Shown here piece by piece: positions 1 to 42,608 of a stretch of DNA of 42,608 nt. The stretch is from Conexibacter sp. Lineage in GTDB: Bacteria; Actinomycetota; Thermoleophilia; Solirubrobacterales; Solirubrobacteraceae. Positions within the stretch are counted from its first letter, which is position 1, and every line of letters begins with the position of its first letter. A program made the position numbers and the translations under genes. The stretch lies in assembly GCA_025964325.1 (NCBI GenBank), contig JAOPZA010000240.1, positions 1 through 42,608 of the forward strand, in the 5' to 3' direction. The notes beneath the pieces are model-generated. The model made no database searches, was not told the origin of the DNA, and worked only from the letters and a program-made list of their open reading frames with translations.

Positions 1-173
1 GCCAGATGGCGATCAGCGTGCTCGCCGCCCACCCGGGCATCGACGGCTTCCCGGCCGAGCGCGGCTTCACCGCGGCGTTCGCGCTCACCGCTGCGGTGCT
101 CGCCGTCGCGGTCGGCGCGTCGCTGGCCGTGCCGAGGTCGTCGGCGATTCGTCGCAGACGGCGGCCCTGGTGA
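1..173 (+). CDS. C-terminal end of an MFS transporter (partial)
   Basis: Frame 3 is open from the window edge to TGA at 171-173. The visible 56 residues read as a transmembrane segment (about AAFALTAAVLAVAVGASLAV) followed by a short basic tail ending RRRRRPW. A preceding loop (HPGIDGFPAERGF) and a single last helix are typical of the C-terminus of 14-helix MFS exporters (EmrB/QacA type), but only the tail is present, so the family call is tentative. The stop codon overlaps a possible 25-codon ORF by GTGA. Confidence 0.5.
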   Translation, partial: QMAISVLAAHPGIDGFPAERGFTAAFALTAAVLAVAVGASLAVPRSSAIRRRRRPW

Positions 174-247
174 CGAGCCGGCCCGACCGCGTCGCCGCCG
201 CCGTCCGCGCTGCGCTGACGGCCGAGCGGCCGCAGGACTGGCGCTAG
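170..247 (+). CDS. possible 25-codon small ORF, translationally coupled to the MFS gene
   Basis: A GTG at 170 overlaps the TGA of the MFS gene (GTGA) and opens 25 codons ending at TAG 245-247. The product begins MTSRPDRVAAAVRAALTA and ends ERPQDWR; it looks like one basic amphipathic helix. The last codons and the stop lie inside the first copy of the regulon dyad (237-254). No family is recognised, and such an ORF can arise by chance in GC-rich DNA. Confidence 0.2.
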   Translation: MTSRPDRVAAAVRAALTAERPQDWR

Positions 248-282
248 CGCCAGTCCCCGGCGGCCTTCCGGTCGGCGAGGCT
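237..282 (+). promoter_or_regulatory. regulon promoter P1: 18-bp dyad plus -10, upstream of the 289 LLM gene
   Basis: The dyad ACTGGCGCTAGCGCCAGT (237-254) is a perfect palindrome, extending to 20 bp with the flanking G and C. After 22 bases comes GAGGCT (277-282, pattern nAnnnT), then six bases and ATG at 289. The start codon is 35 nt from the dyad and has no Shine-Dalgarno sequence, so a leaderless mRNA is predicted. This is the best-conserved member of an 11-site family in the window. Confidence 0.75.
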
Positions 283-288
283 GGCAGC

Positions 289-1293
289 ATGGAGTTCGGG
301 TTCATGGTCCTCCCCCGCTCGCTCGAGCAGACGCGGGAGGCGGCGCGGCTCGGCGAGTCGCTGGGCTTCTCCTGGATCGCCGCCGCCGACTCGCCGACGG
401 TCTACGAGGACTCCTACCTGCACCAGCTCGAGATCGCCCGCGCCGCCCCGACGGTCAAGGTCGGTCCGATGGTGAGCCACGTCGTCGCGCGCCATCCGGT
501 GATCGTCGGCAACCTGCTCGCGACGCTCAACAGCTTCACCGGCGGGCGCGCGATCGGCACGCTCGCGACGGGCAACAGCGCGGCCCGCGGCCTGGGCATG
601 AAGCCGGCGACGCTGGCGCAGCTGCGCGAGGCGGTCGAGGCGATCCAGGGCTACTGGCGCGGCGAGGGCGGCGCCTTCAGAGACACCCACATCCCGGTCA
701 CCGGGATGCAGCGCGACGGCTGCCCGCTGCTGATCGCCGCCGACGGACCGAGAGCGGCGGCGCTCGCCGCCACGACCGGCGACGGCCTGCTCTACGGCGG
801 CACGCTCGATCCGGAGGTGCGCCGGCGGCGACTTGCGAGCGTCCACGCGGGCAGCGGCGAGAAGCAGACCTGGATCGCGCCGACGGTCTCGCTCGAGGAG
901 ACGCACGACGCCGTCCGCGACGACCTCGGCGCGATGGTCGTCGCGATGGCGAACCGCGCGATGCGCGGCGACCTCGACGAGCGCAACGTCCCGGCCGCGA
1001 TCCAGGAGGACGTGCTCGAGATGCGCCGCCTCTACGACTACGGCTTCCACGCCGACAACTCGCGGCCGCGCAACACCGGCCTCGTGACCGAGCGGCTCAC
1101 GAATCACCTGATCGACAGCCTCTGCGTGTGGGGCGGCGAGGCGCGCTGGCGCGCGACGCTCGACGCGCTCGCCGACGAGGGCTGGACCGGCGTGATGTTC
1201 ATCCTCGGGCAGGCCGAGCAGCTCGGGGTCGTGCAGGCGATCGGCGAGCGGCTGCAGCGGCTCGGCCACCTCACGCCCCACGTCGCGGCCTGA
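289..1293 (+). CDS. LLM-class flavin/F420-dependent oxidoreductase
   Basis: 334 residues, the usual length for a bacterial luciferase-like (LLM) TIM-barrel enzyme. It starts MEFGFMVLPRS, has the first-strand pattern (GFSWIAAADSPTVYEDSYLH) and the conserved mid-region ...RHPVIVGNLLATLNSFTGGRAIGTLATGN, close to mer/5,10-methylene-H4MPT-reductase-like enzymes of actinomycetes that use F420 or FMN. The substrate is unknown. The ATG at 289 is chosen because it opens the LLM fold and lies exactly where promoter P1 predicts the 5' end of a leaderless transcript. The gene stands alone and converges with the acyl-CoA dehydrogenase gene, 34 bp apart. Confidence 0.85.
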   Translation: MEFGFMVLPRSLEQTREAARLGESLGFSWIAAADSPTVYEDSYLHQLEIARAAPTVKVGPMVSHVVARHPVIVGNLLATLNSFTGGRAIGTLATGNSAARGLGMKPATLAQLREAVEAIQGYWRGEGGAFRDTHIPVTGMQRDGCPLLIAADGPRAAALAATTGDGLLYGGTLDPEVRRRRLASVHAGSGEKQTWIAPTVSLEETHDAVRDDLGAMVVAMANRAMRGDLDERNVPAAIQEDVLEMRRLYDYGFHADNSRPRNTGLVTERLTNHLIDSLCVWGGEARWRATLDALADEGWTGVMFILGQAEQLGVVQAIGERLQRLGHLTPHVAA

Positions 1294-1327
1294 GCGCCGC
1301 TCGCTCGGCGGCGCCCGCCCCCACCCG

Positions 1328-2512
1328 TCAGTAGGACCGCGGCAACCCCAGCGAGTGCTGCGCGACGTAGTTCAGGATCATCTCGCGCGAGACCGGCGCG
1401 ATTCTCAGCAGCCGCACGACGAACCAGAGGTCGGCGAGGCCGTACTCGTCGGCGAGGCCGTTGCCGCCGTGGGTCTGGATCGCGCGGTCGAGGCATCTCA
1501 GGCCGGCGTCGGCGCCGAGCAGCTTCGCCATGTTCGAGGCCTCGCCCGCGGGAAAGCCGCCGTCGTGCAGGACGGCGGCCTTCGCCGTCATCAGCCGCGC
1601 CGCCTCGAGCTCGATCTTCGCCTCCGCGAGCGGATGCGCGACGCCCTGGTGGGCGCCGATCGGCTGATCCCAGACGGAGCGCTCGTTCGCGTAGGCGGCG
1701 GCCTTCTCGAGCGCGTAGCGGCCGACGCCGGTGCAGACGGCGGCCGCCAGGATCCGCTCGGGGTTGAGGCCGTCGAAGCCGATCCGGAGCCCCTCCCCCT
1801 CGCCGCCGATCAGACGGTCGCCGGCGACGCGGACGTCGTCGAAGAAGAGCGTCCACTGCTGCTCGGGCGCCTGCACGGCGTTCGGGATCGGCTGGCGCTC
1901 GAGGCCCGGCGCGTCGGCGTCGACCACGAACAGCGACAGCCGGCCCCGCCCCTTCGCGTCGGCCTCGCCTGTGCGCGCCATCACGAGCAGCGCCTGCGCG
2001 TCCTCGACGCCGGAGATGTAGGTCTTCGTCCCGCGCAGGATCCAGTCCTCGCCGTCCCGGCTCGCGCGCGTCGAGAGGCGGTGCGAGTTCGAGCCCGCGT
2101 CGGGCTCGGTGATCGCGAAGGCGCAGTGCTCGCGGCCGCTGCCGATCCCGCGCAGCCAGCGGTCCTTCTGCTCCGGCGTGCCGTGCAGGTCGAGCACGGT
2201 GCCGGCGATGCCGGGCGAGACGAGCAGCGGCATCAGCGGGCAGCCGACGGCCGCCACCTCCTCGCAGACCATCGCCAGCTCGTGCAGGCCGAGCCCGCCG
2301 CCCTCGTACTCCTCCGGCACGTTGACGCCGAGGTAGCCGTGCTCGGCGAGCGCGTTCCAGAGCGCTCTCGGCGGCTCGCCGGCGCGCACGACGCGCTGGT
2401 AGTAGCCGTGCCCGAAGCTCCCCGCGATGTCGCGCACGGCGGCGCGCAGCGCCTGGTGCTCGTCACGCTCGACGAGCGGCAGGGCAGGGGCGACCGCGGC
2501 GGAATCGGACAT
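1328..2512 (-). CDS. acyl-CoA dehydrogenase (FadE-type)
   Basis: 394 residues with the full acyl-CoA dehydrogenase layout: helical N-domain (AALRAAVRDIAGSFG region), beta-domain FAD/substrate signature (CAFAITEPDAGSNSHR), and C-terminal helical domain (RSVWDQPIGAHQGVAHPLAE; IQTHGGNGLADEYGLADLW). FAD-dependent alpha,beta-desaturation of an acyl-CoA is expected, with electrons passed to ETF. The C-terminus reads RIAPVSREMILNYVAQH, without the YEGT-like segment that carries the catalytic glutamate in medium-chain enzymes, so the base is elsewhere or the substrate unusual. ATG 2512 (MSDSAAVAP) is chosen because it lies 37 nt from the dyad of P2. Its promoter sits in the 3' end of the kinase gene upstream. 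Confidence 0.88.
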   Translation of the reverse strand: MSDSAAVAPALPLVERDEHQALRAAVRDIAGSFGHGYYQRVVRAGEPPRALWNALAEHGYLGVNVPEEYEGGGLGLHELAMVCEEVAAVGCPLMPLLVSPGIAGTVLDLHGTPEQKDRWLRGIGSGREHCAFAITEPDAGSNSHRLSTRASRDGEDWILRGTKTYISGVEDAQALLVMARTGEADAKGRGRLSLFVVDADAPGLERQPIPNAVQAPEQQWTLFFDDVRVAGDRLIGGEGEGLRIGFDGLNPERILAAAVCTGVGRYALEKAAAYANERSVWDQPIGAHQGVAHPLAEAKIELEAARLMTAKAAVLHDGGFPAGEASNMAKLLGADAGLRCLDRAIQTHGGNGLADEYGLADLWFVVRLLRIAPVSREMILNYVAQHSLGLPRSY

Positions 2513-2520
2513 CGACGCGG

Positions 2521-2566
2521 ACGCTAGGCGGGCGGCGGCGAGGCGGCAACTGTCGCCTCCGCCAGT
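2521..2566 (-). promoter_or_regulatory. regulon promoter P2, embedded in the 3' end of the histidine kinase gene
   Basis: The dyad ACTGTCGCCTCCGCCAGT lies at 2549-2566. Read on the minus strand, 22 bases follow, then TAGCGT (2526-2521), then eight bases and the ATG at 2512. The dyad encodes part of the last 14 residues of the kinase, and the -10 overlaps the kinase stop codon. The dyad's last T begins TTGCCG, a fair -35 hexamer. No Shine-Dalgarno precedes the ATG, so a leaderless transcript is predicted. Confidence 0.65.
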
Positions 2567-4566
2567 CGCGCGGCGGTTGCCGCGGACGGCAGCGCCGTCC
2601 GGCGCGCGCCCCCGCCGCCGTTCTCGGCCGCCCCGAGCGGCACGCTCGCCGTCACCTTCGTCCCGCCGCCCGCGGCGCGCGAGACGCGCAGGCTGCCGCC
2701 CTGCTCGCGCACCGCGCGGCGCAGCGAGATCAGTCCGTGGTGCGGCAGCCCGTCGGGCCCCGTCGCTCCGCGCCCGTCGTCGGCGACCGTCAGCACGACG
2801 CGGTCGCGGCGCGAGATCTCCAGCGAGACGCCGACGCGGCAGGGACCGGCGTGCTTGGCGGCGTTCACGAGCGCCTCCCGCGCGACCTTCACGAGCGTGT
2901 CGCTGACCGGCCGGCGCAGGTGCTTGGCGCGGCTGGCGGCGTCGTCGGCGACCGCCAGCCGGACGGCGAGCGAGAACTCCTCCTCGACGCTCGAGACGAC
3001 CGACGCGAGCCGCGTGCCGATGTCGGCCGCGGGCGGGCTCGAGAGCCGGTAGATGACCGTCCGGATCGTCGTGTCGGCACGGATCAGCTGGCCGCGCGCA
3101 CGGGCGATCGCCTCCGCCGCCTCGTCGTCGACGATGTCGCGCTGCAGCAGCGCGTCGAGCGTCAGCTGGGCGGCGAAGAGGATCTGCGCGACGTCGTCGT
3201 GGAGGTCGTCGGCGATCCGCTGGCGCTCCTGCAGCCGCGCCAGCTCGGCGCGCTGCTGCTGGTAGCGCTCGGTCGCGCGCGCGAGGGCGGCGAGGTTCGC
3301 CATCCGCGCGAGCGCGCTGCGCTCGGCCTGCGCGAACGGCTCGCCGCGCAGGCGGTAGGCGGCGAGCGTTCCCATCCGCTGGCGGCCGAGGTAGACGGGC
3401 AGGTAGAAGGCCGCCCAGCCGGGGTCGCCGGCTTTCTGCGGGCCGACGACGTACGCCCGCACGCCGGGGTCGCTGCCGGCCTCCTCCAGCACCAGCCGCT
3501 CGAGCTCCTCGTCGCGCGGCCCGCTGCGGGCCAGCACCGGGGGCGCATCGTCGGGCACGATCGCGAGCAGGCTCGCGTCGGTCGCGACGCACAGCTCGAC
3601 GAGCGCCGGCGTGAGGAAGTCGCTGCTGCTCGAGCCCGACGCGACGGCGACCGCGACGTTCGAGAGGATCCCGTCGAGCTGCTGCTGGCGGCGCAGCCGG
3701 AAGAGCGTCGTCGCGAGCTCGACGATGCTGGCGATCCGCGGCGCCAACGCCCGCGCGCGCTCGACGTCGTCGAGCGTGAAGTCGCTCGGCTTGTTGGCGA
3801 CGTGCAGCACGCCGATCTGCCCGAGCGGCACCGACAGCAGCCGCCGGATCTGGAAGACGTCCACGTACTCCTTGCGGATGCTGGCGTCGTGCTCGGAGGC
3901 GTTGCTGAAGTACGGCTGGCCGGTCGTGAAGATCCGCGCCGAGTTGCTGTGCGGGTCGAAGATGCTGACCTGGTGGGAGGCCGCCACCTCGGGATCGGCG
4001 CCGAACGAGCCGGGGATCATCTGCAGCACGTTGCGCTGGCTGTCGGACACCATGACGGCCGTGATCGCACCGCCGAAGAGCGGGCCGATCACGTCGGTGA
4101 GCGCTCTGCTGAGGTCCTCGAAGCTGTGCGCGGAGAGCACCAGCTGGTCCAGCTCGCCGAGCCGCTCGAGCCGGTCCTCCTCCGTCGCGGGCCGCCGCCG
4201 CAGGCCGAACGCCGTCGCCACCTGCGCGGCGAACGTCGTGATCAGGTGCTCGTTCTCGAACGCGCCGGCGCGCCGCTTCAGCGCGTGGATCGCCCCGAGG
4301 CGCTCGCCGTCGAGCATCACGCCGGCGCTCAGCACGCCCTCGAACTCGCGCTCGAGGAAGCCCGGGCGGCGCTCGGCCAGCCCACGCTCCAGCTCCGCCA
4401 GCTCCTGCGCCGCCAAGCCCTCGGCGGCGACGACGACCGGCGGCCGCGCGCCGGGCTCGAAGACGATCACGATCGCCTCGCTGCCGAGCGAGCGGCGCGC
4501 CGCGACGGTGAGCCCGTCGAAGCCGGCCTGTCCGTCGCCGAGCGGCGGAGCGACGAGCGTGATCAT
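2524..4566 (-). CDS. soluble GAF-domain sensor histidine kinase (HisKA_3/NarX-like)
   Basis: 680 residues with no membrane segment. Two or three GAF-like domains occupy about residues 1-125, 150-290 and 300-425. The dimerisation/phospho-acceptor helix is ERQRIADDLHDDVAQ with His456, typical of the HisKA_3 family that partners NarL-type regulators. The ATPase domain shows an N-box (REALVNAAKHA, about 563-573) and G1 box (DDGRG, about 596-600). A cytoplasmic ligand is therefore probable; its identity is unknown. The ATG at 4566 overlaps the stop of the response regulator by ATGA, so the two are translationally coupled. The 3' end carries promoter P2 of the next gene. Confidence 0.9.
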   Translation of the reverse strand: MITLVAPPLGDGQAGFDGLTVAARRSLGSEAIVIVFEPGARPPVVVAAEGLAAQELAELERGLAERRPGFLEREFEGVLSAGVMLDGERLGAIHALKRRAGAFENEHLITTFAAQVATAFGLRRRPATEEDRLERLGELDQLVLSAHSFEDLSRALTDVIGPLFGGAITAVMVSDSQRNVLQMIPGSFGADPEVAASHQVSIFDPHSNSARIFTTGQPYFSNASEHDASIRKEYVDVFQIRRLLSVPLGQIGVLHVANKPSDFTLDDVERARALAPRIASIVELATTLFRLRRQQQLDGILSNVAVAVASGSSSSDFLTPALVELCVATDASLLAIVPDDAPPVLARSGPRDEELERLVLEEAGSDPGVRAYVVGPQKAGDPGWAAFYLPVYLGRQRMGTLAAYRLRGEPFAQAERSALARMANLAALARATERYQQQRAELARLQERQRIADDLHDDVAQILFAAQLTLDALLQRDIVDDEAAEAIARARGQLIRADTTIRTVIYRLSSPPAADIGTRLASVVSSVEEEFSLAVRLAVADDAASRAKHLRRPVSDTLVKVAREALVNAAKHAGPCRVGVSLEISRRDRVVLTVADDGRGATGPDGLPHHGLISLRRAVREQGGSLRVSRAAGGGTKVTASVPLGAAENGGGGARRTALPSAATAARLAEATVAASPPPA

Positions 4567-5231
4567 GCGTCCTGGCGCGTCACCCCGGCCTCACCGGCCG
4601 GCGCGATGAAGCCCGTGCGGATCGCCTTCGCGATCAGCTCCGTCTTGGTGCGGGCGGCGAACTTCGCCTTCAGCTTCTGGACGTGGAAGCGGACGGTCGA
4701 CTCCGAGATGAAGAGGCGCGTCCCGATCTCCTGGTTCGTGAAGCCCTGCGCTGCCAGCTCGAGCACGCGCTCCTGCTGCGGCGTCGGCCGCGCGCCGCTC
4801 ATGCGGTCCTCCACGAGCGCGTGCAGCTGCTTGACGATCTGCGGTCCGGCGGCGACGCCGGGCGCGGCCGCGCCCTCCATCACGCGCTCGATCGCCGCCA
4901 TCAGCTCCGGCAGGCCGGCGGCCTTCGTCACGTAGGCCGCGGCGCCCGCGTCGAGCGCCCCGCGGACGGTCTCCTCGCTGAGGTAGGTCGTGAGGATGAT
5001 GACCGCCGTGCTGGGGAAGTCGCGACGCAGCTCGCGCGTCAGGTCCTCGCCGCGCATGTCGGGCAGGCGCAGGTCGACGAGCGCGATGTCCGGCAGCGTC
5101 TGGCGGACGCGGCGCAGGGCCTCTCTTCCCGTGGAGGCTTCGGCGACGACGTCGATCCGGGGATCGCTCGACAGCGTGGCGCGAACACCTTCACGGACGA
5201 TCTCGTGATCGTCCACGATCATGATCCGCAT
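4563..5231 (-). CDS. NarL/LuxR-family two-component response regulator
   Basis: 222 residues. The receiver domain (1-120) has the acidic pair D7-D8, phospho-acceptor D53 (ALVDLRLPDM), the conserved Thr in ILTTY and Lys in YVTKA. The GerE/LuxR helix-turn-helix (about 150-210) reads LAAQGFTNQEIGTRLFISESTVRFHV in two pieces of its core. It is expected to dimerise on DNA when phosphorylated by the kinase encoded next. Start ATG 5231 has a strong Shine-Dalgarno (AGGAGGAG) a few bases upstream. It is the only regulator encoded inside the 23-kb region carrying the 18-bp dyads, and proteins of this family bind dyads of this size, so it is the leading candidate to control that regulon (inference). Confidence 0.92.
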   Translation of the reverse strand: MRIMIVDDHEIVREGVRATLSSDPRIDVVAEASTGREALRRVRQTLPDIALVDLRLPDMRGEDLTRELRRDFPSTAVIILTTYLSEETVRGALDAGAAAYVTKAAGLPELMAAIERVMEGAAAPGVAAGPQIVKQLHALVEDRMSGARPTPQQERVLELAAQGFTNQEIGTRLFISESTVRFHVQKLKAKFAARTKTELIAKAIRTGFIAPAGEAGVTRQDA

Positions 5232-5303
5232 CGGTCTCTCCTCCTGCCGCTGCCCGGCGAGCCCGGGGGGAGGCTCCTACCGGCCGGTCGACTCTCCCGA
5301 ACG

Positions 5304-5333
5304 ACAATACAACCTGGCGGACAGCTGGGGCAA
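5304..5333 (-). promoter_or_regulatory. possible promoter of the two-component operon
   Basis: On the minus strand TTGCCC (5333-5328) is followed by 18 bases and TATTGT (5309-5304), a fair -35/-10 pair about 75 nt before the Shine-Dalgarno-led ATG at 5231. There is no good copy of the regulon dyad; a poor match at 5291-5308 overlaps the -10. The call rests on hexamers alone. Confidence 0.35.
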
Positions 5334-5369
5334 TGCGCGAAAGCTCGCGCAGGGCGCTCGCCTTCGCGG

Positions 5370-5398
5370 GCGGGTATCGCCCCGAGGGCGCTACCCGC
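5370..5398. terminator. hairpin downstream of the hyuB-like gene
   Basis: GCGGGTATCGCCC and GGGCGCTACCCGC form a 13-bp stem (one mismatch) around CGA. It lies 54 nt past the stop of the hyuB-like gene (minus strand), a fit for a transcription terminator, with no clear U-tract. It shares the GGTATCGCCC core with the hairpin at 12670-12697. The rest of the 5232-5451 gap holds only the regulator's leader and promoter. Confidence 0.5.
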
Positions 5399-5451
5399 GA
5401 TCCGCGAGGGCGCGCGACGCCGCGCTCGCGCAGTGCGCGCGGCGCTGCTGG

Positions 5452-7638
5452 CTACGAGGCGACCGCCTCGCGCAGCGCCGACGCGGCCGGCAGCGTCTCG
5501 AGGCCCTCGGTCGCGACGTCGACGCCGAGGCTCGCGGCGCAGCCCGGGCAGAAGTACTCGCGCACCATCACGCGCGGGGCCTCCTTGCGGTCGCGCACGA
5601 TCATCTCGAGCTCGTCGTAGCGCTCGGCGATCGGGCGCTCGGAGCCGACCGCGCCGTCGCGCCAGTTGCCGCCGACGTCGGCCAGCCGCTCCTCGCAGGA
5701 GGCGCACGACCAGGCCTCGTCGTCGCGCGCCAGCGAGACCCCGATGCTCGGCGGAGCGGCCTGCTGCTTCGCCGGCTCGCCGCCGATCCGCTCGCGGCGG
5801 ATCTCGGCCCGCCGCCCCGCGGTCGCGTCCGCGTCGACCGCGTTCTCGCCGTCCAGCACGACGCCGTAGATCGCGCGGGCGTGGCCGGCCGTCACGTAGC
5901 CGGCGACGACGTCGGCGGCGACCCTCGCCGGCTCGCGCAGGAGCGGGTCGCCGAGGCCGGCGCCGCCGCCGGCGGTCGCGACGAAGACGTCGCCGCGCTC
6001 GAGCGCGATGTGGGTCAGCTTCGAGCGGACGACCTCGGTGCGGCCGTCGAGCCGCTCGCGCGTCGGCATCGTGCCCTCGGCGATCAGCTTCGACACGTTC
6101 GAGTCGCGGACCGGGAAGAAGGTGCCGGACGAGCCCGGGTAGCCGCCGCCGACGCCGTGCGGCGGGACCTGCGCGCAGGCGTTGAAGCACGGGCCCGCCA
6201 TCACGTCGCCGTAGTGGATCGCATAGGCCTGGTCGAGCGACTGGCCGCCGCGCATCTGGCCCGGGCCGCCCGAGTTGGCGACCAGCCGGCGCCACAGGAA
6301 CAGCACCGGGTCGGCGCCCTCGTGGTTCTCGATGTCGGGGATGCCGCCGCCCGTCGTGCAGGTCAGGCCGTAGGCGTCCTGGCCGTCGTTGATCGTCTGG
6401 CCGCCGCCGCCCGAGCCGATCGCGTTGTCGGGGTAGAAGATCACCGAGACGCCGCCGTGCTGGTTGGTGCCGAACAGCGCGTTGCCGGGGAAGCCGTCCT
6501 GATGCTGGCCGGCGATCCGGGCGCGGATCACGGGGTCCTCGCTCAGCGCCATCGCCTGGCAAAGGACGTCCTTGGAGAGCTTGCAGGCGCGCATCCCCAC
6601 CTCCGAGTGCGCATTGGAGACCGGCGCCGGCGGGACCGAGTTGACGATCGTCCCCTCCTCGCCGAGGTCGACCCTGATCGGCCGCCAGAGGCCGCCGTTG
6701 ACCGGCAGGTCGCCGTAGACGAGGACGGTCATCAGGCCGGTCATCGCCTGGCCGAACATCGGGCCGCGGGTCGAGTTGACGAACGCGTCGATCTGCGGGA
6801 CGCCCGAGTAGCTGTAGCGCAGGTCGGTGCCGTCGACCTCCAGCCGGCAGCGCAGCTCGAGCAGCCGGTCCGGGCCCTCGTGGCCGTCGAACTCGTTCCA
6901 GTCGACGGCCTCGTAGACGCCGTCCGGGATTCTCGCGATCCGCTCGCGCAGCACCTGCTCGCTCAGGTCCTTGTTGATCTCGCAGTACTTGCGGTGGTTC
7001 TCGAGCCCGAACTCGTCGATGATCTGGTTGAGCTTGCCGGTCGCGGTGTTGTTGGCGGCCACCATCGAGCGGATGTCGTTCAGGACCGCGCCGGGCGCCC
7101 GCACGTTGGCGGCGATGTACGCCTCCCACTGCGGGTCGATCGCGCCCTCGCGGATGATCTGGATCGGCGGGAAGCGCATCCCCTCCTGCCAGACGTCATG
7201 GGCGCCGGGCGCGTAGCCGGAGATGCCGACGCCGCCGACGTCGAGGACGTGCATGTTGGCGAAGCTCCAGCCGAGGTGCTCGCCGTCGTAGAACGTCGGC
7301 ATGATGATCGAGACGTCGCCCTGGTGCATCGCCCCGCCGGTGTGGGGGTCGTTGACGATCCAGCCGTCGCCCGGCTGCAGGTCGTAGTTCGACTCGGCGA
7401 CCAGGTCGATGATCGCTCTCGTCCCGATCAGCGACGAGCCGACGTGGAAGAGCACGTAGGACGAGAACCCGAGGTGCTCGCAGTTCGTGTCCATCAGGCA
7501 GGTCGAGAAGTCCTTCGACTCCGTCACGATCGGCGATCCGGAGGTCCGCACGAGCGTGATCGCCATCTCGTCGGTCAGGTTCTGCAGCGCCTTGCGATGG
7601 ACCTCGGCCGCAATGACGTCGTAGTCGGCAGTGCTCAT
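5452..7638 (-). CDS. hydantoinase B / acetone-carboxylase alpha-like subunit with fused gamma-like zinc domain
   Basis: 728 residues. The first ~590 match the HyuB family (DPHTGGAMHQGDVSIIMP; YAPGAHDVWQEG; late glycine-rich SGGPGQMRGGQ). In ketone carboxylases this subunit binds the substrate and carboxyphosphate-derived CO2. A C-terminal extension of about 100 residues has two Cys pairs, CASC (645, 648) and CPGC (697, 700), resembling the separate gamma subunit of acetone carboxylase (AcxC-like zinc domain). The fusion points to ketone carboxylation rather than hydantoin hydrolysis, though 5-oxoprolinase/hydantoinase activity cannot be excluded. ATG 7638 has AGGAGCG upstream and follows the hyuA-like stop by 10 bp; the two form one operon from promoter P3. 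Confidence 0.82.
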   Translation of the reverse strand: MSTADYDVIAAEVHRKALQNLTDEMAITLVRTSGSPIVTESKDFSTCLMDTNCEHLGFSSYVLFHVGSSLIGTRAIIDLVAESNYDLQPGDGWIVNDPHTGGAMHQGDVSIIMPTFYDGEHLGWSFANMHVLDVGGVGISGYAPGAHDVWQEGMRFPPIQIIREGAIDPQWEAYIAANVRAPGAVLNDIRSMVAANNTATGKLNQIIDEFGLENHRKYCEINKDLSEQVLRERIARIPDGVYEAVDWNEFDGHEGPDRLLELRCRLEVDGTDLRYSYSGVPQIDAFVNSTRGPMFGQAMTGLMTVLVYGDLPVNGGLWRPIRVDLGEEGTIVNSVPPAPVSNAHSEVGMRACKLSKDVLCQAMALSEDPVIRARIAGQHQDGFPGNALFGTNQHGGVSVIFYPDNAIGSGGGGQTINDGQDAYGLTCTTGGGIPDIENHEGADPVLFLWRRLVANSGGPGQMRGGQSLDQAYAIHYGDVMAGPCFNACAQVPPHGVGGGYPGSSGTFFPVRDSNVSKLIAEGTMPTRERLDGRTEVVRSKLTHIALERGDVFVATAGGGAGLGDPLLREPARVAADVVAGYVTAGHARAIYGVVLDGENAVDADATAGRRAEIRRERIGGEPAKQQAAPPSIGVSLARDDEAWSCASCEERLADVGGNWRDGAVGSERPIAERYDELEMIVRDRKEAPRVMVREYFCPGCAASLGVDVATEGLETLPAASALREAVAS

Positions 7639-7648
7639 CGGTCGCTCC

Positions 7649-9748
7649 TCAACGGGTCAGGACGTAGTTCATGTACTCGTCGCGCTCCGCCGTGGTTCCC
7701 GGAGGCACGTAGATCGTGGTGTCGACGGCGTCGATGATCGCCGGGCCCTCGACGCGCGTGCCGGCGGTGAAGCGCGCGTCGTCGATCACCGGCACCGACT
7801 CGCGGCGCCGCTCGCCCGGCAGGAAGACCTCGCGCATCTCGCGCGTGAGCTCGCCCGTCGCGCCGTTGCGCGGCGGGCCGGCGATGCTCGGCCGCTCCTG
7901 CCGCCCGGTCACCGTGACGCTGTAGTTGATGAGCGACGCCGGCACGCCCTTCCAGGCGGTTCCCTCGCCGTAGGTCTGCTCGTAGTGGGAGAGGAACTCG
8001 TCGAAGATCTTCGGCGCATCGTCCTCGGTCAGCGTCCGCGCCGGCATCGGCAGCGTCAGCTCGTAGGCCTGCCCCTGGAAGCGGATGTCGGCGCTGCGGG
8101 CGACGTCGATCTGCTCGCGCGGGAAGCCCTCGGACTCCATCTGCGCGATCGCCTCGGCGACCATTCTCTCGGCGATCGCGTTGACGCGCTCGACGCCGTC
8201 GGGCTTGCTGAGGTCCCAGCCGACGCCCTGGTCCGAGCGCATCACGTAGTCGGATGAGAGCAGTCCGAGCGCGCAGAAGACCGAGCTGTTCTGCGGGATC
8301 ACGATCGTCGAGATGTTGAGGCGGTCGGCGATCTGCGAGGCGAACAGCGGCAGCGTGCCGCCGTAGGCGAGGAAGAGGAACTCGCGCGGATCGTGGCCCT
8401 TGCCGACGCTGACCTCGCGCACCGCGTTCGCCATGTTGACGACGACGAGGTCGTGGACGGCGGCCGCCGACTCCTCCGTGCTCCAGCCGTAGCGCGCGCC
8501 GAAGACGCGGTCGAGCGCCTCGCGGGAGAGCTCGGGTTGGAGTTGGACGCGACCGCCGAGGTAGTTGTCGGGGTCGATGAAGCCGAGCGTCACCATCGCG
8601 TCGGTGACGGTCGGCTGCTCGCCGCCGCGTCCGAGCGCGGCGGGACCCGGGGTCGAGCCCGCGCTGTGGGGGCCGACCTGCGGCACGCCGCGCTCGCTGA
8701 CCCAGCCGATCGAGCCGCCGCCGGCGCCGACCGAGACGACGTCGACGAGGTTGACGCCCGTCATGAAGGGACCGAGCTCGAGGTTCTTCTCGATGTGGAT
8801 CTCGTTGTCGACGATGATCCCGGTGTCGAAGCTCGTGCCGCCCATGTCGCCGAGCAGCACGCGTCTCTTGCCCATCCGTCTGGCCAGCTCGTTCGCGCCG
8901 ATCGCGCCGCCGGCCGGGCCGGAGCCGAGCAGGCCGAGCGGGTATTGGCGCGCCTTCTCGAGGCTGATGCCGCCGCCGAGTCCCTGGAAGAAGGCGAGCC
9001 CGCCGCCGAGTCCCGACGATCGCAGCTTCTCGTCGAGCGAGGTGAGGTAGACCTCGGCGCGGTCCTGCACGAACGAGTTGAGGATCGCCGTCGTCCAGCG
9101 ACGGGTCTCGCCTTCGACCGGGAAGACGCGGTGCGAGGGGGTCACGAAGAGGTCGGGATAGAGCTCCTTGATCGCCGCCTCGGCGGCGAGCTCGTGCTCG
9201 CCGTTGGCGTGACTCCAGAGGAAGCAGACGGCGACCGCGTCGACGCCGATCTCCTCGACCAGGTGGCGCACGGCGGTCTTGACCTGCTCGGTGTCGAGCG
9301 GGACCAGCACGCTGCCCGACCAGTCGACGCGCTCGTCGATGTCGATGATCGCGCGACGGTCCACGAGGTCGGGCACGTTCAGCTGCAGGTGATCGTCGAG
9401 CTCGGTCGTGCGCGGGCCGCCGGCGAGCCGGAAGGCGTCGCCGAAGCCGCTCGTGACGAGCACGCCGACGCGTGAGCCGCGCAGCTGGGTGATCGCGTTC
9501 GTGACGACCGTCGTGCCGTTGATGAAGAGCTGCGTCTTCTCGAGCAGCTCCTCCATCCCGATCTCGTAGCTCCCGGCGGCGACCGACACCGCCTCGAGCA
9601 CGCCGCGGCTGAAGTCGTCGTAGGTGGTCAGGGCCTTGCCCCGCTCCACCCGTCCGTTGTAGATCACGGACACGTCCGTGTGCGTTCCGCCGACGTCGAC
9701 GCCGATGAAGGCGTCGCGGCCGCTGGGCTCTGCCTGAGTCTGGCTCAT
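7649..9748 (-). CDS. hydantoinase A / acetone-carboxylase beta-like ATP-binding subunit
   Basis: 699 residues of the HyuA/oxoprolinase A family. It has the actin-like nucleotide-binding signature GVDVGGTHTDVSVIYNG near residue 15-30 and the second phosphate motif LLGDMGGTSFDTGII near 295. In acetone and acetophenone carboxylases this subunit uses ATP to activate bicarbonate and substrate. Partner: the HyuB-like protein encoded 10 bp downstream. ATG 9748 is preceded by AGGAGA, and a predicted leader of about 25 nt separates it from promoter P3. The neighbouring acyl-CoA ligase upstream could activate the beta-keto acid product (inference). Confidence 0.85.
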   Translation of the reverse strand: MSQTQAEPSGRDAFIGVDVGGTHTDVSVIYNGRVERGKALTTYDDFSRGVLEAVSVAAGSYEIGMEELLEKTQLFINGTTVVTNAITQLRGSRVGVLVTSGFGDAFRLAGGPRTTELDDHLQLNVPDLVDRRAIIDIDERVDWSGSVLVPLDTEQVKTAVRHLVEEIGVDAVAVCFLWSHANGEHELAAEAAIKELYPDLFVTPSHRVFPVEGETRRWTTAILNSFVQDRAEVYLTSLDEKLRSSGLGGGLAFFQGLGGGISLEKARQYPLGLLGSGPAGGAIGANELARRMGKRRVLLGDMGGTSFDTGIIVDNEIHIEKNLELGPFMTGVNLVDVVSVGAGGGSIGWVSERGVPQVGPHSAGSTPGPAALGRGGEQPTVTDAMVTLGFIDPDNYLGGRVQLQPELSREALDRVFGARYGWSTEESAAAVHDLVVVNMANAVREVSVGKGHDPREFLFLAYGGTLPLFASQIADRLNISTIVIPQNSSVFCALGLLSSDYVMRSDQGVGWDLSKPDGVERVNAIAERMVAEAIAQMESEGFPREQIDVARSADIRFQGQAYELTLPMPARTLTEDDAPKIFDEFLSHYEQTYGEGTAWKGVPASLINYSVTVTGRQERPSIAGPPRNGATGELTREMREVFLPGERRRESVPVIDDARFTAGTRVEGPAIIDAVDTTIYVPPGTTAERDEYMNYVLTR

Positions 9749-9783
9749 CTCTCTCCTGGACCGAAGTCGCTCCGTCGCGAATC

Positions 9784-9829
9784 ACTCTGCTCGCGGGCCG
9801 GCTGACGGGCAACTGTCCGATCCGACAGT
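9784..9829 (-). promoter_or_regulatory. regulon promoter P3 of the hyuA-hyuB operon
   Basis: The dyad ACTGTCCGATCCGACAGT (9812-9829) is fully symmetric. On the minus strand 22 bases later is CAGAGT (9789-9784). The dyad's last T begins TTGCCC, a -35-like hexamer. The ATG at 9748 is 64 nt from the dyad and has a Shine-Dalgarno, so this mRNA should have a short leader. Confidence 0.7.
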
Positions 9830-9852
9830 CGCCTGACCTGCACTTCCCTCCG

Positions 9853-11460
9853 TTACGGCAGGACCGACTCGCCTGCCTCCGAGAAACGCTCCCGGAGCAG
9901 GAACTTCTTCGGCTTGCCGCCGACGGTCCGGGGCAGCTCTTCGACGACGCGGACCGAGGTCGGCTTCTTGTAGCCGGCCAGCCGCTCCGTGCAGAAGGCG
10001 ATCAGCTCCTGCTCGTCGATCACGGCGCCCGCCTCGGCCTCGACGACCGCCAAGACGGTCTCGCCCCACTTCTCGTGCGGCACCCCGATCGCCGCCACGT
10101 CGGCGACGTCCGGATGCTCTCGCAGCACGTCCTCGATCTCGGCGGGGAAGATGTTCATCCCGCCGCTGATGATCATGTCGCCCTTGCGACCGGAGATGAA
10201 GAGGAAGCCGTCCTCGTCGAGGTGGCCCATGTCGCCCGTGTGGAGCCAGCCGTCGACGATCTGGCGCGCCGTCAGCTCGGCGTCGTCCCAGTAGCCGGCG
10301 GTGACCGACGGGGCGCGCACGAGGATCTCGCCGTCGACCCCCTCGGGCACCGCGCCGCCGTCGGGTCCGGCGAGCCGCAGCTCGACGTGGAGCGACGGCT
10401 TGCCGGCCGATCCCGGCTTGCGGCGCGCGTCCTGCGGGCGCACGAAGGTGACCGAGCCGCCGCCCTCCGTGAGCCCGTAGACCTGGATGAAGTCGGTCTG
10501 CGGGAAGGCGCGCTGCGCCCGCTCGGTCGCCGCGGTCGACAGCGGCTGGCCGCCGCACATGATCATCTCGAGGGCGCTCAGGTCGTACTCCTCCAGCGTC
10601 GGCAGCCGCAGGATCTCGTAGAGCATCGTCGGGACCCACAGCACGTGCGTGATGCGCTGCTCGGCGACGTAGCGCACGACGTCCTCGGCGTCGAAGCCGC
10701 CCGAGCGCTTGACGTGCACGGTCCCGCCCTGGTGGAGGATCGGCCAGGTGAAGTCGTGCCGGCCGCCGATGTAGTAGAGGTCGATGATCGCGTAGGTCGA
10801 GTGCTGCGGACCGAGCTGGTAGTCGCTCAGCTGCTGCAGCGAGTTCCACATCAGCGTGCCGTTCGTCCACACGACGCCCTTCGGCTTGCCCGTCGTGCCG
10901 GAGGTGAAGATGATCTCGTGCGGGTCCTCGAGCCTCCCCTCCCGCGCCGGGCGCTCCGCCGAGGAGGAGCCGCACAGCTCCTCGAAGGAGAGGTCGCCGC
11001 CACCGCCCTCGAGCGTGATCACGGTCCGCAGATCGGGGACATCGCCGGAGCGGCGCAGCTCGAGGATCGTGCCGAGGAAGCGCTCCTCGACGAAGATCGC
11101 GCGGGTCGCCGAGCGGCGCAGCAGGTTGGCCAGCTCGTTCCCGCGCAGCCGCCAGTTGAGCGGCACCATGATCGCGCGCGCCGCCGCGATGCCGACCTCC
11201 AGCTCGATGAACTCGAGGCGGTTCGCGCTCAGCACCGCGACGCGGTCCATCTCCTCGATGCCGAGTCCGACGAGCGCGTTCGCGACGCGCCGGCTCGCCT
11301 CGCGCAGCTCGCCGTAGGTGCGCGAGCGGTCCTCGAAGACGATCGCCGGCTTGTCGAGCTCGAGGCCGTCGCGTTCGATCAGGTGCGGCAGCGTCAGCGA
11401 GCTCCAGCGGGCGGCGCTCGACAGGTCGAGCTTCACCTTCGCCGGATCGAGATCGTCCAT
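9853..11460 (-). CDS. AMP-forming acyl-CoA synthetase
   Basis: 535 residues. Adenylate-forming signatures: P-loop IIFTSGTTGKPKG (about 183-195), GLTEGGGSVTF, LHTGDMGHLDEDGF, hinge and C-terminal catalytic Lys516 in PRTVGGK. It should convert a carboxylic acid, ATP and CoA to acyl-CoA in the cytoplasm; the substrate is unknown. An in-frame upstream start (11610) would add 50 low-complexity residues; ATG 11460 (MDDLDPAKVK) is preferred because GGAGG lies 7 nt before it and promoter P4 lies further upstream. The dyad of P3 lies 24 bp after its stop, so hyuAB can be transcribed separately. Confidence 0.88.
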   Translation of the reverse strand: MDDLDPAKVKLDLSSAARWSSLTLPHLIERDGLELDKPAIVFEDRSRTYGELREASRRVANALVGLGIEEMDRVAVLSANRLEFIELEVGIAAARAIMVPLNWRLRGNELANLLRRSATRAIFVEERFLGTILELRRSGDVPDLRTVITLEGGGGDLSFEELCGSSSAERPAREGRLEDPHEIIFTSGTTGKPKGVVWTNGTLMWNSLQQLSDYQLGPQHSTYAIIDLYYIGGRHDFTWPILHQGGTVHVKRSGGFDAEDVVRYVAEQRITHVLWVPTMLYEILRLPTLEEYDLSALEMIMCGGQPLSTAATERAQRAFPQTDFIQVYGLTEGGGSVTFVRPQDARRKPGSAGKPSLHVELRLAGPDGGAVPEGVDGEILVRAPSVTAGYWDDAELTARQIVDGWLHTGDMGHLDEDGFLFISGRKGDMIISGGMNIFPAEIEDVLREHPDVADVAAIGVPHEKWGETVLAVVEAEAGAVIDEQELIAFCTERLAGYKKPTSVRVVEELPRTVGGKPKKFLLRERFSEAGESVLP

Positions 11461-11495
11461 GCGACCCTCCGTCGTCCCCGTTTCAAAGCCGGCTG

Positions 11496-11541
11496 AGCAT
11501 CGCACCGGCCCGCCGCGCGAAGCACTAGCGCTAGCGCCAGT
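11496..11541 (-). promoter_or_regulatory. regulon promoter P4 of the acyl-CoA synthetase gene
   Basis: The dyad ACTAGCGCTAGCGCCAGT (11524-11541) is followed on the minus strand by 22 bases and GATGCT (11501-11496). The start codon at 11460 is 64 nt from the dyad and has a GGAGG ribosome binding site. The dyad lies 8 bp past the stop of the kinase gene. Confidence 0.7.
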
Positions 11542-11549
11542 CACCCCGC

Positions 11550-12593
11550 TCACCAGTCCATCAGCCGCGCGAGGTCCTGCCGCAGCCCGGGCAGCGCGAA
11601 CCGTCCCCACGCCATCCGCACGTCCGTCGTCTCGCCCTTCGCGTAGACGTTCACGCCCGTCGTCATGATCGCGAACAGCATCAGCGCGCCGAGCGCCGTG
11701 TACGTCCGCACGACCTCGGGGTCGACGGGGCGGCCCGAGCGGCGCGCGTAGCGCTCGTGGAACCAGGCGCGGTCGGCGGTCGCGTTCAGCAGCGACGAGC
11801 CCGGCGTCGTGAACTTGCCGGCCTGGTAGTCGAGCGCCATGTAGCCGAGGTCGAAGCGCGGATCGCCGACGGAGGACAGCTCCCAGTCGAGGATCCCGGT
11901 GACGCGGCCGCCGTCGATCAGGCAGTTGCCGATGCGGTAGTCGCCGTGCACGAGCGCGGGCGCGACGGGGTCGGGCTCACGCTCCCGGATCCAGGCGTAG
12001 GCCTCCTCGACCACCGGATCGGCGACGAGCGCCATCTCGTGGTAGATGCCGTCCCAGCGGTCGACGGTCTCCCGGAAGGTGCGCGGCGTGACCGCGGCGG
12101 AGGCCGCGAGCGGATCGATCGCGTGGATCGCGACGAGGTTGTCGACGAGATCGCTCGCGACCCCTCTCGGCCCATCCCAGTCGCGCGCCAGCTCGTCGCG
12201 ATCCGGTCTGCGCCAGACGTTCACCGCGTGCCCGTCGAGCCGGTCCATGACGAAGAAGGGCCCCGTGAAGGGCGTGTCACCGGAGGGCTCGAAGCCGTGC
12301 ACGCCGGGCGTCGGCAGCGGCGCATCCACGAGCAGCGCGTAGGTGCGGAACTCCTCGCCGAGATCGGTGTCGAGCAGCGAGCCGGCGGGCCGGGCGCGCA
12401 GGATGTACGCCCGCTCGCCCTCGCCGTCGCCGTGGTCGACGCGCGCGGCGTAGGAGTGGCGCGACCAGCCGCCCTCCAGCTGCTCGAGGTACGTGACGCG
12501 ACTGCTGGCGTCGGCCGAGCCGGCGGCGCGCATCGTCGCGAGCAGCGCGTCCGCCTTCGCCGCGTCGATCTGCTCCTCGCTCGAACGGGCCAT
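11550..12593 (-). CDS. APH-family kinase (ACAD10/11 or LvaA-like phosphotransferase)
   Basis: 347 residues of the aminoglycoside phosphotransferase/choline kinase fold: Gly-rich N-lobe, catalytic loop LVHGDYRIGN (H216, D218, N223) and metal-binding ILDWELSSVGDPRFDLGY (D236). Near acyl-CoA genes, such kinases phosphorylate the hydroxyl of 4-hydroxyacyl-CoA (bacterial LvaA; the kinase domain of ACAD10/11), after which an ACAD-type partner removes phosphate. Here an ACAD10/11-type dehydrogenase is encoded at 16338-17603 in the same putative regulon. Antibiotic resistance is unlikely in this setting. ATG 12593 lies 36 nt from the dyad of P5. Confidence 0.82.
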   Translation of the reverse strand: MARSSEEQIDAAKADALLATMRAAGSADASSRVTYLEQLEGGWSRHSYAARVDHGDGEGERAYILRARPAGSLLDTDLGEEFRTYALLVDAPLPTPGVHGFEPSGDTPFTGPFFVMDRLDGHAVNVWRRPDRDELARDWDGPRGVASDLVDNLVAIHAIDPLAASAAVTPRTFRETVDRWDGIYHEMALVADPVVEEAYAWIREREPDPVAPALVHGDYRIGNCLIDGGRVTGILDWELSSVGDPRFDLGYMALDYQAGKFTTPGSSLLNATADRAWFHERYARRSGRPVDPEVVRTYTALGALMLFAIMTTGVNVYAKGETTDVRMAWGRFALPGLRQDLARLMDW

Positions 12594-12600
12594 GGGAGCG

Positions 12601-12646
12601 ACGGTACCGCGGTCCTCGAGGGAGGGACATTGGCGAAAGCGCTAGG
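12601..12646 (-). promoter_or_regulatory. regulon promoter P5 of the APH-kinase gene
   Basis: The dyad ATTGGCGAAAGCGCTAGG (12629-12646) is followed on the minus strand by 22 bases and TACCGT (12606-12601), then seven bases and the ATG at 12593. There is no Shine-Dalgarno sequence, so a leaderless transcript is predicted. Confidence 0.65.
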
Positions 12647-12669
12647 CGGCGATCGCTTCGCGATCACTT

Positions 12670-12697
12670 GCAGGTATCGCCCAGAGGCGATACCTGC
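12670..12697. repeat. palindromic hairpin element between divergent promoters
   Basis: GCAGGTATCGCC and GGCGATACCTGC form a perfect 12-bp stem around CAGA. It stands between the divergent promoters P5 and P6, so it terminates neither gene. Its core resembles the hairpins at 5370 and, more loosely, those at 13841 and 32977 (GCAGG outer bases, GCCC inner bases). A REP-like element, an insulator or an unknown regulator's site are all possible. Confidence 0.5.
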
Positions 12698-12749
12698 GGT
12701 GGGTGGCGCTTCCTCGGTCGCGCGCGGTGGACGGGTGCGCTCGGGTGTG

Positions 12750-12795
12750 ACTGGCGCTTCGGGGAGGCGACTCGGTGCGGGGTGTCGGCTTTCAT
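12750..12795 (+). promoter_or_regulatory. regulon promoter P6 (half-conserved dyad) of the 12804 LLM gene
   Basis: The left half ACTGGCG with spacer CTTC is intact at 12750-12760, while the right half is degenerate (GGGGAGG, 12761-12767). The spacing is kept: 22 bases, then TTTCAT (12790-12795), then eight bases and the ATG at 12804, 37 nt from the site. Weaker or altered control is expected. Confidence 0.4.
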
Positions 12796-12803
12796 GCGGT
12801 TCC

Positions 12804-13820
12804 ATGGAACCTGCCAGCCTCGGGATCTCGACCTTTGCGCCACAGCTCGACCAGACCGCCCGGATGGCCGGCGAGGCCGGCCGCGCCGGCCTCGACGTCT
12901 GGACCAGCGAGCTGTTCAACCGCACGGCCACGGTGTCGCTCGCGCTGATGGCCGCGGCGACCTCCGAGGTCCGCGTCGGCTCGGCGGTGATGTACGGCGT
13001 CGGGCGCTCGCCGCTGATGCTCGCGGCGGAGGCGCGCGACCTCGACGAGGTCGCCGGCGGCCGCTTCGTGCTCGGCCTCGGCAACGGCACGCGCCGCATG
13101 GTCTCCGACTGGCACGGGCTCGACCCGGCCTCCCCGGCGGGCCGGATGGAGGAGCTCGTCCCGCTGCTGCGGCGGCTCTTCCGCCTCCACCTCGAGCCCG
13201 TCAAGCACGAGGGGCGCTTCTATCGCGTCGCCGTGTACCCGATCCCCGACGGCACGCCGCCGCTGCGCGAGCAGATCCCGATCTTCACCGGCGGCGTCGG
13301 CGCGCGCATGATCGAGAGCGCCGGGCGCGTGGCGGACGGCTACATCGGCCATCCACTGATGTCGCTCGACTACCTCGACGCCGTCGTGCGCCCCGCGCTC
13401 GCGCGCGGCGCCGAGCACGCCGAGCGCGACGTGGCCGGCATCGAGCTCGCCTCGATGGTGCTGTGCGCGGCCGACGACGACGAGGAGCTCGCGCGCCGCG
13501 ACGCGTCCAGCCAGCTCGCCTTCTACGGGACCGTCAAGTCCTACGACGCGGTCTTCGGGCACCACGGCTTCGAGCAGGAGACGCAGGCGATCCGCGAGGC
13601 CTTCCGCGCCGCTGACCTCGACGCGATGCGCGCGGCCGTCTCCGATCGCATGATCGACACGTTCGCGATCGCCGGAACGCCGGCGCAGGTCGCCGAGCGG
13701 CTCGGCGGACATCGCCGCGCGCTCGACCACGTGATCGTCTCCGCGCCGACGAACGGCGTCCCGGCCGCGCGCGTCGAGGCCAACCTCCGCCGCCTGATCG
13801 GCGCGCTCGGAGAGCGGTAG
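12804..13820 (+). CDS. LLM-class flavin/F420-dependent oxidoreductase
   Basis: 338 residues. The frame is open far upstream, but the family start MEPASLGISTFAPQ at ATG 12804 agrees with the promoter geometry and with its paralogue. Conserved blocks: VGSAVMYGVGRSPLMLAAEA, GGRFVLGLGNGTRRM, and GGVGARMIESAGRVADGY, typical of F420-dependent LLM enzymes. It is a close paralogue of the protein encoded at 14439-15494, sharing YGVGRSPL-TLAAEARDLDE and RFVLGLGNGTRRM blocks and nearly equal length. Substrate unknown. The gene ends at a strong hairpin and converges with the 146-residue unknown. Confidence 0.85.
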   Translation: MEPASLGISTFAPQLDQTARMAGEAGRAGLDVWTSELFNRTATVSLALMAAATSEVRVGSAVMYGVGRSPLMLAAEARDLDEVAGGRFVLGLGNGTRRMVSDWHGLDPASPAGRMEELVPLLRRLFRLHLEPVKHEGRFYRVAVYPIPDGTPPLREQIPIFTGGVGARMIESAGRVADGYIGHPLMSLDYLDAVVRPALARGAEHAERDVAGIELASMVLCAADDDEELARRDASSQLAFYGTVKSYDAVFGHHGFEQETQAIREAFRAADLDAMRAAVSDRMIDTFAIAGTPAQVAERLGGHRRALDHVIVSAPTNGVPAARVEANLRRLIGALGER

Positions 13821-13840
13821 ATCTCCAGATCGCTCCCGAG

Positions 13841-13883
13841 GAGCGCAGGTCTGCTCCCCGCTAAGGGGAGTAGACCTGCGCTC
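13841..13883. terminator. bidirectional terminator between convergent genes
   Basis: The arms GAGCGCAGGTCTGCTCCCC and its complement (one G-U pair) form a 19-bp stem with loop GCTAA. It lies between the + strand LLM gene (stop 13820) and the minus-strand gene ending at 13948, so it can serve both. No other feature is seen in 13821-13947. Confidence 0.65.
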
Positions 13884-13947
13884 ATCGGCAACGCGCCAGG
13901 CTCGCAAGCCCTCGCAGCCGCCGTCCAGCGGCGGTTCGGAGAGCGAC

Positions 13948-14388
13948 CTACGACGGAGCCGAGCGAGAGCGCACAGCGGCCGACCGCATCGAAGGCGTCC
14001 GCGCCAGCGCCGCTACCTCGCGGTCGATCAGCTCGCGCAGCACGCGGTGGACGCCGGCGCGGCGCGGATCCTCGCGCGGCAGCGCGGCGAGGAGGTCCAC
14101 CAGCGCGTCGCCGACCTCGACGCCGGTGCGCGCCGCCTCGACCCGCGCGCGTGCGTCGAGGACCAGCTCGCGGCGGTCGTCGTCGAGCACGGCGTCGAGC
14201 TCGGCGCGCAGCCAGGCCAGCAGCTCGGCCGCGGCCGCGTGCTCGGCGGCGAGCAGACGCGTCACGCTGTAGGCGGAGAGGATCTGGCTGCGCTGGTAGT
14301 CCTCGAGCGCTCCGTCCGCGGCCGCCGCCATCCGGAGCACGCGGCCGACGCCGACCAGCAGCTCCTCGGATGTGAGCGCGTTGAACAC
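13948..14388 (-). CDS. 146-residue helical protein of unknown function, possible kinase accessory subunit
   Basis: Not recognised with certainty. The sequence (EELLVGVGRVLRM; RSQILSAYSVTRLLAAE; LLAWLRAELDAVL; ALVDLLAALP) predicts an all-helical, acidic, soluble protein with an Arg/Ser-rich tail and no signal peptide. Its pattern of an ELL..V helix followed by an R-x-Q-x-LSAYSVTR helix loosely recalls the small partner proteins encoded beside APH-type kinases (LvaB in levulinate catabolism). Since the kinase is encoded 1.8 kb away under the same dyad-type promoter, an accessory role is a reasonable guess only. GTG 14388 lies 38 nt from the dyad of P7, matching the leaderless pattern. Confidence 0.6.
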   Translation of the reverse strand: MFNALTSEELLVGVGRVLRMAAAADGALEDYQRSQILSAYSVTRLLAAEHAAAAELLAWLRAELDAVLDDDRRELVLDARARVEAARTGVEVGDALVDLLAALPREDPRRAGVHRVLRELIDREVAALARTPSMRSAAVRSRSAPS

Positions 14389-14397
14389 GGTCGCCGA

Positions 14398-14443
14398 ATC
14401 AAAGCGTCCGGCGGCGCGGAGGGCAACTGTCGCATGCGCTAAG
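14398..14443 (-). promoter_or_regulatory. regulon promoter P7 of the 146-residue protein gene
   Basis: The dyad ACTGTCGCATGCGCTAAG (14426-14443) is followed on the minus strand by 22 bases and TTTGAT (14403-14398). The GTG at 14388 is 38 nt from the dyad without a Shine-Dalgarno. The dyad overlaps the stop codon of the upstream LLM gene (14439-14441). Confidence 0.6.
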
Positions 14444-15494
14444 CACCAGCGCTACGCGGTCCAGGCGCCGGGGCGCCCCACCCGGCGACCGCCTCGATCA
14501 GCCCGAGCGAGCTCTCGCTGATCCGCTCCTGCGAGAGCCGGAAGCTCGGCGTGTAGAGGATCGCGTGGTCGAGCACGCCCTCGTAGCGGCGCAGCGCGGC
14601 GCGCACGTCGGCAGCCGTGCCGGCGACCGCGAGCGCGTCGACCATCCGCTCGGACACCGCTGCGACCATCGCGTCGAGGTCGCGCCGTCCGAACGCCTCG
14701 CGGATCGCTCGCCCCTCGGCGGCGAAGCCGATCCGCTCGAGCAGCGGCGCGTACGTCTTGGCGGAGGCGTAGAAGGCGATCTGCGCCGCGACCTCCCTCC
14801 GCGCCCGCTCCGGATCCTCGTGGACGGCGGCGAAGACGAGGCTCGCGAGCCGCACCTCCGCCGGGTCGCGCTCCGCCTTCTCCGCACCGCGAGCGATCGC
14901 CGGCTTCACAACCTCCTGGATGTACGGGATCGTGAACAGCGTGTGGCCGAGCAGCCCGTCGGCGACGCGCCCGGCCGTCTCGATCATGCGCGGGTTGACG
15001 CCGGCGGTGTAGACCGGGATCCGCTCGCGCGGCGGCTCGACGAGGTCGCCGGTCGGCGTGATGTGGAGGTGGTAGAAGCGGCCGTCGTGGCGCACCGGCT
15101 CGAGGTGCAGCCGCCACAGCTTGCGCACGAGGACGACCAGCTCCTCCATCCGCACGGCCGGCGCCGCCGGGTCCTGACCGTGCCAGTCCTCGATCATCCG
15201 CCGCGTGCCGTTGCCGAGGCCGAGCACGAAGCGCCCGTCGGAGATCTCGTCGAGGTCGCGCGCCTCCGCGGCCAGCGTCAGCGGGCTGCGACCGACGCCG
15301 TAGGCGATCGCGGTCCCGACCGTGCAGCGCAACGTCCGGTGGGCCATCTCCGCCAGCGCGATCGTGGCGGAGCGGTTGTAGAGCTCGGGCGTCCAGGCGG
15401 CCTCGAGGCCGGCCGCGTCGGCGGCCGCCGCGATCTCCCCCATCGCGCGGACGGACGTGCCCTGCGGCTCGATCCCGACCGTCAGCGGCGCCAT
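14439..15494 (-). CDS. LLM-class flavin/F420-dependent oxidoreductase (paralogue of the 12804 gene)
   Basis: 351 residues counted from ATG 15494 (MAPLTVGIEPQG), which follows the hydratase stop by a few bases; a GTG at 15506 inside the hydratase gene is the alternative. Blocks IAYGVGRSPLTLAAEARDLD, GRFVLGLGNGTRRMIEDW and AGVNPRMIETAGRVADGL match the LLM family and its neighbour paralogue. It is the third gene of the ACAD-hydratase-LLM operon read from P8. Role: a hydride transfer in the same pathway; substrate unknown. Confidence 0.83.
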   Translation of the reverse strand: MAPLTVGIEPQGTSVRAMGEIAAAADAAGLEAAWTPELYNRSATIALAEMAHRTLRCTVGTAIAYGVGRSPLTLAAEARDLDEISDGRFVLGLGNGTRRMIEDWHGQDPAAPAVRMEELVVLVRKLWRLHLEPVRHDGRFYHLHITPTGDLVEPPRERIPVYTAGVNPRMIETAGRVADGLLGHTLFTIPYIQEVVKPAIARGAEKAERDPAEVRLASLVFAAVHEDPERARREVAAQIAFYASAKTYAPLLERIGFAAEGRAIREAFGRRDLDAMVAAVSERMVDALAVAGTAADVRAALRRYEGVLDHAILYTPSFRLSQERISESSLGLIEAVAGWGAPAPGPRSAGA

Positions 15495-15498
15495 CGGC

Positions 15499-16338
15499 TC
15501 AGGCACCCGTGAAGCGTGCCGCGCGCCTCTCGCGGAAGGCGCTGAGCGACTCTCTGAAGTCCTCGCCGCGCGTCGCCAGCGTCTGGCCGCGGTTCTCGAC
15601 CTCGACCGCTTGGCCGAGCGAGCCGGCGTCGACGTTCGCGTTCAGCACCCGCTTCGTCAGCGTGACGCCGAAGGGCGAGTTGGCGGCGATCTGCTCGGCC
15701 GTCTCGAACGCGGCGTCGAGCAACGCCTCGGCCGGCACGACGCGGTTGACGAGGCCGATCTCGGCCGCCTCCGCGGCGTCGAGGAAGCGTCCCGTCAGCA
15801 TGATCTCGGCGGCACGGCCGAGTCCGACGACGCGCGGCAGCGACCACGAGACGCCGACGTCGCCGGCCGACAGCCCGATCCGCACGAAGGCGGCGTTGAA
15901 GCGCGCCGCGGGCGCGGCGAGGCGGATGTCGGCCGCCAGCGCGAGGCCGAGGCCGCCGCCCGCGGCAGCGCCGTTGACGGCCGCGATCACGGGCTGCGGC
16001 AGCTCGTGGAAGTTGACGAACGCGCCCGCCCAGTACTGCTGGCCGAGCATCATCTCGTGCGGCGTCATGTCCGACAGCGTGATCGCGTCGTCGAGGTCGA
16101 GGCCGGCGCAGAAGCCGCGGCCCGCCCCGGTCAGGACGACGACGCGCACGTCGCGGTCCTGCTTGAGGTCGCCGCACAGTTGGTGCAGCTCGTCGAACAT
16201 CTCGAACGTGATCGCGTTGAGCCGCTCGGGGCGATTGAGCGTCACGAGCACGACGCCGTCGCGCGGCCGCTCCACCAGCAGCGTCCGGTAGGCGCCGTCG
16301 GTCGCGGAGGCGGCGGGCGTGCCGAGGAGCGGGCCCAT
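15499..16338 (-). CDS. enoyl-CoA hydratase/isomerase family protein
   Basis: 279 residues of the crotonase fold. The oxyanion-hole blocks are GAGRGFCAGLDL (first) and AAVNGAAAGGGLGLALAADI (second). Position FNAAFVRIGLSAGDVGVSWSLPRVVG corresponds to the catalytic-glutamate loop; here Asp (AGD) stands where hydratases often have Glu, so hydration, isomerisation or C-C cleavage are all possible. ATG 16338 shares one base with the ACAD stop (TGATG), so it is coupled to that gene. Confidence 0.85.
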   Translation of the reverse strand: MGPLLGTPAASATDGAYRTLLVERPRDGVVLVTLNRPERLNAITFEMFDELHQLCGDLKQDRDVRVVVLTGAGRGFCAGLDLDDAITLSDMTPHEMMLGQQYWAGAFVNFHELPQPVIAAVNGAAAGGGLGLALAADIRLAAPAARFNAAFVRIGLSAGDVGVSWSLPRVVGLGRAAEIMLTGRFLDAAEAAEIGLVNRVVPAEALLDAAFETAEQIAANSPFGVTLTKRVLNANVDAGSLGQAVEVENRGQTLATRGEDFRESLSAFRERRAARFTGA

Positions 16339-17603
16339 CACCGCTCCCCGGCCGCGACCGGCGCGGAGGCGTCGCGCACGTAGCGGTCGGCCGGCAGCTC
16401 GGCGAACTTGCGCAGCTCGATGCGCGCGATCACCTGCTTGTGCACCTCGTCGGCGCCGTCGCCGATCCGCAGCATCCGGTTGTAGCGGTACATCGAGGCG
16501 AGCGGCGTGTCGTCGGAGACGCCCGCCCCGCCCCACACCTGGATCGCGCGGTCGACCACGTTCAGCGCCATCTCGGGGACCGCGACCTTCGTGATCGACA
16601 GCTCCTCGCGAGCGAGGCGGTTGCCGACCTGGTCGAGCTTCCAGGCCGCGTGCGCGGTCACGAGACGCGCCTGGTCGATCTCGATCCGCGAGCGTGCGAT
16701 GAAGTCCTGGACGAACTGCTTGTCGGCCAGCACGCCGCCGAACAGCTCGCGCGTGTTGGCCCGCTGGCACATCAGCTCGAGCGCGCGCTCGGCGACGCCG
16801 ATCAGCCGCATGCAGTGGTGGATCCGTCCGGGCCCGAGGCGGTCCTGCGAGATTCTGAAGCCGCTCTGGCGCTCGCCGAGCGTCGCCGCGGCGGCCGGCA
16901 CGCGGCACTCCTCGTAGGCGACCTCCCAGTGGCCGGGTCCGGCCGTGTGGCCCATGTTCGAGAGCGGGCGCACGAGGTTGAAGCCCGGCGTGTCGGTCGG
17001 GACGATGATCATCGTCGCGCGCTTGTGCTTCGGCGCCTCGGGGTCGGTGACCGCCATCACGATCGCGAAGGCCGCGCCGAGCGCGTTCGTCGTCCACCAC
17101 TTGCGGCCGTCGATCACCCAGTCGTCGCCGTCGAGGACGGCGGCGCAGGCGAGGCCGGTCGGGTCCGAGCCGGCCGTCTCCGGCTCCGTCATCGAGTAGC
17201 AGCCGCGCAGCTCGCCTTCGAGCAGCGGCTCGAGCCAGCGCTCGCGCTGGACGGCGTTCGCGTGCTCGACGAGGATCTCGGCGTTGCCGCTGTCGGGCGG
17301 CTGGCAGTTGAAGACGTAGGGGGCAACGAGCGTCGCGCGGCCCATCTCCTCGCACAGCACGCCGTACTCGGCGTTCGTCAGCCCGGGCCCGTACTGCTCG
17401 CTCGGGAGGAACAGGTTCCACAGCCCCTCGGCCTTCGCCTTCGCCCGCAGCTCCACCAGGATCGCCGGGAACGGCGTCTGCTCGTCGACCTCGCGGTCGA
17501 GCGCCTCCTCCGCCTCGCGCTCGTTCGGGTAGACGTGCTCCTGCATGAAATCGCGCACGCGCTGCAGCAGCGCCTTGCAGCGATCAGTCGGCTCGAAGTC
17601 CAC
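16338..17603 (-). CDS. ACAD10/11-type acyl-CoA dehydrogenase
   Basis: 421 residues. The sequence has the N-terminal MDFEPTDRCKALLQRVRDFM, the flavin motif YSMTEPETAGSDPTGL, and the C-terminal RIGDGADEVHKQVIARIELRK, where Glu386 of GADEVH is the expected catalytic base. The DG-DEVH form is characteristic of ACAD10/ACAD11 and related bacterial LvaC proteins, which act on 4-phosphoacyl-CoA made by an APH-type kinase. Such a kinase is encoded at 11550-12593. Start GTG 17603 has AGGAGG about 10 nt upstream and a predicted leader from promoter P8. It leads the ACAD-hydratase-LLM operon. Confidence 0.87.
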   Translation of the reverse strand: MDFEPTDRCKALLQRVRDFMQEHVYPNEREAEEALDREVDEQTPFPAILVELRAKAKAEGLWNLFLPSEQYGPGLTNAEYGVLCEEMGRATLVAPYVFNCQPPDSGNAEILVEHANAVQRERWLEPLLEGELRGCYSMTEPETAGSDPTGLACAAVLDGDDWVIDGRKWWTTNALGAAFAIVMAVTDPEAPKHKRATMIIVPTDTPGFNLVRPLSNMGHTAGPGHWEVAYEECRVPAAAATLGERQSGFRISQDRLGPGRIHHCMRLIGVAERALELMCQRANTRELFGGVLADKQFVQDFIARSRIEIDQARLVTAHAAWKLDQVGNRLAREELSITKVAVPEMALNVVDRAIQVWGGAGVSDDTPLASMYRYNRMLRIGDGADEVHKQVIARIELRKFAELPADRYVRDASAPVAAGER

Positions 17604-17645
17604 GGTCGCGCTGCCTCCTGAGGGGGTCGTCTCGGTCTCGCCTCG

Positions 17646-17719
17646 ACCCTATCCGCGCCGTTTCGGCCGGGCGACTGGCGGTTGCGCTAGGACCGGTTTC
17701 GCCCGCTGCCGCCTAGCGT
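17646..17719. promoter_or_regulatory. regulon promoter P8, bidirectional
   Basis: One dyad, ACTGGCGGTTGCGCTAGG (17674-17691), serves two directions. On the + strand 22 bases then TAGCGT (17714-17719), with ATG 17728 at 37 nt and no Shine-Dalgarno. On the minus strand 22 bases then TAGGGT (17651-17646), with GTG 17603 at 71 nt and an AGGAGG site. Both -10 hexamers are at exactly the same spacing. Confidence 0.7.
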
Positions 17720-17727
17720 CTCGGCAG

Positions 17728-19440
17728 ATGGACGTCACCAACCTGCACGGCCGCCGGGCGGTCGCGCGCTGGGAGCGCACCAGCGTCGGCGACCTGTTCG
17801 AGCGACTCACCTGGAGCTATCCCGAGAAGGACGCGATCGTCGCGTGGGAGGGCGCCTACGCCCACCCCCAGCACCAGCGCGTCAGCTACCGGCAGGCGGA
17901 CGAGCTGGCGAACCGGATCGCGAACGCGCTCCTCGCCCGCGGCCTGCAGCGCGGCGACCGCGTCCTGCTGTTCTGCGAGAACTCGGTCGAGGCGTATCTG
18001 ACGAAGTTCGGGATCGCGAAGGCGGGGCTGACGTGCGTGCCCGTCAACCCGATGCTCGCGCCCGACGTCGTCGGCCACCTGATCGAGCGCGTTGAGCCGC
18101 GCCTGACGATCGTCGACGCGGTCCTGTGGCCGCAGGCGCAGGAGGCGTTCGCACGGCAGCGCCTGACGCCCGACGTGACGATCGAGATCGGCGGCGGCGT
18201 GGTCGCGGGCAGCGTCTCCTTCCTCGACTTCCTCGAGGGCGCCGCGAGCACCGAGCCGGACGTCGAGATCCACGCCGACGACATCTGGGAGATCATCTTC
18301 ACCTCCGGCACGACGGCGCTGCCGAAGGGCGTGATGGTGTCGCACAGCTACAGCTACCTGGCCGCCTACTCGTTCGCGCTGACGCTCACGCGCGGCATCC
18401 GGATCGAGTGCGACCTGAAGCTCGGCGCCTTCCTGCCGCTGATCTACCACATCGCGGACCAGATCTTCTCGATCCCCGCCTTCCTGTCCGGCGGCACGCT
18501 CGTGATGGGGCGCGGCTACGACCCCGAGCAGATCGCCGCGGCGATCACGCAGGAGCGCGTGACGGCGCTGTGGAGCGGCTCCCCCGCGATGCTCGCCGAC
18601 CTCGTCGGCGCGCTCGAGCGCGAGCCGGAGCGCTACGACGGCGCCTCGCTCGGCGTCGTCGTCTACGGCTGGACGGCGGCGCCGCCGCAGCTCGTCGCCG
18701 ACCTCAAGCGCCTCTGCCGCGAGGACCTCGTCGCCTGCGAGATCCTGGGACAGACGGAGGCGATCTCCTGCCACCGCTTCTGGCCGGACAAGTGGCGCGA
18801 TACGTTCGAGGCGACCTCGCCCGCGCTCAACTACGTCGGCGTGCCGAATCCGCTCGTCGCCGGCGACGTCGTCGACGCCGAGGGCAACTCGCTGCGCGGG
18901 CGCGTCGGCGTGCCGGGCGAGGTCGTCTACCGCTCGCCCGTCGTGACGGCCGGCTACTACCGCGACGAGGAGGCGACGAAGGACGCCTTCCGCGACGGCT
19001 GGTTCCACTCCGGCGACGTCTGCACCTACGACGAGGACGGCCTGCGGATCATGGTCGATCGCTCGAAGGACGTCGTGAAGTCCGGCGGCGAGAACGTCTC
19101 GAGCCTGCGCGTGGAGGCGGTCCTGCACCAGCACCCCGACGTCCAGAAGGCCGCCGTCGTCGGGCTGCCCCACAAGCGCTGGGGCGAGGCCGTCACCGCC
19201 TTCGTGATCCCCACCCCGGGCAGCGACCCGGACCCGGACGAGCTCGTCGCCTTCTCGCGCGAGACGCTCGCCGGCTTCGAGGCGCCGAAGCGGATCGTGC
19301 TCGTCGACGACCTTCCCGCGACGGTCGGGGGGAAGGTCCTGAAGTACAAGCTGCGCGTCGCGCACGCGGCGCTCTACGAGGCGTCGCCGAGCGAGCAGCC
19401 GAGCGCTTCGGAGCCTAGCTCGCCACCGTCAAGACGATGA
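17728..19440 (+). CDS. AMP-forming acyl-CoA synthetase (FadD-like)
   Basis: 570 residues from ATG 17728 (MDVTNLHGRRAVARW). The frame is open upstream, but this start agrees with the 37-nt dyad spacing. Signatures: IIFTSGTTALPKGVM (P-loop, Thr-rich), GWTAAPPQL, GQTEAISC, FHSGDVCTYDEDGL and C-terminal TVGGKVLKYKLR with the catalytic Lys. It activates an unknown carboxylic acid to its CoA ester. A Ser/Pro-rich tail (about 15 residues) follows. Its 3' end overlaps the convergent EamA gene by 26 bp. Confidence 0.88.
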   Translation: MDVTNLHGRRAVARWERTSVGDLFERLTWSYPEKDAIVAWEGAYAHPQHQRVSYRQADELANRIANALLARGLQRGDRVLLFCENSVEAYLTKFGIAKAGLTCVPVNPMLAPDVVGHLIERVEPRLTIVDAVLWPQAQEAFARQRLTPDVTIEIGGGVVAGSVSFLDFLEGAASTEPDVEIHADDIWEIIFTSGTTALPKGVMVSHSYSYLAAYSFALTLTRGIRIECDLKLGAFLPLIYHIADQIFSIPAFLSGGTLVMGRGYDPEQIAAAITQERVTALWSGSPAMLADLVGALEREPERYDGASLGVVVYGWTAAPPQLVADLKRLCREDLVACEILGQTEAISCHRFWPDKWRDTFEATSPALNYVGVPNPLVAGDVVDAEGNSLRGRVGVPGEVVYRSPVVTAGYYRDEEATKDAFRDGWFHSGDVCTYDEDGLRIMVDRSKDVVKSGGENVSSLRVEAVLHQHPDVQKAAVVGLPHKRWGEAVTAFVIPTPGSDPDPDELVAFSRETLAGFEAPKRIVLVDDLPATVGGKVLKYKLRVAHAALYEASPSEQPSASEPSSPPSRR

Positions 19441-19828
19441 CGCCGCCGACGACCAGGCAGGCGCCGGCGGTGCGCGCGAGCGTGAGCGGCTCCGACAGGA
19501 ACGCGGCCGCCAGCAGCAGCGTGCAGACCGGGTAGGCGGCGGAGACCGCCGTCACCTTGCCCGCGTCGCCGGCACCGAGTGCGACGTAGAGCGAGATCAG
19601 GCCGCCGATCGCCACGACGCCGGAGAGCGCCGCCCAGCCGGTGCCCGAGACGATCCGCAGCTCGGTTCTGCCGAGCGCGAGCAGCACGCCGGCGGCGAGC
19701 ACGTAGCCGACGCCGGTCCAGAGGATCAGGTCGTACCAGCTGAGCGTCCGCAGGGCGAGCTTGCCCGTCACGCTCAGCGCGCCCACGAGGACCACATACG
19801 CGAACGTGGGGATCAGCCAGGCGATCAT
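19415..19828 (-). CDS. single-domain EamA/DMT-family membrane protein
   Basis: 137 residues with four to five predicted transmembrane helices (MIAWLIPTFAYVVLVGAL; LILWTGVGYVLAAGVLLAL; WAALSGVVAIGGLISLYVAL; AYPVCTLLLAAAFLSEPLTL; CLVVGGVIVLTV). This is one EamA repeat, half the size of a ten-helix DMT transporter, so it should dimerise like SMR proteins. Uptake or export of a pathway compound is likely because it shares promoter P9 with the MaoC pair. ATG 19828 lies 37 nt from the dyad. Confidence 0.8.
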   Translation of the reverse strand: MIAWLIPTFAYVVLVGALSVTGKLALRTLSWYDLILWTGVGYVLAAGVLLALGRTELRIVSGTGWAALSGVVAIGGLISLYVALGAGDAGKVTAVSAAYPVCTLLLAAAFLSEPLTLARTAGACLVVGGVIVLTVAS

Positions 19829-19836
19829 CGCGGTCG

Positions 19837-19910
19837 ACTCTCTCCGACTCGGTGGTCACGGTCGACTGGCAGTAGCGCCAGTTGGAGCGCGGTGCGGCGT
19901 CGCGCAGAGT
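19837..19910. promoter_or_regulatory. regulon promoter P9, symmetric bidirectional
   Basis: The dyad ACTGGCAGTAGCGCCAGT (19865-19882) sits midway between divergent genes. On the + strand 22 bases then CAGAGT (19905-19910) and ATG 19918 at 36 nt; on the minus strand 22 bases then GAGAGT (19842-19837) and ATG 19828 at 37 nt. Both transcripts would be leaderless and one bound dimer could activate both. Confidence 0.75.
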
Positions 19911-19917
19911 AGCGGAC

Positions 19918-20361
19918 ATGACCAGACCGAGTGAGGACGCGCCCGCCCTGTCGAACGTCGCCTACGACGAGCTCGTCGTGGACGAGCGCTTCGGCCCCTT
20001 CGAGGAGCCGGTGAGCGCCGCGCTGGCCGGCCGCCTCGCGGGCCCGATCGGCGCCGCCGCCGACGTGCGGCTGGCGCCGCCGGCGGTCTTCCCCGTGCTC
20101 TTCCTGCGCGCGCTGCGGCGCGCGATGGGCGGGATCCCCTCCGGCAGCATCCTGGCGAAGCAGGAGCTCGAGTTCCACGCGCAGCTGCCCGTCGACCGCG
20201 ACGTCGCGATCACGACCTGGGTCGGCGCGAAGGAGGTCCGTCGCGAGCGGCCGTTCGTGACGATCGAGTTCGACGTCCGCGACGCGCGCAGCGACGCGCG
20301 GATCGTGACGGGACGCAAGATCATCGTGTGGCCGACCGGCCCCGGCGAGGAGACCAGCTGA
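19918..20361 (+). CDS. MaoC-like N-terminal (FAS1-type) dehydratase domain protein
   Basis: 147 residues. The hot-dog-fold pattern ...APPAVFPVLFLRALRRAMGGIP... and LAKQELEFHAQLPVDRDVAITTWV is that of the small MaoC_dehydrat_N-type proteins that form heterodimers with a catalytic MaoC partner, as in the hydratases of mycobacterial steroid and fatty-acid metabolism. It lacks the D-x(4)-H active site, which its partner has. ATG 19918 (MTRPSEDAP) is chosen for the 36-nt dyad spacing over an upstream in-frame start. Its stop overlaps the next ATG by one base. Confidence 0.78.
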   Translation: MTRPSEDAPALSNVAYDELVVDERFGPFEEPVSAALAGRLAGPIGAAADVRLAPPAVFPVLFLRALRRAMGGIPSGSILAKQELEFHAQLPVDRDVAITTWVGAKEVRRERPFVTIEFDVRDARSDARIVTGRKIIVWPTGPGEETS

Positions 20362-20738
20362 TGAGCGCTGCACGGGGAGCATTCCCGACCGTCACCGACA
20401 CCGTGACGCAGGACAACATCGACGCGTACGCCGAGCTGTCCGGCGACCACAACCCGCTGCACGTCGACCCGGCCGCCGCCGCGGCCTCGGAGTTCGGCGG
20501 CATCATCGCGCACGGCCCGATCGCCCTGCACGCCTTCTTCCGCGCCGCGACCGAGTGGCTCGGCGTCGAGGCGCTGCCCGCCGGCACCGAGGTGAAGGTC
20601 ACCTACCGCGCGCCGACGCGACCGGGCGATTCCGTGGGCTGCGAGCTGCTGGCGCTCGACGGCGACGTCGTCGAGGCCGCCTGCGTGAAGCCGGACGGCA
20701 GCACGGTCGTGTCGGTGCGGGCGGTGCTGCCGGGCTGA
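20361..20738 (+). CDS. MaoC-family (R)-specific enoyl-CoA hydratase
   Basis: 125 residues with the MaoC hydratase motif YAELSGDHNPLHVD, including catalytic Asp29 and His34, followed by IIAHGPIALHAFF. It should hydrate a trans-enoyl-CoA, probably as a heterodimer with the preceding protein. Start ATG 20361 shares one base with the upstream stop (TGATG), so the two are coupled. It converges with the AhpD-like gene with only 5 bp between stops. Confidence 0.85.
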   Translation: MSAARGAFPTVTDTVTQDNIDAYAELSGDHNPLHVDPAAAAASEFGGIIAHGPIALHAFFRAATEWLGVEALPAGTEVKVTYRAPTRPGDSVGCELLALDGDVVEAACVKPDGSTVVSVRAVLPG

Positions 20739-20743
20739 GGCGC

Positions 20744-21313
20744 CTACGTCGCCGGCGGCGAGGCGTCGAGCTCGACGCCGAGCCCGTTCAGCACGCCGCC
20801 GAGCAGCGCGTAGGTGCCCGCCAGCACGACGAGCTCGATCCGCTCCGCCTCCGCGCGACCGGCCAGCCCCGACCACGTCGCGTCGGAGATCCGGTGGGTG
20901 GCGATCAGCTCGTCGGCGAGGTCGAGCAGCGCGCGGTCGGCCGGCGTCCACGGGTGAGGCAGCGCGGGATCGACGGCAGCTTCGATCTCCTCCGCCGTCA
21001 GCCCCGCGGCGGCTCCGATCACGCGGTGGTGCGCGACCTCGTAGTCGCTCTCGACGCGCGCCGCGGTGCGCAGGACCACGAGCTCGCGGTCGCGCGGCGC
21101 GATCGCGGCGTGGACGCTGAAGTAGCCGCCGAGCGCGCTCACGCGGCGCGCGAGGCGAGGCGCGTGGGCGAGCGTGGCGAAGAGGTTGAGCGGGCCCCCG
21201 TCGGCGCGCGGGAGCGTCGTCGCCAGCAGCGCGCGCTGCTCGGCGTCGGGCGCGCGGACCGGCTCGATCCGGGGCGCGATCGGACCGATCCCGTCAGCTC
21301 GCGAGCGTGCCAT
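20744..21313 (-). CDS. carboxymuconolactone decarboxylase/AhpD-like protein
   Basis: 189 residues, all-helical CMD fold: RDRELVVLRTAARVESDYEVAHHRVIGAAAGLTAEEIEA carries the E-x(2)-HH feature of this family (shown here in full only in part: EVAHHR). It lacks the CxxC of peroxidase-type AhpD, so it is nearer to the gamma-carboxymuconolactone decarboxylase-like group of unknown activity. ATG 21313 overlaps the 3' end of the CoA-transferase beta gene by 20 bp, so it is the last gene of that operon. Confidence 0.78.
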   Translation of the reverse strand: MARSRADGIGPIAPRIEPVRAPDAEQRALLATTLPRADGGPLNLFATLAHAPRLARRVSALGGYFSVHAAIAPRDRELVVLRTAARVESDYEVAHHRVIGAAAGLTAEEIEAAVDPALPHPWTPADRALLDLADELIATHRISDATWSGLAGRAEAERIELVVLAGTYALLGGVLNGLGVELDASPPAT

Positions 21314-22070
21314 GGACGTCGACGCGCTCGCGCAGCGTCCGCAGCTCGTCCGCCGTCGGCGCGACGGTACGCGGCACGTCGTCGGGGATCGCGAGCGGGA
21401 AGCCCGTCGCCTCGCGCACGGCGTCGGGCTCGACGCCGTCGTGCAGCGAGCGCACGCGCATGTCCCCCGCGGCGTCGAAGTCGAAGACGCCGAGCGGCGA
21501 GAGCACGAGCCGGATCCCGCCGCCGGGGAGCTTCAGCCGCCGCCGCTCCTGCGCGTCGCCGAGCGCGGTGATCAGCGAGACGCGCTCGACGAACGTGCGG
21601 GCGTCGTGGCGCGGCATCACGACGTAGTAGCCGCGGCAGTGGCTGCTCATCGTCGCGAGCGCGAGGCCGCCCGGCCCGCGCATCTTCCAGCCGCCGTCGC
21701 CGTCCGGGATGCCGAACAGGTTGATGTTGCCGCGCTGGTCGAGCTGCAGGCCGCCGACGAAGAAGACGTCGGGACGGCTCATGTCGTCGAAGACGCGGCT
21801 CTGGTGCATCAACGTCTCGGCCGCGAGCGTGCGCGGGTCGAAGAGGAACGGATGGACGGCCGGCGCCTCGCCGCCGCCGAGGCTCTGCACCCCGAGGCCG
21901 ATCATGATCCGCGCGTCGGGGTGGGTCGTCATGTTCGCGAGCATCGCCGCGGCGCGCGCCATCGGCATGTTGGCGCCGACCATGATCGTGCGGTCGTCGT
22001 CGCGCAGGTCGCGCGCGAGCAGGATCGCGAACAGCTCGTCGACCGACGCTGGGCGGACGGCGGCGCTCAC
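21294..22070 (-). CDS. CoA-transferase beta subunit (IpdB-like)
   Basis: 258 residues from GTG 22070, which overlaps the alpha stop by GTGA. Blocks VGANMPMARAAAMLANMTTHPD, GGLQLDQRGNINL and GPGGLALATMSSH are those of family I CoA-transferase beta chains, with closest resemblance by pattern to IpdB/glutaconate-type subunits. In actinomycetes IpdAB hydrolyses a ring of a steroid CoA ester; related pairs transfer CoA between acids. The choice between these cannot be made from the sequence. Confidence 0.8.
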   Translation of the reverse strand: MSAAVRPASVDELFAILLARDLRDDDRTIMVGANMPMARAAAMLANMTTHPDARIMIGLGVQSLGGGEAPAVHPFLFDPRTLAAETLMHQSRVFDDMSRPDVFFVGGLQLDQRGNINLFGIPDGDGGWKMRGPGGLALATMSSHCRGYYVVMPRHDARTFVERVSLITALGDAQERRRLKLPGGGIRLVLSPLGVFDFDAAGDMRVRSLHDGVEPDAVREATGFPLAIPDDVPRTVAPTADELRTLRERVDVHGTLAS

Positions 22071-22954
22071 ACCAGCAGCGAGGTCAGCCGGCGGATGCCG
22101 ACCTCCTCGAGGTAGGCGTCGTTGTCCTCGGCGTCGAGCACGTGGCGGCGCAGGTACGCGTCGACCGCCTCCTCGCCCTCCTTCGCGGCGCGCACGAAGT
22201 CGCGCAGGTGCTGCTCGTCGGCCGTCATCCAGCCGTTCGAGTACGGGTGCGTGCCGAACGGCGCGCGGACGACGGCGGTGTCGCGCCAGAACAGGGTCCG
22301 CTCCGGGTAGCGGCGGATCTCCTCGGTCGCGACGATCCGGTCGACCTGCAGCACGACCTTCTCGGCGGCCGCGCCGAGCAGCCCGTCCATGTTGCCGGTG
22401 CCGACCGGCTGCGCGTTGCCGAACTCGTCGGCGATCTCCGAGTAGACCAACGCGACGTCGAGCTCGAGCGCGGGGATCGCGAGCAGCGGCTCCCCGCGGA
22501 CCGGGTCGTCGAACGCGACGAGCCCCGGGTTGAGCTGCGGGAAGGAGGTGCCGACGCCGCCGCGCCAGGGCAGGAACGGCAGCTTCTGCGCCGCCGCCCG
22601 CAGGCCCAGCAGCACGTGTGCCTCGTCGAGCTCGACGACCGCGACGCTGCCGCGCTCGACCGCGCGCCGGAAGACCGGCCCGACGGCGGCGACGACCTCG
22701 ACGCCGACGTACGCGCCGACGACCGTGCTCACGCAGCCGGCGGCGATCAGCAGGTCGACCTCGATCCCGCCGACGGGGGCGACGACCGTGAGATCGCGCA
22801 CGCCGCGACGTGCGATGCCGCGCACGAGCGCCATCGGGTGGCCGGCGGTGACGGCGCCGCCGATGCCGATCACGGCGCCGTCGGTGACGACCTCGAGCGC
22901 GTCGTCGAGCGCCGCGACGACGGGGCGGCGTCCGCCGGAGCGAGCGCCGCTCAC
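22067..22954 (-). CDS. CoA-transferase alpha subunit (IpdA-like)
   Basis: 295 residues. The N-terminal TDGAVIGIGGAVTAGHPMALVR and central KLPFLPWRGGVGTSFP and ALVYSEIADEFGNAQ match family I CoA-transferase alpha chains, with the IpdA-like lengths and RLPFLP-type motif. GTG 22954 is chosen because it overlaps the stop of a 16-codon leader ORF by GTGA and because an in-frame stop lies 57 nt upstream with no better start between. Expected to work with the beta subunit as a complex. Confidence 0.78.
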   Translation of the reverse strand: MSGARSGGRRPVVAALDDALEVVTDGAVIGIGGAVTAGHPMALVRGIARRGVRDLTVVAPVGGIEVDLLIAAGCVSTVVGAYVGVEVVAAVGPVFRRAVERGSVAVVELDEAHVLLGLRAAAQKLPFLPWRGGVGTSFPQLNPGLVAFDDPVRGEPLLAIPALELDVALVYSEIADEFGNAQPVGTGNMDGLLGAAAEKVVLQVDRIVATEEIRRYPERTLFWRDTAVVRAPFGTHPYSNGWMTADEQHLRDFVRAAKEGEEAVDAYLRRHVLDAEDNDAYLEEVGIRRLTSLLV

Positions 22955-23001
22955 CCGCGGCCGTGCCCGGTGCGGCGCGGCGATCCGTGGTCCTCGGCCA
23001 T
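22951..23001 (-). CDS. 16-codon leader ORF coupled to the CoA-transferase alpha gene
   Basis: ATG at 23001 opens MAEDHGSPRRTGHGRG and TGA, and the stop overlaps the GTG of the alpha subunit (GTGA). The ATG lies 36 nt from the dyad of P10, the same place as the leaderless start codons of the other regulon genes. It therefore looks like the true 5' end of the message, with the enzyme translated by coupling. No attenuator-like run of one amino acid is present. A peptide function is not implied. Confidence 0.5.
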   Translation of the reverse strand: MAEDHGSPRRTGHGRG

Positions 23002-23008
23002 GGCCGGT

Positions 23009-23054
23009 AGTTCACCCGAGCGAGCCCCTCTCGCCCACTAGCGCTTCCGCCAAT
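23009..23054 (-). promoter_or_regulatory. regulon promoter P10 of the CoA-transferase operon
   Basis: The dyad ACTAGCGCTTCCGCCAAT (23037-23054) is followed on the minus strand by 22 bases and TGAACT (23014-23009), a weak -10, then the leader ATG at 23001 at 36 nt. The site is one of two copies of a 31-bp repeat. Confidence 0.55.
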
Positions 23055-23062
23055 ACGCCTCG
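23032..23062 (+). repeat. 31-bp direct repeat, copy 1 (contains the P10 dyad)
   Basis: Matches 23133-23163 with one mismatch (A at 23052, G at 23153). It includes the dyad ACTAGCGCTTCCGCC and the trailing ATACGCCTCG. The copies are 101 bp apart in the same orientation. Together with the P10/P11 promoters they fill the intergenic space 22955-23245. Confidence 0.7.
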
Positions 23063-23132
23063 GGGCGGCCGCGCGACCGCCCGGGACCGCGAGCGCCCCA
23101 CTACCTGTCGGGGCAGTCGCGGCGACCGCCGC

Positions 23133-23163
23133 CGCCCACTAGCGCTTCCGCCGATACGCCTCG
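23133..23163 (+). repeat. 31-bp direct repeat, copy 2 (contains the P11 dyad)
   Basis: Second copy of the repeat at 23032-23062. It lies upstream of the + strand acyl-CoA ligase, whereas copy 1 serves the minus-strand operon. A local duplication of one operator is the simplest origin. Confidence 0.7.
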
Positions 23164-23182
23164 CGGCCGACGCAACTACGAT
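23138..23182 (+). promoter_or_regulatory. regulon promoter P11 of the 23246 ligase gene
   Basis: The dyad ACTAGCGCTTCCGCCGAT (23138-23155) is followed after 21 bases by TACGAT (23177-23182), the strongest -10 of the set but one base closer than in the others. The predicted leader is about 55 nt and ends with a Shine-Dalgarno (AGGAGAG) before ATG 23246. Confidence 0.6.
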
Positions 23183-23245
23183 CGCGACGACGCCGCCGGC
23201 AGGCCCGGCGGCCCTCGGCCACGCCGACTGCAGGAGAGACGCCAG

Positions 23246-24985
23246 ATGCCCGTGCATGCCCGGCCGGATCGGACGACGCCGCCGAACATGACCTCCTACG
23301 AGGAGGCGCGCGCCAGCTACCGCCTGGAGCTGCCGGCGGACTTCAACCCGACCCGCGACGTGGTCGAGCGTTGGGGCGAGGAGGCGCCCGACGAGCTCGC
23401 GCTGCTCTCGCTCGGAGCGGCCGGCGAGACCGTCGCGGAGCAGAGCGCGGCGCAGCTCGCGGCCGACGCGCGGCGGATGGCGCGCGCACTGCTCGAGCTC
23501 GGCGTCGGACCCGGCGACCCGGTCTTCATCATGCTGCCACGCGTGCCGGCCTGGTACGCGGCGATGCTCGGCGCGATCCGCATCGGCGCGGTCGCGATGC
23601 CGGGAACGAACCAGCTGACCGCGCGCGACGTCTCCTACCGGATCCGCGCCGCCGGCGCGGTCGCGGCGATCACGGGCGAGGTCGGCGTCGCGAAGCTCGA
23701 CGCGATCGAGGAGCAGCTGCCGACGCTGCGCCACCGGATCGCCTGGGACGCGGGCGGGGCCGGCGCGGCGCGCGGCGACGGCGACAGAGCGGACGGCTGG
23801 CACGACCTCGACGCGCTGCTGGAGGCGGCCGGCGACGGCGACGTCTCGGCCGCGCGGTCTGCGCGGGAGGACCCGATGATCCTGTTCTTCACGAGTGGGA
23901 CGGTCAGCTATCCGAAGATGGTCGTCCAGCCGATGTCCTACGGCCTCGGCCACGTGGCGACCGCGCGCTTCTGGCACGACCTGCGGCCCGGCGACCGCCA
24001 TTGGACGGTGACCGACACGGGCTGGGCGAAGGCCGCCTGGGGCGGGCTCTTCGGCCAGTTCCACGAGCGCGCGACGGTCGTGCAGGTCGCGCTCGGCAAG
24101 CCCGACGCGGACATGATCCTGCGGCTCCTGAAAGACGCCCGGATCACCTCGTTCTGCGCGCCGCCGACGCTCTACCGCCTGCTGGTGCAGGCCGACCTCC
24201 CGGCCTACGACCTGTCCGGACTGCGGCACTGCACGAGCGCCGGCGAGCCGCTCAACCCGGAGGTGATCCGCGCCTGGCGCGAGGGCACCGGCGGCCTGAC
24301 CGTGTACGACGGCTACGGCCAGTCGGAGACGGCGGTGCTGGTCGCCAACTACCGCGCCGTCGAGGTCCGCCCCGGCTCGATGGGCAAGCCGGTGCCGGGC
24401 TGGACGGTCGACGTGCTCGACGAGGCCGGCGCTCCCGCCGAGAACGACGTCGTCGGCAGCATCGCGGTGCGCGTCGCGGAGGGTGCGGCGCCCGGCTACG
24501 AGCGCCCGGTCGGACTGTTCGACGGCTACCGCGACGACGACGCCGCGAACGAGCGCGCGTTCCGCGACGGCTGGTACTACACCGGCGACAAGGCGTGGCG
24601 CGACAGCGACGGATATCTCTGGTTCGAGGGCCGCGACGACGACGTGATCACGTCCTCGGCGTACCGCATCGGGCCGTTCGAGGTCGAGTCGGCGCTGATC
24701 GAGCATCCGGCCGTGATGGAGGCGGCGGTCGTCGGCAAGGACGACCCCGAGCGCACCCAGATCGTGACCGCGTTCGTGATCCTGACCGAGGGCCACGTCG
24801 CCGGTGACGAGCTCGCGGCCGAGCTGCAGCGCCACACCCGCGAGCTGACGGCCCCCTACAAGTACCCCCGCGAGATCCACTTCGTCGCCGAGCTGCCGAA
24901 GACCGTCAGCGGCAAGATCCGCCGCGGCGAGCTGCGCCAGCGACTCAAGGACGAGGCCGCGCGGTCGGTGCGGACGGCCGGCTGA
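23246..24985 (+). CDS. ACSM-type AMP-forming acyl-CoA synthetase
   Basis: 579 residues. Motifs ILFFTSGTVSYPKMV (P-loop), TVTDTGWAKAAWGGLFGQ, GYGQSETAVL, WYYTGDKAWRDSDGYLWF and C-terminal TVSGKIRRGEL (catalytic Lys) are those of the medium-chain/ACSM and benzoate-CoA ligase branch. It should activate a medium-chain or aromatic acid. ATG 23246 has a clear AGGAGAG site 8 nt upstream; an in-frame ATG (MTSYEEARASYRLEL) follows 42 nt later and is where many homologues begin. A hairpin overlaps its stop codon. Confidence 0.86.
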   Translation: MPVHARPDRTTPPNMTSYEEARASYRLELPADFNPTRDVVERWGEEAPDELALLSLGAAGETVAEQSAAQLAADARRMARALLELGVGPGDPVFIMLPRVPAWYAAMLGAIRIGAVAMPGTNQLTARDVSYRIRAAGAVAAITGEVGVAKLDAIEEQLPTLRHRIAWDAGGAGAARGDGDRADGWHDLDALLEAAGDGDVSAARSAREDPMILFFTSGTVSYPKMVVQPMSYGLGHVATARFWHDLRPGDRHWTVTDTGWAKAAWGGLFGQFHERATVVQVALGKPDADMILRLLKDARITSFCAPPTLYRLLVQADLPAYDLSGLRHCTSAGEPLNPEVIRAWREGTGGLTVYDGYGQSETAVLVANYRAVEVRPGSMGKPVPGWTVDVLDEAGAPAENDVVGSIAVRVAEGAAPGYERPVGLFDGYRDDDAANERAFRDGWYYTGDKAWRDSDGYLWFEGRDDDVITSSAYRIGPFEVESALIEHPAVMEAAVVGKDDPERTQIVTAFVILTEGHVAGDELAAELQRHTRELTAPYKYPREIHFVAELPKTVSGKIRRGELRQRLKDEAARSVRTAG

Positions 24986-24996
24986 CGGGCCGTCCG
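24971..24996 (+). terminator. hairpin over the stop codon of the ACSM-like gene
   Basis: CGGACGGCC and GGCCGTCCG form a 9-bp perfect stem with an 8-nt loop that includes the TGA at 24983-24985. There is no T-run. It may end the ligase transcript before the M14 peptidase gene. Confidence 0.4.
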
Positions 24997-25057
24997 CTGG
25001 ATTGAGCGACCGTCGGGGGCGCTCGGCATGCATGCGTGAGAACGCGAGTCGGGCAAG

Positions 25058-25966
25058 ATGGACGCCATGGGCGACGGCGAGACAGGCCGGCGAGCACTGC
25101 GCCCCGCCAACCAGCGCTGGCGCGCGAGCGCGGCCCTGGTCCTGCTCGGGCTGGTCGCGCTCGCGACCAGCGGGCTCGACCTCGATCACGACGATCGTGG
25201 GCAGCGCGCGGCGGCCACCCACCCGCTCCCCGCGCGCGCGGCGAGTGCACCTGCGCGCCGCCTCGTGGTGGTCGGGCGGTCGGTGCTCGGGCGGCCGATC
25301 CGGGCGACGGTCGTCGGCGACCCGGCGGCGCCGCGCCGCCTGCTGGCGGTCGGATGCATCCACGGCGACGAGCCGGCCGGCGAGGCGATCACGCGGCGCC
25401 TGCGCTCGGCGCGGCCACCGCGGGGCGTCGCGCTCTGGCTCGTCGACGCCTTCAACCCCGACGGCTGCGCGGCCGGCACGCGCCAGAACGCCCACGGCGT
25501 CGACCTGAACCGCAACTCGCCCTGGCGCTGGCGGCCGATCGATCCGCCGGGCGGCACCTACTACGCGGGGCCGCGGGCGCTGTCCGAGCCGGAGTCGCGC
25601 GCGCTCGTCGCGCTCGTCCGCCGCGTCCGGCCGACCGTGACGATCTGGTACCACCAGCACGCCGGCCTCGTCGACGACTCCGGCGGCGATCGCGTGCTCG
25701 AGCGCGGCTACGCGCGCCTCGTCGGCCTCCCCTTCCGCCACTACGGCGACCAGCCGGGCAGCATCACCGGCTGGCAGGACGCCACCTCGCGCGGCACGAC
25801 GGCGTTCGTGGTCGAGCTGCCCGCCGGCGCTCTCAGCGCGCGGGCGAGCGCCCGCCACGCGGCGGCCGTGCTCGCACTCGCGCGGCTCGGCCGGCCGTTG
25901 GCGCTGGCGCCGCCGCCCCGCGGCCGGCTCAGCGCCCCTGCCACACCGGCGGGCGCTTCTCCTTGA
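25058..25966 (+). CDS. exported or membrane-anchored M14 zinc carboxypeptidase
   Basis: 302 residues. An N-terminal hydrophobic segment (ASAALVLLGLVALATSG, about 23-39) suggests a signal peptide or anchor. The peptidase domain has the zinc motif HGDE (H102, E105), substrate-binding DLNRN (N151, R152), the third zinc His in WYHQH (about H199) and the catalytic Glu in FVVELPAG (about E253). It would trim peptides, perhaps murein peptides, outside the cell membrane. ATG 25058 is used; an ATG nine bases on is equally possible. The 3' end overlaps the convergent hydratase gene by 38 bp. It is not clearly part of the catabolic pathways. Confidence 0.82.
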   Translation: MDAMGDGETGRRALRPANQRWRASAALVLLGLVALATSGLDLDHDDRGQRAAATHPLPARAASAPARRLVVVGRSVLGRPIRATVVGDPAAPRRLLAVGCIHGDEPAGEAITRRLRSARPPRGVALWLVDAFNPDGCAAGTRQNAHGVDLNRNSPWRWRPIDPPGGTYYAGPRALSEPESRALVALVRRVRPTVTIWYHQHAGLVDDSGGDRVLERGYARLVGLPFRHYGDQPGSITGWQDATSRGTTAFVVELPAGALSARASARHAAAVLALARLGRPLALAPPPRGRLSAPATPAGASP

Positions 25967-26693
25967 ACGAGCGCGGACCCTCCTGCGCGTCCTCGCTCTG
26001 GTAGACGGACTCGTAGAGCGTGTCCGCGGCGTCGAGCGCGGCGCTCCAGCCGTGCTCGGCGGAGAGGTAGACGAGCGCCTTCGCCGCCCGCACCGACAGC
26101 GGCGCGTTGGCCGCGATCCCACGCGCCATCGCGAGCGCGGCGTCGCGCAGCTCGGCCGCCGGCACGACCTTGTTGACGAGCCCCAGCTCGTAGGCGCGCT
26201 GCGCGCTGATCGGCTCGGCCGTGACCATGATCTCCATCGCCGCCCGCGGTCCCACGAGCCACGGCAGCGGCGCCGCCCACGGCGAGCCGCGCCCGACTCT
26301 CGCCTCCGTGATCCCGAACTTCGCGTGGTCGGCGGCGATCACGAGGTCGGCCATCTGCGCGAGCAGGAAGCCGCCCGCGAAGGCGACGCCGTTGACGGCC
26401 GCGATGATCGGCTTGTCGATTCTGACGCTGCGCTGCAGGTAGGGCAGGAAGTCGGGCGGCGGGACGGTCATCGCGGCGCCCGCCATCTCCTTCAGGTCGC
26501 CGCCGGCGCAGAACGCCTTCTCGCCCGCGGCGGTCAGGATCAGCACCGCTGCGTCGGCGTCGTCGCGGAAGCGGCGGAAGCCGTCCCAGAGGCCGTCGCG
26601 CACCGCTCTGCTGAGCGCGTTGCGCGCCTCGGGACGGTCGATCGTCAGCCAGGCGACCTGGTCCGCGACCTCGTAGGTGACGACCTCGCTCAT
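25929..26693 (-). CDS. enoyl-CoA hydratase (AtuE/LiuC-like position)
   Basis: 254 residues of the crotonase family, with oxyanion blocks EKAFCAGGDLKEMAG and AAVNGVAFAGGFLLAQMADL and active-site loop FGITEARVGRGSPWAAPLPW. It begins MSEVVTYEVADQVAW and is the last gene of the AtuA-carboxylase operon, 49 bp after the carboxyltransferase. In leucine and acyclic terpene catabolism the hydratase acts on the 3-methylglutaconyl-CoA type product of the carboxylase, so the same role is inferred here. Confidence 0.85.
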   Translation of the reverse strand: MSEVVTYEVADQVAWLTIDRPEARNALSRAVRDGLWDGFRRFRDDADAAVLILTAAGEKAFCAGGDLKEMAGAAMTVPPPDFLPYLQRSVRIDKPIIAAVNGVAFAGGFLLAQMADLVIAADHAKFGITEARVGRGSPWAAPLPWLVGPRAAMEIMVTAEPISAQRAYELGLVNKVVPAAELRDAALAMARGIAANAPLSVRAAKALVYLSAEHGWSAALDAADTLYESVYQSEDAQEGPRSFKEKRPPVWQGR

Positions 26694-26742
26694 CGCGCGG
26701 CTCCTTTCTTCGGGTTCTGCACTGCTCGGATGGTCCGATCGG

Positions 26743-28344
26743 TCAGATCCGCAGCACGCCGCCGGGCGCGCGCACGATCGGCGCGTTCAGCACCGCCGAG
26801 AGCGACATGCCGAGCGTGTTGCGGGTGTCGGTCGGGTCGATCAGGCCGTCGTCGCGCAGGTCGGAGGTGAGGTAGTAGGAGTGGTAGGTCTGCGCGAAGT
26901 AGGCGGTCACCTCGGTGCGGATCCGCTCGGTCTCCTCCGGCGTCGGCGGCTCGCCGCGGCGCTGCATGCCGGCGACCCGCACCTGCGTCAGCACGTCGGC
27001 GGCCTGCTCGGGCCCCATGATCGAGGAGCGCGAGTTGGGCCAGGCGTAGACGAGCCGCGGATCCCACGTGCGACCGGCCATCGCGTAGTTGCCGGCACCC
27101 TGCGAGGCGTGGCAGAGGACCGAGATCTTCGGCACGGTCACGTTCGCCTGCACCATCAGCATCTTCGCCCCGTCCTTCGTGATGCCGTTGCGCTCGTACG
27201 CTCTGCCGACCATGAACCCGGTCACGTTGTGGAGGAACAGCAGCGGGATGCCGTCGCGGTCGCACAGCTGCATGAACGTGGTCGCCTTGTTCGCGGCCTC
27301 GCTGAAGATCACGCCGTTGTTGCCGAGGATCCCGACCTTGAAGCCCCAGATGTAGGCCCAGCCGGTCACCATCGTGTCGCCGTAGTGCGGCTTGAACTCC
27401 TGGAAGAGGCTGCCGTCGACGATCCGCGCGATCACCTCGCGCATCTCGAACTGTCTTCTGACGTCGTCGGGGATGATCCCGTAGAGCTCCTGCGGGTCGT
27501 GGAACGGCGGCTCCGGCTCGCGCCGGTCGCCGTTGTCGGCCTTCGGCCGCCGCGCCCACACGGCGACGACGTCGCGCGCCAGCGCGAGGGCCTCCGCCTC
27601 GGTGTCGACGGCGTAGTCGGCGACGCCGGAGACCGACGTGTGCATGTCAGCCCCGCCGAGCTCCTCGGTCGTGACGTCCTCGCCCGTCGCGGCTCTCACG
27701 AGCGGCGGCCCGGCGAGGAAGATCGCGCCCCGCTCGCGCACCATGATCGTCTGGTCGCAGAGCGTCGGCGTGTAGGCCGCGCCGGCGGTGCAGTAGCCGA
27801 AGACGACCGCGAGCTGCGGGATCCCGTCCGCGCTCAGCTGGCACTGCTGCTGGAAGATCTTCCCGGCGGTCGCGTAGATCTCGTCCTGCAGGTGGAGGTT
27901 CGCGCCGCCGCTGTCGAGCAGGTGGACGACCGGCAGCCGGTTCTCGCGCGCGACCTGCAGCGCGCGCACGATCTTGCGCGTCGTGATCGGATACCAGGCG
28001 CCGCCCTTCAACGAGCTGTCGTTCGCGATCACCATCACCTCGCGGCCGCTGACGACCCCGATGCCGGTCACGAGCAGCGCCTGCGGCGCCTCGCCGTCGT
28101 AGTGGCGGTTGGCGGCCAGCGACATCAGCTCGAGGAACGGCGCGCCCTTGTCCAGCAGCAGGTCGAGCCGCGCGTGGACGGTCAGCTTGTGCTGCTCGGC
28201 GAGCCGGTCGAGCGCGCGCTGGGGGCGCTCGTGACGCGCTCTGTGGAGCGTCTCGCGCAGCTCCTGCGCCAGCTCCAGGTTGCGCTCGCGGTAGGCGCGG
28301 TAGGTCGGCGAGGAGGTGTCGACGTGCGTCTCGAGTCGCTGCAT
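26743..28344 (-). CDS. acyl-CoA carboxylase, carboxyltransferase subunit (MCC/GCC beta-like)
   Basis: 533 residues. Motifs HLLDSGGANLHLQDEIYA, GIGVVSGREVMVIANDSSLKGG, LFLHNVTGFMVGRAYE and CHASQGAGNYAMAGRTWDPR belong to the beta chain of methylcrotonyl- and geranyl-CoA carboxylases. It moves CO2 from carboxybiotin to the gamma carbon of an enoyl-CoA. It starts with ATG 28344, 3 bp after the biotin-carrier stop. A typical MCC beta length is about 530-550. Substrate (methylcrotonyl-, geranyl- or other) not determined. Confidence 0.88.
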   Translation of the reverse strand: MQRLETHVDTSSPTYRAYRERNLELAQELRETLHRARHERPQRALDRLAEQHKLTVHARLDLLLDKGAPFLELMSLAANRHYDGEAPQALLVTGIGVVSGREVMVIANDSSLKGGAWYPITTRKIVRALQVARENRLPVVHLLDSGGANLHLQDEIYATAGKIFQQQCQLSADGIPQLAVVFGYCTAGAAYTPTLCDQTIMVRERGAIFLAGPPLVRAATGEDVTTEELGGADMHTSVSGVADYAVDTEAEALALARDVVAVWARRPKADNGDRREPEPPFHDPQELYGIIPDDVRRQFEMREVIARIVDGSLFQEFKPHYGDTMVTGWAYIWGFKVGILGNNGVIFSEAANKATTFMQLCDRDGIPLLFLHNVTGFMVGRAYERNGITKDGAKMLMVQANVTVPKISVLCHASQGAGNYAMAGRTWDPRLVYAWPNSRSSIMGPEQAADVLTQVRVAGMQRRGEPPTPEETERIRTEVTAYFAQTYHSYYLTSDLRDDGLIDPTDTRNTLGMSLSAVLNAPIVRAPGGVLRI

Positions 28345-28347
28345 CGA

Positions 28348-28857
28348 TCAGTCCTCGTCCTCGTCCGCGGGCAGGGGCACGAGCGAGACCAGGCGGGCCC
28401 CGCGATCGAACGTCTCGCCGACCTCGAGGAAGACCCGGTCGACGACCCCGTCGCGCACGGCCACGATCTCGTTCTGCATCTTCATGCTCTCGATCACGAC
28501 CAGTCCCTGGCCCTCGACGACGGCGTCGCCGGGCGCGACCGAGACGATGATCACGACGCCGGGCATCGGCGCGCTCGCGACGTCCTCCGACGGCCCGCCC
28601 GCGCGGGCGCGCTCGACCGGGTCGACGACTGTGGCGGTCCAGGCGCGCCCGAAGGCGTGGAGGTGGACGGCGTCGCCGTCGAGCACGATCCAGAGCGGCT
28701 CGACGCGGTCGGCGAGCGTCAGCTCGTAGGCATCGCCGACGCGGCGAAGGCTGCCGCGATGCTCGCGGCCGTCGATCGTGACGATCGCGCGGGCGTCGAG
28801 GCGGGTGACGTCGACGGCGTGCGCGCTGCCGCCCTCGAGCGTGATCTCGAAGCTCAT
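28348..28857 (-). CDS. biotin carboxyl carrier protein
   Basis: 169 residues. The C-terminal biotinyl domain has VIESMKMQNE with biotin-accepting Lys126. The N-terminal ~85 residues form a beta-rich region like the BT domain of methylcrotonyl-type carboxylases, which links the carrier to the core. It is a separate gene here whereas in many MCC alpha chains it is fused to the biotin carboxylase; it starts three bases after the biotin carboxylase stop. Confidence 0.88.
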   Translation of the reverse strand: MSFEITLEGGSAHAVDVTRLDARAIVTIDGREHRGSLRRVGDAYELTLADRVEPLWIVLDGDAVHLHAFGRAWTATVVDPVERARAGGPSEDVASAPMPGVVIIVSVAPGDAVVEGQGLVVIESMKMQNEIVAVRDGVVDRVFLEVGETFDRGARLVSLVPLPADEDED

Positions 28858-28860
28858 CGC

Positions 28861-30345
28861 TCAGGTCCTCCAGTCGCCGATCGCGGCGAGCGGATCGGGC
28901 ACCGCGAGGCGCTGGTCGAAGCGGCGGCTGGCGAGCGCGGCGGCGGCGAGCAGGACGTGCTCGGCCTCGTCGTCGTCGCCGACCGGCGGCGAGGCGAGCG
29001 CGTCGGCGTGCTCGTCGACGAAGCCGGTGTGCGTGTCGCCGGCCTGGAAGGCGGGCTGTGCGAGCACGCGCTCGAGGAAGGCGGTGTTCGTGATCGTGCC
29101 GAGCAGGACGGTGCGCCGCAACGCCCCGCGGGCGCGCGCGATCGCCTCCGGGCGCGTCGGCGCCCACGCGGCGAGCTTCGCCAGCATCGGATCGAACGAC
29201 GCGCTCACCTCCTGGCCCTCGACGACGCCGTGGTCGATCCGGATCCCCTCGCCGGAGGGGAAGCGGACGAGCGCGAGGCGCCCGGTCGCGGGGATGAAGC
29301 CGGCGTCGGCGTCCTCGGCGTAGACGCGGCACTCGATCGCGTGCCCGCTCAGCGTGATCTCGCCCTGGCCGTAGCCGAGCTCCTCGCCGCCGGCGATCCG
29401 GACCTGCTCGGCGACGATGTCGATGCCGGTCACGAGCTCGGTGACGGGGTGCTCGACCTGGAGACGGGTGTTCATCTCGAGGAAGAAGAAGTCGCCCTGC
29501 TCGTCGACGATCAGCTCGACGGTGCCGGCGGAGACGTAGCCGACGGCGCGCGCCAGCGCGACCGCCGTCTCCCCCATCCTCCGCCGCGTCTCCGCGTCGA
29601 CGAACGGCGAGGGCGACTCCTCGATCACCTTCTGGTAGCGCCGCTGGATCGAGCACTCGCGCTCGCCCAGATGGACGACCGTGCCGTGACCGTCGGCCAG
29701 CACCTGGACCTCGATGTGGCGCGGCCGCTCGATGTAGCGCTCGACGAAGACGCGTCCGTCGCCGAAGCTCGCGAGCGCCTCGCTCGAGGCGCGCTCGAAC
29801 GCCTCGCTCAGCGCCCCCGCGTCAGCCGCGATCCGCATGCCCTTGCCGCCGCCGCCGGCGCTCGCCTTCAGCAGCACGGGATAGCCGACGTCAGCCGCGA
29901 CCGTGGCCGCGTCCTGCGCGCTCGCGACGGCGCCGTCGGAGCCGGGCAGCGTCGGCACGCCCGCGGCTGCCGCCAGCCGCTTCGACTCGAGCTTGTCGCC
30001 CATCGACTCGATCGCCGCCGGCGGCGGTCCGATGAAGGTGATCCCGGCCGCTGCCAGCGCCCGCGCGAAGCCCGCGTTCTCCGACAGGAAGCCGAAGCCG
30101 GGATGGACCGCGTCCGCGCCGGTCGCCTGACAGGCGGCGACGATCGCCGCGACGTCGAGGTACGCGCCGACCGGCGTCGCGCCGAACAGCTCGACCGCCT
30201 GGTCGGCCTCGCGCACCGCCAGCCCGCCGGCGTCCTCGGTGTGGTAGACGGCGACGCTCGCGATGCCGAGGCGGCGCAGCGAGCGCATGATCCGCACCGC
30301 GATCTCGCCGCGATTCGCGACGAGCACCTTCGCGGGCAGGGTCAC
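28861..30345 (-). CDS. biotin carboxylase subunit
   Basis: 494 residues from GTG 30345 (VTLPAKVLVANRGEIAVRI), overlapping the AtuA-like stop by GTGA. ATP-grasp signatures: LLKASAGGGGKGMRI (ATP lid), VERYIERPRHIEVQVLADGHG, FFFLEMNTRLQVEHPVTE (catalytic loop). It carboxylates biotin on the carrier protein with ATP and bicarbonate. The protein ends after the biotin carboxylase C-domain and has no carrier domain, consistent with the next gene. Confidence 0.88.
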   Translation of the reverse strand: MTLPAKVLVANRGEIAVRIMRSLRRLGIASVAVYHTEDAGGLAVREADQAVELFGATPVGAYLDVAAIVAACQATGADAVHPGFGFLSENAGFARALAAAGITFIGPPPAAIESMGDKLESKRLAAAAGVPTLPGSDGAVASAQDAATVAADVGYPVLLKASAGGGGKGMRIAADAGALSEAFERASSEALASFGDGRVFVERYIERPRHIEVQVLADGHGTVVHLGERECSIQRRYQKVIEESPSPFVDAETRRRMGETAVALARAVGYVSAGTVELIVDEQGDFFFLEMNTRLQVEHPVTELVTGIDIVAEQVRIAGGEELGYGQGEITLSGHAIECRVYAEDADAGFIPATGRLALVRFPSGEGIRIDHGVVEGQEVSASFDPMLAKLAAWAPTRPEAIARARGALRRTVLLGTITNTAFLERVLAQPAFQAGDTHTGFVDEHADALASPPVGDDDEAEHVLLAAAALASRRFDQRLAVPDPLAAIGDWRT

Positions 30346-32180
30346 TGGGCGCTCCGGCTGCGCAACAGCCCGTTCGCCTCCCACTCGGCCGGCACCCGGA
30401 TCGGGACCTCGAGCAGCATCGCCGCGAAGCTCTTGCCCTGCGGGTCGTAGCGCAGCGTCGAGGTCCCGCCCTTGCCGCCGAGCACGCCGTCGAGCACGAA
30501 GTTGATCGCCGACAGGCCCGGCATCTCCCAGCGCTGGACGCCGCCGGTCAGGTACTGGGCGAAGAAGCGCGCGACGCGCTCGCACGTCAGCTGCTCGCGG
30601 ATCGCCTCGACGAACTCCGGGCGCCGGGCGATGATGCCGATGTTCGCGTTGTTGCCCTTGTCGCCGCTGCGCCCGTAGGCGAGCTGGCGCAGCTGGACGG
30701 TGAAGTCGCCGCCCGCGACCGATGCGGTCCCCGCGCCGTCGCCGTCGCCCCCGCCTGCCGGCCCGTCCGGCAACGCCGGCGTGCCGATGCGGACGCCGGC
30801 GTCGCCGGGAGCGACCGCGACCGGCAGGGTCCTCCCGTCGAGCTGCACCTGCACCGGCGTCGAGCCCTTGTCGACCAGCAGGTGGTAGACCCCGATCGCC
30901 GGCGCCACGCGTGGCCGGCCGCCGAAGAAGCCCGTCATGCCCTGCGCGACGAGCGCCATCGGCGCGTACTCGAGCGCGAACAGCTCGAGCGCCGCACGCT
31001 GGGGATGGCGCACCCCGATCTTCACGACCGCCTCGACCGCCTGGTCGTGGCGGCGGTCGGGCCCGTAGGTGTCGCCGGCGCCGATCACCTCGATCGACGT
31101 CTCGCTGAACGGCGCGTGGCCGGCCTGCGCGATCAGCCGCTCGCCACGGCTGACGAGCGCCTGCCCCGCGCGACGCGCCTTCGCGGCCGCGTCGAGGCCG
31201 GCGAACATCGCCGTCGTCATCACGCGGTACCCGTCCGCGTGCGTCGCCGTGACCTTGTAGGTCGGTGGCGGCTGGCTCCCCCGTGCGCCCCAGGCGCGGA
31301 CGCGGTTCTCGCCGACCTGCTCGAGCTGCACGTCGCGCCAGTCGCAGACGACGTCGGGCATCACGTACGCGCCGGGGTCGCCGATCTCGTAGAGGATCTG
31401 CTCGCTGATCGTCGCCGGCGAGACGAGGCCGCCCGTGCCCTCCGGCTTCGAGACCACGGCGCTGCCGTCGGGGAAGCACTCGATGATCGGGAAGCCCATG
31501 TCGTCCCAGCCGGGGACCTCGGCCCAGTCGGTGAAGTTGCCGCCCGTGCACTGCGGTCCGCACTCGACGATGTGACCGGCGAGCGCTCCGGCGGAGAGCA
31601 GGTCGTAGTCGCTGTCGGTCCAGCCGAACTCGTGCATCAGCGGCCCCAGCACGACGGAGGAGTCGACCGCGCGGCCGGTCACGACGACGTCGGCGCCGGC
31701 CGCCAGCGCGGCGGCGATCGGCCGCGCGCCGAGGTAGGCGTTCATCGTCATCGGCTTCGCCGGCAGCGGCTCGCCCGTGAACATGTCGCGCGACGAGCTG
31801 GCGTGGATCTCGGCGAGCTGGCCCATCAGGTCGTCGCCCTCCACGGCGGCGACGCGCAGCGGCACCCCGACCTCGGCCGCGGCCTCGCGGAACGCCCGCG
31901 CGCAGGCGGCGGGGTTGAGCGCGCCGGCGTTCGTGACGACCTTGATCCCGCGCGTGTGGATCTCCTTCAGCCGCGGCGCCAGCACGCGGATCGCGTCCGG
32001 CACGAAGCCGGCCTCGGGGTCCTTCTGCCGCACGCGGGCGAGCAGCGCCATCGTGATCTCGGAGAGGTAGTCGGCGACGAGGTAGTCGACGTCGGCGCGG
32101 TCGAGCAGCTGGTCGACCGCCTGGCTGGTATCGCCCCAGAAGGCTGCCCAGCAGCCGAGGCGGACGGAGTCTGAGGACAT
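30342..32180 (-). CDS. AtuA-family (DUF1446) protein with C-terminal AtuA-like domain
   Basis: 612 residues from ATG 32180 (MSSDSVRLGCWAAFWGDT). A long N-terminal DUF1446 domain (VTNAGALNPAACARAFREAAAEVG; GRAVDSSVVLGPLMHEFGW) is followed by the C-terminal AtuA ferredoxin-fold segment (LAYGRSGDKGNNANIGIIA). AtuA is needed for citronellol/geraniol use in Pseudomonas but its reaction is unknown. An upstream in-frame TTG is rejected because it lies within the promoter. ATG 32180 is 7 bp past a -10 TAGCAT, so the mRNA is probably leaderless. First gene of a five-gene operon. Confidence 0.85.
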   Translation of the reverse strand: MSSDSVRLGCWAAFWGDTSQAVDQLLDRADVDYLVADYLSEITMALLARVRQKDPEAGFVPDAIRVLAPRLKEIHTRGIKVVTNAGALNPAACARAFREAAAEVGVPLRVAAVEGDDLMGQLAEIHASSSRDMFTGEPLPAKPMTMNAYLGARPIAAALAAGADVVVTGRAVDSSVVLGPLMHEFGWTDSDYDLLSAGALAGHIVECGPQCTGGNFTDWAEVPGWDDMGFPIIECFPDGSAVVSKPEGTGGLVSPATISEQILYEIGDPGAYVMPDVVCDWRDVQLEQVGENRVRAWGARGSQPPPTYKVTATHADGYRVMTTAMFAGLDAAAKARRAGQALVSRGERLIAQAGHAPFSETSIEVIGAGDTYGPDRRHDQAVEAVVKIGVRHPQRAALELFALEYAPMALVAQGMTGFFGGRPRVAPAIGVYHLLVDKGSTPVQVQLDGRTLPVAVAPGDAGVRIGTPALPDGPAGGGDGDGAGTASVAGGDFTVQLRQLAYGRSGDKGNNANIGIIARRPEFVEAIREQLTCERVARFFAQYLTGGVQRWEMPGLSAINFVLDGVLGGKGGTSTLRYDPQGKSFAAMLLEVPIRVPAEWEANGLLRSRSAQ

Positions 32181-32187
32181 GTGGGCG

Positions 32188-32216
32188 ATGCTAAATAAGC
32201 GTTTAGTTGAAGTCAA
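32188..32216 (-). promoter_or_regulatory. AtuA-operon promoter with TetR-type operator in the spacer
   Basis: On the minus strand TTGACT (32216-32211), a 17-bp spacer, TAGCAT (32193-32188), then seven bases and ATG 32180. The palindrome CTAAATAAGCGTTTAG (32191-32206) fills the spacer and touches the -10, so a bound repressor would block transcription. The divergent TetR gene next door is the expected owner. Confidence 0.65.
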
Positions 32217-32245
32217 GCCCGGTGAGCTGCGACGATGTCCGCCTG

Positions 32246-32908
32246 ATGGCCCGCGGCAGCGCAGACCTCACGCGAGAGAGACTGCTCGGCGCAGCGCACG
32301 ACCTGTTCGTCGAGCGTGCCGGGCGGGTCGCCTCGGTGAGCGAGATCTGCGCGCGCGCCGAGGTCAACGTCGCGATGGTGAAGTACTGCTTCGGCAGCAA
32401 GGACGGGCTGCTCGACGCGCTGCTCGAACGCGTGCTGCAGCGGTTGACGGGCGAGTTCGAGCGGCTCTCGCACGCCCCCCTCGATCCGACCGCGAAGCTC
32501 CGGCGGCACGTCGCCGAGATCGTGCGCAACTACGTCCGCTACCCCTACGTGAACCGCCTGATGACCGAGCGGCTGCTGTCGGCCGAGCCCGACGCCGTCG
32601 ACCGCATCAGCGCGAGCTTCGCGATCCCGGCCCGCGACTGGTACGCGGTGCTGCTGCGCGAGGGGCGGGAGCGCGACGGCTGGCGGGAGATGGACCCCAC
32701 GCTCTTCTTCTTCACCGTCGTCGGCGTCTGCGAGTTCCTCTTCTCCGCGCGGCCGCTGCTCGAGCGCGCCTTCGACGCGAAGCTCGACGACGCGCTGCTC
32801 GAGCGCTTCACCGCGCACGTGACGGAGCTGGTCGTCGCCGGGATGCAGCCGGCGCCGGCGGCCGAGCAGGAGCCGGCCGAGCCCCGCGCCCCCTCGCCGG
32901 CGCGGTGA
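32246..32908 (+). CDS. TetR-family regulator of the AtuA operon
   Basis: 220 residues from ATG 32246 (MARGSADLTRERLLGAAHDL). The N-terminal helix-turn-helix VSEICARAEVNVAMVKYCFG is typical of TetR. The ligand domain is unassigned; a CoA ester or terpenoid acid is plausible. An in-frame TTG 39 nt upstream is rejected because it lies inside the operator region. A candidate promoter is TTGAAG (32207-32212), 18 bp, GACGAT (32231-32236), sharing DNA with the operator, so self-repression is likely. Its 3' end is followed by a long palindrome. Confidence 0.82.
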   Translation: MARGSADLTRERLLGAAHDLFVERAGRVASVSEICARAEVNVAMVKYCFGSKDGLLDALLERVLQRLTGEFERLSHAPLDPTAKLRRHVAEIVRNYVRYPYVNRLMTERLLSAEPDAVDRISASFAIPARDWYAVLLREGRERDGWREMDPTLFFFTVVGVCEFLFSARPLLERAFDAKLDDALLERFTAHVTELVVAGMQPAPAAEQEPAEPRAPSPAR

Positions 32909-32976
32909 CCCACTGGTCATCGGCGCGACGCCGTTCTGGCCCTCCGCCAGCCGTCGGACGGCCAGGTCGAGCGGAT

Positions 32977-33019
32977 GACCGCAGGGTTTCGGCCCTCTGA
33001 GGGCCGAAACCCTGCGGTC
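32977..33019. terminator. 43-bp near-perfect palindrome, bidirectional terminator
   Basis: Two 21-bp arms (32977-32997 and 32999-33019; core GCAGGGTTTCGGCCCTC) are exact complements around a single T. It stands between the convergent TetR gene (stop 32908) and the lipocalin-like gene (stop 33069). No T-run follows. The 32909-33068 gap holds this and one more hairpin only. Confidence 0.65.
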
Positions 33020-33039
33020 CTCGGAGACCATCGCCCGAC

Positions 33040-33060
33040 TGTGCCAGCGCGGCTGGCACA
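33040..33060. terminator. second hairpin downstream of the lipocalin-like gene
   Basis: TGTGCCAGC and GCTGGCACA form a perfect 9-bp stem with loop GCG, 8 bp past the stop of the minus-strand gene. Together with the neighbouring palindrome it gives two stacked hairpins. Confidence 0.5.
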
Positions 33061-33068
33061 GCGGGCGG

Positions 33069-34118
33069 CTATTCGCGCCGAATCGGCGGCACGGGCGGCG
33101 CGGCGGTCAGCGGATGCGGGGCGTCGCCGTCCAGCGGGGCGCGGAACTGCAGCTCGACCGCGCCGTACCCTCGCCGGCCGTCCTCCAGATCGCAGCGGTA
33201 GAGCGCGCGGTCGATCCACGCCGTCATCCGCACGCCGTGCTCGTCGCACATCGCGAAGTTCAGCGGCAGGACGCGCAGCAGCTCGGCGTGGCCGCGCAGC
33301 TCGTGCGCGGCGGAGCGGATCGCGAAGCTCCAGCTCGCCGGCCGCTCCGCGCGCGGGCGCGGAACGAACGCGACCGACTCGCCGAAGGCGAGCACGGGGT
33401 CGGCACGGCCACCGGCGTAGACGGCGCCGTCCTGCAGCCACGTGCGGCCGTCGAAGGTCGCGCGCCAGAGCGAGGCCTCCGGACCGTCCTCGAACAGCAT
33501 GTCGATCCAGCGCCATCCGAGCGGGCGAGCCCAGTCGCGCGCGCCCCACGAATGGTCCTTGCAGCCGCGCGCGTCGATCTCGTAGCTGCGCTCGCCGACC
33601 ATGAGCGTGCCGGTGACGCGGCCGACCTCGTCCACGTGGCCGTCGAAGAGCCCGTCCCAGCGCGGATCCTCCCGGTAGACGTAGGCCGGCTGGTCGGGCG
33701 TGAACGTGAGCTCGTAGCGGACGGCGACCGACGGGCGATCCGAGTCCGCCACGGCGCGCACCGCGCCGGGATCGACGGCCGCGTCGAGGCCACCGTCGTT
33801 CATCCGCCCGTCGAAGCGGATCGACCAGGCGCCGAACGGCTCGTGCGGCTCATACGTCATCCCGGCGACTGGGTGCGGGGCGTCGTGGGCGTCGTAGCGA
33901 TCGAGCTCGGTCGCGACGAGCGTCGGGACGTCGGCGCCCCAGATCACGTTGAGCGAGCCGGAGTGCCCGCTCGACGGGCGGTACCCGATCGACGTGTCGC
34001 CACCGATCCCGAGGCGCGCGTCGAAGAACTTGAAGTAGAAGCTCTCGCGCCAGCGCTCGCGTGCGGGATCGGGCAGGTGCATGCGGTCGTGGCGCGGGTC
34101 GAGGGCGGCGCTGGTCAT
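33069..34118 (-). CDS. lipocalin-like (CrtC/DUF7064-type) protein
   Basis: 349 residues from ATG 34118 (MTSAALDPRHDRMHLPDP). It has two beta-rich halves, with KFFDARLGIGGDTSIGY and the later KDHSWGARDWARPLGWRWIDMLF, the latter typical of CrtC-like / tocopherol-cyclase-like lipocalins (KDHSWG..). Related proteins bind or hydrate terpenoid ligands, but the role of the family is largely unknown; this is an inference. The ATG overlaps the upstream PrpD stop by ATGA, so it is the last gene of the E1 operon. No signal peptide. Confidence 0.65.
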   Translation of the reverse strand: MTSAALDPRHDRMHLPDPARERWRESFYFKFFDARLGIGGDTSIGYRPSSGHSGSLNVIWGADVPTLVATELDRYDAHDAPHPVAGMTYEPHEPFGAWSIRFDGRMNDGGLDAAVDPGAVRAVADSDRPSVAVRYELTFTPDQPAYVYREDPRWDGLFDGHVDEVGRVTGTLMVGERSYEIDARGCKDHSWGARDWARPLGWRWIDMLFEDGPEASLWRATFDGRTWLQDGAVYAGGRADPVLAFGESVAFVPRPRAERPASWSFAIRSAAHELRGHAELLRVLPLNFAMCDEHGVRMTAWIDRALYRCDLEDGRRGYGAVELQFRAPLDGDAPHPLTAAPPVPPIRRE

Positions 34119-35497
34119 GCGATCCTCCCTGCCGAGCGCGGGACCGTCTCCAGCAGCAGCGGTGCGACCGAGTCGAGCTCGGCGAGCTCGCGGACGGCCG
34201 CTTCGAGCCGGTCGAGCTGCGCGCGCGAGACGGCCATCTCGGGCTCCATCCGCACGACGTTGGCCCGCACGCCCTCCCAGTCCCAGCCGTAGGTGCCGGC
34301 GTCCGGGATCAGCTCGCCGGCGAGCGTCGCGCCGCCGGCCGTCTCGAGCTCGACGCGTCCGCCCAGCGAGGGCAGCCGCTCGTCCGGCAGCACCTCGGTG
34401 ACCGAGACGAGCCGCGCGATCACGGGGTCGTCGAACGCGTGCAGGCCGGCGAGCGTCGCGCCGCGGGTCTTGAGCGCCATCGCGACGCAGTACTCGGCGC
34501 TCATCAGGGTCGCGCCGACGTCGCGGTAGGGCCCCGGGTTGACGGTCCCCGGGTAGGTGCGGTCCTGCGGGTTGAGGAAGCAGCGCACGGCGGTCAGCTC
34601 GGCCGGGTCGAGGTCGTGCGCGACGACAAGGTCGATCGCGACCTGCACCGGGCTCTGCGTGATCGCGCAGACCGGGTAGGGCTTGTAGGTCACGTCGAGC
34701 AGCCGCCAGCGCTCGCCGAGCTGCCAGTCGGCGTCGGGCTCCGTGCCCGGCTCGACGCCGGCGAACGCCCGCGCGAAGCCGGCCGCGCCCTCGTACCAAT
34801 GCGGCGCCCCGTGGAAGCCGTTCGCGGCGAGCTGCGCGGCGAGCACCCCGTTGCGCGCCGCCATGCCGAGCTCGAAGCGCCACTCCGGCGTGCCGTCGAT
34901 CCAGGTCTGGTTGAGCCCGCCGCAGAAGCTCGCGGCGAGCGCGATCGCGTCGCTCGTGGCGGCCGCGTCGAGGCCGAGCACGGAGGCGCTCGCGGCGGCC
35001 GCGCCGAGCGTGCCGAAGACCGGCGAGGCGCGGAAGCCGCGTGCCGTCGAGGCCGCCGCGAGCCGCTCGCCGACCGCCGCCGCGACCTCGCAGCCGGCGA
35101 CGATCGCGGTCAGCACGGCGGCGCCGTCCGCCCCGTCGCGCTCCGCGAGCGCGAGCACGGCTGGGACGACGGCGGCGCCGACGTGCGTCTTGGCGGCGAA
35201 GTGCGTGTCGTCCTGGGCGCGCGCGTGGATCAGCTGCGCGTTGACGAAGGCCGCGTACTCGGCTCCGACCCGTCCGCCGTCGCACAGCAGCGTCGCCTCA
35301 TCCGGTCGGCGGTCGCGCACGAGCGCCCACAGGTCGGGCCCGACCGTGTGCGCGGCGGTCGCACACGCGAGGTCGTGCAGCAGGTTGCAGCGCAGCTTCT
35401 CGACGACCTCCGCCGGCAGCGTCTCGGCGACGACGCCGGCCGCGAAGCGGCCCAGTCGCGCCCCGACGGTCGACTCGCGCAGCTCGGTGGTGCTCAT
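34115..35497 (-). CDS. MmgE/PrpD family protein
   Basis: 460 residues of the 2-methylcitrate dehydratase/aconitate decarboxylase family: VNAQLIHARAQDDTHFAAKTHVGAAVVP and the ATAHTVGPDLW region. Family members dehydrate or decarboxylate tricarboxylic acids and related compounds, and some bind CoA esters. The substrate is unknown. ATG 35497 overlaps the stop of the 41-codon ORF by ATGA and its own stop overlaps the lipocalin-like start, so the operon is tightly coupled. Confidence 0.8.
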   Translation of the reverse strand: MSTTELRESTVGARLGRFAAGVVAETLPAEVVEKLRCNLLHDLACATAAHTVGPDLWALVRDRRPDEATLLCDGGRVGAEYAAFVNAQLIHARAQDDTHFAAKTHVGAAVVPAVLALAERDGADGAAVLTAIVAGCEVAAAVGERLAAASTARGFRASPVFGTLGAAAASASVLGLDAAATSDAIALAASFCGGLNQTWIDGTPEWRFELGMAARNGVLAAQLAANGFHGAPHWYEGAAGFARAFAGVEPGTEPDADWQLGERWRLLDVTYKPYPVCAITQSPVQVAIDLVVAHDLDPAELTAVRCFLNPQDRTYPGTVNPGPYRDVGATLMSAEYCVAMALKTRGATLAGLHAFDDPVIARLVSVTEVLPDERLPSLGGRVELETAGGATLAGELIPDAGTYGWDWEGVRANVVRMEPEMAVSRAQLDRLEAAVRELAELDSVAPLLLETVPRSAGRIA

Positions 35498-35619
35498 GCG
35501 ACGACCTCCGTCCGATCGGTTGCGCCGAGGTTCGCGCGCGCACGCGGCGAGCCGGGCGGGTGCGGGTCGGGCCGGCGCGTCCGGCGTCGGGCCGGCGCGT
35601 CGATCGTCGGCGCGCTCAT
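35494..35619 (-). CDS. 41-codon ORF coupled on both sides in the E1 operon
   Basis: ATG 35619 overlaps the lipoyl-protein stop (ATGA) and its TGA overlaps the PrpD start (ATGA). The product begins MSAPTIDAPARRRTRRPD and ends NLGATDRTEVVA; it is Pro/Ala/Arg-rich like the linker that follows lipoyl domains in E2 proteins, with a short SPRAR segment like the start of a peripheral-subunit-binding domain. It may be a remnant of an E2 gene or a small partner protein. No family recognised. Confidence 0.5.
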   Translation of the reverse strand: MSAPTIDAPARRRTRRPDPHPPGSPRARANLGATDRTEVVA

Positions 35620-35849
35620 GTCTCGACCACCGCCAGCACGGCCGCGACCGGCACGACGTCGCCCTCGGCGACCGGCAGCTCCGCGACCGTGCCGCCAGCC
35701 GGCGCGACGATGTCCATGTTCGCCTTGTCGGTCGCGACCTCGAGCAGCACGTCGCCCTCGCCGACCGCCGCGCCGACCGCGACGTGGACCTCGATCACCT
35801 CGACCTCCTCGGTGTCGCCCGGCTCCTCGATCGTGACCTCCACGCGCAT
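35616..35849 (-). CDS. free-standing lipoyl-domain protein
   Basis: 77 residues, one lipoyl domain: VLLEVATDKANMDIVAPAGG with lipoylated Lys42. Normal E2 components are 400 or more residues with a catalytic domain; here only the swinging arm is encoded. It sits between E1 beta and the 41-codon ORF. It could pass the acyl group to an E2 encoded elsewhere or to another acceptor. ATG 35849 follows the E1 beta stop by 3 bp. Confidence 0.85.
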   Translation of the reverse strand: MRVEVTIEEPGDTEEVEVIEVHVAVGAAVGEGDVLLEVATDKANMDIVAPAGGTVAELPVAEGDVVPVAAVLAVVET

Positions 35850-35852
35850 CGC

Positions 35853-36854
35853 TCAGGCCTCCCGCATCGTCGTGCGGACGGCCGCGACGACGTCGTCGAC
35901 GCCGGGCGCCCGCGCCTCCGCGAGCGGCACCGGGGTCGGCACGTTCACGAACGGCGAGGCGACGCGCACGGGGGGCGCCTTCAGCTCCGACAGGCACGAC
36001 TCGACCGCGAGCGCGAACACCTCGGAGGCGAACGAGAACGGCGAGGTCGCCTCCTGCGCGACGACGAGCCGCCCGGTCCGGCGAACGGAGGCGAGGATCG
36101 TCTCGGCGTCGAGCGGCGCGAGCGTGCGCGGATCGATCACCTCGACCGAGATGCCGTCCTCCTGCTCGAGCCGCTCGGCGGCGGCGAGCGCGCGGTCGAC
36201 GAGGCGTCCGATCGCCACGACGGTCACGTCGCTGCCCGCACGGCGCGTGTCGGCGACGCCGAGCGGCAGCAGGAAGTCGTCCTCCTGCGGCACCTCGCGG
36301 CGCGCCGGCAGCAGCCCGAGCGTCTCGATGAAGAGCACGGGGTCGTCGTCGCGGATCGCCGACTTCAGCAGGCCCTTCGCGTCCGCCGCGTTCGACGGCA
36401 TCACGACCTTGAGCCCCGGCACCGTGCAGTACCAGGCCTCGAAGTTCTGCGAGTGCTGCGCGCCGTTGGGGCCGCCGGCGCCGCACATCGTGCGGATCGT
36501 GAGCGGCATCGAAGCGCCGGAGAAGTAGCGGTACTTCGCCGCCTGGTTGACGATCTGGTCCATCGCGATCATCGCGAAGTCGAAGAACATGATCTCGACG
36601 ACGGGGCGCAGGCCGACGGCGGCCCCGCCGACGCCGAGCCCGACGAGCACGGCCTCGCTGATCGGCGTGTCACGCACGCGCAGGTCGCCGAATCTGTCGC
36701 GCAGGCCGCGCGTGACGCCGTAGGGGCCGCCGGGGCGGCCGACGTCCTCGCCGACGAGCACGACGCGCTCGTCGCGCTCCATCTCCTCGACGAGCGCCTG
36801 GTTGATGCCCTGCCAGAACTTGAGCGAGCGGGTCGGGGTCTCGACGGCGGTCAT
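35853..36854 (-). CDS. 2-oxo acid dehydrogenase E1 component, beta subunit
   Basis: 333 residues, AcoB/PdhB-like. Conserved: VVLVGEDVGRPGGPYGVTRGL, DTPISEAVLVGLGVGGAAVGLRPV, GAGGPNGAQHSQNFEAWY and PGLKVVMPSNAADAKGLLKSAI. Together with the alpha subunit it forms the ThDP enzyme that decarboxylates a 2-oxo acid or cleaves acetoin. ATG 36854 overlaps the alpha stop by ATGA. No full E2 or E3 gene is in the window, so the complex is incomplete here. Confidence 0.88.
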   Translation of the reverse strand: MTAVETPTRSLKFWQGINQALVEEMERDERVVLVGEDVGRPGGPYGVTRGLRDRFGDLRVRDTPISEAVLVGLGVGGAAVGLRPVVEIMFFDFAMIAMDQIVNQAAKYRYFSGASMPLTIRTMCGAGGPNGAQHSQNFEAWYCTVPGLKVVMPSNAADAKGLLKSAIRDDDPVLFIETLGLLPARREVPQEDDFLLPLGVADTRRAGSDVTVVAIGRLVDRALAAAERLEQEDGISVEVIDPRTLAPLDAETILASVRRTGRLVVAQEATSPFSFASEVFALAVESCLSELKAPPVRVASPFVNVPTPVPLAEARAPGVDDVVAAVRTTMREA

Positions 36855-37828
36855 GCGGCGGCGTAGTGGTCGAGGGCGATCGCCTCGGGGCCCGTCACCG
36901 CGCTCTGCTGGGCGAACGCGAGCGCGGCCGAGATCTCCTTCTCGACCTCGGCGTCGAGCGCGGCGCGCTCGGCCGGGTCGAGCGCGGCGCCGGCCCGCAC
37001 GAGCGGGTCGTTGGCGCGCCACGCGTTGACCTCGTCATCGTCGCGATACGCGGCGCGGTCGCCCGCGTAGTGACCGAACCAGCGATAGGTGACGGCCTCC
37101 ACCAACGTCGGCCCACCGCCACCGCGGGCTCGCGCGACCGCGTCCCCGACGGCGTCGGCGACCGCGTTCACGTCGTTGCCGTCGACGCGCACGCCGGGGA
37201 TGCCGTAGGACTCGCCGCGGCGCCAGATCTCGCCGGCGACGTGGATCTCCTGCGGCGTCAGCTCGACGTACTGGTTGTTCTCGCAGACGAAGATCAGCGG
37301 CAGGCGCCAGAGCGCGGCGACGTTGAGGGCCTCGCCGAAGACGCCGGCGCCGGTCGCGCCCTCGCCGAAGAAGCAGACGGTGACGTCGTCGCGCCCCTGC
37401 GCCTGCATCCCGTAGGCGGCGCCGGTCGCGATCGGGATCCCCCCGCCGACGATGCCGTTGGTGCCGAGCAGTCCGAGCGCGGGGATCGCGACGTGCATCG
37501 AGCCGCCGCGGCCGCGCGAGTAGCCGGTCGTGCGGCCGAGCAGCTCGGCCATCAGGCGGTCGGGCGCCGCGCCCTTCGCGAGGCAGTGGTGATGGCCGCG
37601 GTGGGTCGAGAGGACGGCGTCGGTCTTGCGCAGAGCGGCGCAGCCGCCGACCGCGACGGCCTCCTGGCCGATCGACAGGTGCAGCGGACCGGGCACCTGA
37701 CCGTCGCCGAACTGCTCGTGCGCGGTCTCCTCGAAGCGCCGGCTCAACCGCATCAGGCGGTACCGCCCCCGCGACGTCGTCCTTGCGCTCCCGGTCGCCG
37801 GCGCCACCGGCGTCTTCAGCTCCGCCAT
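36851..37828 (-). CDS. 2-oxo acid dehydrogenase E1 component, alpha subunit
   Basis: 325 residues, AcoA/PdhA-like. Conserved: GPLHLSIGQEAVAVGG, THRGHHHCLAKGA, GRGGSMHV, and the ThDP motif GEGATGAGVFGEALN ending in VCENNQ. Acetoin, branched-chain or other 2-oxo acids are possible substrates. ATG 37828 (MAELKTPVAPATG) has a purine-rich GAGGGAAGAGAG upstream. First gene of the E1-lipoyl-PrpD-lipocalin operon, under the divergent TetR gene's probable control. Confidence 0.88.
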   Translation of the reverse strand: MAELKTPVAPATGSARTTSRGRYRLMRLSRRFEETAHEQFGDGQVPGPLHLSIGQEAVAVGGCAALRKTDAVLSTHRGHHHCLAKGAAPDRLMAELLGRTTGYSRGRGGSMHVAIPALGLLGTNGIVGGGIPIATGAAYGMQAQGRDDVTVCFFGEGATGAGVFGEALNVAALWRLPLIFVCENNQYVELTPQEIHVAGEIWRRGESYGIPGVRVDGNDVNAVADAVGDAVARARGGGGPTLVEAVTYRWFGHYAGDRAAYRDDDEVNAWRANDPLVRAGAALDPAERAALDAEVEKEISAALAFAQQSAVTGPEAIALDHYAAA

Positions 37829-37864
37829 GCGGTCTCTCTCTTCCCTCGCGACTCGACTGGCTCG

Positions 37865-37911
37865 ACCTATCGGTCGGTAGGCAGCCTACCGTCCTGTCGG
37901 TGAAAGAGCAA
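37865..37911 (-). promoter_or_regulatory. E1-operon promoter with two TetR-type operator boxes
   Basis: On the minus strand TTGCTC (37911-37906), 17 bp, TAGGCT (37888-37883). Two 14-bp boxes, ACCTATCGGTCGGT (37865-37878) and ACCGTCCTGTCGGT (37888-37901), resemble the ACCGACCGGTCGGT site of FadR/PaaR-like TetR regulators, and the palindrome CGGTAGGCAGCCTACCG (37875-37891) joins them. Binding would cover the -10 and spacer. Confidence 0.55.
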
Positions 37912-37946
37912 CAAATACGACCGGCAGGTCGAATGGTGAGAGCCGG

Positions 37947-37952
37947 TATATT
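37947..37952 (+). promoter_or_regulatory. -10 element of the divergent TetR gene
   Basis: TATATT stands 8 bp before the GTG at 37961, so a leaderless transcript is expected. No convincing -35 was found 16-18 bp upstream. It lies 46 bp from the nearer operator box. Confidence 0.5.
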
Positions 37953-37960
37953 GCGATCAC

Positions 37961-38578
37961 GTGTCCAGACCGGCCCCAGCCCCTCTCGTGATCAACGGCA
38001 CTGCGCCGCCGAAGGTCCGGGCGGACATCATCGCGGCCGCGACGCGGGTCTTCAGCGAGCGCGGCTACCACGCCGCGTCGATGTCGGAGATCGCCGAGAT
38101 CGTCGGGATGCGCAAGCCGAGCCTCTACCACCACGTGCGCAAGAAGGAAGACCTCCTCTTCGCGATCCACGAGCAGATGATCGACGAGCTGATCGACGAG
38201 ACGATGACGGTCCTGTCCTCGTCGGAGAGCCCGTCGGAGAAGGTCCGCGGCGTGCTGCGCGTGGCGATGAGCTTCGTCGCCCGCCACCGCGACGGCGTCA
38301 CCGTCTTCCTGCAGGAGCGCAGCGCCGTCAGCGGCGAGCGCTGGAACGAGCTCGTCGTCAAGCGCGACTTCTACGAGCAGATGGTCAGCCGCATCATCTC
38401 CGAGGGCACCGCCTCGCAGACCTTCGTCGAGGTGCCGCCGGCGATCGCGGCGAAGGCGGTGCTGGCGATGGCGAACTGGGGCTACACCTGGTTCCAGCCC
38501 GACGGGCCGCTCAGCGCCGAGCAGGTCGCCGACGCCTTCGCCGCGATCGCGCTGCGGGGCCTCGAAACCCGCCCTTAG
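37961..38578 (+). CDS. TetR-family regulator of the E1 operon
   Basis: 205 residues from GTG 37961, 8 bp past the -10. The helix-turn-helix region is ADIIAAATRVFSERGYHAAS and MSEIAEIVGMRKPSLYHHV. The C-terminal domain resembles those of acyl-CoA-responsive regulators (FadR/PaaR/KstR2 group) in overall shape; ligand not known. Its likely sites are the two 14-bp boxes upstream. Its stop overlaps the convergent ligase stop by 4 bp (38575-38578). Confidence 0.82.
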   Translation: MSRPAPAPLVINGTAPPKVRADIIAAATRVFSERGYHAASMSEIAEIVGMRKPSLYHHVRKKEDLLFAIHEQMIDELIDETMTVLSSSESPSEKVRGVLRVAMSFVARHRDGVTVFLQERSAVSGERWNELVVKRDFYEQMVSRIISEGTASQTFVEVPPAIAAKAVLAMANWGYTWFQPDGPLSAEQVADAFAAIALRGLETRP

Positions 38579-40158
38579 AGGGTCGCCCCGTCGGCCGCCG
38601 CCGCTGCCTCCGCCGCCAGCTGCTTGCGCACGATGTCCTTGCGGACCTTGCCGATCGACGTCTTCGGCAGCGAGTCGACGAAGCTCACGACCGTCGGCAC
38701 CTTGAACTTCGACAGCCGCTCGCGGCAGTGCCGGATGATCTCCTCCTCGGTCACGGCCCCGGGCTCGACCGGCACGACGACCGCCGCGACCGCCTCGTCG
38801 CGGATCGCATCGGGGACGCCGACGACCGACGCCTCCGCCACCTGCGGGTGGTCGATCAGCGCCCACTCGACCTCGATCGCCGAGACGTTCTCGCCGGCGC
38901 GCTTGATCATGTCCTTCTTGCGGTCGAAGAAGAAGAGGTAGCCGGCCTCGTCCGCGTAGGCGTTGTCGCCGGTGTGCAGCCGGCCGCCGCGCAGCGCGGT
39001 CGCCGTCGCCTCCGCGTCGTTGTAGTACCCGAGCATCACGTCGCGCCCCGGCGTGCCGTCGACGACGATCTCCCCCACCTCGCCCGGCGCCACCTCGTCG
39101 CCGGCGTCGTCGAGCAGCAGCAGCCGGCGGCCCGGCGAGGGCAGCCCGATCGACGGCCAGCGCCGCGGCCCGACGATCGGCGCGCACGTCAGCAGCGTCA
39201 TCCCCTCCGAGAGCCCGTAGCCGTTGATCAGCGCGACGCCGTAGCGGGCCTCGAACGCGTCCTTCTCGGCGTCGGTCACGTTGATCGCGTAGAAGAGGCG
39301 GCGCACGACGTGGTCGCGGTCGCCGGCGTCGGGCGGCTGGGCGATCAGCGTCCGCAGCTGCATCGCGACGATGCAGGTCTGGGTCGCGCGGTGCGCGCGC
39401 ACCTGGCCCCAGAACCTCGACGCGCGGAACTCCTCGATCAGCACGAGCGTGCCGGCGACGGTCAGCGCCCCGAGCACCGACATCGCCTGGCCGTTCACGT
39501 GGAACAGCGGCAGCGCGGTGAGGCAGCGCTCGCCCTCGTCGAGCCACAGGCAGTTGACGGAGTCCTGGCCGGCGCGCACGCAGTTCGCGTGCGTCAGCAT
39601 CACCGCCTTCGGCTTGCGCGTCGTGCCGGAGGTGAAGATCAGCTCGGCGAGGTCGTCGCCGCCGACGCGCGGGCGCGGCGGCGCGCCCGCGGCCGCGAGC
39701 ACGTCGTCGAAGGCGGCGCGGCCCTCGGCCGACCCGCGCGCGACGACGACCGCCGTCTCGGTGCCGGCCGCGGCGATCGCCCGCTCGACCGTCTCGAGGT
39801 AGATCGGCTCGGTGATCGCCATCCGCGCCTTCGTGAAGCCGACGATGTGCTCCAGCTCGCCGACCGTGTTGGCGATGTTCGACGGGATCAGCACGGCGCC
39901 GAGCCGCGCCAGCGCGAACCAGGCGATCAGGAACTCGGGGCTGTTGCGCAGGTGCACGACGACCAGGTCGCCCTGCTTGATCCCGAGCTGCGCGAGCCCC
40001 TGCGCGCAGCGCTCGGTGCGCGCCAGGAACGCCTCGTAGGTCAGCTCGCTGATGGCGCCGTCGCGATCCTCGAAGACGAGGAACGTGCGGTCGCCGTGCG
40101 CCGCGACCCGCTCCTCGAGCAGATCGGTCAGGCTGCGATCGCCAAGCGGGTCAAGCAT
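38575..40158 (-). CDS. CaiC/FadD-type AMP-forming CoA ligase
   Basis: 527 residues from ATG 40158 (MLDPLGDRSLTDLLEER), which has AAAGGA 6 nt upstream; the ATG at 40194 adds 12 residues but has no ribosome binding site. Signatures: LIFTSGTTRKPKAVML, GYGLSEGMTLL, LHTGDNAYADEAGYLFFFDRKKDM and C-terminal TSIGKVRKD (catalytic Lys). N-terminal pattern VVVHLRNSPEFLIAWFALARLG is like crotonobetaine/carnitine-CoA ligases. Substrate unknown. Last gene of the ADH-ACAD-SDR-ligase operon. Confidence 0.86.
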   Translation of the reverse strand: MLDPLGDRSLTDLLEERVAAHGDRTFLVFEDRDGAISELTYEAFLARTERCAQGLAQLGIKQGDLVVVHLRNSPEFLIAWFALARLGAVLIPSNIANTVGELEHIVGFTKARMAITEPIYLETVERAIAAAGTETAVVVARGSAEGRAAFDDVLAAAGAPPRPRVGGDDLAELIFTSGTTRKPKAVMLTHANCVRAGQDSVNCLWLDEGERCLTALPLFHVNGQAMSVLGALTVAGTLVLIEEFRASRFWGQVRAHRATQTCIVAMQLRTLIAQPPDAGDRDHVVRRLFYAINVTDAEKDAFEARYGVALINGYGLSEGMTLLTCAPIVGPRRWPSIGLPSPGRRLLLLDDAGDEVAPGEVGEIVVDGTPGRDVMLGYYNDAEATATALRGGRLHTGDNAYADEAGYLFFFDRKKDMIKRAGENVSAIEVEWALIDHPQVAEASVVGVPDAIRDEAVAAVVVPVEPGAVTEEEIIRHCRERLSKFKVPTVVSFVDSLPKTSIGKVRKDIVRKQLAAEAAAAADGATL

Positions 40159-40272
40159 CGTGAGTCCTTTGTCGGTTGCTGCGGAGACGGTCATCGGCTG
40201 CTTCGCCCGCCGGTGGCCGCAAGCGGCTCGCCTCGGGCGATGTCACGAGTCCGCCCAGTCCGCTCGCGAGCA

Positions 40273-41022
40273 TCAGTAGCCCTTCGCGGCGTTCCAGCCG
40301 CCGTCGACGAACAGCGTCGCGCCGTGGACGAAGTCGGAGGCCGCGCTGCAGAGGAAGATCGCCGGCCCCGCGATCTCGTGCACCTGCCCCCACCGTCCCA
40401 GCGGCGTGTTCGAGCGGATGATCTCGCGCATCCGCGGATCGGCGAAGTAGGGCGCGCTGAGCGGCGTCTCGACGAGGCCGGGCGCGATCGCGTTGCACTG
40501 GATCCCCTGCGACGCGAGCTCGGCCGCGATCGACTGCGTCAGCGCGATCACGCCGCCCTTGCTGGCGTTGTACGCGGCGCGCTCTGTCAGCGCCAGCGCG
40601 CCGGCGATCGAGGCGAGGTTGACGATCTTGCCACCGCCGCGGGCGAGCATCAGCCGCGCCGCCGCCTGGCTGCAGACGAACGTTCCGGTCAGGTTGACGT
40701 CGAGCGTCGCGCGCCAGGCCGCGAGCGTGTGCTCGACGAACCCCATCTGCGACCGCACGCCCGCGTTGTTGACGAGGAAGTCGAAGCGCCCGAAGGCGCC
40801 GGCGGCGGTCTCGAACGCCTCCGCGACGCGCGCCTCGTCGGTCACATCGCCGGGCAGGCCGAGCGTCCCGCCGCCGATCGCGCCGGCCGCCTCCTCGGCG
40901 CCGTCGCGGTCGAAGATCGCGACGCGCGCGCCGGCCGCGACGAACGCCTGCGCGATCCCGCGCCCGATCCCCCGCGCGCCGCCGGTCACGACGCCGGCGC
41001 GTCCCTCCAGCTGACCGCTCAC
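40273..41022 (-). CDS. short-chain dehydrogenase/reductase
   Basis: 249 residues, classical SDR: cofactor motif TGGARGIGRG (about 13-22), NNAG in FDFLVNNAGVRS, the active-site Ser in VNLASIAGALAL and Tyr/Lys in YNASK. It would oxidise a hydroxyacyl-CoA or alcohol with NAD(P). GTG 41022 overlaps the ACAD stop by GTGA. The gap of 114 bp to the ligase shows no hairpin or promoter. Confidence 0.88.
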   Translation of the reverse strand: MSGQLEGRAGVVTGGARGIGRGIAQAFVAAGARVAIFDRDGAEEAAGAIGGGTLGLPGDVTDEARVAEAFETAAGAFGRFDFLVNNAGVRSQMGFVEHTLAAWRATLDVNLTGTFVCSQAAARLMLARGGGKIVNLASIAGALALTERAAYNASKGGVIALTQSIAAELASQGIQCNAIAPGLVETPLSAPYFADPRMREIIRSNTPLGRWGQVHEIAGPAIFLCSAASDFVHGATLFVDGGWNAAKGY

Positions 41023-42176
41023 TGCGGCGGCCTCCCGTTGGCGGCGGGGCCAAGCAGGTCGCGGGCGATCATCCAGCGGTGGATCTCGGCCGTCCCGTGG
41101 CCGATCCGCCACAGCCGCACCTGCCGGAAGAAGCTCTGGATCGGGCTGTCTCTCGCGTAGCCGCGCCCGCCGAAGACCTGCAGGCAGCGGTCGGTCACGC
41201 GCTGCGCCATCTCGGTCGCGAACAGCTTCGACTTGAAGGCGTCGGTCCGGACGTCGTCGCCGCGGTCCGCACGCCAGGCGGTGCGGTAGACGAGCAGGCG
41301 CGCGGCGTCCAGCTCGACGGCGCTGTCGGCGAGCATGAACTGGATCGCCTGCCGGGAGGCGATCGGCTGGCCCCAGGTGGTGCGCTCCTGCGCCCACGCG
41401 ACCGCCAGGTCGATGCAGCGCTGGGCGATCCCGAGCTGGTAGGAGGCGATCTTCAGGCGGCCGTGGCTGAGCTGGTCGTCGGCCGTCGCGAAGCCCTCGT
41501 TCAGCTCGCCGAGCAGCTGGGTGTCCGGCACGCGACAGCCGTCGAAGCGCAGCTCGCAGGGGTCCCACGCGTCGCCCATCGTCGGGATCGTGCGAACGAC
41601 CTCGTAGCCGGGCGTGCCGCTGTCGATCAGGAAGACGCTGACGCCGCGCCCCCCGCGCGAGGGATCGGTCGACGCGAACAGGATCAGGAACTCGACCCGC
41701 TCGGCCAGCCCGATGAACAGCTTGCGGCCGTCGATCACCCACTCCTCGCCGTCGCGCACCGCGGTCGTCTCGATCGCGCCGAGATCCGAGCCGGTGCCGG
41801 GCTCGGTGAAGGCGTAGGCGCTGTGCCGCTCGCCCGCGACGACGGCCGCGAAGTAGCGCTCCCACTGGTGCGGCGCGCAGTGGTAGAGCACGGGCTCGGG
41901 CGCGCCGCCGACCTCGAACATCATCGGGTGCTTGTTGAGCTCCTCGTGGACGGCGCAGACGGCCAGCTGACCGAGCCCGAGTCCGCCGTGCGCGCGCGGG
42001 ACGTCGATCGCCCACAGGCCGAGCTCGCGCGCCTCCGCCTGCAGCCGCGGGCGCAGCGGCCACGGCACGTTGCCCTCGCGCAGGAACTCGGCCTCGAGCG
42101 GCGCGAGCCGCTGCTCGCGGAAGTCGCGCGCGACGGCGACGAGCCGCTGGATGTCGTCGGGCAGGTCGAAGTCCAC
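41019..42176 (-). CDS. acyl-CoA dehydrogenase
   Basis: 385 residues. It has YAFTEPGTGSDLGAIETTA (flavin/substrate region), TTWGQPIASRQAIQFMLADSA, LQVFGGRGYARDSPIQSFFRQVR and IGHGTAEIHRWMIARDLLG, with Glu364 of GTAEIHR as expected catalytic base. It should desaturate an acyl-CoA with electrons to ETF. GTG 42176 lies directly against the stop of the upstream alcohol dehydrogenase, so one operon is likely. Confidence 0.88.
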   Translation of the reverse strand: MDFDLPDDIQRLVAVARDFREQRLAPLEAEFLREGNVPWPLRPRLQAEARELGLWAIDVPRAHGGLGLGQLAVCAVHEELNKHPMMFEVGGAPEPVLYHCAPHQWERYFAAVVAGERHSAYAFTEPGTGSDLGAIETTAVRDGEEWVIDGRKLFIGLAERVEFLILFASTDPSRGGRGVSVFLIDSGTPGYEVVRTIPTMGDAWDPCELRFDGCRVPDTQLLGELNEGFATADDQLSHGRLKIASYQLGIAQRCIDLAVAWAQERTTWGQPIASRQAIQFMLADSAVELDAARLLVYRTAWRADRGDDVRTDAFKSKLFATEMAQRVTDRCLQVFGGRGYARDSPIQSFFRQVRLWRIGHGTAEIHRWMIARDLLGPAANGRPPQ

Positions 42177-42608
42177 TCAGGTTCCCTTCTCGTGGCGATC
42201 GGGTTGGAAGAGCGTCCGCACGGCGCCGAGCGAGCCGTCGGCGTAGGCCGCGAAGGCCGGGATCAGGCCGTCGAAGCCGACGCGCCGCTGGACCAGCCGG
42301 CCGAGGTCGGCCTCGCCGCGGCCGACCCAGGCGACGACGTCGGCGAAGTCCGCCGGCGAGTAGCCGTAGGAGCCGGCGATGCGCGTCTCGCGCCAGACGA
42401 CGTCGCTGACGGGCAGCGGGATCTCGTCCTCCCAGATGCCGACGAGCACGACGAGGCCCTGCGGCCGCAGCGCCCGCACCGCGCCGGCGAACGTCTCCGG
42501 CCGCGCGACGCAGTCGAGCGCGACGTCGAAGCGCGCGCCCGAGCCGAGGACGGCGCCGGGCTCGGCCGCCTCCAGCCCGAGCGCGGCGCAGAGCGCGCGC
42601 CGCTCCGC
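42177..42608 (-). CDS. zinc-type alcohol dehydrogenase (MDR), C-terminal part
   Basis: The frame is open from the window edge to TGA at 42177-42179 and shows the C-terminal half of a medium-chain dehydrogenase: RFDVALDCVARPETFAGAV, then GLVVLVGIWEDEIPL and ETRIAGSYGYSPADFADVV. The N-terminal zinc and cofactor motifs lie outside the window. Similar to threonine- or butanediol-dehydrogenase-like oxidases of secondary alcohols. First visible gene of the ADH-ACAD-SDR-ligase operon. Confidence 0.75.
   Translation of the reverse strand, partial: AERRALCAALGLEAAEPGAVLGSGARFDVALDCVARPETFAGAVRALRPQGLVVLVGIWEDEIPLPVSDVVWRETRIAGSYGYSPADFADVVAWVGRGEADLGRLVQRRVGFDGLIPAFAAYADGSLGAVRTLFQPDRHEKGT

What the first reader, a model, noticed from the sequence alone, without database searches (positions are those of the whole stretch)
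237..23155. Eleven copies of an 18-bp dyad form one promoter regulon
Consensus ACTRKCG-N4-CGCYAGT recurs at 237, 2549, 9812, 11524, 12629, 12750 (half), 14426, 17674, 19865, 23037 and 23138. Each lies just upstream of a gene, serves 13 promoters, and none was found in the remaining 19 kb. The set covers ligases, dehydrogenases, LLM enzymes, a carboxylase, a kinase, a transporter and a CoA-transferase, so the genes probably answer one signal. I know of no described regulon with this box.
Basis: partly seen in the sequence, partly recalled or inferred. Interest (0 to 1): 0.92.

Follow-up and report, generated by a model that had tools for sequence, protein, structure and literature searches.

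The report
Two-component catabolic regulon with new box
Ten copies of an 18-base DNA signal sit at one fixed distance in front of degradation genes in a soil actinobacterium, and comparison of genomes points to a sensor/response-regulator pair encoded in the same stretch as the switch that reads them.

Summary
Ten full 18-bp dyads lie at the stated places; 12750 is only a half-site. A whole-genome profile scan finds strong sites on only three contigs: the window, C93 and C200. The other two were not used to build the profile and also carry ligase, hydantoinase and ABC-transporter genes.

The boxes are promoter elements. A -10-like hexamer (NANNNT) starts exactly 22 nt past the box at 9 of 12 window promoters (0 of 5000 shuffles), 7 of 8 others in this genome and 22 of 31 in relatives. 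This puts the box at about -52 to -35, where an activator sits. Many of these genes start 34-37 nt past the box, so their mRNAs are probably leaderless.

The likely regulator is the NarL/DevR-type response regulator at 4563-5231 with its GAF-domain kinase at 2524-4566. Boxes occur at 13 of 16 loci whose regulator carries the same recognition helix (TVRFH.QK), including Agrococcus, against 0 of 36 GC-rich loci with other response regulators. Stray box matches in genomes without it lack the phased -10 (0 of 8).

This is a new regulon of a known kind. The inducer and pathway are unknown, and binding is untested.

The parts
4563..5231 (-). Response regulator (receiver + LuxR/GerE HTH), NarL/DevR type; proposed reader of the box
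   Evidence: Pfam Response_reg 2.5e-26 and GerE 6.9e-14; best PDB relative DevR 3c3w, 1.6e-35; recognition helix TVRFHVQKLK shared by box-bearing genomes
2524..4566 (-). Cytosolic-type GAF histidine kinase (HisKA_3/HATPase_c), overlaps the RR stop by 4 nt, cognate sensor
   Evidence: Pfam GAF_2 1.2e-18, HisKA_3 2e-9, HATPase_c 2.6e-9
237..254 (+). Box 1, promoter of LLM oxidoreductase 289-1293; -10 GAGGCT, leaderless spacing 34 nt
2549..2566 (-). Box 2, inside 3' end of kinase gene, promoter of acyl-CoA dehydrogenase 1328-2512; -10 TAGCGT, 36 nt
9812..9829 (-). Box 3, promoter of hydantoinase-A/acetone-carboxylase-like subunit 7649-9748; -10 CAGAGT, 63 nt with Shine-Dalgarno
11524..11541 (-). 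Box 4, promoter of acyl-CoA ligase 9853-11460; -10 GATGCT, 63 nt with Shine-Dalgarno
12629..12646 (-). Box 5, promoter of APH-type kinase 11550-12593; -10 TACCGT, 35 nt
12750..12767 (+). Half-site only, upstream of LLM oxidoreductase 12804-13820; 36 nt; -10 partial (TTTCAT)
   Evidence: 9.7 bits
14426..14443 (-). Box 6, promoter of 146-aa unknown protein 13948-14388; -10 partial (TTTGAT), 37 nt
17674..17691 (.). Box 7, shared divergent: acyl-CoA dehydrogenase 16338-17603 (-) and acyl-CoA ligase 17728-19440 (+); phased -10 on both sides (TAGGGT, TAGCGT)
19865..19882 (.). Box 8, shared divergent: EamA transporter 19415-19828 (-) and small ORF 19918-20361 preceding a MaoC hydratase (+); phased -10 on both sides
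23037..23054 (-). Box 9, promoter of CoA-transferase subunit genes 22067-22954 / 21294-22070; -10 partial
23138..23155 (+). Box 10, promoter of acyl-CoA ligase 23246-24985; no phased -10, leader with Shine-Dalgarno
5452..9748 (-). Hydantoinase B (with acetone-carboxylase-gamma-like tail, 5452-7638) and hydantoinase A (7649-9748)
   Evidence: Pfam

Best explanation
The box is the operator of a NarL/DevR-type response regulator (window 4563-5231). Its partner is the GAF-domain histidine kinase encoded just downstream (2524-4566). The kinase is thought to sense a compound linked to the pathway and phosphorylate the regulator, which dimerises on gACTRKCG-SWWS-CGMYAGT. The dyad ends where the -35 element would begin (about -52 to -35, centre near -43.5), so the bound dimer recruits RNA polymerase to a fixed -10 hexamer that begins 22 nt after the box. 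One symmetric box can therefore drive two divergent promoters. In the 34-37 nt class the predicted transcription start coincides with the start codon, giving leaderless mRNA. The regulon is a CoA-linked catabolic island: ligases, acyl-CoA dehydrogenases, hydratases, flavin oxidoreductases, an ATP-dependent hydantoinase/carboxylase, a CoA-transferase and transporters. Shown by computation: the boxes, the -10 phasing, the genome-wide restriction and the co-occurrence with the regulator. Inferred: binding, activation rather than repression, leaderless mRNA, and a chemical inducer.
For: Excess over shuffles. Genome scan confined to C26, C93 and C200. NANNNT exactly 22 nt past the box: 9/12 in the window (0/5000 shuffles), 7/8 elsewhere in the genome, 22/31 in relatives, with no other offset above 3. 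The RR is the only transcription-factor gene I identified among the box-bearing genes. In 61 relatives the RR orthologue is in 5 genomes, all with boxes; at least two box places occur in 4/5 RR+ against 1/56 RR- genomes, p 4.7e-5. 13/16 loci whose RR has the same recognition helix carry boxes >=16 bits, against 0/36 GC-rich loci with other RRs, p 9e-10; this includes Agrococcus (another class, other genes) and RRs only 50-53% identical. Chance box matches in RR-less genomes have no phased -10 (0/8) and 4/8 lie inside genes, while the best boxes of RR+ genomes (loci L039, L040, L041, L044, and L052 pos 505) have it.
Against: No binding or expression data. RR and target genes are linked, so co-occurrence partly reflects shared inheritance; the Agrococcus locus and the 50-53% RRs lessen this. 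Two paralogous RR loci with the helix (L156, L160) have no box nearby and L157 has only weak ones. The RR/kinase pair has no box of its own. Four of 13 window promoters lack a full phased -10.
Confidence: 0.84

Rival explanations
1. The box is a repressor operator for one of the two TetR regulators in the right part of the window (32207-32908 or 37988-38578), released by a pathway intermediate.
For: TetR operators are often palindromes of this length (general knowledge). Both TetR genes accompany the cluster in G001, G003 and G005, and a TetR2 relative lies near the RR in Patulibacter.
Against: No box lies near either TetR gene in the window. G028 has strong boxes but no TetR1 and only about 35% TetR2 paralogues, though it is 75% complete. 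The box lies upstream of the -10 in the activator position with a non-consensus -35, not over the -10 or the start site.
Confidence: 0.06
2. The box is bound by an unlinked regulator elsewhere in the genome, and the RR/kinase pair merely travels with the cluster.
For: Binding is untested, and no box precedes the RR gene itself.
Against: The unlinked gene would have to follow the RR into Agrococcus and into unrelated gene neighbourhoods in G189 and G384, and its box would have to track the RR recognition helix.
Confidence: 0.09
3. The repeats are chance or a dispersed repeat element with no regulatory role.
For: At 3 mismatches the pattern is at chance level.
Against: Exact spacing to the -10 hexamer, confinement to three contigs and conservation at orthologous promoters despite diverged flanks.
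Confidence: 0.01

Closest known systems
DevR/DosR (M. tuberculosis) and OsdR (Streptomyces), GAF-kinase/NarL-type response regulators
   Same: Response regulator of the same family (best PDB match 3c3w); partner kinase with GAF and HisKA_3 domains; palindromic box; many targets near the regulator's own genes.
   Different: Recognition helix TVRFHVQKLK instead of TVKNYVSRLL. The OsdR box is the 16-mer AGGGCCGATCGGCCCT (PMC5069765), not ACTRKCG-SWWS-CGMYAGT. Targets are CoA-linked catabolic enzymes rather than dormancy and stress genes.
MadR/MadS and MctR/MctS NCBIfam two-component families
   Same: Nearest named equivalogs for the RR and kinase.
   Different: Scores far below the curated cut-offs (RR 159 against 300; kinase 76 against 500). 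MadRS of Enterococcus controls antimicrobial-peptide resistance (PMC10679384).
Response-regulator-controlled catabolic regulons such as StyR and TodT (from memory)
   Same: A NarL/FixJ-type regulator switching on degradation genes from a dyad near -40.
   Different: No sequence or box relationship tested; those are proteobacterial aromatic pathways. Here one box drives many scattered and divergent promoters.

Membership tests
NarL/FixJ (LuxR-type) response regulators | Receiver domain with phospho-acceptor Asp plus C-terminal GerE/LuxR HTH | tested here: met
   Both Pfam domains above cut-off; D7, D8, D53, K103 invariant in 11 orthologues
NarL/FixJ (LuxR-type) response regulators | Adjacent HisKA_3-type sensor kinase | tested here: met
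   2524-4566 overlaps the RR gene by 4 nt; GAF, HisKA_3, HATPase_c
NarL/FixJ (LuxR-type) response regulators | Phosphorylation-dependent binding to a dyad | not testable with these tools
   Only co-occurrence of helix and box was tested
DevR/DosR/OsdR dormancy regulators | DevR-type recognition helix and GGGRCY...RGYCCC-type box | tested here: not met
   Different helix; different box (against PMC5069765)
MadR / MctR equivalogs | Score above NCBIfam curated cut-off | tested here: not met
   159.4 against 300 and 113.5 against 300
Activator-dependent (class II) promoters | Operator abutting or overlapping -35 at fixed distance from -10, weak -35 | tested here: met
   22-nt phasing, box about -52 to -35, no -35 consensus in most copies
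Activator-dependent (class II) promoters | Expression falls without the activator | not testable with these tools
   No expression data

The most novel reading that the evidence does not exclude
The response regulator, kinase and box form a portable switching module of Thermoleophilia that has moved across classes (Agrococcus) and been wired to different CoA-linked degradation genes, with box, -10 and often the start codon held at fixed distances so that a 60-nt cassette makes any gene inducible and leaderless.
Probability: 0.35. Interest if true: 0.62.

Novelty: new member of a known kind. Interest (0 to 1): 0.52.

Why it matters
Solirubrobacterales are common soil bacteria and, to my knowledge and in the open-access library searched, have no described catabolic regulon. 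This gives a box, a candidate regulator and a rule (22 nt to -10) that predict which of their many acyl-CoA genes work together. The recognition-helix/box pairing can be tested directly, and it would help assign genes in relatives such as Patulibacter medicamentivorans.

Tried and rejected
Pfam and NCBIfam gave no family for the 146-aa protein (Pfam only was run); a levulinate-type LvaB reading was considered from its place beside the APH kinase and left unproven. Assigning the pathway (alicyclic/terpenoid ketone, lactone or 4-hydroxyacid) was tried through PDB relatives: the CoA-transferase is nearest IpdA, the kinase resembles 9o56, 3dxp and the ACAD11 kinase domain, and the LLM enzyme is nearest F420-dependent reductases. 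These do not fix a substrate. Literature searches found no description of this box. More distant Actinobacterial response regulators (36-38%) lack the helix and the box.

Full report
Observation. The ten full boxes are present at the given coordinates, and the 12750 copy is a half-site. No other place in the window reaches 10 bits on a symmetric weight matrix, while the ten score 20-27. The sites were partly chosen to fit the consensus, so the independent tests below matter more.

Genome-wide test. A sequence-only profile from the ten window sites was run on the whole 4.34 Mb genome. All places with E up to 1 lie on the window contig C26 or on two other contigs, C93 and C200. C93 has boxes at 829, 4260 and 14997; C200 at 4443, 6607, 7895, 13878 and 13909. 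These contigs encode acyl-CoA ligases, two further hydantoinase A/B sets with an acetone-carboxylase-gamma-like protein, sugar-type ABC transporters, alcohol dehydrogenases, a MaoC hydratase, a SnoaL protein and an MFS transporter. In the sister genome G001 the C200 genes follow directly on the left end of the window's cluster (L058), and in RYN_247 the C93 transporter genes follow the hydantoinase genes (L065). The three contigs are therefore probably one island; that is an inference from synteny.

Promoter anatomy. When promoters are aligned on the box, an A at position 24 and a T at position 28 after the box stand out from a GC-rich background: 16/20 and 18/20 in this genome. The hexamer NANNNT at offset 22 occurs at 9/12 window promoters with full boxes, 7/8 other promoters of the genome and 22/31 in relatives. 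No other offset is used by more than 3, and the best offset in 5000 shuffles of the window set never passed 4. The hexamer often reads TAGCGT or CAGAGT. If it is the -10 element, the box covers about -52 to -35. In 14 of 59 promoters the last T of the box starts a TTG at an ideal 17-nt spacing, but most have no -35 consensus. Start codons fall 34-37 nt after the box in one class, which puts the start site on the start codon (leaderless), and 60-70 nt or more in another, usually with a Shine-Dalgarno sequence. Boxes 17674 and 19865 have phased -10 elements on both sides, so one dyad serves two divergent promoters.

Who binds it. Among the box-bearing genes of the three contigs the only transcription-factor gene identified is the response regulator 4563-5231, with its GAF/HisKA_3 kinase 2524-4566. 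Four tests tie it to the box. (1) Among 61 relatives, the RR orthologue is in five genomes, and all five have boxes. At least two box places are found in four of these five and in one of the other 56 (p 4.7e-5). (2) A scan of 84,980 species gave ten loci with RR identity of 57% or more, and all carry boxes. They include Patulibacter medicamentivorans, where the boxes are weaker, and Agrococcus baldri, which belongs to another class and has other neighbouring genes. (3) A profile search found further RRs in the class. G384 and G189, at 50-53% identity and with different gene neighbourhoods, have boxes of 18.7-23.2 bits. (4) All these RRs share the recognition helix TVRFH[VIML]QK, unlike DevR and Chloroflexota RRs. 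Boxes of 16 bits or more occur at 13/16 such loci, against 5/73 loci with other RRs and 0/36 of the GC-rich ones.

Negative control. Eight of the RR-less relatives gave a box match. The eight best matches, one each, show no phased -10, and four lie inside genes. The best boxes of the RR-bearing relatives (L039, L040, L041, L044, and L052 at position 505) have it. Sequence match alone is thus not enough, and the phased -10 separates real sites from chance.

Rivals. The two TetR genes lie in the box-free part of the window. TetR1 is missing from G028 and TetR2 has only distant paralogues there, although G028 has strong boxes (that genome is 75% complete). The operator position also argues for an activator. 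An unlinked regulator cannot be excluded without binding data.

What the genes do. The set (ligases, acyl-CoA dehydrogenases, enoyl-CoA and MaoC hydratases, LLM flavin enzymes, hydantoinase/carboxylase-like pair, APH kinase resembling the ACAD11 kinase domain, IpdA-like CoA-transferase) fits CoA-linked breakdown of a ring or branched compound. The substrate is not identified.

Novelty. The components are of known kinds: a NarL-type response regulator, a GAF kinase and an activator-type promoter. The nearest characterised system by regulator sequence is DevR/OsdR, with a different helix, box (PMC5069765) and gene set. I found no description of this box in the open-access library, which does not cover subscription journals.

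Noticed in passing
window 25929-32180: Acyclic-terpene-utilisation-type cluster (AtuA-like, biotin carboxylase, biotin carrier, carboxyltransferase, enoyl-CoA hydratase) with a TetR gene at 32207 and no box; in G189 (L162) the same genes lie next to an RR with the box-type helix and a 22.5-bit box at 7490.
   Followed up: partly
window 33069-38578: MmgE/PrpD, DUF7065, E1 alpha/beta of a 2-oxoacid dehydrogenase and a second TetR; relatives of the E1 genes and this TetR sit beside the RR in Patulibacter (L066), hinting that the box-free half belongs to the same pathway under other control.
   Followed up: partly
window 13948-14388: 146-aa protein with no Pfam match, conserved beside the APH-type kinase and an LLM enzyme in several relatives (L061, L064, L065); possible partner of a 4-hydroxyacyl-CoA kinase.
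   Followed up: partly
window 5232-5451: Intergenic stretch upstream of the RR gene contains inverted repeats and no box, so the regulator is apparently not under its own box.
   Followed up: no
L062 (CAMCVN010000006.1): Record titled Bifidobacterium breve MAG carries the Solirubrobacterales-type cluster and groups with this family; the title is probably wrong.
   Followed up: no
L156, L157 (G313): A genome with three RRs bearing the same helix; two paralogues have no or weak boxes nearby, so the subfamily may include members with other targets.
   Followed up: partly
L067 13823-15811 and 16346-18319: Agrococcus locus has two kinase genes and one RR, with boxes just before both kinases or their neighbours.
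   Followed up: no

What the first reader, a model, noticed from the sequence alone, without database searches (positions are those of the whole stretch)
11550..17603. Split kinase plus ACAD10/11-type dehydrogenase: possible 4-hydroxyacyl-CoA pathway
In animals, ACAD10/11 fuse an APH kinase to an acyl-CoA dehydrogenase; in Pseudomonas LvaA and LvaC do this as separate proteins, with the small LvaB needed for the kinase. Here the kinase (11550), a small helical protein (13948) and the GADEVH-type dehydrogenase (16338) are separate genes under the same type of promoter. This would turn 4-hydroxyacyl-CoA into 3-hydroxyacyl-CoA through a phospho intermediate.
Basis: inference. Interest (0 to 1): 0.6.

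Follow-up and report, generated by a model that had tools for sequence, protein, structure and literature searches.

The report
Hydroxyacyl-CoA kinase with new helper protein
A soil-type actinobacterium carries a gene set that probably removes a hydroxyl group from fatty-acid-like molecules by first phosphorylating it, and its kinase comes with a small unnamed helper protein that may do the job of the LvaB helper known from Pseudomonas.

Summary
The three genes are real. The dehydrogenase (16338-17603, -) is clearly ACAD10/11/LvaC-type: about 370 bits to ACAD11 structures, at most 165 to ordinary ones, with all named active-site residues. The kinase (11550-12593, -) is APH-family with catalytic residues kept. 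The 146-residue protein (13948-14388, -) is all-helical by AlphaFold2, has no named family and does not match DUF6285, which I take to be LvaB's family (unverified). In 12 of 12 loci found, a kinase of one clade follows it on the same strand, 9 of 12 within about 54 nt. DUF6285 sits beside another kinase clade. Both partner-bearing clades mostly lack two arginines that modelling of ACAD11 assigns to CoA binding; partnerless kinases keep them. Versions of an 18-bp palindrome precede all three genes and recur in relatives. An LvaABC-like pathway is therefore well supported, but the small protein is at best an LvaB analogue: sequence homology was not shown, fold identity could not be tested, and the substrate is unknown. 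Seven of 12 small-protein/kinase loci show no such dehydrogenase nearby, so the pair is not tied to it.

The parts
16338..17603 (-). ACAD10/11-LvaC type acyl-CoA dehydrogenase (421 aa); R255, R260, H263, R266, D382 = R626, R631, H634, R637, D753 of mouse ACAD11
   Evidence: residue roles from passages of PMC12440821
15499..16287 (-). enoyl-CoA hydratase/isomerase family protein
   Evidence: PF00378, 199.5 bits; same place in relatives
14439..15506 (-). luciferase-like (F420/FMN) oxidoreductase
   Evidence: PF00296, 212 bits
13948..14388 (-). small all-helical protein, unnamed family, proposed kinase partner (LvaB analogue)
   Evidence: no family; 12 members, all with a clade kinase; model
12780..13820 (+). 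second luciferase-like oxidoreductase, inserted between small gene and kinase on the opposite strand
   Evidence: small gene and kinase are contiguous in L016, L018, L121, L123
11550..12593 (-). APH-family kinase (347 aa), HGDYRIGN catalytic loop kept, both ACAD11 CoA-contact arginine positions are Glu
9853..11469 (-). AMP-forming acyl-CoA ligase (FadD1), directly after the kinase
7649..9748 (-). hydantoinase A / ketone-carboxylase-like subunit
5452..7638 (-). hydantoinase B / ketone-carboxylase-like subunit with a C-terminal acetone-carboxylase-gamma domain
2524..5231 (-). GAF sensor histidine kinase and LuxR-type response regulator, candidate regulator of the operator
   Evidence: response regulator conserved in relatives; role inferred
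17695..19440 (+). AMP-forming acyl-CoA ligase (FadD2), divergent from ACAD
17674..17691 (.). operator palindrome between ACAD and FadD2 (1 mismatch)
14426..14443 (.). operator-like palindrome upstream of the small gene (3 mismatches here; 1 in L123, 2 in L015)
12629..12646 (.). operator palindrome upstream of the kinase (2 mismatches)
11524..11541 (.). operator palindrome upstream of FadD1 (0 mismatches)
13831..13893 (.). terminator-like inverted repeat between the + strand luciferase-like gene and the small gene

Best explanation
The genes form an LvaABC-like module inside a larger catabolic regulon. A ligase makes an acyl-CoA. The kinase, acting with the 146-residue helical protein as an obligate partner, phosphorylates a hydroxyl (most likely at C4) of that acyl-CoA. 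The ACAD10/11-type dehydrogenase then abstracts an alpha proton with D382, eliminates phosphate with its flavin and gives a 2-enoyl-CoA, which the neighbouring enoyl-CoA hydratase passes into beta-oxidation. The partner is proposed to supply the CoA/acyl contacts that the kinase itself lacks. Shown: gene content, active-site residues, genetic coupling of partner and kinase, shared operator. Inferred: physical complex, substrate, position of the hydroxyl, role of the partner.
For: ACAD type: 366-373 bits to ACAD11 (8v3u, 8v3v, 2wbi) and its Mycobacterium relative 4hr3, at most 165 bits to any other solved ACAD. All five residues named for ACAD11 (paper passages) are present in the window protein and in 6 of 6 cluster orthologues aligned; 3 of 3 generic ACADs in the same alignment lack the three phosphate residues and the Asp. 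Kinase: catalytic Asp and Asn kept. Coupling: 12 of 12 small-protein loci have a clade kinase on the same strand, 9 of 12 within about 54 nt. Kinase tree: three groups, each on one side of a starred branch, correspond to partner = new small protein, partner = DUF6285, no partner. Arginines: the one next to the alpha-C Glu is Arg in 9 of 9 partnerless, 0 of 16 DUF6285-linked, 0 of 12 small-linked kinases; the R176 equivalent is Arg in 9 of 9, 0 of 16 and 2 of 12. Shared operator.
Against: No biochemistry. Seven of 12 small-protein/kinase loci have no ACAD11-type gene in the 10-20 kb fetched, so the pair can serve other pathways. The genome has three other ACAD11-type/APH pairs (C193, C2, C90), so this ACAD might use another kinase. 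In other families of the order, orthologues of this ACAD (about 60-66% identical by tblastn) sit beside a partnerless-type kinase in 5 of 12 loci (L127-L131 of L127-L137 and L144). R176 equivalents are Arg in 2 of 12 small-linked kinases. The CoA role of the two arginines rests on molecular dynamics in the paper, and their absence is also explained by clade history.
Confidence: 0.6

Rival explanations
1. The small protein is a strongly diverged true member of the LvaB/DUF6285 family rather than an unrelated analogue.
For: Same order and similar length of main helices in the models: H7-23, H30-67, (H74-85), H89-102, H108-129 against H10-28, H31-67, H73-81, H90-107. Both families sit beside APH kinases. 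In the local hhalign alignments the conserved Glu of the long second helix falls in the same place.
Against: DUF6285 has no match in the own genome. hhalign probability 1-4%; 44 of 150 shuffles in 12-column blocks and 80 of 150 in 20-column blocks score as high. Neither model has a confident solved relative, and the two models could not be superposed directly.
Confidence: 0.35
2. The kinase and small protein do not serve the ACAD; they phosphorylate another intermediate of the regulon (for example one handled by the HyuAB/ketone-carboxylase-like enzyme), and the ACAD uses one of the other kinases of the genome.
For: HyuAB-like genes lie in 8 of the 12 small-protein loci (window, L015, L016, L017, L018, L121, L123, L126), an ACAD11-type gene in 5 (window, L015, L016, L018, L123). 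Other ACAD11-type/APH pairs exist in the genome.
Against: In the five loci with the ACAD the set is collinear (ACAD-ECH-LLM-...-small-kinase-FadD1-HyuAB), and the operator recurs in these clusters. The only substrates of this ACAD type named in the passages I read are 4-phosphoacyl-CoAs.
Confidence: 0.25
3. Ordinary unrelated neighbours: a generic APH-fold kinase, a generic ACAD and a spurious small ORF.
For: APH and ACAD genes are common in this genome: 10 APH and 22 ACAD matches.
Against: ACAD11-specific residues, 12 members of the small family coupled to one kinase clade, conserved gene order and operator in relatives.
Confidence: 0.03

Closest known systems
lvaABCDE operon of Pseudomonas putida (levulinic acid catabolism)
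   Same: Separate kinase, small protein and ACAD10/11-type dehydrogenase with an acyl-CoA ligase in one regulon.
   Different: Small protein not recognisable as a member of LvaB's presumed family; no LvaD-like gene was identified among the genes annotated here; very different surroundings (luciferase-like oxidoreductases, HyuAB/carboxylase-like, CoA transferase); the small gene precedes the kinase. LvaB facts come from passages of PMC6692424; the original paper is not held.
Animal ACAD10/ACAD11
   Same: Kinase and ACAD active sites; all five named ACAD residues kept.
   Different: Animals fuse the two domains and need no small partner; the window kinase lacks the arginine next to the alpha-C Glu and the R176 equivalent.
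DUF6285 (PF19802) with phosphotransferase family protein
   Same: Small helical protein encoded next to an APH kinase (16 of 18 loci; 14 of 14 plasmid records).
   Different: Different kinase clade; no significant sequence relation.

Membership tests
ACAD10/11-LvaC dehydrogenases | Catalytic Asp in place of Glu (D753) and R626, H634, R637 phosphate pocket | tested here: met
   residues from PMC12440821 passages
ACAD10/11-LvaC dehydrogenases | Turns 4-phosphoacyl-CoA into 2-enoyl-CoA without an electron acceptor | not testable with these tools
   needs enzyme assay
ACAD10/11-LvaA kinases | APH fold with HxDxxxxN catalytic loop and DWE | tested here: met
ACAD10/11-type kinases (partnerless clade) | Arg beside the alpha-C Glu and R176 (CoA contacts) | tested here: not met
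   both positions are Glu in the window kinase
LvaB / DUF6285 | Match to the DUF6285 profile | tested here: not met
   no match in the own genome, none in Pfam scan
LvaB / DUF6285 | Same fold | tested here: inconclusive
   same helix order in models; no confident solved relative of either; direct superposition not available
LvaB / DUF6285 | Gene coupled to an APH kinase | tested here: met
   12 of 12 loci
LvaB / DUF6285 | Binds the kinase and is needed for its activity | not testable with these tools
   pull-down and assay needed
LvaB / DUF6285 | That P. putida LvaB itself belongs to DUF6285 | not tested

The most novel reading that the evidence does not exclude
Two unrelated or very distant families of small helical proteins (DUF6285 and the family found here) have each become obligate substrate-binding subunits of a separate clade of acyl-CoA hydroxyl kinases, standing in for two CoA-binding arginines that ACAD10/11-type kinases carry in their own chain. 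This would explain why LvaA needs LvaB while ACAD10 and ACAD11 need no helper, and would let one predict from two residues whether a kinase needs a partner.
Probability: 0.3. Interest if true: 0.7.

Novelty: new variant of a known kind. Interest (0 to 1): 0.5.

Why it matters
What LvaB does for LvaA is not explained in the papers I could read. A second, unnamed partner family tied to its own kinase clade, together with a two-residue signature that separates partner-bearing from partnerless kinases, gives a concrete and cheap test of what such partners do, and extends the 4-hydroxyacyl-CoA route to a regulon of unknown substrate in Solirubrobacterales.

Tried and rejected
Solved-structure search for the small protein: nothing with E <= 0.001 by Foldseek. 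The VIA second look gave bromodomain-like partial helical overlaps at Z <= 8.0 over about 75 residues, which the tool's own note calls a common arrangement for helical models; rejected as uninformative. The DUF6285 model also had no match with E <= 0.001, so its fold could not be linked to the small protein through a shared solved relative.

Profile comparison of small protein and DUF6285: first run (6 sequences) prob 3.7%, P 0.011; with 12 sequences prob 1.2%; block-shuffle controls as good. Homology by sequence is therefore not claimed.

A crude sigma-70-like scan found nothing upstream of ACAD or kinase. The bare heptamer YTAGCGC is not enriched in the window (10 found, 10.2 expected); only the longer palindrome is informative. 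That palindrome was derived from sites in this window, so its enrichment here is partly circular. The more independent parts are the relatives (24 sites with at most 2 mismatches in 116 kb of orthologous clusters against 2 in 115 kb of other stretches of the own genome) and the sites at 2549 and 19865, found only afterwards.

Numbering: PMC12440821 calls the arginine next to the alpha-C Glu R86; counting along chain 8v3u in the alignment I get position 83 (84 with the +1 offset that fits the other residues), so I matched it by its description, not its number.

Rows dropped: L023 (no phmmer hit) from the residue table; its gene seen again as L004 has both arginines. L141 and L143, duplicates of L103 and L098, were left out of the tree and of my count of 16. 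L099 and L102 gave no kinase ORF. L075 and L084, unreadable, were left out of the sample. L105-L107 were not examined.
Full report
WHAT IS THERE. On the minus strand the order is ACAD (16338-17603), enoyl-CoA hydratase (15499-16287), luciferase-like oxidoreductase (14439-15506), small protein (13948-14388), then an opposite-strand luciferase-like gene (12780-13820), kinase (11550-12593), acyl-CoA ligase (9853-11469), HyuA-like (7649-9748), HyuB-like with an acetone-carboxylase-gamma domain (5452-7638), response regulator (4563-5231) and GAF sensor kinase (2524-4566). The Pfam scan gives APH, three ACAD domains and nothing over a cut-off for the small protein; NCBIfam gives nothing over a cut-off for it.

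THE DEHYDROGENASE is ACAD10/11-type. Its four best solved relatives are ACAD11 (8v3u, 8v3v, 2wbi) and a putative acyl-CoA dehydrogenase (4hr3, recalled to be mycobacterial), all at 366-373 bits; the next best, short-chain ACADs, reach 165 bits. PMC12440821 (passages read) names R626, H634 and R637 as binding the 4-phosphate, R631 as common to ACADs and D753 as the base. By the printed alignment and a larger one all five are present: R255, H263, R266, R260, D382. They are also present in 6 of 6 aligned cluster orthologues (L015, L016, L018, L123, L138, L139); three generic ACADs in the same alignment lack the phosphate residues and the Asp.

THE KINASE matches Pfam APH at 100 bits and, among solved proteins, 9o56, 3dxp and ACAD11. 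The catalytic loop HGDYRIGN and DWE are kept. A kinase tree of 37 rows puts window-type kinases (12), DUF6285-linked kinases (16) and partnerless kinases (9) each on one side of a starred branch. The root is not inferred.

THE SMALL PROTEIN. Matches were found in 5 of 101 genomes (own and relatives), 6 of 399 of the class and 2 of 396 of the phylum: the window's own and one weak match with two stop codons inside, not used further. Together these gave 12 members in 8 genomes: G000 (window), G001, G003, G005, G053 (2), G380, G463 (3) and G489 (2). Two genomes can be named from contig lengths: G005 fits Conexibacter sp. CPCC 205762 and G489 a Solirubrobacterales MAG. In all 12 loci a clade kinase lies downstream on the same strand. 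The gap is about 3-54 nt in 9 of 12; in the other three it is about 1.1 kb (L125), 1.35 kb (window) and 3.4 kb (L015), with inserted genes seen in the window and L015. Boundaries come from tblastn and profile matches. A further window-type kinase (G001 contig 603) starts at the contig edge, so its upstream side cannot be seen. AlphaFold2 on 12 sequences: pLDDT 89.8, pTM 0.73, helices only.

IS IT LvaB? LvaB is described as a 12-kDa hypothetical protein pulled down with LvaA and needed for growth on levulinic acid, while P. citronellolis has no lvaB in the region analysed (passages of PMC6692424). DUF6285 has the size and position expected of LvaB; that LvaB belongs to it is recalled, not tested. 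DUF6285 lies beside an APH kinase in 16 of 18 loci whose ORFs I scanned and in 14 of 14 Thermus plasmid records. The small protein does not match DUF6285. Profile comparison is not better than block-shuffled controls. The two models share the order of main helices, including a long second helix of 38 and 37 residues, but could not be superposed. I therefore call it an LvaB analogue with possible deep homology.

THE ARGININE PATTERN. In ACAD11, simulation places CoA against an Arg next to the alpha-C Glu and R176. At the first position partnerless kinases have Arg in 9 of 9, DUF6285-linked in 0 of 16, small-protein-linked in 0 of 12. At the second: 9 of 9, 0 of 16, 2 of 12 (L015, L018). In a sample not chosen by partner, the 30 loci returned for the kinase, four are window-type. 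Of the other 26, two were unreadable. Of the remaining 24, two have DUF6285 within the 1.5-kb flank and lack both arginines; 22 have no partner there and keep the second in 22 of 22 and the first in 20 of 22. Some of these loci are the same genes as in the partnerless set. The groups are clades, so this is at most a few independent events.

REGULATION. Upstream of ACAD, kinase, small gene, FadD1, the MaoC-side gene pair at 19.9 kb and the CoA-transferase/FadD3 pair lie versions of an 18-bp palindrome ACTRGCG-N4-CGCYAGT, with further sites at 237 and 2549. At up to 3 mismatches the window has 17 sites against 10.7 expected by shuffling, so single weak sites prove little. At up to 1 mismatch, 6 of 9 sites in the genome are in this window, about 1% of the genome; the other three are on contigs 93 and 133. 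Orthologous clusters carry it near the same gene starts. The regulator is unknown; the conserved LuxR-type response regulator of the cluster is my candidate.

PATHWAY. HyuB's closest solved relatives are hydantoinases and then acetophenone and acetone carboxylases; the CoA transferase A subunit at 22067-22954 is closest to chains called 'probable CoA-transferase alpha subunit' (6co6), which I recall to be IpdA of steroid ring degradation. Further right lie a biotin-dependent carboxylase set, MmgE/PrpD and another ligase. A cyclic or branched acid or ketone is plausible as substrate; this is inference.

AGAINST. Only 5 of 12 small-protein/kinase loci hold an ACAD11-type gene; 7 do not within the stretch fetched: L017, L019, L122, L124, L125 and L126, whose kinases are 43-56% identical to the window's, and L121 (78%). 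The genome has other ACAD11-type/APH pairs at C193, C2 and C90. Elsewhere in the order the orthologous ACAD lies beside a partnerless-type kinase in 5 of 12 loci. The link from this kinase to this ACAD is thus conserved in the cluster but not obligatory.

LITERATURE. Full-text searches for DUF6285 (no paper), LvaA with LvaB (3), PP_2792 (2, unrelated) and levulinic acid terms with LvaB (5), and a mixed search (64, 20 listed), gave no description of this small family or of the arginine pattern in the listings and passages I saw. I read passages of PMC12440821, PMC11342911 and PMC6692424, no whole text. The library lacks most subscription papers, including the original lva paper.

Noticed in passing
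window 237-254, 2549-2566, 11524-11541, 17674-17691, 19865-19882, 23037-23054: 18-bp palindromic operator ACTRGCG-N4-CGCYAGT; 6 of 9 genome sites with at most 1 mismatch lie in this window, so much of the window looks like one regulon.
   Followed up: partly
window 5452-9748: HyuA/HyuB-like pair whose HyuB carries a C-terminal acetone-carboxylase-gamma domain: possibly a ketone carboxylase or ATP-dependent hydrolase of unknown substrate.
   Followed up: partly
window 21294-22954: CoA-transferase-type pair, A subunit closest to chains 6co6/6con (recalled as IpdA), suggesting a cyclic substrate.
   Followed up: partly
L017, L019, L122, L124, L125, L126: Related clusters with small protein and kinase but no ACAD11-type gene; L017 has a frame at 11690-12133 that looks by eye like a B12-mutase small domain.
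   Followed up: partly
window 12670-12697: Perfect 12-nt inverted repeat between kinase and the divergent luciferase-like gene, different from the operator.
   Followed up: no
L160 (contig 93 of the same genome) 4260-4277 and 14997-15014: Two further operator sites, beside an acyl-CoA ligase and a branched-chain-type transport permease: possible uptake part of the regulon.
   Followed up: partly
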